A DNA stretch of 64,000 bases, taken from assembly GCA_037042915.1 (NCBI GenBank), contig CM073201.1:3596001-3660000 (forward strand), given 5' to 3'. A program made the translations under genes and the position numbers. Shown here piece by piece: positions 1 through 64,000 of the stretch. How positions within the stretch are numbered: the first letter of the stretch is position 1; each line of letters starts with the position of its first letter. Below the pieces are notes generated by a model. The model saw only the letters and a list, made by a program, of their open reading frames with translations, did not search any database and was not told the origin of the DNA. The stretch is from Auricularia sp. M13. Its lineage: Eukaryota > Basidiomycota > Agaricomycetes > Auriculariales > Auriculariaceae.

Positions 1-1063
1 GCCGTCTTTGCCGAGAATTTGGAGCGCTGAGACTGGCTGCGACCACAGAATCGTCACCGTCCCGATGTCTGCGGCACGGTGGTCAACATCAACGTGCCCA
101 TGCGATATCGGAGTTCATTGACCGGTGTGCCCTTTGAGCCAGACGTTCTTCGTCTTGTCTTCATCGCCATCATCACGCGGGTAGCTGCGCTGCGATCAGT
201 CGAGCCCGCTGACCGCGTTGTCAACCAACTATTTCATAAATCTGACTGGAGTCCACGTTAGAATACTAAATGCCCCTGTGCGGTTGAATACGCACCGGAT
301 GTCTCGCCAACGGCGTCGAAGTTGTGCATTTCCACAAACGTCTCCTCGGGCAGGTTCATGCCCCGCGCGAACAGGCTGATATAGGTGAGTACACCGGAAA
401 GCGAGCGTCGTTCGCATACCGGAGGAGAGTGTGCAGCACGCGCTCGTGATTAAATTTCGCGAATCGCGCTATCTCAGGCAAGAACGGCTTCAGCGCAGGG
501 GGGTGCTCCCGCTTCCCGATTTCGCGGTTCACTGAAACATGTGGTCAGTCAGTAAGTACCCCGGGAGCGTTCCTTATCTGCGACCCACCGTTGTAGTGTT
601 CGATCTGATCGCGGACGCCCCCGGAGATGTGCTGCGAGGTTCGACAGGAGGTTGCAGTCAGCGTCAAAGCTAAAATGCGCAGCTCCGAGATGCATGACTT
701 GCCCAGTATTGCCGCAGCTTGTAGCCCTCGTAGCTGCCGGTGCCCTTGATATCTGCGGCAAAGAGCGCCTTGTCGGCTTCGGAGACTTGGGAGAATGGAA
801 CGTCTGCGATATCGAACATGCGGCTCGTCTGCAGTACTTTAGCCTCGAGCCCTTAAAGAGTTCGTGGAACGCACCTCGTCAGGCGTGAGTCCGTGGTTGA
901 TGACGGAGAAGAAGCCGTGCTCATGCATAGCAGAGCGGAGCGTCGCTGCGAGCCCTTCGCGGTCATCTGGCTTGCCAGCCACCGAGAGGTCGATAGTGGG
1001 AAGGTCGACCCAGTCCACTACATGGGCCCTTGGTGTCAGCTTGGAGTTAGAAAATGTAATCAT
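1..1063 (-). CDS. 2-oxoglutarate/Fe(II)-dependent oxygenase, isopenicillin N synthase-like (3' part outside window)
   Basis: The start is the ATG at 1063-1061. The first exon encodes a DIOX_N-type N-terminus (VDLPTIDLS, then HGFFSVINHGL). An intron of about 45 bases follows PDE, and the next exon opens with SRMFDIADVPFSQVSEADK. Further exons encode pieces such as SYEGYKLRQYW, HISGGVRDQIEHYN and LPEETFVEMHNFDA. Near the window edge an intron lies inside the metal-binding motif: spliced, it reads GHTDIGTVTILWSQPVSAL, the usual H-x-D motif of plant- and fungal-type 2OG oxygenases. The distal His and the Arg for 2-oxoglutarate would lie beyond base 1. Family members hydroxylate or desaturate small molecules in the cytosol; the substrate cannot be told from sequence. 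Exon edges after the first are my inference from splice signals and family conservation. Confidence 0.82.
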
Positions 1064-2009
1064 GCATACACTGGACTTGGGTTGGCGCCGCGTGTTCGTA
1101 GTGCTGAAGCTCTGGCATATGGATGGGGAGGTTAAAGATGCACGGAGACATGGTGGATTTGAGATCCAAAGAGATATATATGTAGATAGCTGTGGCAAGA
1201 TTCCGCTGTGATTGCGGGCGAGAAAACGTGCGTTGTGTACGAGCATGAATGTGATCGGAATTGGAGCGCAGCAAGGTGCTACACCAGCCTGGGAGGTGGT
1301 GCTATAGACAGACATCTATGGTACGGCATTGTCCCGGGCGCAGTGTTTCTAGGGTCCACCCAGTTGACCAGTAAGCCAATGTCGCCAGCTATGAGTGTTA
1401 GAAATGCAAGGTGGCTCCAATGATTGAGCAGAGGAAGCACTGATCAGCCGGGCCCAGAAAATCGTAGCTGCAAGTTCGGAATCTATGTCGACTCGTGCCG
1501 TCAATTGAGCGACTCAAATGGGGACCCGTCATCCTCGACCCCCGAGAGAAATGTCGCCTGGCCAAAAGATCCCGCGGGGAGGTAGGATAATATCCACATG
1601 GAAACTGCAAGATTGGGCGAGATAATCTTCAGCGAGGGCCAAATTGATCAAGAAGCTCAGAGAAGCCTGGACAATCGTGTGTGTGAGACTGCGACCACAG
1701 GGGCTCGACGAACGAATCCTGGGTGATTGGATGGATCCTCCGCGTGCGCATAAAAGTTGAGGCATCGCATTGCTCGGTGCCGGACGATGCATTGGGCAGA
1801 TTCCATTTGAGGGAAAACACACGGAAATCGTGCGTACCGATATCCAAGCCACGAGCACGTCGAGATGCACACTCGAGCTCTCCACCGGGAGATCGTTGTG
1901 AAGTTAGTCCAGCTCCGACTTGGCCCTGTTTATATGGCGTCGCGTCTGATGTGCATGGGACTGACTTGCATGAGCGGAGTTTGAACGAGGTTGTAACCCC
2001 ACCACCAGC
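1064..2009. other. Intergenic stretch, no gene recognised
   Basis: Divergent promoter space between the minus-strand oxygenase and the plus-strand F-box fragment. Short open frames here show no family motif, conserved splice pattern or repeat. Confidence 0.5.
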
Positions 2010-2104
2010 ATGTCTATCATTTCGGAGCACTGCGCAAAAGCATTGCAGGCGGCAGTACTAGCTGCTTGTGCTGAAGCGACGCAATATTCGAAGCAGTCCG
2101 GATC
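2010..2104 (+). pseudogene. Orphan first exon of an F-box family gene
   Basis: Reads MSIISEHCAKALQAAVLA and continues ACAEA before a GTACGTG donor at 2105. Length (95 bases) and splice phase are the same as the first exon of the intact F-box gene at 41313-41407, and the peptide matches the first exons at 41313 and 43341 (SDHCAKLLQEATLAACAEVM; SEHCATTLQAAVLAACAEVM). No F-box exon follows: the sequence passes directly into the decayed zinc-finger gene. I read it as the left-over start of an F-box copy cut off by rearrangement. It might be transcribed, but no F-box can be made from it. Confidence 0.72.
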
Positions 2105-2109
2105 GTACG

Positions 2110-5100
2110 TGACCTGTGGCAGTTATTTACCGTCCCAGGAGCACTCGCGGACGCCGACGCGCTCCCGTTCGCAGTGAGCCTGGTGCGCTCGTTCATGCGC
2201 GCCCGCAGCGCTCCCTCGTTCGCAAAAAGCTCCCGTCAAAATTCGACTACATGAACTCGGCGTCCATCCAGCTGAGCGAGGTCTTGCAGCGCATGGTGCT
2301 CAGCTCGAGGACAGCCTGATCACACACTGGACCTGTCGCTGCGCTCTCGTTCACAAGGCTTCCTGTCGCATCGTCCAGCTGCGCGCCGCTGTTGGTCGAC
2401 GAGGAGCCACCAGTTGCGGAAAGGGCCACTCGGCTGGGGGAGGGCCCGCACGTCCAATGGCGCCGGCCACAATGTTAAAGCCGCCAACGCGGCGGTGGCG
2501 GCGAAGAAGAAGAAACCCGACGCCGCGCCTGTGACGCGCTCGAAGCCGCAGTCGACAGCGACAAAATGTGCGCGCTCACCTTCCATATCCTCGTTCTTCA
2601 TGCTAACTAACCAGATCTCTCGCAGCCCCGCCGCCGCTGCCATCGCGCATGCACAAACCGCTCGCCTGGTTTGCGCGGCGCACCACGTCCCGGCTTCGAG
2701 CCGTCCGGTGCCGCCGCGTTCGAGCAGCAACGCACGAACCCAGCCAAACGCATACTCAGTCATTTTCGTCAGGAGCACATCGTCTCCTCCGCTGCTGTCG
2801 GTTGCAGGGGGGCCCATGGGCGATTGGACGTTGTCCCGTAGCAGCAAGTGTGCCCGCAATTTGCGAGGGGGAAGGAACAGCGGCGAAAAAGCCGAGAAAA
2901 GGTACGCTCTGGCTTTGGTTTATTCTGCTTTGTGTTTTTGCTGACATCGACAAAGCATCCAGCCTATCGACGTCAGCAGCTTCTGCGAGTTCTCGATACG
3001 AAACACCCAGTCCGCGCCTGCGCCTCCGTGCGTAGACGAGGACTTTTCCCTGTGCGTACAGACCGGCATTTTAGTTCGAAATAATACGTTGATACAGGCG
3101 CAGGATGGCCCTCGACGTACCTGAAGCTCGATGATCAAAACAGACATCGATGCTGACCCAAGGGCGGGTGACGAAGGCGCAGCCACAATCGGCCACCCAG
3201 ACGATGAGCTCGCGGAGGAGGAAGAGGACCAGTTCGACTAGACGACGGGCCGCACGTGGTGCTGCTTCTGGCCCGCTTTCACCGGGATAAGACGCAGACG
3301 GTTGCTCATACGCGTGCGCGCTGACGATGACGATTGCTACAGACGCGAACGTCGCGGCCGCGCTGATGATGTAGAGGCTATCCCGAGCCCCTGGACGGCA
3401 AGCGACGGCGAACGTGGACGACGCTCGTGGCTGCGCGCGCGGAGGAGGAGCTCGTCGCGGCGCAGGCGTGTCGCTGAACAAGGGCCGTTGCGCTCACGCA
3501 GTCGCAGATCTCGGCAGTGCAGATGGCGGTCGCGCCCCGGCGCCCTGCGCCCGCGCTCACAATTGAACGACGCATCGTTCTCGTGCGTTTAACGAGCACG
3601 TCCGACCGCCCGCCGCGCCGCCGATGGAGGACGAGGACCAGGAGAGGCGACTGAGACTGCGAACGACACGACGCTCGTCGGGGGCGCGGACGGGTCCCTG
3701 AACACGGCACCGGACCCGCGCAGCAGCAGACTTCGGCCGTACAGGCGGCGCTCGCGTCGCGGTCTGCCCCCTGGCGGCGCACGCTGTCGTCGACAGGAGC
3801 AACGCGTACGGCTTGGCGGGTCTGAATACGAACGAGGCGGCCGCGATGAATGGGCCTATTGCAGGCTCCACATCGCCCTGGAAGGCGCGCGACACCGACC
3901 ACACTGCGAACGTGCATGCGCACACGCGCTCTTGTGCGGGAGCGCGCGGCGTCGGCCTTGACCTTCCTCGTCGCTTGGAAACGGTGTCCCTCCCGTCACG
4001 ACGCCCTCGCAAAGCCAGCCTCCAGGCCGACCCCGTGCGCCTGCCTGACGCCGCGCGGATGATACACGAGCTCACGCCGTCTTGGCGCGCCATCCGGTCG
4101 GCGCCAGCGCGACCCGGCCCGTCCGTGAGGGTCGACGCCGAATAATACCACGGTCGCGGGCCACCCCGCCGCCCGCTCCGGCGCTGCCAGTTGAACTCGG
4201 ACAGCAGCACGCGCAAGCGCCGGCTGCCGCGCAACAACAACCGGGCGACAGCGACAGCCCTCGCGCACAGAAACAAGAGCACGAGCGGCAGCCGCCTGTC
4301 CCGATGGAGACCCACTCGCGTGCGCGCGAGGTCAGGCTAGATTGTTGGGTGCCAGGTGGACTATTCGCGCGCTGGGAAAAGCATGACGGTGCGAGGCTTC
4401 GGCCTGTGGTATTGCAAGTCCTTTTTTTTTCTTTCTTCTCGTCTTTTTTCTTTTGGGCTCCCCGTGCTGAGGCGGGCGGTCGCTGTACGCTGTTGCTGTC
4501 GACAGTGACGATAGCTGCTGTCGTTTGTGCAGGAGCCGCGCGGCGGTGCTGCTGCCGACGGCGACGTGGTGCGTGATGTGCTGGCAGCCACGATGCATTC
4601 CTCCCCGCGTGACTGCCAGCAGCCGCGCCGCGATCTGTCGCTGCTGCTGCGATGGCAGCGGTTCGGTCGGGCGCGGCGCGTGTTTTGCTGCTACTTTCAG
4701 TTGCATGTTCTTCGCGGTCTCTGGCTTTTTTCTGATTTATTTGCATTGCTATTCAGGCGCACTCGTCGATCGAAATGGTCCACGCTCTTGCCCCGTCGTC
4801 CGCTGGCGTCGAAGATCATGCTGCTGCATTATTTGATGGTGCTACCTTTGGACTCGGACGACGTGTCTATGCTTCCCGAGCTCACATCAACTGAGGTCGA
4901 GGAACGGCAGCACATCAAAGAACAGCTCCAGAAGCAGCTGCGGCAACAGGAGCTGACGTCTGGGCCGCTGTTTTCGCCAAAGCGGAAGTGTGTCTGGCGT
5001 CTGTGTCCCTGCCGGCGCTCGAGACGATGTCGCGCGGGAAGGTCATCGTCACACAGCAGAAGCAAAGGAAGACTCGATCGGGCACATGTTCGACGCCTAT

Positions 5101-5500
5101 CACCGCGCCTGTGCCTGTGCTCGCTATCGCGGATGAGCTCCTAACCTCTGTACTCCTGCTGGCGACGATCTCTCCTTCTGGGCTCATATTTCCGCGGTTC
5201 AAGCACCACGATGGCGAAGCCGCAGGGCCCGACGTTGTTCCCGGCGCACATTGCAACTCAGGACCCGCGCAAGCTGTGTGTCGGACGGTTTGACGGTACT
5301 GTATATCCGCCGTTGCCCCTCGCTTCGCGCAAGTCGCTCCCGTGTTTGGGCCAGCCCACGACCGTCGACTGATCTGCGCAGGGACAAGCCGTTGCGCGCA
5401 ACGCTATCTTCGCCGCTGCGTAGAGTGATTGTATGCGAGCTCTGCGGGACGAACATCCGACGCCCAGCACTTCCAAATCCGATATCTCTGTACGTGGAAT
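2110..5500 (+). pseudogene. Decayed paralogue of the tandem zinc-finger gene at 32491-38860
   Basis: Blocks matching the intact minus-strand gene occur here in the same order on the plus strand but in shifting frames. Near 2230, FDYMNSASIQLSEVLQRMVL matches IDYTNPASVKLSEAERRAVL. Near 2440, NGAGHNVKAANAAVAAKKKK matches NGAGAGNKAANAAAAKKPAA. Near 2650, LAWFARRTTS matches HAWFGRHTT. Near 2950, SIQPIDVSSF is identical. Near 3850, NGPIAGSTSPWKARDTD matches NGPTSPTSHWKPRTSTASNTD. Near 4010, LQADPVRLPDAARM matches LLADPVRPLDSARM. Near 4850, LDSDDVSMLPELTSTEVEER matches LDDAPMLPELTPTPEVEDR. I see no intact C-x2-C finger. No continuous reading frame links the blocks, so this is a dead copy in inverted orientation to the live gene. 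End points are approximate. Confidence 0.8.
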
Positions 5501-5700
5501 AGGAACTATCTTATCATCTTGAGTGCTGTTTCTCATCTGGAATGTTGGTGAAGTCTGTTCTAATCATGAATCAAGAACGTTCAAGTATGCTACTTGACTT
5601 GAGTCTGCGTCTCGGCCCTCGGGACAAGTACGGACACGTGTTCCTGTATAGCCCCGTCGGCGCTCGCCGTCTCTCTCCCTCGCCCACACGGCGTGTCACA

Positions 5701-8700
5701 ATGGCTTCATCCTCTCGGGTCACAGCAGTGGCTAGTAATCTCAGAAGAGCCTTGGAGATTGTCCATCCGGCGACGAAGTTCATACCTGTCGTTGGCCAGT
5801 ACCTAGAGCCTTCGCTCAAAGGCCTGATGAAGCTGTTCGAAATGATGGAGGTGGCGTGTGCTTGCCTTGTGACGCAGCGCTGATTTCCTAACGGGTATTC
5901 TGCAGCAAGCCGAAAGCAATGAGAAGACACTTGCTTCGCTTGCAGCTCGTGCAGCATCCCTGTCTGTGGCGATTGTCGACCACTTGAAGGACCGCCCGCA
6001 AGACGAGCATAAAATGGAACCGCTACTAAAAGGAATCTCTGAGTACGTCTGTCAACTGCTCCTTGACTAATTGTCTGACTATGTAAGTTCCATCAAGGAG
6101 ACGGAGACTTATGATCGGCAGCGGGCGGCGGTCACGGGAAGCAAGGCGAAGTTGAAGAACCTATGGAAAAAAGGCAAGGACGTATGGAGCTCCGGTGAAG
6201 GCAAAGAGGTCTTGCAGAGACTCTCGAAACAAATGGACGATTCAATTCAACAATTCCTGGTGAGTATTGGGTGGAGGTGTGGATATATTTCTCATTGCTT
6301 CAGGTCATATCCGGTTTGAAGCAACTTTGGGAACTCGACCAATTGGGAGGGCATGTGACGAGAATTATGCGCTGGATGGAAGGTGCGACGAAGTCAACTC
6401 GTCCTCAATGTCGCTCAGCCAGGTCTAGATCAACTGCTGAGCACTCTTGACCATGTCAAGGAGTCGCCCGACTTGCCCAAACCAGGCAAGTGCTTATCTG
6501 GTACTTTCTCGCAGCTTCTGGAAGAACTCGTGGCCTGGGCAAATTCCCGCGATGAGCAGCGCGTTTATTGGCTCTCTGGACTTGCCGGTACCGGCAAGTC
6601 CACCGTCGCACGAACGTTATGCGACAAGCTTGCATCTTCCCCCGGTGCAAAGTCTGAGTACATCATCAGCTTCTTTATTTCCCGCCTCCACGCGGATTTC
6701 CGGAATCCTCGCCGCATAGTACACACTCTCAGCTACCGCCTTGCTCAAGCTCTGCCGAATTTCCGCGAGGAACTACTCGGGCGTCTTTCCCCTCGTTCTG
6801 TGTCAACTTGGGACCTCTCGTCGGATATGAAAGAGCTCATCGCTTTACCTCTCGCACGCTGTGGCGGTGACCAGCATCAGACAGTCGTCATCGTGATCGA
6901 CGCATTGGACGAATGCGACGCGGAGGCGGACGTGAACGATGACGATCAGGACGGGAAACCTCGTGGTTTCCTTCCCTCGCTCTTGTCGATCGTCAAGCAG
7001 AGCAACTTGCACATCCGCCTTCTCATTACAAGTCGGTCGATACCATCCATCGATCGCGCGTTCCACCATTACCGTCCGCTTCCCGTCTCTCAGAGTCGCA
7101 CGGCAGACTGTGTGCCGTTTCTCTACGAACACAAGATCGACATCTCGTCGCTTGATGCTGATATTGAGAAATATTTCGTCCGGAGTTTCAAGACCATCGC
7201 GGAGCGGGAGGCGCTCGACAATTGGCCCGGGCACGACCGTATTCAAATCCTTGTCGAGCGAGCCAGCGGGCTGTTCATCTACGCTACCACAGTCGTTGGT
7301 TACGTGAGTGACGGATACGATCCGGAGGAAAATCTGAATATCATCATGACTCCGGGCGATTCGCCGGATGATTCGCCGGATTACGGCAAGCTCGACAAAA
7401 TGTACGGCGTAGTGCTTACGATCGCAACTTCGTCTACTGCAGGGCCGCGCGCTGCTGAGCAGAAGGAAACTGTGGTCCAGCGTGTCCTAGGTGCATTGGT
7501 CGTATCCCAGGAGCCACTTACCGTTGTAGCATTGGCCGAGCTGCTCGGACCCGGGACGCGAAAACGTACAGTCGATGGCGTCCTCAGGCAGCTCGCTGGT
7601 GTGCTGAGAGTCGAGTGGGAGCGCATACTTTATCACGCCACCTTCCGTGACTATTTGGTCGACAAATCTCGATGCACTGAAGCTAGGTTTCACGTTGATC
7701 CTACGAATGCCCACCGCGCACTCGCCACTCGATGCTTTGCGATCATGAACGCTTCCTTAAACAAGAACGACCTCATAGGCCTAGGCGACCCGTCTACGGT
7801 CACCGCGCATGTTGCAGACCTGGACAGCAAAATCTCTGGCGCCTTCTCCTTTCCGCTGATCTACGCGTGCAAATACTGGTGTGACCACCTTACGCAGTCT
7901 CAGATGGAAACGCCTGCCGACAGCAGGTCTGATGTGACTGTCTATACCCCGCTGGAAGCGTTCTGCAAGACCCGCCTTCTTCGCTGGATCGAAGCGAGCA
8001 GCCTGCTTGGACATATCAACGACTCAGAAAGCTTGATACTGTCTGCATTAGAATGTTTCCAGGTAAGGAATTCTCCATTTGTGCGAGAGTTCTAAATAAT
8101 TACTGGGCAGGCATGGACCAGGAACGTGGCTACGACCAACAACGGGCATGTATCGTCTGAGAACCTGGCTAATATCGCGGAGATCCTACGTGACGCTGGT
8201 CGCTTCCTGTCGATGTTTCATGACCACATTGCGTCTCGGCCGCTTCAAGCCTATGTTTGTGCTGCGTTGTTCTTACCACACGGCGCTCTTCTGCGCGCTG
8301 TATCCCATACCATAGGCGACGAGTTCAGACCCGCACAACCCACCGCGAGGGCAGAAACCTGGGGCTCTCTTCTGCTGGAGATCGATACGAACGGACAGGT
8401 GCAATCCGTGCCGAAACTGATGGCTGTCTCGCCAGACAGCTCGCGGTTTGTCACTGTTGGTCGAAAGTACGAGTCTGGGAACCAGTCGTCGACAGCAGTG
8501 CAGCTTTGGGACGTCCTTTCAGGCGTCTGTCTGAAACGTCTGGTGATCGAAGATCATTCCGTGTGGAATCTGGTGATCGAAGATCATTCCGTGTGGAATC
8601 TGGTGATCGAAGATTATCTCTGGGGGGATCAGAATATTAACCCCCTCGCCTTCGCTTTCTCATCCCTCGGGGACTACGTCGTGATCGTGTCCGGATTCCG

Positions 8701-9832
8701 GTTTCCCAATCGCCCTCTAGCAATGCACGTCTGGGATCTAGGGCGAAACACTTCGCGGTTGTACCCATATCACTACTCTCCTGGCTGCGAGTCCGTGTCA
8801 CTCTCCGTGGCATTCTCGTCAGACGACCGCCACCTCAGCATGTTGTCGTCTGACGGAATTAAACACTTCCTCACGAGGATCGAAGTCGTACGTGACGACC
8901 ACGGCATGAGTTTGCGCGACGCCGTGCGAATCCCTCTGTCCGACGATCCGATCGGTGAAACCCCCGACATTGATCCAGAATCGAGCGTCTATACCATGGA
9001 CGGCGACTTCAGGAAGTGGGCCTCAGTGCTCGGGTCACACTCTGTTGGAGGGGAGTACTACGCCATTGCGCGCACTGCCAAGGCGGCCAGCATCTATCAG
9101 GGTGAATCGGGCATAGCGACTTTTCAGATTCCTTTTGCCGTATCTGCCCTTGAATTCGAGCCGCCACCGCATCCCCATGGGCAGCGTCTGTCTACCGGTG
9201 GTATGGATGGCTCGGTAGTGGTGTGGTCATTGCGGGAGGAATGCGAGACCCATCATTTCAGGGGTCACGATCATCCTGTCCGCTCATTGGCATTCTCCTC
9301 GCCTGGGCCGGCGGCGTTACTTGCCTCCGCTTCATGCTTCAGCATGGACTCAACTGTCATAGTTTGGTCACTCGACAACGGGTGCTGCATCTGGCACCAT
9401 CGGGATCGAGCATTAAAGATGACTGTCTGTGTAGCTCTCGTTCACCCTGCCCTGTCTCTCAATCCCCGCGCCTTTCTCTTCGACAACATCGGCACAATAC
9501 GCGTCTGGGACCTGCTGGACTCATCCGGCTCTCTCGCTCCAGCTGCCAGGCAACATATTCGGTTTATGTCGTTTTCACCTGACAACCGCGTCCTAGCCGC
9601 TGGCACAGACTCAACAGTTTGTCTATGGAACATCCATAGCGGGAAGCTCGAGCAGTTTTTCCCTTTGCTCGACTCTCGCGACGATGAGGACGATTCATGG
9701 ACGACTTGCCGCACTCATGGCCTCGTATTCCAGTGCCCACGAAGCAAAAATCCCTCCTGGGTGCGAGTATGGTGTCCGAACTGTGCATTTAATCCGGCGC
9801 CCCCCGTCGGCTTATTTTTGTGCCCGTGGTAA
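5701..9832 (+). pseudogene. NACHT-WD40 NLR gene, 5' part, cut by a giant transposon
   Basis: STAND-class receptor. Exon model: 5701-5850, 5906-6042, 6088-6259, 6304-6382, 6423-8062, 8111-9767. Residues 1 to about 170 form a helical bundle (FIPVVGQYLEPSLKGLMKLF) like the MLKL-type N-terminal domain of basidiomycete NLRs. The NACHT P-loop GLAGTGKST is near residue 232 and Walker B VVIVIDALDE near 335. From about residue 800 a WD40 propeller shows GGMDGSVVVWSL, FRGHDHPVRSLAFSS and AAGTDSTVCLWNIHSGK. Such receptors sense non-self or damage and oligomerise to trigger cell death or defence in fungi. The frame enters the transposon's inverted repeat at 9768 and stops at 9832, so about 22 residues are element-coded. 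The intron 6383-6422 is only 40 bases but restores frame. The missing end is at 31636-32078. Confidence 0.88.
9762..9767. repeat. Target-site duplication, left copy (TGCGAG)
   Basis: TGCGAG directly precedes the inverted-repeat tip TATGGTGTCCG. The same six bases directly follow the opposite tip at 31630-31635. Perfect duplication indicates one insertion event with little later change at the ends. Confidence 0.85.
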
Positions 9833-9869
9833 TACGCCGGGCTCCCGCCGATCCCGTCGTAAAATTGTG

Positions 9870-9965
9870 CCCCCTCCATGTAACAAATTCCTTCCATGTA
9901 ATAAAATTTCCTTCCACGTAATAAAACTTCCTTCCACGTAACTCAAACTCCTTCCACGTAAGTTT
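9870..9965 (+). repeat. Subterminal array 1: CCTTCCACGTAA boxes at 20-base spacing
   Basis: Boxes CTTCCATGTA or CTTCCACGTA start at 9891, 9911, 9931 and 9951, with a variant near 9874, giving an exact 20-base pitch, about two helical turns. The mirror array is in the right repeat at about 31330-31425. Evenly phased subterminal boxes are typical transposase binding sites. Confidence 0.75.
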
Positions 9966-9969
9966 GGCC

Positions 9970-10225
9970 TTTTGTAAATGTGACTCCCGCCGTAAATGTG
10001 CCTCCCGTCGTAACTTCCCGGCGTAACTCCCGTCGTAACTTGCTCCCTGCGTAACTTCCCTTCGAAAACTGGACTCCCGGCGTAACTTCGTCCCGTTGTA
10101 ACTTCGTCCCGTTGTGCTCCCGCCGTAAACTTGAGTCCCGGCGTAACTTGCTCCCGGCGTAACTTCCTCCTTGCGTAACTCCCTGCGTAACTCCCTGCAC
10201 AAGTTCTGCCCACCGTAACTTGTAC
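9970..10225 (+). repeat. Subterminal array 2: TCCCGNCGTAACTT boxes
   Basis: About fifteen copies of a box close to TCCCGGCGTAACTT, spaced irregularly at about 12-25 bases. The mirrored array occupies about 31080-31330 in the right repeat (AAGTTACGCCGGGA form). Probable second class of transposase or accessory-protein binding site. Confidence 0.72.
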
Positions 10226-10734
10226 GTTTGTAGGCTCCCATTGTGATATTCCAAAGCAGAGTCAGTGACTCAAATTCTCTATAATTAAGTGAGATAATGT
10301 GCACAAAGGATAGTAGAGTAGATGAAACAGATGCATGTTGGGCAGGTCAGAAGTGCGAGGAAGCTGGCAAATCAAAGCAGATGGACATTGGTGATGAATG
10401 CTGAGTGTAGTGAATGTGATTGCGAGGAATGGGAGAGGAACTGAGATGTGTACAGCGAGTGGCAAATCGATAACAGATCACAATGATTGATTGGGCAAGA
10501 CAACGCATGAGAGCCGAGGTCATGTACATCTCAGTGTTGCTGCTCATTATGATGCTGCTGAGGTGAGTGGGCTCTGAGCAGATCAAAGGAGAAGACAGGG
10601 GAGAGGCTGGGATTTACCGATTGATTCAGACTGTGTCACCAGCTTGACGTTTCGCCACAAGAACTGTCATCTAATAGCTCCAAAAAAACTTTCAATATAC
10701 ATTTTCAGCTCAGTTCACATGACAATACTTGATT

Positions 10735-10798
10735 CCGGCAATTTCCGAAACTTGCGCACACGCGCTTAATTTTGTGCGCAACTTTCGGAAATTGCCGG
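10735..10798. repeat. 64-base palindrome at the inner edge of the left inverted repeat
   Basis: Arms CCGGCAATTTCCGAAA and TTTCGGAAATTGCCGG are exactly complementary, with TTGCGCACA-type sequence extending the pairing toward the centre. A matching 64-base palindrome is at 30484-30547. It could be a structural or binding element of the transposon, or a small element trapped inside both repeats. Confidence 0.75.
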
Positions 10799-10830
10799 TG
10801 TAAGCAGCATTGGCAATTCCTGACTGAATT

Positions 10831-12543
10831 AGACAACGTTGAGAAATAGAACTTACATAATCAAGTCTAAGAGCTAAAAATATTCCGCAATTTGTGTCCA
10901 TGGCCGCCATAATGCCCATGTCAGGCTGAATTGAAACCACAACCAATCTTTGCCCCGTATCTCAACAACCAGTGCTCAAATTCTGTGAATGAGGGCCTCT
11001 TTCTGATTCCCCCAGTGTCCCTAACGTGTGTGCTCCATTGCACGTAACCACAAGTTTGTATGCTGAGAGACAGGAACTGCTCTTGCTTGATATTCAGACA
11101 GGCGGCTGCTGTACAACCAGTTCGCACCCGATGATAGACGCCTCCTGATGATGTGAACAAAGTCTGAAATGCGAGAGGACTGGGGCTCACTAGCCACTTG
11201 TGCATCTGATGCCAGGGGGATATCTGTCCATTCTCTGGCTCTCCTGCACTTTTTATATACACAATCAGCTCCCCGAATCAAGTCATTATAGTCACTGAGG
11301 TATCCTAGCTACTAAGAGTCCAGTTCTGTACATGAGTAATGACGAGCCGTGCTCGTGGCAATGAGGGACGCCCCACTGAAACCCACCGTTTCCGCATATG
11401 GACTTCCCGATTTGGCAAGATTTGCGCTGTCAGCACCGCCACTCTCAGCCCTCGCACATCGCATCCCATCGCACTCGCTCGTGTCCGTCTATCCGCCTAA
11501 GCCCTCGTCTTCAGATTCCACCATTAATCCGGACGTACTAGCCCGGGAGGACCGCAGCAGCATTATCAAATCATGCCGCTGCCATCAGCAGCGCTGCTCC
11601 CGCTCTCCCCCTGTCTGGACGTCGCCTCCCTGCTTCCCTCTCGTTCCTGACCCTTCATATTGCATACCGTTCGCCTCGCCTCGTCATTCTGCGCATATTC
11701 CGACCTTTACTTTCGTGTTTTGTCCACTCCTTCACCGTCTCGACTTTCTGCCTCCGTCTGCTGTACACGGCTTGAGATCCAGCTCTCTGTCACCCATATG
11801 CTCTCGCTGACTGTACTTAAGCCTCTGAATACGTGCTTTGATCCCCAGAATATAGTTCCCCACTCTCTCTCAGCTGCTCTCAGTGCTCTCAGTCCTAGAG
11901 CTCAAATCGGCTCCTCAGCTCCCTCAAGTTCATTCTCACTGTGTCAGATCAGCGGCCATCCTTCTGACAGCTTCCCACTTGTTCCTATCGACGAACTCTG
12001 TCTATTCCGTACGCACTTAGGGGATTTATCCGCATCCATGCTATTGGGCTAGTAATCCTACCGGGTCCCCGCCCCTGACTGCTCTAGCTCCTTCTGCCCC
12101 AGAGCCTGCGCGTCAGTAAAGTCTGGAGACTGTATCTGACACCAGCCATAGCAACAGAGCTAGCATTGGCTCTACGCACTCTGGGTTGCTTCGCCAGAAA
12201 AGATATAGCGCTAGGACGCAAATAGAGCATCTTGGACTTGCTGGACACATGTGTCAGATATGTTAGACACTTGTATTTTGGTTTGCTACTCCCAGCTCCC
12301 AGAACTCCCAGGTCCTGACTTTGACTGCTCCTGACTCCTGAACCCGAGACTTGTACTCCCAAAGTTAATGGTGAAATAAAACTTGTACTCCCAGAGAGCA
12401 ACTTGTAAGGTGGAATAAAACACAAGTCACTCCTGACTCCCAAAATGGTCAAAGCAGAGCAGATGTATTGCGCGAGTTGTGTGCGAAAGATACAGTGTGT
12501 CGAGATGAGAAAAAAACGAGCTACGATACAGCTATAATACAAC
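10831..12543. other. Non-coding interior of the KDZ element with an ACTCCCA-rich segment
   Basis: 1.7 kb between the left inverted repeat and the first cargo gene. I see no protein family in it; the pyrimidine-rich open frame near 11349-11810 has no recognisable motif. From about 12290 to 12450 the motif ACTCCCA/CTCCCAG recurs (for example ACTTGTACTCCCA twice). Its complement is abundant at the other end of the element (29900-30110). Confidence 0.55.
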
Positions 12544-14318
12544 TTATGCTACAGCTACAGGCAATTCCGGACGAAGGTGAGGCACCGGCGGCAGTCTGTG
12601 ACGATAGTCCATGAAGGACTGGGCGAAGCAATGCCAAACGCTGCTCTCCAGATTATAGAAGAGCTCGGACTCGCAGTTCACGGAGTGGATGTTGCCGCCG
12701 ATGGCGACGAGCTCATCCCACGGTTTGAGGAACTGGTCAGCTCGAGGCCAAGGGCGCATGAACGTGTAGAAGTTCCACAGGCTCTCGAGGCGCTCGGTGC
12801 GATCGACGACGGTCAGCTTGTTGATCGCATTCCGGTCCGTGCCAGGGACAAAGTCGGAGCCACCCCAGCAACCGCGGCATTGTCTATATCGCTGCTTTGC
12901 GTCGAACTGGAGTGGCGCGTGGTCGGGGTGACTCTGCCGGATCGTGAGGTCGAGGTAGAAGAGCTCATAGCGGAACTCTAGCTCCGTCAGTTCCCACATG
13001 ATGTACCTGCGCCAATCCAGCGACGGCCAGACAGCATCGTCGTCCTTGCCCGCCGTGAAGGGAGGAAGCTCGTAACCGTCAAAGGTCGGGTGGTTGATTC
13101 GGTCGATATATTGACCGATGCGCTTCAGCGGCTCGGCGGGCGGCATCTCGACGGGCGGCTCAGCAGGCGGCTCGGGCGGCGTCTTGTTGGCGGGGGGCTC
13201 AGCAGGCGGCTCAGGCTGCGTCGTCAAAGGCTTTGGACCAGCAGTGGGAGGTGGTTCGAGTCGTGACGAGCTCGACGGCACCGCTGGCGGCTCGGGCCCG
13301 ACAGACAACGGCGGCACAGACGGATCCTCGAAACGCGAACGGCGCCACTCGACGATGGTGCCAAGGGGGCCCATAACCGCAACGGGACCCTGCTTGTTGG
13401 CCTTTGGTTGCGGTTTTTTGACACCCGCACGTTCCCAGCATCTACAATTTCATGAGTGATTAATGACTGAGCACAACTGCGGACATACCCATCCCAATCT
13501 GCCCGCCAAATCCGTCGCGATCGAGGTGCCAGTCGCGGATGGTCATCGTTTGTCCGCCACTCAATCGAGTTCTTGAGCAGCTGCTCGCCTTCGAGGTACT
13601 GCGTGGACAAGGGCAGATAGATGATGCGCTTCGCCTTGTAGTCCCACCACTCCGTCATGCCGCGCTTGATGTTGTGGAAGTCGCGATGCTTGCGACTGAT
13701 CAGCCAGAACGTTGGGGCGTCGTCGTTTGCCTCATCCACGCTGAAGTACCACACAGTGTAGTACGTCAGCGGGCGCGTCTTCTTGCTCTTGGGCTCTGAG
13801 ATATACCAGGTCTTGGGTTCGACCTGGCGCCGCTCAGCCTCGCTCCGTCGAGCTACTTCGCCTTGTTCGGGTTCGTCGAAAAGGTCGCGAATGAGCGTGT
13901 CCTTGAGCTCAGAGACGGTCTTTGCCTGGACGGGGGGACTAGGCGGACCGTACATTTCGTTCATTTCCTCCTCGCAAGAGTCAGAATCTTCGTCGATGTC
14001 GAAGACTCTCGCCGGCCGTGGACGGTTCAGACGGGGCGGAGGCGGCGGCGCAGGCTGGGGTGGAGGCGGCGGCGGATGCGGCGGCGCTGGCGCATGTACG
14101 GCTTGACCGGACTGTGCAGCAGACGGTTGGGATGCGGGCGGTAGCGGAGCAGGCTCGTCTTCGTCCTGCACACTATCATCCACAGGCTTGGGCAACGATG
14201 TGACCTTAGGTGCTGGTTGCGGCAGGCTCGCGTCCAGACCGAGCAAGTTGACCATGCGAGCGACATGCTGCTCCGGCACGACCAACTTCAACAAATTTCG
14301 CCAATGAGGCGCGGACAT
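12544..14318 (-). CDS. Cargo gene of unknown function, proline-rich with conserved Trp/Tyr blocks (possibly the 3' half of the gene at 14409-16411)
   Basis: Begins MSAPHWRNLLKLVVPEQHVA at 14318. A proline run and an acidic stretch (DIDEDSDSCEEEMNEMYGP) follow, then an aromatic-rich block (WYISEPKSKKTRPLTYYTVW; RDFHNIKRGMTEWWDYK). After an intron near 13440 a second part carries PPAEP-type repeats and WRRYIMWELTELEFRYELF. It ends in PHLRPELPVAVA and a stop at 12544. I recognise no domain. Only about 90 bases separate it from the upstream minus-strand gene, and an intron from about 14460 to 14321 would join both in frame. One long gene is therefore as likely as two. Its place inside the transposon marks it as cargo. 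Confidence 0.6.
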
Positions 14319-14408
14319 GCCTGGATTCTGACTGGCATCCGGCTGCCGCCAGTCGCCGAAGAAAATAAGGACGGATCTTGAGCCAATGCAGCAAGGGTTT
14401 AGCGGTAT

Positions 14409-16411
14409 TCAAGTTTCCGCTCTTGACTTCCTGGGGCCGCGTGGCACTGGCGAGGGTACACCGCCCTTGCCCTTGCGTAAGTTAAAGCCGGGCTCCTTTG
14501 CGGCCTTCCAGGCGTTGACGAAATACGATGCCAAGGGGACCTTGTGCAGCTGCAACTTGCCGATGTTCGGCGGCACAGGCAGCACGTCGGCGGTCATGAG
14601 GTCCAGCTGCCGCTCCCGCGATACATTCACGCGCCCGGAGACGTTATGAGCGGGCATGAATACCGTTGGGAACCAGTGCGGCCGCTCCGTGCTCTTGTAA
14701 GCCGAAATCCTGTCTGGCGCCACGAGCACAATGTTGTCCAGGCCAATTGTCGAGTTCTTCCCTTCGAGCAGCTTCGCAGTCGTTCCGCGGTTGCGCTTCT
14801 TTGGCGGGGCATCCGCGCTGGAACCCGGGTCTTTGCAGTTCTGGTCAGTAACCTATCATGAGAAATAGCCAACAGATACATACCCTGTCTTTTGCGCTTG
14901 GACGACATGCCCGACCCTTTCGCGCCTGTCGATGGCCCGGCTGCTGACAGCTGCGGCGCTGGAGGCAGATGCCCTGCAAGATGCGCTGGCGCGGGAGGAA
15001 GATGCGCTGGCCGGGGAGGAAGATGCGCTGGCGGGGGAGGAAGATGCGCTGGCGGGGGAGGAAGTGGTGCTGGCAGTGGCGGCTTAGCCAGCCTCGGGTC
15101 ATGGCTCGTCGAACTCGGACCTGCAACGCCGCTCGACGAGCTTGCGACGGGTACAGGCGCGTTGTCCTGGAAGCCGACGTCCTCGGTGCCGTTCCAGACG
15201 GACTCGGTGACGGCGACGTTTGATCCAGAGAAGGTCGTGATGTCGCTGACGGGCTGCGCCTCGACATAATGGTTGCGCTCGATGTCGTGTATATGAGCGC
15301 ATTGCTGACTCCCGTACATCCTGTACATGGCTCGTCGGATGACTCCCGCCCGCTGCTTTTCAAGGAGCTCGTTGAAGTGTGCTCGAGTGAAAGGCAGGAG
15401 CTGCCACACAGGAATGTCTCGCGATGCGTAGAACATGGCGAACTTGTCACTGGTGGTGAAGCAGCCCCATAAGGCGCGACGTGCCGAGTAGCCTGATATA
15501 TATGCGCCCGGCGAGCAACCTCGTATGACGAGACGGTGGGAATGTATGCGTCCAATCGCGCCTCGAGGTCGCCCGTCTTCTTCTCCAACTCCATCCAGCC
15601 CCGTATCTCGTTCAGACAGCGCTGCCACTCTGCGAAGTTGACGTGACAGTCCCACTTCTTTAACGACTGTCGTCTCAGGCTGCTTGTGAGCTCAACGAAC
15701 TTGTCGTACCGCTCCGTTGGAATACGGGCCAACGCAGTCCTGCGGCCTGGCTTCTCCACGGCTGCCCGCCAAAGGGGTGTCGTCTCCAGCTCCGTCGTTT
15801 CGATACGATTTAGAAGCAGCGTGGGCAACTTGAAGAGCTCGCTGCCCGCTGGTCGGAGGTGCTCGTCTTCGAGACGATACCAACCCAAGTCTCCGAGCAT
15901 GTCGGTGTGCCGGAGATTCCACCAGGCGCGGCCAATCTGCAGCGGAACTTGTGAGCCCACTGGCTTGAGCAGCGGCACGAACGCCATGTGCAGGTTGTTC
16001 TCGTCGTGCATCTGCGGCAGTTGGCTTGCCTCGTAGAGACCGAAGCGACCGTCGACGCAGCGCGTTGGGTCGACGACGGGGTAGTCTGGTATCTCGGGCA
16101 CAACGTCTCGATTCGTCCGCACGATGTATCTGGCCTCCCGCAGGCTGGGCCAGGCGCAGAAATACGGCAGAGCGGTGAACGAGGGGTCCTCCCTGAACGA
16201 AGCCATCAGAGGCTCGTCTGCCAGTAGAAACATCTCGAGAACTCACGATTCATTCTCGTCGATGTCCATCTGGACGTCGACAGCCTGTGCCTGCGCGTTC
16301 GGATTCGACGCTGGCTGGCTGCGAGGTCGTCAGCATCAGATCGAGACGGCATACTCGAAACACTCACGCATTGTCGACGTCCATGTCGACGTCTCGAGAG
16401 TCCACGTTCAT
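14409..16411 (-). CDS. Cargo gene of unknown function (N-terminal acidic segment, Trp-rich body, PAHLPP repeats)
   Basis: Likely start is the ATG at 16411, giving MNVDSRDVDMDVDN; an intron leads to a second short acidic exon with VDVQMDIDENE. The long body runs from MASFREDPSFTALPYFCAW through WHNLRHTDMLGDLGWYRLED-like blocks (seen as WWNLRHTDMLGDLGWYRLED) to WQRCLNEIRGWMELEKKTGD. A later exon has DKFAMFYASRDIPVWQLLPF. Then come repeats of PPPAHLPP (15000-15070 on the plus strand), a basic SSKRKRQ, and a last exon with ERPHWFPTVFMPAHNVSG. No family is recognised. The exon joint before MASFRED is unclear (no intron of ordinary size fits). Together with the next gene downstream it forms a minus-strand block inside the transposon. 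Confidence 0.6.
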
Positions 16412-18009
16412 TTTCGTTTGCCTGAGCGACTTGTAAATAAAAATTGACATGGTTTCGGTCTAGATGGCTCACTGAAATACGAGTTCGAGAATATCTACTA
16501 GTGGATCTGTGGATGATTTCTATACTACGTCTAATATACGACAGGCTGGATACTTGGGACGATTCTGAGTGGTGGGAGGGGTGGAGAGAGACGGACGGTA
16601 CAGGCGGTGACTGTGCGATGCACGAACGAACGGGACGCTTGAGCGCTGATCGCGGCAAGCTCAACAGCCACGTTCACTGATGCGTGAGCGTGGTGCTAAT
16701 TTATGTTCACTTGCGAGGGACAGACGGACTGGGGGTGCGCAGGCAGCGTGACTGTGTGATGCACGGACGAACTGGACGCTTGAGCGCTGATCGCGGCAAG
16801 CTCAACAGCCACGTTCACTGATGCGTGAGCGTGGCGCTGATTTATGTGGAGTTGCGAGGAGAGACGGACTGGGGGTGCGCAGGCTGCGCAGTACAGGCGG
16901 CGATTGTCTGACGCTCAAAGACGCTGGTGTCACTGATGCGTGAACCAGGTCGATGGTGCAGGAGCTCCCAGTAGCGCGTCCAGCTACACGTTCGCTGACG
17001 CGCGAACGGTCCACTGGCACGATACTCTGCGTCGACTGACTCGTCTACGCAGCGAAGGAGAGCTTGGAGAGCGCCCGGCGGCAGCCGGCGGCTGACTCGG
17101 GCACTTCGAACTCCGCTCAGCCAAATCGGTCGTCTAAGTTGTCGAATGGCCTTGCCTCGACGAAGAGGCCGAGAATAAATTTATAAAATTTCGAAAAAAA
17201 TAAGAAAACTACAACAAGTTCAAATGAGCACACTGGAATAATATCTTATGAAATTTCCGCTGTGCCCTTCCTGTCTCACACTCCTGACTCAACCTCATGG
17301 CCTGAGATAGCATTATTTTAACTGAGAAACCCTCAATTTAACTCTCAAAGGGGTCTTGTAGATTAGTTAAGTCATCTTGAGCCCTGCATTGGCTGAGCTT
17401 TCATTTCCAGAGTTCGCGTTCCCGAACGGGACACGTCACGTGACGCTGTTGACGGTGACGCAATGAGCAGTGAGACGCGACTGCGACCGCACGTTGAGGA
17501 TCCTGGCCCGGATACTTGCCGCAATATGTTCGCAATAATATCTTAAATACAATCCGTCGGTCGTGGGCGCGGGACGGACGCGTCGCGAGCGACGGACGCG
17601 TCTCGCACCGACGAGCGACGAAAAGGGTATTCAACCGCTGCTCTGGCTGCCGTTCGCGACCACCCTGAGCTGCCGCAACGGCGTCACTGGCTTATGCTAG
17701 GACCCTAGAGCTCCCTCAAGCCGCAGCGGCGAAGGTTGCTCCGGGGTATGCGGCCAGAGCAGAAGTTGAACACGCGGTTTAAAGTCCGCGCGTTCGCGGC
17801 TTCTGCGCGCCGGGTTGCACGCACCACGTGACCTGCATTCCCGATATGGCAACGATTCCGTGCCTGCACCGGTCCGCAAAACACGCGCCGCACATGATGT
17901 GCTGGCGTTGCTCTTATCGATCCTCGATCTCTCCCTAATAACCCACGTCGCAGCGAGCACATAAGCCGTGCTTTTTCCGCAGCCGATCTCGCGCACATCC
18001 GTCCTGCCC
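16412..18009. other. Divergent intergenic region with hairpin cluster and AT-rich segment
   Basis: Lies between the minus-strand cargo gene and the plus-strand TET/JBP gene. It contains a 141-base tandem duplication (about 16600-16880), five hairpins with the ACTGAYGCGT-type core (16664-17052), an AT-rich stretch (17160-17400) and a GC-rich stretch just before the TET/JBP start. No gene is recognised. It is likely the shared promoter region. Confidence 0.6.
16600..16880 (+). repeat. 141-base tandem duplication carrying ACTGATGCGT hairpins
   Basis: The segment beginning CTGTGCGATGCACG at 16611 recurs as CTGTGTGATGCACG at 16752. CGTTCACTGATGCGTGAG occurs at 16671 and 16812, again 141 bases apart. 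Each copy contains one hairpin with core ACTGATGCGT and arms CCACGTTC / GAGCGTGG. Confidence 0.8.
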
Positions 18010-19585
18010 ATGGCCGACACTCCAGGTGCGCAATTCATCGTTCTGGCCATTGCGACTCATCAACTCGTCGGTAGGACCATATCCCGAGAATGAGAGTATC
18101 CCGGTGGACTTCGCCGAGTTATTCCAGAGAATCGTGCAGCAGGCACAGCTCAGCGGTGGGGAAAACTGCGAGATCTCTTTGGCATTCAACGCGACGGTAC
18201 GGAGGAAGCTCTATCGGACGACGATGCTGGACAGGTCACTGAGCAACCTGTGACTCCGGTACAAGCTGCTGGGACTCTCGCGGCTGGCGAATCAGCTGCT
18301 GAGCCGCTCGCGGAAACTGGGACAAAAGCTAAAGGCCGCAAGCATAAGTCAGCATCGCCTGAACACTCATGCACTTGCTCTGACTTGCCACGAAGGAAAT
18401 CCAGAGCACTAAATCCCGAGAAACTCGAGGCGAAGATGCTTACAAGCTGGCATCGTCTCAATAAGAAGATGCTAGAGACTGCGCTGAAGCCCGGGAATAT
18501 ACGTACGTACTGTTGAGAATACATGCCCTCACCAACTCCTCCGTACAGACCGCGTTCCCGAGCTCGACCTCGCCGCGCTCGTCGACAGGAATCAAGAGCG
18601 CAACAGCAAGCCTTACCCCGCCTTCGAATCTGTGACGGCCAGGGTCAGCGATGAGCCTTTTGTCCTCGTGGACAAGAAAGACGTACCTGCTGTCATCGTT
18701 TTCCCGAACTGGTTATCCAAAGCTAGTCATGTGCGTCCGCTGCTGCGGAAACTCCTACTCACGTGCGGAATAAACTCAGGACATCCTATTCAAGAGTCTC
18801 ATGGACTTCGGGCGCAGTGTCGGTGTGAAAATTCGCGCTGGCGCAGATCAGAATGTGAGAGACGCGGAAGAATGCTATACTCGGCAGGAGCATCAAGACG
18901 AACTGCACGGCGTATTCCAGTTGGTATCCATCTGGAGGGCCCTCGGTCGATCGGTGAGCTCAGATGATCAGCCTAGAGTGTGTGTGCTCACCGGGTGAAG
19001 GCGAACAATGGCCCTGCGGGGCCCGCTCGCGATCTCTTCAAGAAAACAGACAACCTCAACGCGGGGCTCGCGTTGCTTCGAGAGCTGCGGCTCGTGACCA
19101 TGCGACTCATGGACATGTTCCAGCTCATCGACCCCGAGCAGTACAACCTCTTCAACGATGCCTCGGAGAAGTTGAAAGCCATGTACCCCGCATATGCCGC
19201 GCTGGCCGCTGCCGACCCCTCCTTCCTCCACGGGAGAAGTCTCATCTACAATCGAGAGACCGGCGAACACACTGACCGCCGCGATATGAAGCTCGCATGG
19301 ACGCCGATTCTCACAGTGGGTAAATACCGCGAAGGCACGCTTCGTGTCGCGGGTTCGGACATTAACTATCTCCCCGGAACACTTGCGTTCATTAGAGGGG
19401 GCATCTTGAAGCACTCTGTTCAATTCGCAGGCGGTCAGCGCATCGCGATTGCGCACTTCATGCACAAGAATGTCCTTGCGGAGGTCGGTGCAACGAAGGT
19501 CAAGCTTTTCACATACAAAAAAATGGCGGGCTATAAGCCGCCTTTCGACGAAGGCAACGGTGACTGCGATGAACCGATGAATTAG
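18010..19585 (+). CDS. TET/JBP-family 2-oxoglutarate/Fe(II) DNA dioxygenase (transposon cargo)
   Basis: Exon model: 18010-18025, 18075-18196, 18235-18502, 18549-18730, 18780-18953, 19001-19585, giving 449 codons with all phases consistent. The catalytic half is in the last exon. SLIYNRETGEHTDRRD gives the H-x-D metal motif (about residues 344-346). PGTLAFIRGGILKHSV gives the distal His near 392, and QRIAIAHFMH gives the Arg for 2-oxoglutarate near 401. This is the pattern of fungal TET/JBP proteins, which oxidise 5-methylcytosine (TET) or thymine (JBP) in DNA. Upstream exons encode a Lys-rich segment (TKAKGRKHK) and VPAVIVFPNWLSKAS. All catalytic residues are present. It lies inside the KDZ element, downstream of a hairpin cluster. 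Which base it oxidises is not visible. The 38-base third intron is unusually short. Confidence 0.86.
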
Positions 19586-19769
19586 TTTCTGAAGAGCGCA
19601 TGTATTCAACTCACCCTGGCAAGCATATATGCACTCATATCTCACCTTACTAATTTTCGGGCACTCATTCATCATGAACAAATGAAAGCATTAAGATTGG
19701 CGGTTAAGAGGGTCAAGGACAGGCTCATCGAGATTACAAAGTGATTAAAATAAATTAAGGGAAGGGTAT

Positions 19770-20766
19770 TCAAGCCGAACGAGACTTCTTCGTCACCGGC
19801 TGGAGTTCCTGCTGCTCATCGACCTCGCCCTGCATGTCTCTCTTGCGCTTGTCCCTGCTCGACGGTGCCGCGGGTGCCTGCCTGGCACTGGCGACGTCGC
19901 GGCTCTTCGACGGGCCGGGAACGGGCACCGGGGTGGCGAACGGGTTAGGTTTGGGGCGGCCATTGCGGCTGGCCGAACCAGCCATTGGCCGCTGCATGAT
20001 TGCCGTCCCGCTGGCGGCGCCACCGCGGAGGCCAGCATTGGCGAGGGAGTGGCAGCGGTGGCGGCGGCGGCGGCGGCGGCGGTGCTTCGCGGCACGGTGG
20101 CGGGGGCGACGGCGCGTTTGGTGCGTGGAGGGGAGCGGTGGCGGTGGGCACATGAGCGGGAGCGCCGGTGGCGGCGGGGTTGGTTCGTGGAGCGGCAGCG
20201 GCAGCGGTGCGGGCGGGAGCGGCAGCGGCGGCGGGGTTGGTTCGTGGAGCGGCAGCGGCTGCGGTGCGGGCAGGAGCGGCAGCGGCGGCGGCGGTGTCGC
20301 CAGGTAGTATCTCCGGGATTCGGGTTCTCGGTTGGAGGATAGGATCTGGCAGCTCGGATCCGCTGTACGGCCTGCGCACAAGCCGGAGCTGTACGACGAT
20401 GGACATGCCGTCACAGTCATGGCCATCCCGGCCCATGTCCATATCGTCGCCTTCCTTCAGGTGCGCATAGCGAGGAATATCCTCACCGTAACTTGGGTGC
20501 ACCTGCAACACCTCGACGAACAAGTTTTTCTCCCAGTCGTTCAGGAGAGAGAGCACGGTGGGCGGCAGCTCGTCGTAGCTCAACCACCGGTTGAAGCGCG
20601 GCGTGTTCACGATGATCGTCTCGCCAGTCTGATTGACTTTAGTCTCGCGCAACATAAGAAAAGCGCGGCGGATAATACGCACCACCATCTGACAATAAAA
20701 CTGCCACTCGCCGTTGGGGCGGGTCGGTTTGTCCGGTAGAGAGTAGAGCGGAAGCTTGGGGGGCAT
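19770..20766 (-). CDS. Cargo gene of unknown function, Ala/Pro-repeat protein with C-terminal nuclear-type signal
   Basis: Starts MPPKLPLYSLPDKPTRPNGE at 20766. A folded-looking N-terminal region has WQFYCQMVVRIIRRAFLML and FNRWLSYDELPPTVLSLLND, with no family recognised. From about 20310 to 20060 the protein is a low-complexity run built on PARTAAAAAPRTNPAA units. The reading frame that gives the best C-terminus (NGRPKPNPFATPVPVPGPSK, KRKRDMQGEVDEQQELQP, then KKSRSA) differs from the N-terminal frame, so an intron or frame change must lie near 20300-20060. The basic ending suggests nuclear import. It overlaps no other cargo and is convergent with the TET/JBP gene. Confidence 0.55.
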
Positions 20767-21024
20767 GGAAAGAGGATTAAAGAGCGGGGTAATGTCAAGT
20801 CTGTAACTGCGAGACCCAGACGCTTAAGTACGTCGCTGCGCGGTCCCACGATCTGGACCCAAGAATATTCCGATTGGATAGAGGACTTGAAACGTGAAAG
20901 AGCTTCCCTCGCGTGGATCGCAGGCCATCACCGCATGACCTTCACCTTTTACTCATTTCTTTGAGGACGCGCCACCCAGATTTTATCCCTTGCTGCGCGA
21001 ACGCGACGACGGCCAGCAAATCCC

Positions 21025-22765
21025 ATGTCACCCCGGACTACTCGCAGCGGCCGGAGCGCGATCGTTCAGCAAGCTCCAGCGCAGGAGACGATCAAGAGGG
21101 CCTGCAAGCGTTGCTCTGCCGCACAAGGCACGAAGGTCAGAGCCCATGGAAGAGCCCGTTGCCCGGTACGACGCTCGCGGTACGCGCTGCCCACAAATGC
21201 TGAGCAATTTCTTAGCTCGCGGCCGATGAAGCCGCGAACCATCTCGAGCGGAAGCAGGAGTACATGGAGGCTACGCGTGCTCAAAGAGACAAGCTCGTTG
21301 CCAGCCGTCGCACGAAGGTCGACGAGCAGGCTTCGGATTCTGACGCCGAGCACGAGGGCGACACAACGCTCGACGAGAGCGAGAACGATGGCGACGTGAC
21401 CCGAAGCACCGCCGCTACCTCCCTCATGGACGACGAGCAAGAGCAAGACGTTGCTCCCGCCTACGACGACAACGAGCACGAGCAAGAGCAAGACGTCGCG
21501 GACGAGCAAGAGCAAGATGTCGCTCGCGCCTACGACGACGACGAGCACGAGCAAGAGCAAGATGTCGAGGACGAGCAAGAGCAAGACGTCGCGGACGAGC
21601 AAGAGCAAGATGTCGCTCGCGCCTACGACGACGAGGGCTTGCAGGACGACGGCGCAAGCGTCAGCTACGCCGGCAGGAGGCTCGACGACGACAACTTCTT
21701 CAATAGCGAGGATGGGCTGTATGCCGCGCCGCTGATGCATGAGCCGCAGAACTTCGACAACGCCGATGCCGTTGCCTCTCAAATCGACGAGTTCACCGAG
21801 CAGGCCGCGCACGAGTCTCAAATCGAGGACGCGGAGAACCAGGGCGACGACAATCAGACCTCTGATGAGGACGAGGACGACAACCCGTACACCGAAGCCA
21901 AAATCAAGAAGATGGCTATTCACGAGCTCGGGTCGGCGCTCGCGTACATCTGGAACTCCAGCAAGGACCGCAAGTCCAAGATGAACGAGGCCGTGCAGCA
22001 TATTGTACAGGTGCGGGAGGACGTCGACACGAGCTCGTGCACGATACCAAACCTGTGGAAAGGCACGAGTACGGCGGGGGACTTCATTACAAGTAAAGTC
22101 CTTGCGCATATACCGTGCTTCATTAACGTGCCGCTCGCAGGTATAAGTCACGCCTCGGACGCCACTCGCCAGAGTCGGGTCCTCACACAGTGGTCGAAGA
22201 ACGCCACGAGCACCAACAGGTGGCACGACACCCTCCCCAACCGGCAGTGTTTGCCTGAAGGTGAGCCCTGTCCGCGCCGATGTGCTGTCCGCTGCTGACG
22301 CGCGCACCTCGCAGATGGAGAAGCTTGCCGACTGGTGCCCGTCGTGGGCGTTCATCGCCTTCCTGCCCAAGGACGGCAGCGGGCAAATGTACACTTGGGT
22401 CTCTGAGTCGATCGCGGACCGAGAAACCCGAGCTGGCGGAGGCCATGCGCAGCACGATGTTCGAGCAGCTGTACAACCTCCGCAAGCAGCGGGCTGCTGA
22501 GGACATGAAAGCCCGCGCCGATCTGACGGCGAGGGCTGAGGCCGCCGAGGCATGGATGATGGAACAGCAAGCAAAGTTCGACGCGATGGAGGAGCGGCTG
22601 GAGCAGGCAGAGCAGGCTCGCAAGGAGCTCGAGGAGGCGCGCAGTACTGGCGGGAGAAGGCGCAGAAGCGTTCGAAGTAGCAGTATCGCAGTACAGATAC
22701 CTCGATACCCCCACATTCCTTTCTTTTTCCTGGTCTCCTCGTCACACATCCGTCCGTCCGATTAA
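21025..22765 (+). CDS. Cargo gene of unknown function, acidic EQEQDV repeats and C-terminal coiled coil
   Basis: Probable start MSPRTTRSGRSAIVQQAPAQ at 21025, followed by a basic region with a CKRC pair. After an intron the frame continues DEAANHLERKQEYMEATRAQ. Between 21430 and 21640 repeats of DEQEQDVA and AYDDDEHEQ make a strongly acidic domain. Then comes a conserved-looking segment (IKKMAIHELGSALAYIWNSS). Near 22310 QMEKLADWCPSWAFIAFLPK begins another, and from 22430 to 22640 a long coiled coil runs (LRKQRAAEDMKARADLTARA; EERLEQAEQARKELEEARST). Exon joints at about 22100-22270 and 22425 are uncertain. No family is recognised. The acidic/basic/coiled-coil make-up suggests a chromatin- or DNA-complex-binding accessory protein, but that is inference. 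Confidence 0.55.
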
Positions 22766-23084
22766 TATCAGTCACTCGTTATCGCACTCGCCCACCGCTC
22801 CAGGAAATGCAAACAACAAATCATTTCATTGCACCACATAACAGGAAAAGTAGATCAGAGAGCCTGCTCCGCCGTGTCCCAGTGCTGCATATATGCATGT
22901 ATGCTGATAAGCGAGCATATAGCGCGCGGTGGTACTTCGTCAACGCCGTTCCGTTCCTGGACGTCTGAACAACACAGAACATAAGAAAATAGCACCTGAT
23001 GCTCTTCAGGGAAGGGATCTTCCAATGCTCGAGCATATCTTCTGACTGTGGGCGCAACACTGATTTCGTCGGGGGAATGGATGC

Positions 23085-23520
23085 GAGGAACGGGAATGAG
23101 ATGTCCAGGGACGCCAAGGAGGGTATATTGACGCATATACCCTCCTTTGACCGCCCACGCTCACTGATGCGTGAGCGTGTATGCGGGTGGCGTCCTTGTG
23201 CGAGCCGGCGATAGCGTCGGGGGGAATGCATGCGAGAAACGGGAAGAAGATATCCAGGGACACCAAGGAGGGTATATTGACGCATATACCCTCCTCTGAT
23301 CGCCCACGCTCACTGACGCGTGAGCGTGTATGCGGGTGGCGTCCTTGGGCGAGCGGGCGACTGCGTCTGGGGGTCTTGGGGGAATGGCTGCGAGGAACGA
23401 CAAGAAAATGTACAGGAGCACTCTGAGGGACGCCAAGGAGGATACATTGACGCATGTAACCTCCTCTGACCGCCCACGCTCACTGGCGCGTGAGCGTGTA
23501 TGCGGGTGGCCGTGCAGGTA
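23085..23520 (+). repeat. Three copies of a 149-170-base repeat, each with two hairpin types
   Basis: Each unit contains a hairpin around TTGACGCA (arms GAGGGTATA / TATACCCTC at 23119 and 23268; changed to GAGGATACA / TGTAACCTC at 23438). Each also has a second hairpin with arms CACGCTC / GAGCGTG around ACTGATGCGT, ACTGACGCGT or ACTGGCGCGT. Confidence 0.8.
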
Positions 23521-23989
23521 CGCCTAAGCGAAGAACCTGTCCCCATCATCTCGCCTATGAGGAGAACGCGAGAAGCCGCTCACTGACGCGTGAGCGGCCT
23601 CGTCACAGGCCCGCAGTTAAGCGGGCCTGGCCGTGCTGTCGGACGGACACTGACCCGTGGCGTCGACAGCAGCGGGCGGGCGGTGAGTCTGGGTCGGAGT
23701 TCGAACGGACTTTGGTCTTTCATCCGCCCTCCCCCTCCTCCGCACACCCCCATCCCCGTCACCCACCCGCCTTCGCCCGCCACCCCGCCTTCCCCCTTCC
23801 CTCCTCCCTCCCTCCGCTCCGCCGGTGGCAACGCGTCAGTTGCCATCCAGAGCTCAGGTCGTTGGTGAGCGTGGACACGCGTCAGTGTCTGCGCTCTCTT
23901 CGGCCGTCCCTCCTGCCTCACTAAATACATCGTATCACCCGCCAGTGCCAGGCATAATTTTCCTTCATACTTTACCTTTGCCCATTTCC

Positions 23990-24545
23990 CTCCGTGATAG
24001 TCAACGCGTCAGTTGTCTGCCCGGAGAAACGTCGAGCACGCGTCAGTGTTCGTACGCCCCACAATCCTCAAATTAAATAATAAAATCTTGCCCGTTGCTC
24101 TCCGTAGTAGCCAGAATCGTTGACTAATAATTTCTCTGTGTCCAATCCCCTCCGTGGTAGTCAACGCGTCAGTTGTCTGCCCGGAGAAACGTCGAGCACG
24201 CGTCAGTGTCCGTACGCCCCGCCATCCTCAAATTAAATAATAAAACCTTGCCCATTGCTCTCCATAGCAGCCATATTCTCTGATTAATAATTTCTCTGTG
24301 TCCATTCCCCTCAGTGGCAGTCAACGCGTCAGTTGTCTGCCCGGAGAATCGTCGAGCACGCGTCAGTGTCCGTACGCCCCGCCATCCTCAAATTAAATAA
24401 TAAAACCCTGCCCATTGCTCTCCATAGCAGCCATATTCTCTGATTAATAATTTCTCTGTGTCCATTCCCCTCAGTGGCAGTCAACGCGTCAGTTGTCTGC
24501 CCGGAGAATCGTCGAGCACGCGTCAGTGTCCGTACGTCCCAAATC
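23990..24545 (+). repeat. Four tandem copies of a 160-base repeat upstream of the transposase
   Basis: TCAACGCGTCAGTTGTCTGC starts exactly at 24001, 24161, 24321 and 24481. Each unit carries two ACGCGTCAGT cores 34 bases apart, followed by an AT-rich part with TCAAATTAAATAATAAAA. The last copy runs to within about 15 bases of the transposase ATG, so the array must hold the transposase promoter or its 5' leader. Confidence 0.85.
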
Positions 24546-24554
24546 CAGATCCTC

Positions 24555-27458
24555 ATGGCACGCGATATCTTCGTCGAGCCCACCTATGTGCGGCGGCGAG
24601 GAAAGAACAAGACCTCGCAGCCCACGAGCTCGTCAAGCGCTGCTCGCAAACGCGATTCCACGAAGGCGACAGCGGCGGGCAAGCGCGCAGCACCTGCTCT
24701 CGACGTCGACCGTCCCGTGAAGCGGCGCAGGATCTTGGCGTCCCAGCGCGCTCCAGAGAGCGTTTATGAAGCCTACCGGGAAGCGGTCGATTCGCGTCGA
24801 CTCGCCTTCTTCCACATCGATCCCTCAACCTGGGTCGCCGAGATATGCGACCTCGACACGTTGGCTGCGCAAGGCAGTTGCGTCAACGGCTGGGCTGTCC
24901 TGCGCAGCGAAGTCGACGAAGCAGAAGCCGTGTCGTATAACTGCACCTGCCCCGACTACCTTCGCAACTCGGACGTCGACCAACGATACTGTCTTCACAC
25001 TATGCTGCTTTCGTCGGACCATCGGCCGCCGTTCAAGTTGTTCACCGAGAAAGGTACGTTGACTATCTGTAGTGTCGTCGAGCCTCGCACTGACTGCTGT
25101 AGACGATCCCTCCTCCGTCTTGTTCGAACATATTCCAGCTACACCCCAAGCACCCGCCCTTTCGTTCTTCGTCTCCTTCGTCCCAGGGCACAGCAGACAA
25201 ATCGTCCAACATTGCGGGCGATCCTCGAACCAGGGTCACTGGACTTGCGGCAAGCATCGCGACAACAACTGCGTGCACATCAAAGCCGCTCGTGCCCGCG
25301 ACGCGTTGAAGTTACTGCTCGAGGAGGCGGAAGTCGATGAACACGAGGGTGACGATCTAGCTGAGAGAGCGCGACTACGAGGTGAGCTCGCGTGTTCAAT
25401 GCTTGGCCGGCCGAATGCTAATGGCCCTGCAGCCGAAGCCAAGAGTCTGAGGGATTACGATGATGAGCGGAGCGTATCCCGCCTCAACGTCGGCCCACCG
25501 GCGTGGGCGCGCATTGCCTCAGATTCTGACGAGGATGCACCCACGTTCGCTCTCGTTGATCCTATCCCGGACTACTTCTGCCTCGGCGAAGATCCTCGTT
25601 GCCGCTGTGGGAGTGGTCCGAAGGAATCGGCGCCAGTCAAGGTCATCGACTGCATCGTATTCGGACTCTCGTCCCGCGTGCGCTGCCCAAATCGAAGTCC
25701 AAGTCTGCAGCACCTGCGAGCCCCAAAGCCATCAGAATGCCGGGCCAGACCTGCGCGAGTTCGGTATCTTCAACTTCAATAATTCCCGCCTGTACACGCA
25801 CGAGCTTCTCGACAAGTACACTAGCCTCATGACGCTCGCCGAGGTTCCCTTCCACGCGTTCCATATATCCGTTTGTCGAGATTATACCAAGTCGTCAATT
25901 CCCTTCGTCTGCGAGCGGACGTTCCGAACAGCATATTTCTCGTTCTCCAGACTCCAGAAGCTGGACGTTAGCTTCGTCTGCGACATCTGCGGTGAAGAAC
26001 CCGAGGTCGTCGTGTGTGATGGCGTGACTGCTGGCTTCAGAGCCGACTTGGTGACGGAGTCTCTGCGACCTCCTACGACCATCGATGCGCACGCGTCATC
26101 GATACTCAGCGTGAAACCGATGCCGGGGAGACGTCGTTGGTGAACGGCGATGTCAGAAAGCGCGCCCAACAGGCAGTTCGATGGCGCCTGAAGTTGCGGC
26201 AGGGAAAGACGCCTCTCGCTCCGGGCGACGATTCGGAGGAGTCCCTTGACGAAGATGTCGATGCTGAGGGAGCGGAGCGCGTGGCGAATAAACGACGCAA
26301 CAAGAGAGATGCGGAAGATAAGGCCATGAGAAAGAAGTTGCCTGGGATTGTGGACGAACTCGCGAAGCAGAGCCGTGAATTAGCACAGATGTTCGGCATA
26401 TATGTAGCGACCGATTTGAAGAGCCTCGACAGCACCGTCTTAAAGAATTACTTGCATCTATTGGAGCAGGTGGGTTCGTTTCCTTTCCAGGGTAATGTTG
26501 TCTCTAACATCGTATTTAGCTGCTGGCATATGAGTCGGTGCTACAGTTCGCAAACAAATCGGCGTGGCCCTTTCTCGACATGCTCAAGGACGGCGACGCG
26601 GAGGGCATCCTGCCGCTTCTCTCACTCGTTCCCGCCCTCGCCGTCGTCGCTCGGTATGAAGTGAAGACGACGAAACAAATCAGCTCTACACTTCAAGGCG
26701 TCGCGGGATTCGTTCTTGACCGATCGCAAACGGTCTTCGCGTCGCTTTCGCACCACGACCCGGATGAACACCTGATCGAAGAGCATGAGGATTGGCGCGA
26801 GGTTCGTTTTTATAATGATCCCGGACAGTGACAAAGTTAACACGCATTTCAGACTGGCACCTTCTACGGACGGCCCCGCATTCGAAACAGATCGGTGTAC
26901 CCCAACATTCCTGGAGACGGCGCAACCGATCGCGCGACGGTCACGGCGTCGGGCGGGAAGATGGCGTGCTCCAAGTTTTATCAGACCTATGGCAAGAAAG
27001 GCTTAACGGGTGGCTTAATGGCCATCTGGTGCCCGCACAGTGTCTGCTACGGGTTTCACTGCATCCCGAAAGGCGAGGGCGGAACGACGTCTTTTCCGCG
27101 CTGTACACTCACTGGGTCCGGCCACCCAAAGTCGTCGTATACGACTTCGCCTGCGCGCTGTCCCCGTACTGCATGATTCGGGAACCCATCTACTTCGGCG
27201 ACACTCTTTTTGTCATCGACGGCTTCCATGAGCACGACCACACGCGGTGCTCGCCTGCGTGTTTCCTCAGCGCGTACACAGAATGGTGTGAAAAGTATCG
27301 CAACATCAACTCCAGCGGGCGAATGTGGGAACTCCAGTCTGCTCAAGATCCGCAAGTCGCTCAGTTACATGGGCCAACGGCACGGCATCGTTCTCGTGTA
27401 CACGTTCCTTGCCATTTGGAACCGCATGCGGCAGAAATCGCGAGAGGCAGCTGTTTAA
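24555..27458 (+). pseudogene. KDZ-family (Kyakuja-Dileera-Zisupton) transposase, frame-broken
   Basis: Starts MARDIFVEPTYVRRRGK. A SWIM-like zinc motif follows (YNCTCPDYLRN, then YCLHTMLL), and a second Cys/His group (HWTCGKHRDNNCVHI). Next is the KDZ-associated block CSTC, DLREFGIFNFNNSRLYTHEL, LDKYTSLMTLAEVPFHAFHI and SFVCDICGEEPEVVVCDGVT. The RNase H-like catalytic part has NIPGDGATDRATVTASGGKM, VVVYDFACALSPYCMIREP, FVIDGFHEHDHTRCSPACF and YRNINSS, ending IRKSLSYMGQRHG...WNRMRQ. This is the typical KDZ order. Introns are seen at 25054-25102, near 25390-25430, 26470-26520 and 26800-26850. Conserved blocks change frame with no room for an intron at about 25.67, 26.09, 27.08 and 27.31 kb, so full-length protein is unlikely. 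The change at 26.09 is a 17-base insertion resembling the hairpin core. Confidence 0.85.
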
Positions 27459-27634
27459 TCACGTGGCTTGAGACCCTGTCGATCGGGCGATCATAGATAA
27501 TCCTGTATAATCCCAAGTGCCTGAACTTCCGTCTGCATTACTGGTGAGTCATTTTATTATGTCTGTGTGCTCAATATATAACAAAACCGTACAGTCGCAG
27601 TAAACGTTTTAATAGACCGTGCTTTACAGACGAA

Positions 27635-29894
27635 ATGAGCCCGGAGTATCCGCAACGGTCTCCCTCCGCCCGCTCGCCCTCCGTTCGCCCTCCCTCGACG
27701 TCGAGTCCGTTCTCGGGCTCGACGTCGCGTCGTCCGCCCTGCGCGCGTCAGCGCAAGGCGCGACGCTCGCCCGTCACGCGCCAGCCCTCGACCTCGCGTC
27801 GGGCGTCAGCGGCGCGACGCTCTCGCGTCACGCGCCCGCCCACCACCCGCCTGCCTTGGATGTCGAGCCCTTCACTGGGCTCGACGTCGCGTCGTCCGCC
27901 CTGCGCGCGTCAGCGCAAGGCGCGACGCTCGCCGTCACGCGCCAGCCCTCGACCTCGCGTCGGGCGTCAGCGGCGCGACGCCGCCCGTCACGCGCCAGCC
28001 CTCGACCTCGCGTCGGGCGTCAGCGGCGCGACGCTCTCGCGTCACGCGCCCGCCCACCACCCGCCTGCCTTGGATGTCGAGCCCTTCACTGGGCTCGACG
28101 TCGCGTCGTCCGCCTTGCGCGCGTCAGCGCAAGGCGGACGCTCGCCGTCCGTTCGCCCTCCCTCGACGTCGAGTCCGTTCTCGGGCTCGACGTCGCGTCG
28201 TCCGCCTTGCGCGCGTCAGCGCAAGGCGCAAACGCCGCCCGTCACGCGCCAGCCCTCGACCTCGCGTCGCGCGTCAGCGCAAGGCGCGACGCTCTCGCGC
28301 CACGCGCCCGCCCACGGCTCGCCCACCTTCGACGTCGAGCCCATCGCTGGGCTCGACGTCGCGTCGTCCGCCTTGCGCGCGTCAGCGCAGGGCGCGACGC
28401 TCGCCCTCGCCCGTCCGCCCGTCACGCGCCCGCCTTCGACGTCGAGCCCATCGCTGGGCTCGACGCCGCGCCGTCCGCCCTGCGCGCGTCAGCGCAGGGC
28501 GCGACGCCGCCCTCCGTCCGTCCGCCCACCGGTCGCCCACCTTCGACGTCGAGCCCTTCGCTGGGCTTGACGTCGCGTCGTCCGCCCTGCGCGCGTCAGC
28601 GCAGGGCGCGACGCCGCCCTCGGCCCGTCCGCCCGTCACGCGGCCGCCTTCGACGTCGAGCCCATCGCTGGGCTCGACGTCGCGTCGTCCGCCCTGCGCG
28701 CGCGCCAGCGCAGGGCGCGACGCTCCCGCGTCACGCGCCCGCCCACCGGTTGCCCAGCTTCGACGTCGGTGAGTGATGAGTTTTTTTTTTTGCAGTACAT
28801 GTCGTCTTACCTGGATCAGAACGGCAGCGCGGCGCGCACCTCGATGCCCACGTCCACCCGTTCGAGGCGCAGCTCCTCCCGGGCTGCGGGCCACTCGAAC
28901 TGGGCTACACGCAGCTCCAGCAATGCGGCAACGTCGAGCCCTTCGCCGGGTTGAACATCGCGCCATACGGCTTACCCGACCGCTCGCCCGCCCTCGACGT
29001 CGAGTCCGTTGCCGGGCTCGACGTCGCGTCATCCGCCTTGCGCGCGTCAGCGCACGGCGTGACGCTCTCCCACCGCTCGCCCGCCTTCGACGTCGGGCCC
29101 GGCAACGGACTCGACGTCGCGTCACCCGCCTTGCGCGCGTCAGCGCACGGCGTGATGCCCATCTGTCCCGCGCCTGCCGTCACCTTCCCGCTTGCACAAC
29201 CCGCGGACGGCTTTAACGCCGAGCCCGTCCACGCGCATATCGCGGTCAGCGGCGCATCGCGCACCGTCCCCGATTCTGCGTACGGCGCAATGCTCGACGC
29301 CGAGCTCGAGCAGCTCGACGCGGGCATGCACCGGCCTGCCATGCTGCACCAGCCCGCCTATGCGCCTTTCCAGCACCCCGATGAGTACGTTTACGCGGAC
29401 GGCACGATGCTCGACGCGCAGCCCGAGTGGGTTGACGCCCATCATCAGCCTGAGCTCGATAGAGTCGAAAACGGCGCTGTTGCTGCGCCGACGGTCGACG
29501 CTCTCATCGACGAATTCATTTGGTCGTCGCTGAATCGGCGCTCTTACCAATCCCCGCGCCCATCCTCGTTCCGCGCGCTGACGCCACATCGAGCACGCTC
29601 GCGCCCGTTCTCGTCCCGCGTGCCCGTCCCGATTCCTTCCTCGTTGACGCCGCCTCGCCCTCTGCGGTCGATCCGCGCGCCGCTGCCCGAGCAATTGCTC
29701 GTTCAAACCCACGTGCTCCGAGGTCTCGCATCGCAGCAGAGTATCCTGCAGAATACGCGGCGCTCAAGGCGCGGCACTTCGATCCGCGCGGGTGGCATGG
29801 CAAGGGTGTCGACTTCACCAAAATTGCTCGTACGCCGTATTCGCGACTTGACGCCAAAATCGCAATTTTGAAGGACTCTATTCGGGAGATCTGA
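27635..29894 (+). CDS. Cargo gene of unknown function with long GLDVASSALRASAQG repeats
   Basis: From 27650 to 29160 a repetitive region encodes, in one frame, units such as LDVEPFTGLDVASSALRASA, QGATLARHAPALDLASGVSG and AHHPPALDVEP. The unique C-terminal part includes DAELEQLDAGMHRPAMLHQ, YAPFQHPDEYVYADGTMLDA and, after a frame change or intron near 29520-29600, AEYPAEYAALKARHFDPRGW and RLDAKIAILKDSIREI, then a stop at 29894. The first ATG (27635) opens a different frame of the repeat from the one continued after 28796, and the only intron-like gap there is 27 bases. The model may therefore be broken or the repeat length variable. The repeat units carry the hairpin core GCGCGTCAGC. No domain is recognised. 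Confidence 0.45.
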
Positions 29895-30454
29895 CTTGAC
29901 GGAAATGGGAGTTTGGGAGTTTGGGAGTTTGGGAGTTTTGGGAGTTTTGGGAGCTTGGGAGTCTGGGAGTACTGACTTAGGTAGACTTAGTGGGAGTTTT
30001 GGGAGGTAGGAGTTTGGGGAGTACTGACTTAGGTAGACTTACAGGGTGGAGAAGCCCAGGATGGGCCAAAAGAGTCAATTGGACTCTGGGAGTTGTGGGA
30101 GTTGGGAGTGGGAATATGTACATAGGGAGTAGGAGTAGAGAAATTCAGGAGTATTCCTGAGAAAACTGGGAGCAGCAAACCAGAAAAGAACTCAAGGCCA
30201 TAACCCACATGTGTGATTCATCGTACCAAACATGTGCAGTCTTTGAAGCTAGGCAATGTTCCTGTTTGCACTGCTTGGGAGGTGTTGGCATTAGGCAAAT
30301 GAGCGCAACCACATAGGACCTTTGGCTGAGGCAACCATGCAGGTATCATCTCGGCTTTGCCTGCTTCCTCCACCCTTTTGTTTAGAGTGTGCTTACCTGC
30401 TAGCAGTGTCACACAGCACCAGGTGCCATCAGTCATAGCCACAGTTCCATTATT
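29895..30454. repeat. TGGGAGTT array and spacer inside the right end of the KDZ element
   Basis: From 29905 to 30115 the octamer-like motif TGGGAGTT recurs more than a dozen times, with a duplicated TACTGACTTAGGTAGACTTA (29968 and 30034). This mirrors the ACTCCCA-rich segment at 12290-12450 in inverted sense. No gene is seen from 30115 to 30454. Confidence 0.65.
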
Positions 30455-31629
30455 TAGCTACAGAATGGCCAATTCTGCCCATACCGGCAAATTCCGAAAG
30501 TTGCGCACAAAATTAAGCGCGCGTGCGCAAGTTTCGGAAATTGCCGGAATCGAGTATTGTGATGTAAACTGAGCTGAAAATGTATATTGAAAGTTATTTT
30601 GGAGCTATTAGATGACAGAGGAGAGAATCTGTGTAATATGTTCTTGTGGCGAAACCTCAAGCTGGTGACACAGTCTGAATCAATCGGTAAATCCCAGCCT
30701 CTCCCCTGTCTTCTCCTTTGATCTGCTCAGAGCCCACTCACCTCAGCAGCATCATAATGAGCAGCAACACTGAGATGTACACGACCTCGGCTCTCATGTG
30801 TTGTCTTGCCCAATCCATCATTGTGATCTGTTATCCATTTGCCACTCGCTGTACACATCTCTGTTCGTCTCCAATTTAATCACAATCGCATTCACTATGC
30901 TCAGTATCTATCACTGATGTCCATCTGCTTTGATTTGCCAGCTTCCTCGCACTTCTGACCTGCTCAACATGCATCTGTTTCAACTAATCTGCTATCCTTT
31001 GTGTGCATTATCTCACTTAATTATAGAGAATTTGAGTCACTGACTCTGCCTTGGCATATCACAATGGGAGCCTACAAACGTACAAGTTACGACGGGCGGA
31101 ACTTGTGCAGGGAGTTACGCAGGGAGTTACGCAAGGAGGAAGTTACGCCGGGAGCAAGTTACGCCGGGACTCAGGTTTACAGAGGGAGCAAGTTACAACG
31201 GGACAAAGTTACAACGGGACGAAGTTACGCCAGGAGTCCAGTTTTCGGAGGGAAGTTACGCAGGGAGCACGTTACGACGGGAGTTACGCCGGGAAGTTAC
31301 GACGGGAGGCACATTTACGGCGGGAGTCACATTTACAAAAGGCCAAACTTACGTGGAAGGAGTTTGAGTTACGTGGAAGGAAATTTTATTACGTGGAAGG
31401 AATTTGTTACATGGAGGGGGCACGATTTTACGACGGGATTGGCGGGAGCCCGGCGTATTACACCGGGCACAAAAATAAGCCGACGGGGGGCGCCGGATTA
31501 AATGCACAGTTTGGACACCATAGCACAGTTCGGACACCATAGGGATCGGCGGGAGCCCGGCGTATTACCACGGGCACAAAAAAAAGCCGACGGGGGGCGC
31601 CGGATTAAATGCACAGTTCGGACACCATA
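30455..31629 (-). repeat. Right terminal inverted repeat of the KDZ element
   Basis: Inverted match of 9768-10830. It has the 64-base palindrome (30484-30547), the mirrored TACGNCGGGA array (31080-31330) and the TACGTGGAAGGA array (31330-31425). It is longer than the left repeat mainly because the outer tip is repeated: tip sequences end at 31522, 31541 and 31629. Confidence 0.85.
30484..30547. repeat. 64-base palindrome at the inner edge of the right inverted repeat
   Basis: Counterpart of 10735-10798, with arms CCGGCAAATTCCGAAA and TTTCGGAAATTGCCGG and a centre inverted relative to the left copy. Confidence 0.72.
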
Positions 31630-31635
31630 TGCGAG
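31630..31635. repeat. Target-site duplication, right copy (TGCGAG)
   Basis: Directly follows the tip CGGACACCATA and is identical to 9762-9767. Confidence 0.85.
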
Positions 31636-32078
31636 GTAAAATGGGAGAGTCGGTTTCCCATGAAACGAATTCCGATTGTCACGAGTTGTCGAGAGCGAGT
31701 TGCTGGGCGAGCACTCAGGAAATGTATCCCAAAGTCACCTGGGACAGGACCAGCCGTTATCTTCGCTATCGCACAGCAAACTGGGCGGCAGGCGTCTGGC
31801 ATGTACTTTGCCCTCTCCCGGCCGACAAGTATCCCGCTTTGAACTTTTGGTGCATCCCCGATGGTCGCCATCAAGAACACATGTTGGCCTTGTCCGACGA
31901 TGCGAAATTCCTGGCGATCGCTCACACAGAAGGGACTTTCACCATACTCAAGCTGAATGACGAACTTGCAAGAGAATTGCGATATTCTGGTGAGCGTGAT
32001 CGTTCTCCGTTTCTTACCCCTGATTGATTGATAATCCCAGCCGTAGAAAGATCTGAAGACCCCGAAGTTTCAACTTAA
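31636..32078 (+). pseudogene. NLR gene, 3' part stranded beyond the transposon
   Basis: Base 31636 follows the target duplication. Its frame is the one interrupted at 9767: across one TGCGAG copy the codons run WVR then GKMGESVSHE. It encodes a last WD40-like stretch (DRTSRYLRYRTANWAAGVW; HMLALSDDAKFLAIAHTEGT; FTILKLND). An intron at 31990-32040 has clean GTGAGC...CCCAG borders, and the final exon gives VERSEDPEVST and a stop at 32076-32078. With the six exons at 5701-9767 the total is 4,227 bases, divisible by three. That supports the model and suggests the gene was intact when hit. It lacks its own start here. Confidence 0.8.
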
Positions 32079-32490
32079 CGACTCAGGATTTTGGCCTTTG
32101 ACGACGCCGGGAATCTCTCAGAAACATCTTTGTCTCTTTCCTCTTTGCACCGGGTGATTTGCAATAGTATTGTAAATCCTCTTCACCGAATGTGGTCATT
32201 TCGTCAGGTTACCTCTTTGTATATTTGAGCTGGGCGCGCGTCAATACACTGTGCTGCACACCCTCCTATGTACAACTGCGCGAAGGGCAAGACGTGAACG
32301 TCAGATCGAACTCAACCGCGCTCGCGAAGGATCCCACTCGACAGACATAGCATCCCACATAGATTGATTGCGTCTAGGCCTACCATACTGTACTCCTACA
32401 CCATACCACGAAATGTACATACTACCGGCGTCATTTTCCCTGGATCATCACGCCATACAAGAATCATGTATCTTCAACTCAACTCAACGC
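32079..32490. other. Convergent 3' spacer between the NLR remnant and the zinc-finger gene
   Basis: Probable 3' untranslated and terminator sequence of the two converging genes. No motif stands out. Confidence 0.5.
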
Positions 32491-35400
32491 TCACGCCCCG
32501 CCCGAGCCCGAAGGCGCCGGCGGCGGCGGCATATCGACCTGCATAGTGTCGTCTCCCAAGTATGACTTTGAGAAGCACAAACCAAAAGTCAGCACATGGC
32601 GCTCCAAGCGGGGAGTAGGTGATGGTACATACGATAGACATATCCCCGGGGAAGTTTTCGAACGTATACGACTGCGTCGCAGCCGACGACGGCGCAGGGG
32701 CGGGTGCCGGTTGCTGCGGCCTACATACACACGCTACGCATTAGCACTGGCACGCGCCGATTAAGAAGAAGGAGGACGCACGCAGGACGCTGCGGACACT
32801 TGGCCTTGTGCCCGTTCGGCCCGAACCAGCGGTGCGCGGCGTACATGTGGTTGCTGAGCTTGACCCAGTTCGAGCACATGTTGCACAGCACCGTCCCGTC
32901 GCCGATCTCGCGCACGTCCGGGTCCATCTTGAGCTCGGCGATGCGCGTTTGGATCGTCTGCCGCAGAATGTCGGACGCCAGCGCTTCCTTCATCTCTGCA
33001 CAACACGTCAGCCAGACTGCGCGCGCGAAAGAAAGGGCAGGATAGTGCGTACCCTGCGTCATGACCCGTCCAGGTCCAGGCGCAGCGCCCGAGATGTCCT
33101 CGCGGCGGAACGGCAGCGCGCTCATATCGTATGTAGTACTCGAGCCTGCCACGCCCGAGCCCGACGCAGTCCGGTGCCCGCGCGACGATGACCGATTTCC
33201 ATTATCGCTGCCTTCTCCCTCTGACGCCGCCTGGGGCTACGAGAACAATCAGCAACGCCGACAACAGCTGCAGAAGCAAGTAAACGCACCTTATGTCTGC
33301 ACCTATTTTCCGAATGATGCTCCCAACGGTCGATGGCGAGCCACTTGCCGCAATAATGGCACTGCAGCCGCTCGCCCTCGACGTTGCGCACTGCAGGGTT
33401 CTCCAGCAGCCGACGGCGCAGGAGCTGGTAGTCGACCGACGATGTCGCGTCCGCCGCCCGCGACGCTGCGGTGCTGGGCGTCCCCGTCGACGGCGTAGAC
33501 GACGCAGCAGCAGCAGCAGGAGCCTGCGACGACCCAGATGGCGCGTCCGCGAGAACAGCGGCAGGAGTAATAGCAGCAACGGCAGCGGGCGCTGCAGGAG
33601 GCGCCAGGTTGACAGCAGGCGCGACGGCGGCCGGCGCGGTCTCGGCGACCATCGAAGCGTCAGGCACCACCTCGGGCGCGGCTACGACGCGAGCAGGTTC
33701 TGCAGGTACGGCGCCTGAACCAGACGGAGCGCCGGCAGCGCCGAACGTCAAGCGAATTTTGTTGGACGACGCCTTGTTCGCGTGCTTCGCGCTCGCCGTC
33801 GCCGCTGCCGGGGTCGCCGTGCTCACGACAGGCGACTTGCTTGACGATCCTGCCGCGGACGTCGTCGCCACGGGCGACTTGCTCGATGACGGGGCACCAG
33901 ATGGCTTTGCCGCGTTCGATGCGCTGAAGAAGACATCAGCCTCCCCACGTCCTTCAGCGCAGACTCTATATGTACGAACCGTCGAATCTGCTTCTCCTTG
34001 CCCTTTGCAACGGACGGCAGGGCGGCATGCTAGAACCATCTGTCAGCGTGAACACACACGATGAAGGCGACAAAAACACACATGGAGCGAGAACGTGCCA
34101 TCATCCTCGTCCACCTCGCTCAACGAGCTCTCGGAGCTGACCTCCATCGGGTCCACAGTCTGGAACTGCAGCGACGACCTGGCCCGCTTCTGCTCGACGC
34201 GTCAGCAAAGTGCTCGAGCACTCAAAGGCAGACGCACCAGCCGCGAGCACCGCTGGTCCACATGGACCTTCCAGTTCTCCTGCACGAGCCACTTGCCACA
34301 ATGGTTGCACTGCACATAGTCGCCGTCGAACTGGCGGATGTTGGGGTCATGCTTCAGCTCAGGCGGGATGTAAAAGTCCTCCTGAGTCGGCTTCTTCTTC
34401 TTGGGCGGCTGCGCCTGCTGCTCCCTGCAAACGCCCGGCCCGGCGTCAGCAACGGAACGCAGCAAAAGAAAGCAGCACGCACTTCTTCAACAACTCCTGA
34501 CACCGCGCCTTATGCCCCATCCGCCCGTCCCACTTATGCGCAGCATACATCGCCTCGCCCAGCTTGACCCACGCCCCGCACGCAGCGCACTGCACCCCGT
34601 CCGGCCCCAGCGCGCGCACGGCCGGGTCGCGCTGCAGCTCCGCGCGCCGCGCCGCCACCTGCGCCGCGGCCTGCGGCGGCGGCGGCTTCTCCTTCTTCGG
34701 CGGCTTCTCCTTCTTCTGCGCCCCTCCAGACGGCGCAGGCGGCGCAGACATCAGCTCCGCGGGCGAGATCGTCGTCGGCGGCGGCGGTGGTGGGGGTACG
34801 GAGCCCGGCCGCTCCTCCGCCTTGGTCGCCGTCGCGTCGAACACCGGCCCGGGCGTCGATTCCTGCTGTTGCTGCTGCTGTTGGTGGTGTTGGTGGGGAC
34901 GGTCTTCGACCTCGGGCGTCGGCGTCAGCTCGGGCAGCATGGGCGCGTCGTCCAGGTCCATCGGCAGGTCCATCTCCATCGGAAGCGGTAGCGTCTGCGG
35001 AGGCGCTGGCGGCGAGGGCGTGAGCGAGTTGCCGCTGCTCGCGACGCGTGCTTCGGGCTGCGCGGGCGCCTGGAGAGCAATAAATATAAATCAGCACAAC
35101 ATCCATATCACCGACGCAGCAGAAAATGCATCCAAGCCGCTGGGGAAACTTCAAGCCCTCGAGAGATGCAGCCGCAGCGCCAGAGAGAGAAAATGCAAGA
35201 TGAACTCACAGCAGCACCAACCCGACACCTCACACCCACATGCTCCGCCCACCGCGCCCTAAACGTCCACTTGGCGCACATGCCGCACTGCACGCGGTCC
35301 CCGTCGACCTTGCGCACCCGCGGGTCGCCCTCGACGTCCGCTTGCGGCTGCTGCTGCGAAGCCGCGTGTTGGTGTTGCGAAACGGATGGTTGCTGCTGCA

Positions 35401-38400
35401 GCGAAGCCTGCTGCCGCGTCTGCCGCGTCCCCTGCTGCGCGGCCTGCTGCTGTTGTTGTTGTTGTTGCACCTGCGCGGGGAGCGGGCGGCGCGGCGGGAT
35501 GTCGACTTTGGGCGGTACGATCGAGACTCTACATAGACATAGCAGACAACCGCGTGAGCACCCAACGAGACACGCTGAAACCAAAAGAAAAGAACGCACC
35601 GTCTCCCGCCCACCGCCAAATACGCACACTTTCTCTTATGCCCTTTCGGCCCATACCACCGACTAGCCGTATACAAATCCGCACTAAGCTTAAACCACCG
35701 CCCACACCCATGGCACTGCACAGCGTCCACACTGATCGCCCTGACATCAGGATCGGCCTGGAGCTCCAATCGCCGGATGTCGCGCTGGTGCTGCTCCTCG
35801 GCTGTCAAAGCTGCGAGGCGACGGGATAAAGTGGGAAGGGGCATCCGCGCGGAGTCGAGCGGCCGCACGGGGTCCGCGAGCAGGTTGGGTTTGCGCGCGA
35901 AACGTGCGGGGAGGGACGGCCGGTCGTACGCGGAGAGGAGGGTGACGGAGGGCGCGCTGCGCGCGGGGACGAGGCGGGGGAGCGCTTGGTCGGTGTTGGA
36001 AGCGGTGGAGGTGCGGGGCTTCCAGTGCGATGTGGGGCTTGTGGGCCCGTTCTGAGTCGCCGTCGTCCCCTCGACAGCGGCAGCAGCAGTCGCGCCGCCC
36101 GTACTCGTCGCCGCCTCCCCAGCTCCCACACCAGCACCCGCCGCTCCCAGATCCTGCGCAGGCGTCGCAGGCCGCGTGTGCCCGGTCTGCAGCTGGAGCC
36201 CGGTCGCCGCCGCAGGCGTCCCCCCTCCGCCAGCAGCGCTCCGCGGCGAGGCCAAGAAATCCTCCATAAGCAGCCCGTACGCCGCCCCTCCCAATCCCAT
36301 AGACATGGACGGCGAGAGCGGCGGCGGCTTGAGGCCCATCCACTGGTCCTGGTCTTCGTCCTCTGTCGGTGCGCGGCTGGGCGGTGCGGGCGCCGGCTGA
36401 GGGGTGGAGGTGGATGCGGGCGCGGGTTGTTGGAGGGTATCGGCGGCGGTAGCGAGAGAGGTGGTAGATACTGGGATGTCAGCGGCGGGCGGCGCGGCGG
36501 TAGATGTAGGTACGTCGACGGCGCTGGATAGAGAGGTGGAAGGCGCTTCAGCCGCGGAGGTCGAAGGTGCCTCAGCGGCGAGAGAGGTAGAGGCCACGTC
36601 CTCAGCAGTGGGTAGGGCGTCCGAAGTCGGCGCAGGCGCGGATGTCGGCGTGCTGGGCTCAGTACGCGCGCCCGCAGGCGCAGACGGCGACGCCGCCATC
36701 TGCGTCTCCGTCGGCGCGCCGGCCGTAGCTCGCGTCTGCGTCTCGGCAGGCGCGCCGACCGTAGCCTGCGTATCCATCTCCATCTCCATCTCCACGGGCA
36801 CGACGACGACGGTATTCTGCGAGTCCTCCTGCGTCGCGACGAGCTCCTCCTCCACGTCGTCAGCGTCGTTCGTGGGGACCTCCGGCGTCGCCTTGTGCGC
36901 AACCTCCGTCGCTGCGGCGGCGGCGGCATCGTTCGTCGCTGCGGCGGCCGTATCGTTCGTCGCTGGGGCGGCATCGTTCGTCGCTGGGGCGGCATCATTC
37001 GTAGCTGCGGCGGCGGGATCGTTCTCGTTGGTAACCGCAGGCGCGGTCACATCGTCCGTCTTCGCATCCTCCATCCCAGCGAGCAACCGCTCCACCCGCG
37101 GCTCGTCGTCCACATACTCCAGCTGATCCTCCTGCTCTTCTTGAATCTCGGGACTGCCGACTGCATCTTGCTCTTCGTCTGCATCTGCGTCGGCGTCTGC
37201 GTCCGCGTCTGCGTCGAGGGTCAGGTCCATCGTAGCGTCGATATCAACGTCCATCCTGCGCGGTTCGTCAGCGTCAGTAGGTCGAGTGGAAGAAGGGAAG
37301 GAAGGGAGTGCAGACCTTGATTCGTCCTGCACGGCAGAAGGAGCGGGAGCGGGTTGAGATTGAGGTTGGCGCCGGCTGGAGAAGCTGCTGACGTCGATGG
37401 GCTGGATGCTGCGCACATTGGGCGGCTGGATCCTATCCCCAAGCCAGTGGTCAGTCAAGGGAAAAAAAAAAAAAAAAAAAAAAAAGGAAAAACAGCAAGG
37501 CAGACACGCACGTAATCCCCGCCTTCTCCTCAACCCACACCCTCCGTCCCTTCCGCCCGCCCGGAAGGGGACACACCTCCTGCCGCGGCACCACCACATC
37601 CCAATATCCGCCTCCGTATCCATAACCTCCTCCATATCCCCTGGCGCTGCCGCGCAAGAACACCACGCCCTCCTCCTTCGACGCGGCGTTCTGGCTCTGG
37701 CGCAGCTCGCGCGCGGTGACGGTGCGAGGAGGCGAGGAGGCGGCGGCGCTGGACGGCTCGCCGGCGAAGCGCTTGCGCAGGTCGGCCAGGCCGGCGGTGG
37801 TGTGCCGGCCGAACCAGGCGTGCGACTTGCGCATGCGTGGGGGGAGCGGGGGCGGTGGGCTGCACGGCGGGGCGTTAGGACAAAGAGAGAATGCAAGGAT
37901 GCGAGCGTACGTTTTGTCGCTGTCGCTAAAGTCGTACGGCTCGGGGATCTCGTCTTCGTAGTTGTACTTCACTCTGAACAAGCGTCAGAGGATATAGGAA
38001 TAAATTGGGAGGACGGGGGGACGCACGGCAGGCGGGGGTCGGGCAGGCTGGGTTTGCCGGTCGCGCGGGTCTCGTACGTCGAGCGCGTCGCGGGCGGGGC
38101 GCCGGGTGCGGCGGGCTTCTTCGCGGCGGCGGCGTTGGCGGCTTTGTTGCCCGCGCCGGCGCCGTTGGGCCATCGTCCGCCGCCCGAGCCCTTCCTATCG
38201 CCACGCATGAGCGTCAGGTCAAAAAGAAACAAAGCAAAGGCACGCGCACCCTTTACCCTTCTCCTCCACGACGGGCACCGGCACCGGCTCGTCCTCAACG
38301 AGCAACCCCGCAGCTTTCAGCGCAGCAGCCTCCGCGGCGTCCTTGATGCCCTGCTCGACGATGCGCCCGGCGGCCTCTTTGTCGCGTTTATGCACGAGCG

Positions 38401-38860
38401 CGCAGTGGCCCGCCCAGTGCTTGATGCGGAAGCGCACGCCGTCGCCGAGCTTGACCCACTTTTTGCACTCCGTGCAGAACACCCGGTTCGACTCCACCGT
38501 CCGCGCCAGCGGGTCCGCGCCGAGCACCGCGCGCCGCTCCGCCTCGCTCAGCTTGACCGACGCCGGGTTCGTGTAGTCGATGCGCGGCCGCTTGGGCGGG
38601 AGCTCGGCCGCGGAGGGCGAGCCGCTGCGCGCGCGCTTGAGCGAGGTCGTCGGTGTGGGCTGGGGGACGCCGCTGGCTGCGAAGGGGAGCGGGTCGGCGT
38701 CCGCGTCGTTCGTGCGTTCGGCGGCGGGCGCGGGTGCGGGGTCCGCCACGGTTTCTGCTTCAACTTCTACTTCGCCTTCGGCATCGGCGTCGACGTCCGC
38801 GAGCGGCGTCAGCGCCAGGTCGAGGTCCATGCCCATGCCGAGCGCGACGGGCTCTTCCAT
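32491..38860 (-). CDS. Large protein with seven tandem CCHC/CCHH-type zinc fingers of two spacings
   Basis: Starts at 38860 (MEEPVALGMGMDLDLALTPL). Exon 1 ends at 38250 and exon 2 begins at 38194, with intron phases that agree; later joints are seen near 38025, 37910, 37515, 37435, 37310 and onward to the stop at 32491 (MPPPPAPSGSGGA). Seven fingers each follow D-P-x-x-R-x6-7-V-x-C-x2-C-x2-W. Long fingers (C-x2-C-x21-H-x3-C) are near 35760-35625, 34640-34497 and 32945-32795. Short ones (C-x2-C-x11-H-x4-C) are near 35340-35227, 34360-34225 and 33430-33290. The first (38515-38390) is a variant ending in H-x4-H. Between them lie acidic Asp-Ala runs, ATNDA repeats, Ser/Thr/Ala-rich linkers, a Gln run and Lys-rich segments. 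The metal ligands suggest zinc binding, perhaps to DNA, but I do not recognise a named family. It might be annotated as several genes, yet exon ends fit one long gene. Confidence 0.72.
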
Positions 38861-39879
38861 TGTCGTTCGCGAGATTAGACTTTTGGGATCAAAGCAAGCG
38901 CAAGGAAGATGGATGGACGCGGATGACAACGACAGAGCGCGGACCGTCAATTTCTGATCCCGGCATTGTCCCGCTCGCGCGAAAGTCAAAATTTTCCTTC
39001 CTCCCTACACTATGGAATTATAATTCAATATTAATTAGTATTTAGAAATACTCGTTCAACCGCGAAGATATTTGAAACGGACATTGGACGGTGCCCGTCG
39101 TCCGCAAGCCGGATTAATATCCCGAGTCCTCTAGACGATCACAAATACCTCCTGGATACCTCCCTTGCACCAGGTCGGATCAGAAAGGCATCTACTGATT
39201 GTATTCTTTCCAGTAATGCGGCGCAGGAACTGTCCTTCACGCGCACTTTGAAGTCCGAGTCTGCCAGCAATCAGTCTGACACGTTCATTCAGCTTTCACC
39301 TCGCAACAGCTCTCCCACACTCTCCGATTCTCGCGAAAGTAACCCGCTGTTTTAGCAGAGCGGACGCAGTACCCAAAAAAACAAACGCAATGTCTTTCTC
39401 CGAGTCGTTCGCGGAGCAGTGTCACCTCTCTAATCTGTATACGGTACCAATACCATCACGTACGACATCCTACAGACCAGCTTCATGCCCTGTGAAAACT
39501 TGCGGCGCGCGTCTCCCATCTCATTATATCTCATCTCCTCGCGGTTTGATTTTGACTCGGAAATCCATGGATTTGAGCGGCTGGAGAGGAGGGCGACTTG
39601 CGGTCCTTCCGTGTCGCCGAAGATACACTCAGGCTGGCTTGCAAAGCTGAACGGCCGGTTCGGGTGGGCAGCACGACAGCGAGCGGCGAGCGCTTCCCGG
39701 ACTGTGACGCCCTGGGTGTCGCATCTGTTCCAGAGCGTGGCGGTCCATGCGAAGAGTCTGTGCAGCATACGGATGTGCGTGCCAGTGAGCAGGGCTCACC
39801 GAAGTCGTTCTGAATGCGCACGGGATACTGGCCAGTGACCAGTATCGCGAGCGCGAAGCAACGGCCTGTTTGTCGCGTA
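38861..39879. other. Intergenic stretch upstream of the zinc-finger gene and F-box cluster
   Basis: Promoter space. Short open frames near 39390-39840 on both strands have no recognised motif. Confidence 0.45.
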
Positions 39880-40940
39880 CAAAAGAAAAGCAGACCAGAG
39901 GGACTACTCTATGCGCCGTGGCATTGAGTTGCGCTGCGAAATTCCGGAAGTCGACCAAATGCTCGTTTGCAGCGGATTTCCGGGAGCCTGTACTCGAGCC
40001 TCGAGGCGGTCTACTGTATGCCGCGTTCCAGCAATACTGTATGCGCGCGAGAAAGCCGCGTCGCGTCTTCCAGGCACTTTCGGGCATCTTGGCTTCCGGG
40101 ACCGCTACAGTGTGCGTGATGTACAGTATCTCTGAGCGTATTATACCCGGGCGTCTCTGGAGCACCATTCCCGCTCTGGCCGTGGTGTGCGACACTGGAT
40201 TCTGGAACGCCTCCCGGGCGCTTGGCCCAGAGTTGACGGTAAGCAGTACATACTCTATAACATATCAAGAGCATGAAGCACGAATCTGGCTCCACTCTCA
40301 GGGGGCGCTGACGATTCACGACGACGAGTCGCCACCCTGGTTGACCCGCATCAACAGCATTCTGAATCTGGGGCTCTCGGCGCCAATCTTGGAACGCATC
40401 TCCACCCACCATCTGCATCTGGGGGCTCGCCAACCTGCTATGCACAGGGGCCCGCGGTCCCTAAGCCTGCGGAACTGCCGCCTCTCGTGTCTGGCATCGT
40501 CGGCCCTTCGAAGCCTGGTCATACTGGAGATGTTCATCCTGGAGAAATCTTCCCAGTACAAGACTGGCGGTTTTTATCCTGGTTTCAGGCTGGACGACAG
40601 GCAGCAACAGGTGCCTGATCTTTCCACTGGCATCACACTACTTACCGAAGACTTCGCCGCGAGATTCCCGGCTTCGTATTTCGCTCGCTCGCTCACGGGG
40701 AGCTAGGGGTCAGTTATCCCGGCTAGCCGACACTGCAGGAACTGCCGTCCACCGTCACGGTGCTCTGTGGCATTCACTTACTCTCGTCAGCTGCATGATC
40801 ACCGAACCGACGCATTGTTTTTTCCGAGGCGTGACAGAAACCCGACGCGGCGTGGCTTCCGATGCTCTCACGATGTGCTGCAACTTCCAGCCCGAATTTG
40901 GGTGCTCTGGGAACACGGGCTTTGAAATCTAAATCCAGAT
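39880..40940 (+). pseudogene. Decayed F-box/LRR-like gene, third copy of the local family
   Basis: Blocks match the two intact F-box genes downstream. FAADFREPVLE, then YAAFQQYCMRARK, aligns with SAADFLKPVLDIVYSAFQQY. PGRLWSTIPALA aligns with PGRLWSTIPTPVN. LNLGLSAPILERIST aligns with ILELSAPMLQHIS. LRNCRLSCLASSALRSLVI aligns with LNFFPLSCLASCAASSTLRT. Near 40795 CMITEPTH and TMCCNFQPEF align with FMITERTG and VLCCNFMPEHW. The F-box itself (LPDELL) is missing and large parts of the LRR-like region are gone, with frame changes between blocks. It is a gene remnant, not expressed as a full protein. Confidence 0.75.
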
Positions 40941-41312
40941 CTATCGGCAGCTCCATCGTCGGTCTGAGCGGCACCGTCGTCTATGCCAAAGGTTAAGGTA
41001 GCGGAGAGGGCTTGTGCGAGTCGCCAATGCTCGCGGCACTTTCGTCGACTTCGGCGGGCAGCTGAAGTGCACCAAGTCTTTAAAGGAGCAGAGAACGGTT
41101 GAAACATCAATGCCAGCAGCAGCAACACGTCGCGCTGTACGCGAGCGAACGGGTGCCATGAAAGCAGGAGCATTGTCCCGAAGCTGTCGCCGGCATAAGC
41201 GCGTCTCCCAGCTATAAACGACAGAAACAATTGGCAGGAGCAAAATAGCAGTTGAAACCCACGAAAATCAGACTCCGCCGTTCGACCTTGACCCCGAAGC
41301 CGGCCGAACCGC

Positions 41313-43005
41313 ATGGTTACTCTTTCTGATCACTGTGCAAAACTATTGCAGGAGGCGACTTTGGCTGCATGCGCTGAAGTGATGCTCCAGGCGCAGCTGC
41401 CACTGTTGTACGTGTATCGTGGCGGTCGTTCGAAAACCCTTGCCCACTCATTGCGTTTGGTCGTTTTTTTTTGCCAGTTCAGCAGCCGATTTCCTGAAGC
41501 CCGTGCTCGATATTGTGTACTCAGCATTTCAGCAATACGCAAGAGCGCAAACGGCCCTTCAGAGCGCGTCTTCCAGGCTGCCCGATGAGCTCCTTGTCGA
41601 GGTGTTTGGACACCTTGGCGTCTGGAACAGGATTCGCGCCGCAACCGTGTGTCACAGATGGCGCACGGTATCTCTCGACGCCCCGGGACGTCTTTGGAGC
41701 ACGATCCCCACTCCGGTCAATCTGGACGCCTGGACCGCGTTGCTGGATCGCGCGCGCGACACACCCGTCACTCTGGAACGCATTTCGCTCCATAAGCGCA
41801 CTTTTCCCAGAGTTTCGCGCATTCTCAGGAATCATATTCATCACGTCAAAAGTCTACAGCTCTTTCAATCTTCGGAATATGACTACGACTCGTTCAACTC
41901 TTCCTTCTCCGACGAGGACGACGCCGACCTAGCTACCTGCCTCAAGAGCATATTGGAGCTCTCAGCGCCAATGCTGCAGCACATATCTGTCTACGAGGCG
42001 GGGCCTCATGTATATGCTATGCCCATTCTGGCGGCCCCGCGACTGCAATCCGTGAAGCTGAACTTCTTTCCCCTCTCGTGCCTGGCATCATGTGCGGCAT
42101 CGTCGACTCTTCGTACCTTAATCATACATGGTCATGCAGACGCACAGCTCTCGGACTGGCCGTTATTGTCGTCGTTCCCAGCGCTCGACGTGTTGGCCGT
42201 TAGTCTGGTGGACCGCTCGATCTCGCAGCTCGAGAATGGACAGCTTCCCCTCATATTGCCGCAAACCCTGCGCCATTTCCGTCTAGAGCTTCCTCATAGC
42301 ATTTTTCACGCGGTACTCGATGGTGTTATTCCTAGTCTCGGGCGCGTTCCGCTCTGGGAGCTCGGTTTCTCGTCCAGTCCAACCCTGCGTGATGTTCTTC
42401 CCGCCCTCCCCGGTCCTCTCTCACGCGTCGCATTTACTTATGTGTCTTACCTTGTCACGTTCATGATCACCGAGCGCACCGGTGCGCAGCGCATCTTCCG
42501 GACCCTGCGACCCGACCCGACGTGGTTCCAGATGCTGTCTGGCGTCGAGGTGCTATGTTGCAACTTCATGCCCGAGCATTGGTTTGGTATCCCCAGCGCG
42601 CTGTATGACCATTCCCTCGCGTTCTCCGCTCTGCGCGAGCTCACGTTCGACATGTCGAAAGAGCGCAGCGAAAACGAACTAGATCGCGAGCGCGATCTCA
42701 GATGGCCCTATGGGCCATGCCCCCTCCTGCACACTGTGCGGATTCGTGCTTTCGGGTACACCGTCCGGGTGAGACTGCAGTCGGTGCTCTCAGTCCTCGA
42801 GCGCATCCTGGACTCGGACAGCACGCCCCGACGCAAACTCGCTTTGCTCGACTTCGACAACGTTGCTGTTGTGGCGGACCCGGATAATGACGTGCATGCT
42901 GGACTGCAGGAATTTGCGGAGATGGCATGCATGCGGACCGATGGGGAATCGTGGCCGGAGTGCCATCGTCTGTGGAACACATCGTGGGATGATCTATTCG
43001 AGTAA
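41313..43005 (+). CDS. F-box protein (basidiomycete F-box/LRR-like family), copy 1
   Basis: Exon 1 41313-41407 (MVTLSDHCAKLLQEATLAAC) and exon 2 41478-43005, joined by a 70-base intron with GTACGT and TTTGCCAG borders; 540 codons plus stop. Residues 33-50 are a short linker (ADFLKPVLDIVYSAFQQY), and the F-box is at about 62-105 (LPDELLVEVFGHLGVW; AATVCHRWRTVSLDAPGRLW). The rest is a long repetitive region of LRR-like strands (LESLSAPMLQ-type, here ILELSAPMLQHISVYEAG). F-box proteins bind Skp1 and present targets to SCF ubiquitin ligases; the C-terminal part would choose the target. Expanded arrays of such genes are common in mushrooms. It is tandem with copy 2, 336 bases downstream. Confidence 0.88.
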
Positions 43006-43340
43006 CGCGGAGCAGCAACGTCAAGTATCGGGATTCTCGTGCGCGCAAAGATGTTGGATGGATATTCGCCCTCATGTTGACACATCTAGTACTGACCTTC
43101 ATGAACTCAGTGCTTTTGTGTGCCAAAAACCGCGCTCGCACGAAGACGAGCTGTGTACATGACCTTCGCATGGTCGTCGCATAATATCGCTCAGGCATCA
43201 CAAGTCATTGACCAAGTAAAGAGTTTCATTTCGTTGAGGATTTCACGCATCTTTCGGACCTCGCAAAAATTGCTCCAATCCTTTGTTGTTGATGAAGGTT
43301 TGAAACCCCGACTCCGCAACTTGACCTGGCCGTCGCAGGT

Positions 43341-45009
43341 ATGATGTTCATTATTTCGGAGCACTGCGCGACAACACTGCAGGCGGCGGTGCTCGCTGCG
43401 TGCGCTGAAGTGATGCGCTACCTTCAGCAGCCAGAATTGTGTGTGATGCCGTTGCTCGACGATTTTGCACGACAAATCATTGCTTTGCTTTTTTGCTAGA
43501 TCATCTTCTGACGTTCAAGATTTCCGGAAGCCTGTGCTCGACATCGTCTATTCCGCTCTCCAGACTCATGCACGACAGCAAACAGCTTTGCGTTGCGCAG
43601 CTGTCAGGCTGCCTGATGAGCTACTGGTCGACACGTTCGCGCACCTGGACGTCTACGACAGGATTCGTACCGCGACCGTATGTCATAGATGGCGCTCGGT
43701 ATCGCTCAACGCCCCCGGACGTCTTTGGACCACGGTCCCTGCGTTAGCCAATTTGGCTGGCTGGACTGCGCTGCTGGATCGCGCTTGCAACCTGCCTGTG
43801 ACTCTGGAGCGCATCTATATCAACAAACCTACCTTTTACTATGTTTCGTCCATTCTCGGGCAGCATATGGATCACATCAAGAGCTTGGAGCTCGTGCAAC
43901 CAAGCACGCGACTGGACGAGGAAGAAGATCACGAGTGGAAAACTGAGCTTAACGGCCTATTGGAGCTCCCCGCGCCAGAATTAGAACATATCTTCGTTGA
44001 TCATGATGATTGTTGTCACCAGCCTCTGCCCATTCTGGCGGCCCCGAAACTGCGCTCCGTCGTGCTGTACAGGTTCTACCTCTCATGTTTGGCGCCATGT
44101 GCAGCGCTGTCTACTCTTCGTTCCCTGGTCATCGATGTGCCGCAGGATGGAGAGTTTCCTGTAAAGGACTGGACGATATTGTCCTCTTTCCCGGCACTCG
44201 AGGTGCTGGCTGTCAGGCTGGGCAGGTTTTTCTACTTGCAGGGCGCACCGCAGCTCTCCATTACATTGCCACATACCTTGAAACGCTTTCACCTTGACAC
44301 CGACCATGACATTTTCCGCTTGCTCGTCAAATCGCTCATTGGGAGTGTCGGACGCGTCCCCCATTGGAAGATGTGTTTCAGCCGCACCTTCCCGATATTT
44401 CGGAAAGTTCTGCGCCTCTGCCATGGTTATTTCGTATCCGTCGTTCTCTCGTGGTCGCAGTGCATCAGCTTCATGGTCACCAAACGGACCGGAGAGCAGC
44501 GTATTCTCCAGAGTGTCCAACCAGACATAAACTGGTTCAAGATGCTGTCCAATGCGGAGAGACTATGTTTGAACACCCAGACTGAATGGCTGCGTGTTCA
44601 TGCCTCGTTGATCGACCATTCCCTCACATGCGCTGCACTGCAAGAGCTCACGTTGGACGTCTCGGTAGTGGACCCTGACATGGCCATAGCTACCACTACC
44701 CTCGCTCTCGACTGGCCCTACGGCGCATGTCCTGTGCTGCACACCGTGCGCGTGCGCGCGCACTGCTATCCCATCCGCGTTCAGCTACCATCGGTCGTCG
44801 CGGTCCTCTCGCTTCTGGTGGATTCCATCCCCGGGCGTAGACTCTCGCTACTCGAGCTCGACAACGTTGACCTCATTTCGAACGCGGGTGCCGACGCGCT
44901 CTCTCTGCTGCGTACATTTGCCGAGACGGTGATTATGCGGACCGACGGCGACTCCTGGCCGGAGTGCCATGTTATGTGGAACCAACGTTGGCACGCGCTG
45001 CTGGAGTAA
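43341..45009 (+). CDS. F-box protein (basidiomycete F-box/LRR-like family), copy 2
   Basis: Exon 1 43341-43438 (MMFIISEHCATTLQAAVLAA) and exon 2 43500-45009, with a 61-base intron (GTGTGT...TTGCTAG); 535 codons plus stop. The second ATG (43344) is an equal start. The F-box lies at about residues 62-105 (LPDELLVDTFAHLDVY; TATVCHRWRSVSLNAPGRLW), followed by the same LRR-like body as copy 1 (LELPAPELEHIFVDHDDC; PEWHVMW-like end seen as SWPECHVMWNQRWHALLE). The two copies share gene structure and ends (SWPECH...W) but differ at many residues, so the duplication is not recent. A foldback element begins 20 bases past the stop and may supply the 3' end. Confidence 0.88.
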
Positions 45010-45028
45010 CGCATAGACTGAACAACTA

Positions 45029-45889
45029 CAGTGACGGAAAAAATAATTTGTACACCCGATTTTTGCCACTTTTGCAGACACAACTGTGAGAGCCTCAGAC
45101 TACCAATCCTCCTGGTATTCACGTATGTTGGTGGCAAGCACCTAAGCTATGATTGTGTGCTGTGATCATGTGAATTGGACGGGTGCTGATTGAGATATAA
45201 GCACAAGTCCATGAAACCTATATAAGTGCGAATTAGCCCCTCATTCCTGAACAAAGGCTGATCTTTCTGAGATCCCTTTCCTATCACTAAATGAGATGGT
45301 ATGCTATAGGAATATGCCATGGGAATTGGAGTCTGAGGCCAGTCTGTTTGCTGGCGTCCCAACAAACTCGGCTCTCAGTACACCCCAAACTTTATCTCAT
45401 CGCTGATGTCCAGGCAAATAAACCCAGGTCTCCCTGGCATAGCTACATATAGTTATTTATACAAGGAACATAACTCATAAATCTGGGTTATCAAAGTTAT
45501 CTGGAGGATTCTCAGCGATGAGATAAAGTTTGGGGTGTACTGAGAGCCGGGTTTGTTGGGACGCCAGCAAACAGACTGGCCTCAGACTCCAATTCCCATG
45601 GCATATTCCTATAGCATACCATCTCATTTAGTGATAGGAAAGGGATCTCAGAAAGATCAGCCTTTGTTCAGGAATGAGGGGCTAATTCACACTTATATAG
45701 GTTTCATGGACTTGTGCTTATATCTCAATCAGCACCCGTCCAATTCACATGATCACAGCACACAATCATAGCTTAGGTGCTTGCCACCAACACACGAGAA
45801 TACCAGGAGGATTGGTAGTCTGAGGCTCTCACAGTTGTGTCTGCAAAAGTGGCAAAAATCGGGTGTACAAATTATTTTTTCCGTCACTG
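45029..45889. mobile_element. Foldback MITE of Tc1/mariner type (861 bases, 378-base arms)
   Basis: Ends CAGTGACGGAAAAAATAATT and its complement, flanked by TA on both sides (45027-45028, 45890-45891). The arms 45029-45406 and 45512-45889 are nearly perfect reverse complements around a 105-base spacer. The TA target and CAGTG tip are those of the Tc1/mariner superfamily. There is no transposase gene; the matching 72-residue open frames in the two arms are a by-product of the inversion. It starts 20 bases after F-box copy 2. High arm identity suggests a fairly recent insertion or arm correction. Confidence 0.88.
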
Positions 45890-45891
45890 TA

Positions 45892-48066
45892 CCATCAATC
45901 TCACTGGTGCGTTTCTGGGCACGGAGCTAACTCAATATTCTGATGCCTTCGACTATAGTCTCCTCACATGCTGAAAACAGCGCTTGCAGAAGGCTAATTG
46001 TCTACTGGACAATCCGCTCGATATTCGCTTGTTATCATTGACAATATACTAGGGGGAGAGCAGTTTGAGGCCTTCCCGCATGGCTGAGTCGCGATCTGGC
46101 TTGGGAGTTCGTATCGAGTGTGAGATGCGACGCCATCGGCAATGGTGAGACTCGGAGCCGTCAGATTGGTGAGGTATTCGCAGGCAGGCGCGGTCGCAAC
46201 AAGTACCCAGAACGTCAAGTACAATAGGTCGAACTAGGCCGTCACCTTGCTATCAGGTAGTACGAGGACACGAAAGTGCGTCCGCCACCGGGCGTCACGA
46301 GATGCTGTCGGGCGCGGGTCTGTCCACACTGCGCATCGCGAGCAAAGAGAAGATCATGCACTTGAACAACGCCGACAGTCTCCCAGATGCATGGTGTCTC
46401 GCTCAATTGAGTCACCGTCGGAAGAATTGAAGCATTCTCCGGCTTTTGTGGTGCCCAGTGATTATGGTGTTTCGCGCCTTGGATTCAGAGTGGGGCGGTC
46501 AGAGCTCCTGAGATCACGTGGATCATTGACCGTACGGGAGCTGGAGGAAGATACAAGGCAGGAAAATGCCGGAATCCAGTCCTCTGCAACGGGAGTCTGG
46601 AACAAATTGCGATGCGAACGGATGACCATGCTGTTCCGTACCTCGGAGCCGCGAGTTGCGGGACGAGCTCCAAGGAAGAGATATGGCACGGCGACTTGGG
46701 AATACCGACGAGGCACGGTTATTCAAGGACCTCAATATGACGTGCGTCTTTCTCTTCTGTATCCGTACGGGCCCGAGAGAAGAGAAGCAGAGCAGCTCAT
46801 TAACATATCGAGCTGTTAGTGAGACTACGATGACACCTGAGTAGCCGAGAAATAAAACTTGAGGCCCAACCCGGCGTTATACCTAGAAATGCAATGTGAA
46901 GCTGAGGATCTGGTTGCTTGCGGCGTTGGCGCTCCGGATGTCAAACGCGTTTTACCGAGCCGCGTGTTTTGCTTTTGCTTCTGAATCTCTTAACCTGCTG
47001 GACCGTTATTCTATCCGCCTTCCTATTTTCGCCCTTCTGTAATCGACTCATTGGATGCACATGGGCTGACTCGCACTGCTGCTCGAGGTATTACAACTGT
47101 GCCGCGCTTTTTATTTGGAATGGATTTCTCCCGAGCACACACAACAACAACGGGCTAATCTGAGCGCCTGCGCCACAGCCAGGATGTCAGCAGCTGTGTT
47201 TTGGCACGAGGGCGCTGCGTTCTGTGTAGAACACAACTGGTCATGGTGCACATGTCGCGCCCACACGGTTCGGATCAGCTCGACATCTGCACAGTTCCCT
47301 GGGCAGCAACTGCACGAGTTTCGGCTGCTTTACCGCTTTTCTGTGTGCTATGGACAGCTAGACCGCTGTGCGCCCTATGGTCTTTTACTTTCGCGTCCTC
47401 TGTCTGCAACGTCGTGATGCGAACCGCACGCGTAACCTTATCTAGGCGGCAGCTCATTGCCTTATCCGGCCATCCCTTTCAGTCGCCCTGATGGCCCAAG
47501 GCTGTGCACTCAGTACCGAGTGATCCCGCACCGTGGCAGCCCTGCATCCAAACCGAGCCCATTGCTCAGTAGCCTTGTATCTTCCCGCTCTACGGCAGAA
47601 TGGACCCAGTTTCTCCAGCGAGGCTCTTCCGAAGCTTACTGCTCGCGCCTCGGTTGCGGGTTGATTACAGCACAGGGGCCCTTCGTTTCTTGCTGATCAC
47701 ATCCCTATTCTGATCTAGCGCCGACACAGCGCAAATGGCGCTACGAGCGCGCTCCGGGGACGCGCCGCTCGCGTTTTGGCTCTGGCCACGACGTGCGTGG
47801 CGCGCCCGGCCGTTGCTGTGCGTGGGAGAGAGCTGCTGTCGAATGCTGGGAGCGCAGGGACGGAGCCGGGGCGACGGGTTCTTCGTCAGGGAAGCTTGAT
47901 GCGGACGGCGTCTCTGCCAGCGTTCCACATCGCCATCTTGGATCTTCATCAGGCCAAACCGCAGAGCCAGCATCGGTACATAAGCCCCCGGGCGGCCGCA
48001 CCGCCTCGCGCGAGAGGCCCCGTCCCCGTCCCGCGCGCCGGGACTGCTCCTTGCCTTCTGACCGCC
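45892..48066. other. 2.2 kb with no recognisable gene
   Basis: Open frames up to about 190 codons (46247-46819) have no family motif and no splice support. The last few hundred bases before 48067 are probably the promoter of the next gene. Confidence 0.45.
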
Positions 48067-50066
48067 ATGTCGCCGCCGCCGGCCGTCGCGTTCGAGGCGC
48101 TGCTCGCCCACGCCGCCAAGGGCAACGCGCTGTGGAAGCCGCGCGCCAACTCGGGCTCCGTGGGCGACTGCGGCTACTTCATGGACGGCTCGTTCATCAA
48201 GGTGCGCTGATGGACCCCCTCCGCGCCCGCGGCAGCCTACGCTGACGCCGCATGCTGCAGCTGTTCAGCGTCTTTGGCCCGCCGCTGGGCTTGCCTATGC
48301 TGCAGCTCGACAGCGGCGACGTCCAGCGGCATAACTTGCCCAACACCAGCGTGCTGCAGTCGTCCTCCAAGAGCAAGATCATGCTCGCGCGCGGCGTGCC
48401 AGTTGGTCCTCCTCCGTGCGCCCCGCCTGCTATGAACTGCTATGCCTGTACTGACCCGCAGCGTAGCCACACCGTCACGGGTTCATTTGAGCTCTCGCCC
48501 GAAGAGCCGGCCTGCGCATTCCTCGCGTTCGGCGGACACTCGCGCATTGTCGATACAGGCCCCGCGAAAAAGCTAGCACAGTATCTGGCCGAAAACCGGC
48601 GCAAGATCTTTGAGCGCTTTCGCGCAGACGCGCCGGGCCTTGAGGAGGACGCCGTCGTGATTTTGCACGAAACGACAAAGGCCGGTGCGTGGCTGGGCGG
48701 CGTCGCGTACGCCGAAGGGGGCGCCGTCAGCGGTACGTTCACGCTCGACGGCGAGGGCGCCAAGGTCACGCTCCCGCGGCCGCGCGACCCGTCCGCGCTC
48801 AAGGTGCGCCCGTGATGCATTTTTATCCTTGCGCGCGTGGCTGATGGTGATAACGACAGAACCCGGCACGCGTGCGCTGGGAGTTCACGTACGGCCGCAG
48901 CGAAGGGCCAACGCCGACGTGCTGCGTCGTCGCGAAGGCCATCGTCGCGCGCAGACGCTCGGCGTCGTCGCGCTCGTCGACACGCAGTCGCAGCTCGACG
49001 TGGAGCGTCGCGAGCCCGCACTCGGGCTCGGGCTGGGGCGTGGGCGGGGGTAGTCGTGCGTCGACCTCCACCACGTCCTCGCGCAGCCGCAGCTCGACGT
49101 GGAGCAAGGGCTCCGGTCGCCGGTTGAGCGTGCGCGCGCTCGCCGAGTGGAACCGCCTTCACCCGCGGACGCCCATGACGGAGGACGACCTCGAGATCAG
49201 GAGCCCGCTGTCGCCCGACGACCCGGCGTGGCACCACCACACGGCGCCGCCGACGATCGCAGAGCACGAGCCTGAGCCCGGCGGCGAGGGCGACGACCGC
49301 TCGCTGCTCGAGCGCCTGCTCGACAATATTTTGCGCGAGTATCCCAGCATCGACATCGCCGTCGGCGACTGGTCGTGCATATCTGACTACGAAGAAGTGC
49401 GTTTTGCGGCCCCTGTTTGTTCGTTGGGGTTGATTGGCATCTACGTTGCTGACTTGCCTCGGACCATCAGCGGCACAGCAAGACGCCATCCGCAGATATT
49501 GTCCCGGCCTTCAAAGCACTGCATACATGGTTGACGCCTGACGGAGGTACGTTGGCGCACCTGGTTCTTTCCCTGCAAACCCGATACTAACTGCATGCTC
49601 AGTTAACGCCGCATATTTATCACACATCCCGCCACAGGCGGCATCCTTCCAGTTCATCGACCTGCGGGCGTACACGTCCGGAATGCGCCCCACCACGACA
49701 CTCTCCTCATCGTCACACGAGTCTCGCCCACTCCCCATGTCCCGTACAGCTTCCGCCTCTTCTACGTCTCTGCCCGGCACCGCAAGTCCGCAGCGGCGCC
49801 CGCCACCCAGCCGCAAACCGAGCGTGGACATCGGCCCTGGCAGCGGCGCCTCCTCCCGCCGTCCGAGTGACGCGAGCATCGGCCCGCGGCCAATGCCCAT
49901 GCCCATCTCGCATTCGCGCGGCTCGTCCGTGCACTCGCACGTCGGCGCGCCCGTGCACACCGACGCCGGGCGCCGGCTGCGCGCGGGCAGCGTGCTGGTC
50001 GCCATGAGCCTCCCCGCGCCCGCCGCGTCCCCTGCGCCCCGGCCGCTCGTCGTGCGCAACCCTTAA
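48067..50066 (+). CDS. Conserved-looking basidiomycete protein of unknown function, serine-rich C-terminus
   Basis: Starts MSPPPAVAFEALLAHAAKGN. An intron follows FIK (GTGCGC...CTGCAG), then LFSVFGPPLGLPMLQLDSGD, and a second intron near 48400-48465. The third part reads SHTVTGSFELSPEEPACAFL and EGGAVSGTFTLDGEGAKVTL. After an intron at about 48805-48852 comes RVRWEFTYGRSEGPTPTCCV, a Ser/Arg run with a duplicated SRSRSSTWS, and LAEWNRLHPRTPMTEDDLEI. The C-terminal 130 residues (SSSHESRPLPMSRTASASST) are disordered and Ser/Pro-rich. The GDCGYFMDGSFIKLF opening is one I associate with widespread but unnamed basidiomycete proteins. No enzymatic motif is seen. The exact 3' joints at 49395-49610 are uncertain. 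Confidence 0.7.
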
Positions 50067-50877
50067 ATTTGAATTCGAGTCGATTTCTTTCGACGAGATG
50101 GAGTTTGAGTCGATTCGAGATGAAATTGATCACTGTCATTATTCCCTTCCATTCCTTTCCGCCCCTCCCTTCGTTCTCTTTCTGTCTGTTGTTTCTGTGT
50201 TTTGTGTTTTTGGATCGCGACGCATTGTGTAGATGGACTCTTCTCCCCGCTCTCTGCTTTCGTCCTCGTTCTCGTTTTCGTTCTCGCACGCTGGCGCATA
50301 CCCCGCACGGTCCTTTCTGCTACCAACCTCCCCCTTGCCCTCGCTGTCGCGATGGGAGTGTACTTATGTATCATGATGTACTGTACGCACAGTCCCCTGC
50401 ATACGGAAACAAGAAGATGTACTGATAGATGGCTCGCGTGAGCAACTCGGAGCTGTGTGGAAGCTGCGGATATCCCACTAAAACATTTGCACTTGTCTTG
50501 CCAAGTTAGCGCGTCAGATTAATTGGCGCTGCTGTCACGAACGTCATTACTGGCCCCGGTAAGCTTGTAAGTCGCACACTCAATGTGCAGTCCCAAGGAG
50601 TACAGTGATAGTTGCCCTTTGCGCGGGGATAGAACGCAGGAAAAGCTCGCAAGTAGCCGGAGTGAATGCCCGCTCGTTTAACCCTGAATGACTCACGACA
50701 TACTTGATTAGAATGTAATATGAGGGGGACAAAACAGTTTGTAGAAGTCCCCTGTAGCAATGCAGGTCATATTGAGGGAGATTTAGCACGGCAGAAGGAA
50801 CGTAAATTAAACAAGTAGGCCCAAATTCGCAGCATACGACTATGAACCTCTACATGTGTGAGGATAAACAGCTATGT
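50067..50877. other. Convergent spacer, no gene seen
   Basis: 3' regions of the serine-rich protein gene (plus) and the first peroxygenase gene (minus). A pyrimidine-rich tract lies at 50150-50300. No other feature is visible. Confidence 0.5.
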
Positions 50878-52313
50878 CTAAGGATACGGGTTCGCCTGCA
50901 CGCAGCCAGTGGCATTGGCCGCAGTGAAGAAGAAGTTGACCAAGTTAACGTTGATGGCGTTGCGGAGCTGGCCCTGGGGGTTGGGGTAGAGCTCGACGGT
51001 CTTGTTGACGAACTTGTTGTACAGCGCGCAGCGTCCGTCCTCGAACGTCGGGTCCTCGACGTAGTTGTTGACGGTGCCGTTGTTGAAGCCCGGCGGGACG
51101 GGGTGGAGCCCCTGGACGATGTCGCTGGCGTCACCGACCTCGTGCAGCCCGAACGCGCCCTCGCGGCGCACAAAGCCGTCCGGCATGCGCGAGTTCTCGA
51201 AGAAGCCGCGCATGACGTCGAGGTCGAGCCCGCGCGCGGCGCGCGCGTCGTCGCCCACGATGCGCCCGTCGATGAAGTATGCGATGGGGAAGACAGACTC
51301 GGCGTAGGCGGTGCCGACGCGCGGGTTGCTGAACTGGAAGGTCGGGTTGCGCGCAATGCTGTCCTGGATCCGTTGGAAGCGGTACTCGCCCGCGACGGTG
51401 ATGTTGTAGCGCCCACCACCGAACTTGTTGCTTGCATCAACGAGCTGAAGGAGCATACTATGAGCAAGGAGGCTGATGGATAGCTTAGTTGAGAGACCTC
51501 ACCTGGTCGAAGAGCGTCTCGTTGAAGCTGTGGTTGTCGCCGAGGAACGCATCGCTGCGCGTGAGACTCGCGTCACCTAGACGCAGTATAAGGGTCGCTA
51601 TGTTGAACGGTGAGAAGAGATGGACGCGCCTTCGAAAGTGCCATGCACGTTCAATCCTCCCGCTAGAGCCGGCAGCGGCGGCGCAGGTCCGGTTAACGTT
51701 GACAGACCGCCTGCGTTATATTAAGACTGAATTAGCTTGCGTCAATCATTTTCATAGGTGAGACTGTTCACCTATGCTCAGGAGGTTCGTCAAGTGGTTG
51801 CCGTTGACGAGGAAGGCGGCGTAGGTGACGAAGACCGCGATGTCGTAGCCCATGTTGAAGCCCTCCTGCACCGCCGTGACGATCTGCGCGGGAGTCGCGA
51901 CGCCGGATTTCGGAAGGTACTGCGCAAATAAGTAAGAGTTCATCTCCTAGCGCTGTTTTGCAGAGACTCACACCGTGCGATGCGAGCGCGTTGAGGCCAG
52001 GGCAAGGACCTGAAAGCGAGTGTCTGATAAGTACAATACATAGGAAAATAGTAGTAGCACAACACGCACCGCGCTGGTCTCCATCAGCGAGCGGCTGCCA
52101 TGGGTGTGCGGCGTCCTGGACGACCTTGGCGCTGGTGTCGCTGATCGGCGGTGGAAGTGGCCGGCCCCCGACAATGGGGACATCCACGTCGCGCGCGAAC
52201 GCTTCAACCTCCTCGTGAGAGAGCCCCGCGAGCGAGTCGTAAGGCTTCAAGGCGAGCGACGACGCGAGCGACGTGTAAGCCAGGAGGACTGAGAGAGCAG
52301 GAGTGAAACGCAT
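50878..52313 (-). CDS. Unspecific peroxygenase (heme-thiolate peroxidase, chloroperoxidase-like family), copy 1
   Basis: Secreted enzyme that uses H2O2 to put oxygen into organic substrates. Start at 52313 with a signal peptide (MRFTPALSVLLAYTSLASSL). The heme ligand motif PCP is in GPCPGLNALASHGYLPKSG, split by two introns. EGFNMGYDIAVFVTYAAFLV follows. EGDAS (metal site) is completed across an intron, then LTRSDAFLGDNHSFNETLF. The acid-base pair Arg...Glu seven residues apart is in RVGTAYAESVFP. The end is FFTAANATGCVQANPYP. This is the long (group II, Agrocybe aegerita-like) type, with N-glycosylation sequons (NIT, NGT, NKT). The intron inside EGD begins with GC (GAAG, then GCGCGT) where copy 2 has GT. 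All key residues are present. Confidence 0.9.
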
Positions 52314-53840
52314 GGCAGAAAGAGAGAGAGGGAGGTATCTTTGTGAGGTTCTTGGGGTGCCACTGGGGAGAGCTTTATACCTCGGAGGAAAAGGGATCGG
52401 CAGTCTCATAAATATCGGGCACCGGGCGTCGGCTGGTCAAATTACAGTCATTATGATTGGTTCCCAGACTCGTGCGGCAGTTACCCAGCCGTTTACCTTA
52501 TTCAGCCCCAACGCTGTTGCCAATGGCCATGGTCCTTGGAGAAAATTGCGCAGCGATAGACAGTCACTCCGGCGCGGATCGGGGTGGGCTTCGGGATTCT
52601 TTCGATGGCAAGAGCCGACTCCATCAGTCGTAGAACCGTGCAAAGTCTGAGGGTCACGTGAGACGGAACCAACACCACCAGCTCCAAGGCCAAAACTCTT
52701 CTCATATCCCGGGCCCTCGTTTGAGAAGCATTTACAACTTCAGGTATCCGATTTACTGCGATGCGGAACGGAGAGAGTATCTCTTCCTCCACGCCTTGTG
52801 GAAGCTCTGTTCGAGCCTTCGAGGACCGGTAGAAGGGAGTATTCTCATAGAGAGTGACTTCAAGGTATTACAAACGGGATCTGCGAAATAATGTACTGGA
52901 GGCGCATCGGCGCATTTCATCGAGTTGCAGTCGTATGCAATGTATATCGACATGCGCGAATCCCCTGGTCCATTCGAATCTGCAGTCTCGGCAGAGACTA
53001 GTTTCCCCGAGAGGCCGGCGACGCTCTCTAAAGTTAGAAACGTCGCATGCAAAGGCCCTTCGACTCGAGGACTAGCTGCCCACCTTTGCTGCACGCTAAT
53101 CATCGGAGGAAATGACCCACGCCGCAGTCTGCGGCCGCGCATGCTTGTCGCCATGCGTTGCGGCGTCTTTGTAACCCAAGATCTTGATACTTTCCCATGC
53201 TTTCCCCCTGCCCGTTGATTTCCTTATTTACCTTGGCAAGGATTGTTGCCATTGCCCCTCCATGGTTGTGAATAGTTGCTCACGTTGAACGCTGACATCC
53301 GGGCGCTCTCGCCCTACACAGAGAACACTGAACTGTGTACTAGCTGGTGTACCCGTGGGACACAGGTTACAAATAGCAAGACTCTGTGCCAATGGTCCGT
53401 GTTGTATTGGAGCCATACTTTCATAGTAAATATTCCTCATTACTTACCCATCGAATGGTAACATCTGTGCCTTTTAAGCTTTGAATCAGTGGCGAAATTT
53501 TCATCAGTTTCACTGGTCCTTCAGAAATCCGTCCTACTTATTGTCTTACTGTTTTCCGGAGTCGGAGGTTGAATTTCTGTTCGTCCGTGTCGACTTCCCA
53601 ATCCGTCGTTCGACTGTATTCGCAACGCTTGAAGATGGAAGTGCTCAGTCTTCCCCTCTTTACTGTTTACATCTCCTAGCCGTGCTCTACTCGTCCAATG
53701 ATAGGACTCCTGCCGGGCACATCGGATTTTCCGTTCCGCTCATGATCGCGCCGCCAGTGGTCGATCTGACCTACCTTGGACAGCGCGCAAGTAGAAATAT
53801 ATTCTAACCCTTCTCTCCTTCCCCTCACCCATCGAGAAAC
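52314..53840. other. Divergent intergenic region, no gene recognised
   Basis: Upstream space of peroxygenase copy 1 (minus) and the DUF6534 gene (plus). A minus-strand open frame at 52753-53154 lacks any family motif. Confidence 0.45.
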
Positions 53841-55513
53841 ATGAACGCGACCGACGCTCTCCCGCCCTTCGCGCAGTACATCAAGGATCACAAGGACAGA
53901 ACAATCGGACGGTGGTTCAGTCAGTCAATCTACTTGCTCAGGTAGCTACTATATCCAACTGATCCCGTCTTATACTCGCAGTCGGCGGCATGGTGGACTT
54001 TCTGCTCACTGGAGCGTTCATAGCTTCTGTTTGTCGCGTTTGCCATTTTCGATAGTGTGTACCATTCTAACCGTCGTATCGTACAGGCTGCCGAGTACTT
54101 CGCGCACCTGAGCAAGCGAGATACGCGAGGCGTGAAAGTGTTTGTATTCGCACTTCTCGCCAGTAATATCGCCAAGTCCGTCCAGACAGTATACTTGGTC
54201 TGGTACCGTGTACGTGCGCAGCCCAATCACCCAATGCCAAGCGACGCTGATGCCTGATTTTTTCAGGTCATCCTTAACTTTGGAGATTATACTGGAGCTG
54301 CGTTCGCCACTCCGACGTTTGGCATGCTCGATCCGCTTTTTGTACGTGGTTCACCATGTCAGTCGCACTCCGCATTAGCCTGTCCTGATTTCGGATGGTG
54401 CTCCACGTTAACAGACGCGTATGTACTCAGCAATGCGAAGACGAAGACGCGCGCTGATGAAGATTAACTTGCATTTGCAGAGCTTCTCCTCGTCATGGGC
54501 CAGGCATTTTTTGTTGTGCGGTGCGTGCAACCAGATACACGAGAACACTATTTACTCAGTACCGTGATAGCTTGTGGCAACAGACAGCGCAGATGCGCGC
54601 GCTGCGACTGCTCTTTGTTCCTATGACGCTATGCATCTTGCTCGGGCTCAGCGCCTACATTACTATGGTTCGTCCTCCGCGTTACTTACGCCGGAGAAAG
54701 CCCCGCTGACGCACCCGGCCGTCTATTCTAGACTGTCTCTGTGTTTTCTACCGGAGGATCGATTCTCGGGAAGACGACATACGACAAGGTTGCAAATTCT
54801 GCGATGGGCGGCGTCGTGGCTGCTGACTTACTCATCACGGGCTTGGGTAAGTGTATCACACTCAGATCCACACCCTAGCTAAGTCACTGACCAAATGTAG
54901 CATCTTATCTCATGCTGAAGACCCGCGTTGGCTTTCAACCGTGTGTAGCTCGTCCGCTCATGCGGACTGGCACTGACGCCGCGCAGGACAGACTCCCGGC
55001 GGAGCATTATCGTCTCGTTCATATGGTCGACCGCACTCTTGCCCTTGATATCCGAGTTGATCAAAACTGTCTTGTACCTCACTACGTTCCAGACGGATTC
55101 GGCATATGTGATGTGCGCCGCTCTTCTTCGTATCCCACGCGCCAACCTGACACTTCCATCCAGTTTCCATAACATGTCCTGCAAATTGTACAGCTTATCC
55201 GTCATCTTTATTCTCTCGAAGTACGTCTTCATTCGCGCCGTCATATAAGCCTACAAATCTGATGTCTCAATACTAGTCGGCACCCCAACATCCAACCGTA
55301 CTGCGACGACGCAGTCATCCCGCCCCGTAAAGGCGGTGCTGGCGTCCGGTTTGCCGACCCGCTTACCTCGACGATGATGTACGACGGCGGTGGCGAGAAG
55401 TCTCAAAACGGCGTCAATACAGACCTGCAGAGTTACGAGGACTGGTCGACTACTTCTGATTTTGCCCCAGTACAAGACCAGCCGCGCGTATGTATTCTTC
55501 CCCGGCATGTTTA
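53841..55513 (+). CDS. DUF6534-type seven-helix membrane protein
   Basis: Starts MNATDALPPFAQYIKDHKDR. At least seven exons give hydrophobic helices: FGGMVDFLLTGAF-like (seen as GGMVDFLLTGAFIAS), RGVKVFVFALLASNIAKSVQ, LNFGDYTGAAF, ALRLLFVPMTLCILLGLSAY, an exon reading VVAADLLITGL then ASYLMLKTRVGFQ, and LPLISELIKTVLYLTTFQTD with ANLTLPSSFHNMSCKLYSLS and VIFILSKY. The order and the SYLM-K-RVGF motif match the large basidiomycete DUF6534 family of receptor-like plasma-membrane proteins of unknown ligand. The hydrophilic tail contains HPNIQPYCDDAVIPPRKGGA and QSYEDWSTTSDFAPVQDQP. The gene may end at 55513, or after one more intron at 55569 (STTSAAA). Exon limits are partly inferred. Confidence 0.72.
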
Positions 55514-55838
55514 AGATTCGACTCAAAGCTCATCGTGTCTCGCAGTCGACGACAAGCGCGGCGGCGTGAATTTCCTGAAAAACCTTGTGCTTCGTCCGTG
55601 TCGCATTCGTCCAGAGCATGTAATGTAAAGTATCTTTCGTAGCACTGTTCTCACCGATTCCATAATAGAACCTTCACTCGCAGAACTAGGATTATCGTTC
55701 GCTTTCTTTCATTTGGCTCGTCAGTGGTTGCAGTCACGTTGGTTGCGGCTCATCGACTTTAGTTCAGGGGTGCCGGAGCATTCCGACTCAATCTTTCCCT
55801 TTCCCTCCTCCCGCTACTCACTCTGACGCCTTACCGAC

Positions 55839-58206
55839 ATGAAGACCAAGACCAAGACGGGTGCCGCTCCGCGCAGACGCCACCGCTTCTCCTTCCTTAC
55901 CGTCCACAATCCTTTTAAGACGTCCGGCAGCGTGCATACCCCTAAGCGCCAAGTCGCGCTGCGCTCGTGGCTCAAGCGCGTCGCCGACTGCTCGCCTGCC
56001 CTGCAAATGGTCGGAGAGGATGGTAACGTATTCGTGACGACGTGCATTATCTTCCCGCGTCCGCTATGCTCCCTGCTGACACCGCGCTTCCAGATTGGAC
56101 GGGCTTCCGCATCCCATTGGTTCCCACTCCCAGCTTCGTACGTTGAGCGCCGAGCAGATGGAGGAGGTTCTCGTCGCGATCAACGCCCGGCTCCCGTCTT
56201 CGCTCTGCGTATCGTTCCGCGCCGGCGAGCGTCAAGGCCTCCTCGCCATCCTCGAGGACCTCCTCGGGTACTCGCAGTACGTAGGCCAAACTGCACTGCG
56301 CGTGTCCACTCTAATCCTGAATCGAATATCTGCAGGTCTGAGACGCCCAAAGCTCCCCGCAGGTCGTCTATATCCACGGTGACGCCGCGCACACCCCTCT
56401 CGCCACTGGTCAACGGGAGGGATGCGCCTGCGATGTCTCCCTTTCAATTCGTGCCCTCCCCATCCGCGACTTGTACATCTCCGGACGGGCATTCTTCCCC
56501 GACGCGTCTTGCTGCTGCGCGCGCCCTGCACGGGATTACTGCACTCCTCATCCCGCCGCCGGTAGGGATCCCTGCGCCGCTGCTCAACGGACACGCCGAA
56601 CGCCTTCGCTCTCTGGAGCCGCCGTCCACGCCAACGCGCAGCGCATGCGAATCACCGCTTTTCACCCCAGTGTCGAGGAAGAGGATGCTCGAACCTGTCG
56701 CGGAGGATGTTCGCGCCGAACAGGAGGGACAGGATCAGCTGGATGCCGCGCGCGGTAAACGTAGACGGGTGAGCTCTTTCTCTTTCATTTGCGCGCTTCA
56801 ACTCATAGCATAATGCTTCGCAGACTGTCTCTGGAACGCGTGGCTCAGTCACAGAAGAGGTCGGCACCCTGCGGCGCACGAAGACGACGGGGTCAATGGC
56901 CAACACGAACGCAGAACGGCGCGTGACTCGTGCCCTGGCTGCGCGCTTGGCGGTGGAGAACATGCGCGTGACGCGCTCCATGTCTGCCACAGGAAATCTC
57001 TCTACCAGCGTTAGCTGGAGCCCGCGTCGGCCGCCCCGCCCTGCCCGCAATCCCGCGCGTCGCGACTCCGTGGCGTCCACATCTAGCCAGTCGACAGTTG
57101 GTGCACATACGCTGCCGCCTGCGACGTCGCGCTCGTCGACACCTACTCAGCCGGAATACCCTACTGGATGCGCGAGGATTGACGCAGAGGAGGACGCGGC
57201 GGACTGGTCGGCGTCGTCCTCCCCGACCGAGGTGCGCGATGCGCTGTCGACGGCGACATTGAAAGCCTTTACTTCTGCTCTACCGGATCACGACGCCACT
57301 CACTCCGAGGCAGAGGGCACTGGCGATTGCGGCGTTCTGACGACTGCCGAGGTGGAATACGAGGCCGCGGTCAGCGATGGTTACTCGGACACGGAATCGG
57401 TGTCCCTGCATACGGATACCACGACGGACGAGTCGTCCGAATCTGAATCGGGCACACCTCTTCACCGCGCAACGTACGAATCGTCGTCGTCATCCAGCAC
57501 GCCGACCGAGGAGCGGGACGAGGACGTTTTCAACGCTGACCCGGATGCCCTAACAGACGACGAGAACGATGCGTACGCCAAGCTCAAGTCCGCCAGCATC
57601 TGGTTTCGCTCGCCAGAGTCGGATTGCACGGCGTCAGAAGCGCCATCGTCTCCCTGTGCGCGGCTGGCGGACCGCTCTGCTGTGACGGCAGAGTCGACGC
57701 CTCGTGCCTCGACGTGGATGTTTGTGACGCAGACGCGTCGGCGCGTGGATGTCTCACCCGTTCGCATCAAGAGCGCCGCTCGTGGACAGTCGCGCATCCC
57801 ACGCGCCGTGACGAGCCCTCAGGCCGACCGCGCTCAGAAGGACTCGAAACTGTTCCTCCAGCGCTCGCCGCGCAGTACGATTGCGAGCGCTCAGCGTGGA
57901 ACGGTGACGCGCTCAGCTTTCGTAGCGTCGTCCCCGGCCGGGTCTCTTTTCTCTCCCGCAGCGGCTTCACCCGTCACCCGCGCACGCTCCTTGATCCTTC
58001 CTGCCAGTCCTGTTGCACTCGGCACGGCGACTGCTTCCCCACTCGCGCGGTCTGCTGTGGGCAACGCATTCCGGTCTGCCTCTCGTGCGCGTGCGCGCTC
58101 GAACTCGGACGTCTCGACGCCGTCTAGCCGCGCGTCCGACTGGCGCGCACCGACTGCTAGCCCTACACCTCGTGGGCGGTCTCGCCTGCCAAAGGTTGTG
58201 GCTTAA
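55839..58206 (+). CDS. Ser/Thr-rich protein of unknown function
   Basis: Starts MKTKTKTGAAPRRRHRFSFL. An intron at about 56022-56093 joins EDG to DWTGFRIPLVPTPSFVRLS. A helical segment follows (AEQMEEVLVAINARLPSSLC; ERQGLLAILEDLLGYS), and after an intron (about 56278-56334) a proline/serine-rich part. A short intron at about 56770-56822 leads into KTTGSMANTNAERRVTRALA, and the final 430 residues are low-complexity Ser/Thr/Arg with acidic patches (DALTDDENDAYAKLKS), ending TPRGRSRLPKVVA. The short structured N-terminal segment may be the functional core. The rest looks disordered and rich in SP/TP sites, typical of phosphorylated nuclear or cytoskeletal proteins. No family is recognised. Confidence 0.68.
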
Positions 58207-58582
58207 TGCCTTCCAAATTGAGTCTACGATCGAGTTGATACCTGCCGAGGTCCTGATTAACCCGTTTACAATCGTTCAGTAACCTCTCCATTTTCATACC
58301 TTGAAACTTGTTCTTGAGCTGTATTCTTAGCTTTGTCGTCCTTGGTCGCACCGTGTAACACTGTATCCCAGACTCTCGCCCGCACATCGCGCGAATGCGA
58401 TAATCTTATCATTTTGAGAATAGGCCAAGTACACAGTATGGATAGCTCGTTTATGCATGAAGATGAAGCGCGAATATGGGACCGAGCGGGACGGGGCATA
58501 TCTACCTGCAGCAGATTACAGCGTGAGTAAGTCGCTTTCCCGCAGCAAGAGCTGCTCCGAAAGCACAACGCGCAGCGATGTA
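58207..58582. other. Spacer between the Ser/Thr-rich gene and the foldback element
   Basis: No gene is seen. It probably includes the 3' end of the plus-strand gene and, before the MITE arrived, the downstream part of the minus-strand LRR-like gene. Confidence 0.4.
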
Positions 58583-59385
58583 CAGTGGGGAAACTTGAGA
58601 ATGCCGGTCGATAAAATCGCATATATCACGGAATCTACTGAATGGAGGACTAGGGTGTATATATGAGACTTTTAGCTCTCGAGGAGCTCTATCAGGTGGT
58701 TTATGATTACTGGCCAAAGGGTGCAATCCGGGGGTGAGAGAGAGGATCCGATGAAGAGGTCGAAAATCACATCGCCAGAAACGCGTCCTCCAGATCATTT
58801 GAGGTTGGCCTCTTATTCTATACGTAATTCTGAGGTGGGTTTACCATTTGAGTCAAAGTGGTTGGATATCCAATTCTGGAGTTAGTGCACCTGCAATTTC
58901 TGCTTGCTCAACCTCTCAAACAGCCAATGGCCTACCTAACTGCATTTCCCTGAACCAAGACATGCTCTAGAGTACATTATATGTAGTCTTAGGCTGTGAG
59001 AAGGAGTTTCTGACCCTTGGTTGGCCATCAAGGTCATTCAATTCCCGGATATAGAAATCATGGAATCCAGGTTAATTGAGGAATTGCTCCAGAATGGGAT
59101 ATCCAACCACCTTGACTCAAATAATAAACCCACCTCAGAATTACGTATAGAATAAGAGGCCAACCTCAAATGATCTGGAGGACGCGTTTCTGGCGATGTG
59201 ATTTTCGACCTCTTCATCGGATCCTCTCTCTCACCCCCGGATTGCACCCTTTGGCCAGTAATCATATACCACCTGATAGAGCTCCTCGAGAGCTACAAGT
59301 CTCATATATACACCCTAGTCCTCCATTCAGTAGATTCCGTGGTATATGCGATTTTATCGACCGGCATTCTCAAGTTTCCCCACTG
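58583..59385. mobile_element. Foldback MITE of Tc1/mariner type (803 bases, 298-base arms)
   Basis: Ends CAGTGGGGAAACTTGAGAAT and its complement, each bordered by TA (58581-58582, 59386-59387). Arms 58583-58880 and 59088-59385 are near-perfect reverse complements around a spacer of about 207 bases. It has no coding capacity. The same build as the element at 45029 but a different tip, so a second family. The arm carries the stop codon of the neighbouring minus-strand gene. Confidence 0.88.
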
Positions 59386-60349
59386 TACACTCCGCGCGCA
59401 ACCGCGCGAGGACCGCCTGCTCGAAATAGGGCGCGACCAGCTCGATCCGCCGCAGCTTCGGCATCGCCGTGCGCAACATACCTGCCAGACGTTCAGCCCC
59501 ATCGTCCGACGAGAACTCGTGCAGTGACGAAAGCTTTAGCACGCGGAGCCTGCGCACTGGCATATCTGCGACGGCCGCGACCTCGAACAGGTCGCCGAAA
59601 TTTGTGCGCAGGTGCACGCGCTCCACGCGCGGGCAGCGCTGCAGCAGCGCCTCCGTGACGGCGCGCGGGACAAGGCGGTTGGCAGTCAGCACGGCGATGT
59701 CGGTCAGTGCGGGGAGGTGAGGGAAATGCGGGACTAGGGTCTTGAGCTCGAACGCGTTCGTCTGAAGGGATAGCCGCCTGAGCGTGCTGGCCGAGGATGC
59801 AAGGATCAGCAAGACCGCGGTGTTGTTGAGCATAAATTTGCACGTAAATGTTGTCAATCTGAAGGGGTAGCCTGCCGCGGGGAGCGCAAAGGACGCCGGC
59901 GAATGGTTCGCGGCGAATCGGAAGTGTCCGTGTGGTGCGTGGTAATCGGGACCGATGCTGAGCTGGCGCAGACGCGGGAGCAGGGGCAAGAGATTCATGA
60001 AGACGCGCAGGTTGAAGACGTTCATTCCAAAGCCCACTGTCCATTCCAAATCGGTAAGCGAATCGAAGGTCAGCGAGCTGAGTGTGCCCGGGGATGTCGG
60101 ACCGCAAATCCGCACTGAGGGGTCGTATACGGCCAGGCGTTGAAGACCGCTCGCTGCAATACATAGCACCGCTTCAATCGTGGGCGTCAATAGCTCGCGA
60201 TTCAAGTCCAAGAAGGCAAATCGGGCAGATGGAGCCCATGCGAAGAGGTGCGCCTGAGCAGACATCAATTCGGCGACGCGAATCGCTTCGTTGTTCGCGC
60301 ACGGCACATGCATAGGGCAAGTGCTCAAGTGTGAATAGAGCGCTGTCAT
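59354..60349 (-). CDS. F-box/LRR-like protein lacking a visible F-box, C-terminus encoded by a MITE arm
   Basis: Likely start MTALYSHLSTCPMHVPCANN at 60349; the frame is open further upstream but without support. The product is a run of LRR-like strands: GTLSSLTFDSLTDLEWTVGF, NLLPLLPRLRQLSIGPDYHA, ASTLRRLSLQTNAFELKTLV, HLPALTDIAVLTANRLVPRA, LQRCPRVERVHLRTNFGDLF and VRRLRVLKLSSLHEF. This is the usual C-terminal half of basidiomycete F-box proteins; an F-box exon may have been lost or lie in an unrecognised upstream exon. The frame crosses the MITE boundary at 59385 after RLRAECT, and its last residues (VGKLENAGR) and stop come from the MITE arm. It is convergent with nothing and shares the strand of both peroxygenases. 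Confidence 0.68.
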   Translation of the reverse strand: MTALYSHLSTCPMHVPCANNEAIRVAELMSAQAHLFAWAPSARFAFLDLNRELLTPTIEAVLCIAASGLQRLAVYDPSVRICGPTSPGTLSSLTFDSLTDLEWTVGFGMNVFNLRVFMNLLPLLPRLRQLSIGPDYHAPHGHFRFAANHSPASFALPAAGYPFRLTTFTCKFMLNNTAVLLILASSASTLRRLSLQTNAFELKTLVPHFPHLPALTDIAVLTANRLVPRAVTEALLQRCPRVERVHLRTNFGDLFEVAAVADMPVRRLRVLKLSSLHEFSSDDGAERLAGMLRTAMPKLRRIELVAPYFEQAVLARLRAECTVGKLENAGR

Positions 60350-60606
60350 CGTAGCGGTGAGCGCGCCCGGTTCAAGCTTTGTCCCATGACGCGGGCGGAG
60401 AAGGGAAGTGCCAACAAGCGCAAACCCCGCCGGAAGAATCACAGAGTCCGACGACCTAACCTCTTCCGCGGACGTTGTCGAAATACCAGGACATTTATCT
60501 GCGTATCTGCTGTACTTAGTATTCAAATTTTCAAAAATACATTCCGGCACGGAAGTATGGCTCGATCTGAATACATATGCGTTGCACGAGCAAGCACAGT
60601 AACAAG

Positions 60607-62088
60607 CTACGGGTAGGGATTTGACGGGATGCAATTCGCGTCCGTCGACGCAGTCGTGAAGAAATTGGCGAGATTGACGTTGAGCGCGTCGCGCAGCCGG
60701 CCCTGCGGGTTCGGATACAGCTCGACGGTCGTATTGACGAACTTGCGGTACAGCGCGCAACGCGTGCCCGTGTCGCTCCCAAAGAAGTCGGTGTCCTCGA
60801 CAAAGTCGTTCACGGTGCCGTTATTGAAGCCCGCCTTGATCGGGTGGAGAGCATGCACCAGATTACTAGCGTCTCCGACATCGCGCAGCCCGAAGGCGCC
60901 CTCGCGCCGCACGAAGCCGTCCGGCATGCGCGAGTGCTCGAAGAAGCCGCGCATGACGTCCAGGTCGAGCCCGCGCGCCGCGCGCACGTCGTCGCCGACG
61001 ATGCGCCCGTCGATGAAGTATGCGAAGGGGAAGACGGACTCGGCGTAGGCTGTGCTGAAGCGCGGGTTGGAGAAGCGGAACGTCGGGTTGCGCGCGATGC
61101 TGTCCTGGATGCGCTGGAAGCGGTACTCGCCCGCCGCGGTCAGGTTGTAGCGCCCGCCGCCGAACTTGTTGCTGGCCTCAACGAGCTGGACGAGGGTGAC
61201 AACTTAGTAAGGATTTGCAAACTGCTGCTGGTGGGGATCGCGTACCTGCTCGAAGAGAGTGGCGTTGAAATCGTGGTTGTCGCCGAGGAACGCGTCGCTG
61301 CGCGTGAGACTCGCGTCACCTTCATGCGAGTCAGTCTCGTCTAGGCTATAATGTTGATCATAAGCATACCCTCGAAAGTGCCGTGAACATTGAGACCGCC
61401 TGCAAGAGCCGGTTTCGGCGGTGGAGGGCCCGTTAATGTAGAGATACCACCTGCACAAAATTTGTCAGTCGCGAACCCGCGTAGACGATGTATCAATCAA
61501 TATGCGCGCACCGATACTCAAGAGGTTAGTTAGCTGGTTCCCGTTGACAAGGAACGCAGCGTAGGTGACGAAGACCGCGATGTCGAAGCCCATGTTGAAG
61601 CCCTCCTGGACGGCGGTGATGATCTGGCCCGGCGTCGCGACACCCGTGCGCGGGAGATACTACGCACACAGTATGAGCATAACATACGGTAGCACTGCAG
61701 TGTTCCCCTGCGCTGTAATGATCGGACTCACGCCGTGGGACGCGAGGGCGTTGAGACCGGGGCAAGGACCTACAGTATGATTGATCGTCCGCAACGTATG
61801 TAAGTATCATTCCGGAGGGAGTGGAAGTTGACACCCACCGCGCTGGTCTCCCTTCCTCAGCGGCATCCACGGATGCGCGGCGTCCTGCACGACCTTGGCG
61901 CTGGTGTCGCTGATGGGCGGCGGGAGCGGCTGGCCGCCCATAATGGGCACCGTATGCTGGACCGCGCGCGCGAACGCCTCGACCTCGGCGTGCGTGAGCC
62001 CCGCGAGGGAGTCGTACGGTTTCAGGGAGAGCGACGCCGCGAGCGTCGTGTAGGCCAGAAGGGCGGAGAGCGCGCGCGTGAGCTGCAT
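60607..62088 (-). CDS. Unspecific peroxygenase (heme-thiolate peroxidase, chloroperoxidase-like family), copy 2
   Basis: Paralogue of the gene at 50878. Start at 62088 with signal peptide MQLTRALSALLAYTTLAASL, then LKPYDSLAGLTHAEVEAFAR. The heme motif is in GPCPGLNALASHG across an intron. EGFNMGFDIAVFVTYAAFLV and FEGDASLTRSDAFLGDNHDF follow, the latter split by an intron with an ordinary GT start. The Arg...Glu pair is in RFSTAYAESVFP, and the end is ANFFTTASTDANCIPSNPYP. Gene structure is shared with copy 1. Secreted, N-glycosylated H2O2-dependent oxygenase of the long type. Copy 2 has four extra residues (DFFGSDTG region) and an extra one or two near the N-terminus. Both key motifs are intact. 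Confidence 0.9.
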
Positions 62089-64000
62089 CGTTGGCGATGT
62101 CTGAGCCTGAGGGAGTGAGACTGCCAGACTGAGCGAGGAGAGGATACTATATACCCCCGCCGGCAGGGTGACTGCACGTTCAGACACGCACGGAGGCGTT
62201 ATGTCAGCCGCGCGCGCGCAGGAGGGGCCAGGAATAGGTACCTCGTCCGAGTCCACTCGAATGACAGGAGTTGTGATTGGCTGGGTCGCGCCGTAAATGA
62301 TAGGCTATTCCTGCAGCGCGCAACCGGGGTTATCCTCGAAGAAACAATGGAGCTGCGCACTGGCAGGACGGTCGCTCCGCTTCGGGTCGGGTTCAGGGTG
62401 CTGCTGCGGGCGCCGACGCGTAAGTCGAGGCTGGAGAACATTACACTTCTCGCGGGTCCTATTCGGCACGGCGCTATTATCGCAGGCCGAATGGCATCGA
62501 CTCGTGTGACAGAGTGCCACGAGGTTGGTTCATTCTGAGGTGCGATGAGGAGTCGTCATAGAACAGAACGCACGTAGAATTCGTCATATAGCAGAGCGCA
62601 CGTAGTCAGATCCATTGGGCAAACGTGAGCAGAGGGCGGTTGGGGAGTCACACATGATAAAGCTCCCGCTAGTAGGGTTGAAAAGCACGCCGACGTCAAA
62701 ACCGCGTCTTGCGTTGGAAATGGGACGCCGAAGGGATCAGAGTTGCTGCCGCAGATTTCCAGTCATTTCCGCGCGGAGTCACAGTTGGGGTTACGCCGCA
62801 GACAAGAGCCAGCTGTCATCCGGCCGTACGACAACAGACGTCCAGGGTCAGAACAGTACGGTACGGCGATACGAGAGAACCCAATTTGTTATGAGCGCGA
62901 GTAGAAGGATGGGCGCGCGAGGATAGCGCCTAGGTTAAGAGCAGCAGATGGTGAAGCGGTGTGCCGATCCCTGGCAGAGCGATCCGGCACTGCAAGTCTT
63001 CATTGGCAACAAATCTGGGAAGAGAGTCGATTTGGCTGAACGAATGGAAGCTGTCACCGTCAGCATTTTTCGAGCCCTTCGTGCCCACTGCCGCGAGTCT
63101 CCTTGATAAGAACGCGCTAGTTCAGCGTTTCCAAGCAAAGCAGCCGCATCCGGCGAGCAAACGCTCGCGTACGGCGAGTCGCCCATAGCACACGGAACCG
63201 CCGAACAAAAACGAGGGCAAATAAAGAGCGAGAAAATGGCATCTGACGCAAGGGGGAGCCCGAGGGCGGAGATACAGCGGAATGAGGAATGCGGCATGCC
63301 TGAGTTCGTGGAGAACGTTGAGTGGATTGGAGTTGCACGGGAAGTAGAGCTGTGGCTGGGATAGTACATCGCGCTAGATCGCTGCGGGCGGATTTGAGCG
63401 GACGTCACGGACGACGAAGGTGATTTAGAGAAGGAGACCATAGAGCGAGAGTCAGACACGGCTGTCCAGACCGCCCGGAAGAAGCAGGAACAGCAGAGGA
63501 ACCGAGCAGAGAACGGGCCCCAATGGAAAAATACGCCCAGAAGTCCAAGCAGAATTCGACATACAGAAGCGCAGACCCGGATTATTGAGCAACACGGCTT
63601 TGAGTTGGATCCATGGAAGCGCTGTAAGTCAAGGTCTTTGCAATTGACATCGAGCGCTTCCAAGGCCCCAGGCAGGTAGCCGCTGCCCTTGCGCGTCGTG
63701 CACCACCGCAGGCATGTGAACTGGACCTCCAGATATGTACTGTAGATAGATGACGCGGAGAGGACAACCTCGAAAGGGCCAGACAGAAAGCGATTGTCGG
63801 CGCAGAAGCTTGAGGGCGTGCAGGCGTGTTATCTTCCAGTTCGAAGCTTCTGAGACAAGTTGGCGGGCGACGGGATACACCTGCAGCATGGTCCAGGATC
63901 AGGATCAGGATGCGTGGGCATTTGGGCTGACAAGGAAGCACTGGGAGAATATAGACGGAATATGAAAGAGGAGGGCGCTTGAGCGACAGAACACGTTAGA
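62089..64000. other. Right edge, no gene confidently recognised
   Basis: The first few hundred bases are upstream sequence of peroxygenase copy 2. Minus-strand open frames between 62935 and 63941 (for example VARQLVSEASNWKITRLHAL and VKMPAVVH-like VHMPAVVHDAQGQRLPAWG) have a faint look of a leucine-rich F-box-type protein, but the frames are short and no F-box is visible. I do not call a gene. Confidence 0.35.

Follow-up and report, generated by a model that had tools for sequence, protein, structure and literature searches.

A 21,862-bp transposon-like unit with a KDZ/CxC4 transposase gene, a TET/JBP gene and IS3EU-like ends in Auricularia sp. M13

Does a single mobile unit hold both a KDZ transposase gene and a TET/JBP dioxygenase gene at this locus of Auricularia sp. 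M13, and to which group of transposons do its ends and its transposase belong? The window, which is the whole stretch of 64,000 nucleotides that was analysed, had been described in a first-pass annotation as containing a complete giant KDZ transposon with TET/JBP cargo. On the evidence of one copy of the element, we consider it probable that the unit is a cut-and-paste DNA transposon with its own KDZ/CxC4 transposase, a TET/JBP gene as cargo and a 6-bp target-site duplication (TSD), inserted in a NACHT-WD40 gene.

Ends of the element and the interrupted host gene

By direct reading of the sequence the mobile unit occupies positions 9768-31629 (21,862 bp). Its ends and its surroundings contain the following features:

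6359-9767, plus strand: host target gene, 5' part, with a NACHT/NPHP3_N NTPase followed by WD40 repeats (Pfam)
9762-9767, no strand: left TSD, TGCGAG (direct reading)
9768-10819, plus strand: left terminal inverted repeat (TIR), about 1.05 kb, with tip TATGGTGTCCG; identity with the right end in inverted orientation 94.8%
9852-10221, plus strand: left subterminal array, in which a 14-bp motif (consensus TCCCGGCGTAACTT) occurs 14 times (motif scan)
30463-31629, minus strand: right TIR, whose tip is duplicated in tandem with a 107-bp period (self-alignment)
31084-31438, minus strand: right subterminal array, 14 mirrored copies of the 14-bp motif (motif scan)
31630-31635, no strand: right TSD, TGCGAG (direct reading)
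31636-32021, plus strand: 3' part of the host target gene, which continues the frame of the 5' part after removal of the element and one TSD

The left tip TATGGTGTCCG has its first base at 9768 and the right tip CGGACACCATA its last base at 31629; together they have the form TATGG..CCATA. When duplication lengths from 2 to 15 were compared, only length 6 gave a perfect match; tips, coordinates and the perfect TGCGAG are exactly those of the first-pass annotation.

The gene that received the element is recognizable from its 5' part, whose open frame runs from 6359 and matches NPHP3_N (1.1e-26), NACHT (1.4e-7) and WD40 (5.5e-18) in Pfam; a short GT-AG intron at about 8062-8108 separates the NACHT/NPHP3_N and WD40 parts. 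Joining the flanks minus one TSD produces a single stop-to-stop frame of 687 codons, encoding a WD40 protein. The downstream piece has no stop in 127 codons, which has a chance of 0.012 when sequences with its dinucleotide composition are simulated; among the plus frames it is stop-free in the host frame only, and one of the three minus frames is likewise open. Codon usage per codon is +0.090 in the host frame of this piece, against 0.121 in the upstream stretch, and its other frames score -0.119 and -0.149 (plus) and 0.004 (the open minus frame). Pfam finds no WD40 repeat in the downstream piece taken alone, so that the link of this piece to the host gene rests on frame and codon usage; a PDB search with the same segment returned nothing useful. 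The restoration of an open, coding-like NACHT-WD40 frame by removal of the element and one TSD shows that the boundaries are real. The element interrupts a NACHT-WD40 gene within its WD40 part; this gene is STAND/NLR-like and resembles immune receptors.

Self-alignment of the window pairs 9768-10819 with 30463-31522, with 978 of 1,032 columns identical and 54 mismatches (94.8%). This agrees with the similarity of about 1.1 kb reported earlier for the two ends, and adds a partly duplicated right tip that had been missed. The right tip is repeated with a 107-bp period: the outermost 88 bp (31542-31629) form a full tip, next to it stands a partial one of 19 bp, and an inner tip has its last base at 31522; the 107-bp duplication and the partial tip lie within 31435-31629. 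The left tip differs from the outer right tip at one of 88 positions and from the inner one at four, and this closer likeness to the outer copy suggests that sequence was copied between the ends or that the right end underwent slippage.

The 14-bp motif was sought in the whole window with the consensus and up to three mismatches. There are 33 matches against 4.67 expected, a number reached by none of 100 shuffles, and 28 of them are inside the two TIRs, all in mirrored orientation. Since the TIRs are copies of each other, their arrays are not independent; the array within a single TIR is already far above chance. Subterminal repeats of other transposons provide the analogy on which we regard these motifs as candidate transposase binding sites.

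Other repeats and genes are present in the neighbouring sequence of the window. Two near-perfect hairpins, at 45027-45891 and 58579-59389, have arms of 380 and 303 nt (98-99%) and CAGTG..CACTG ends; they are flanked by TA, contain no long ORF and look like Tc1/mariner-type MITEs. Two adjacent F-box frames, 41383-43005 (540 aa) and 43447-45009 (520 aa), share diverged repeats, and the second ends beside a hairpin. Diverged direct repeats at 51052-52181 and 60793-61950, about 9.74 kb apart and 82-90% identical in several blocks, probably represent a duplicated gene. With its NACHT-WD40 and F-box genes and its short introns, the window would suit an agaricomycete host.

Transposase, TET/JBP and other genes of the element

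Inside the element we distinguished the following features:

12547-16242, minus strand: large gene with a stitched product of about 1,150 aa (six-frame reading)
18541-19582, plus strand: TET/JBP dioxygenase gene, 3' part (Pfam Tet_JBP and CcTET structures)
19773-20823, minus strand: smaller gene (MPPKLPLYSLPDKPTRPNGEWQFYCQ...) with a proline/alanine-rich C-terminal part (six-frame reading)
20965-22770, plus strand: gene or genes with an acidic repeat region and a coiled-coil-like 3' part (six-frame reading)
23066-24546, no strand: tandem repeats with periods of 149 bp and 160 bp that precede the transposase (self-comparison)
24555-27460, plus strand: KDZ-type transposase gene with a SWIM-like CxC..CxH motif, a CxC4 domain and a KDZ core (Pfam)
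27548-29868, plus strand: repeat-rich open frames with 53-, 107- and 214-bp periods, of doubtful coding status (no Pfam match)

The KDZ transposase claimed for the unit is present. For the Pfam searches its frames were merely concatenated, no sequence being restored, and the whole stitched product matches CxC4 (PF18717) at 1e-34 and KDZ (PF18758) at 4e-4; the core alone matches KDZ at 2.1e-5 (24.8 bits, below the gathering cut-off of 26.6). The two parts that define KDZ transposons, the RNase H-fold of PF18758 and a CxC zinc cluster, are therefore both found, the former at a score under the cut-off. In the stitched protein of 922 aa the candidate catalytic residues are D474, D818 and E878, with 60 residues between the second D and the E. 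The gene has three GT-AG introns.

The reading frame of the transposase switches at four places: about 25,665-25,676, about 26,098, about 27,080 and 27,319-27,324. Possible introns were enumerated at each switch and, for three of the four, several were scored against Pfam. Introns as the cause of these three switches were rejected, every version tried scoring below read-through: 124.5 bits against at most 94.8 with an intron at the first switch, 24.8 against 17.7 at the third and 24.8 against 19.1 at the fourth. At least three frameshifts are, on these domain scores, well supported. The switch at about 26,098 is ambiguous and may be a 59-nt intron (GTGACG..ACTCAG), or else a fourth frameshift. 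Judged from its frames, this copy could yield a normal transposase only if the switches were sequencing errors, and such errors are made less likely by the intact frames nearby (the two F-box frames of 520-540 codons and the NACHT-WD40 gene). The word "complete", used in the first-pass annotation, consequently applies to the boundaries of the unit and not to its coding capacity: given the three or more frameshifts in its transposase, the unit falls short of a complete autonomous element.

The host gene has no frameshift in about 3.7 kb of coding sequence, against at least three in the 2.9 kb of the transposase. If both had decayed equally since the insertion, the probability of an undamaged host gene would be about 2%, a rough estimate of our own that selection on a truncated host gene would weaken. 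An undamaged host frame beside a broken transposase suggests that the transposase was damaged before the insertion took place, and that an intact relative probably provided for the latest move of this copy in trans. Mobilisation in trans is documented in fungi for Styx, where it affected a copy whose integrase was non-functional (PMC10853768).

The TET/JBP gene, also reported earlier, is confirmed for its C-terminal half, on which its identity rests. This catalytic half is a single open exon (18977-19582) with the HxD motif, here HTD, at about 19268. A protein stitched from two open stretches matches Tet_JBP at 1.7e-6 (27.8 bits, below the gathering cut-off of 34.9). The structures of CcTET from Coprinopsis cinerea (8jkk and 7vpn) are matched at E=0.006, a weak similarity in which the HxD...H...R ligands nevertheless align: with His326, Asp328, the distal His and the Arg in register, all Fe and 2-oxoglutarate ligands expected of TET/JBP dioxygenases are present in the exon. 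A single-sequence AlphaFold prediction of the exon had a pLDDT of 33 and was discarded.

At two positions the protein differs from CcTET, with Asp in place of Gly331 and Thr in place of Asp337. The AG type of TET, which is that of Kyakuja, has Gly or Ser at 331 and Asp337 in CcTET numbering, according to Kojima 2025 (PMC12730594); the PE type has HxE where the sequence here has HTD. By these residues the TET/JBP protein, its catalytic ligands intact in the visible exon, is placed outside the AG type and is not of the PE type.

Beyond the transposase and TET/JBP, the element carries three or four genes of no known family, in agreement with the several such genes noted at first pass. The large gene at 12547-16242 is transcribed opposite to TET and transposase, and its frame is broken at least once, close to a run of ATATAT; it has no Pfam match at E<=1, alpha-kinase included, and the N-terminal 374 aa have no PDB relative at E<0.1. 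Its position opposite TET recalls that of the alpha-kinase gene in TET-carrying IS3EU elements. No Pfam match was found for the N-terminal 157 aa of the gene at 19773-20823, and nothing above the Pfam gathering cut-off for the frames at 20965-22770. Rfam and tRNA scans gave no match. No protein relatives were found in viral and prokaryotic contig collections, which do not include fungal genomes, and the 18-mer of the tip has one match in each of them, of 18 bases only, which is the level of chance.

Position among published transposons

Bounded transposons that carry TET are already known: Kojima 2025 characterised complete ones, with their TIRs and TSDs, from 11 lineages, among them Kyakuja, Dileera and Zisupton (PMC12730594). 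The statement of the first-pass annotation that the link between KDZ transposons and TET/JBP rests mainly on gene neighbourhood is thus outdated, and the unit is preceded by those of 2025 rather than being the first of its kind. Nor can it define a cargo-carrying class and its target-site length, as had been proposed, because a single copy is insufficient for both.

Like Kyakuja of Agaricomycetes, the element combines a KDZ-family transposase and TET/JBP within one set of boundaries. Unlike Kyakuja, which has a 7-bp TSD, CA..TG termini and no TIRs (PMC12730594), it has a 6-bp TSD, TATGG..CCATA tips, TIRs of 1.05 kb and Thr at the Asp337 position of TET. Zisupton and Dileera share the KDZ transposase family and, in some families, TET cargo, and differ in their TSD of 8 bp (PMC12730594). 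KDZ1, KDZ2 and KDZ3 of Cryptococcus neoformans resemble the element in having a KDZ transposase with a zinc cluster, TIRs and insertions into genes with TSDs; they differ by their size of 9-11 kb, TIRs of 139-241 bp, CxC1 instead of CxC4 and a TSD of 8 bp (KDZ1) or 4-8 bp (KDZ2 and KDZ3), and the passages compared mention no TET cargo (PMC12810828). In Pleurotus KDZ elements CxC2 stands in the preceding position, and CxC5/CxC6 frames are found apart from KDZ matches. A size of 22 kb is not unprecedented, since a Marasmius library of transposable elements includes elements of up to about 42 kb (PMC9674265).

The ends point elsewhere. IS3EU elements have TA..TA termini and usually a 6-bp TSD (PMC10045372), and the TET-carrying IS3EU of rusts and Tuber are described with a 6-bp TSD, TAYGG..CCRTA ends, TIRs "longer than 30 bp" and TET placed between the transposase and an alpha-kinase gene of opposite orientation (PMC12730594). 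The element has these tips, this TSD length and a TET gene between the transposase and an opposed gene; it departs from the TET-carrying IS3EU in its KDZ/CxC4 transposase, the only transposase found, in the opposed gene, where no alpha-kinase was detected, and in the length of its TIRs. What appears undescribed in the literature compared is the combination: a 6-bp TSD and TATGG..CCATA tips that fit IS3EU, and not Kyakuja, Zisupton or Dileera, in spite of a KDZ/CxC4 transposase. The earlier name "KDZ transposon" accordingly holds for the transposase and conflicts with the published KDZ ends.

Two explanations would make the element an IS3EU. It is unlikely that the Repbase class IS3EU itself includes CxC4-type transposases, in which case the element would be an IS3EU in a host group new for TET-carrying IS3EU; tips and TSD are identical and the gene order is similar, whereas the transposases of IS3EU are described as aligning with the DDE cores of IS3, IS481 and GingerRoot (PMC10045372) and that of Styx as an integrase (PMC10853768). 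Our comparison with IS3EU was made by published descriptions. On those descriptions, with the first candidate D at residue 474 and the D-E distance of 60, against 100-300 residues for the first catalytic D of IS3EU (PMC10045372), we class the transposase as KDZ.

According to the second explanation, which we hold to be quite unlikely, the element is an IS3EU whose own integrase-type transposase was lost or acts in trans, and KDZ/CxC4 and TET are passengers or belong to a nested element. Tips and TSD length are exactly those published for IS3EU (PMC12730594; PMC10045372), and the order of opposed gene, TET and transposase, with TET and transposase in the same orientation, resembles that of some TET-carrying IS3EU families (PMC12730594); moreover a nested Kyakuja, being without TIRs, would be invisible by its ends. 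The position of the first D in the transposase speaks against this, and the Pfam scan of the ORFs of the element found no integrase-like (rve) domain, alpha-kinase or HMG domain. No second inverted-repeat pair of at least 40 nt exists within the element, so that no nested element is visible in this way.

An assembly artefact or a chance gathering of unrelated repeats is highly improbable. Nothing was found in its support, the only stretches hard to assemble being the tandem repeats by the transposase and those of the right tip. Against it stand the exact TSD beside both tips, the restored host frame and the long open frames of adjacent genes, which argue that indel errors are not frequent.

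A transposon moved by its own kind of KDZ/CxC4 transposase, inserted in the NACHT-WD40 gene, is the explanation that we prefer. Weighing against it are the KDZ and Tet_JBP scores under the Pfam gathering cut-offs, the single copy, and ends and a TSD that are unlike the published descriptions of Kyakuja, Zisupton and Dileera compared here and like those of IS3EU. More tentatively, and with less than even confidence, we propose a further TET-carrying lineage, characterized by a CxC4-type KDZ transposase, TATGG..CCATA tips, a 6-bp TSD, long TIRs that bear subterminal arrays of a motif, a TET clade outside AG and PE, and several further cargo genes within some 22 kb, whose end structure would be shared with IS3EU independently or by descent.

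A proposed course of events and its meaning

In the preferred explanation the 21,862-bp element would have entered the WD40 part of the NACHT-WD40 gene by cut and paste, duplicating 6 bp. The KDZ/CxC4 protein, rather than another transposase, would be the one that moves these ends: most likely it binds the mirrored arrays of the 14-bp motif in the long TIRs, pairs the TATGG..CCATA tips and joins them to the target with a 6-base stagger. In the present copy, it would have been an intact relative that supplied this protein in trans at the last move. TET/JBP, as cargo, most likely oxidises methylcytosine on the element and so may counter silencing; an anti-silencing role has been proposed for transposon TET by Kojima 2025 (PMC12730594).

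The insertion in the NACHT-WD40 gene is a concrete allele, and its empty site can be sought in related strains. A transposon superfamily is usually recognised by the length of its TSD and the sequence of its tips. A KDZ transposase with IS3EU-like ends, if true, would imply a KDZ lineage with a different integration geometry, or groups that are related or mixed. The element would also be one more lineage among TET-carrying transposons, and such an addition bears on the repeated recruitment of demethylation enzymes by mobile elements to escape silencing.
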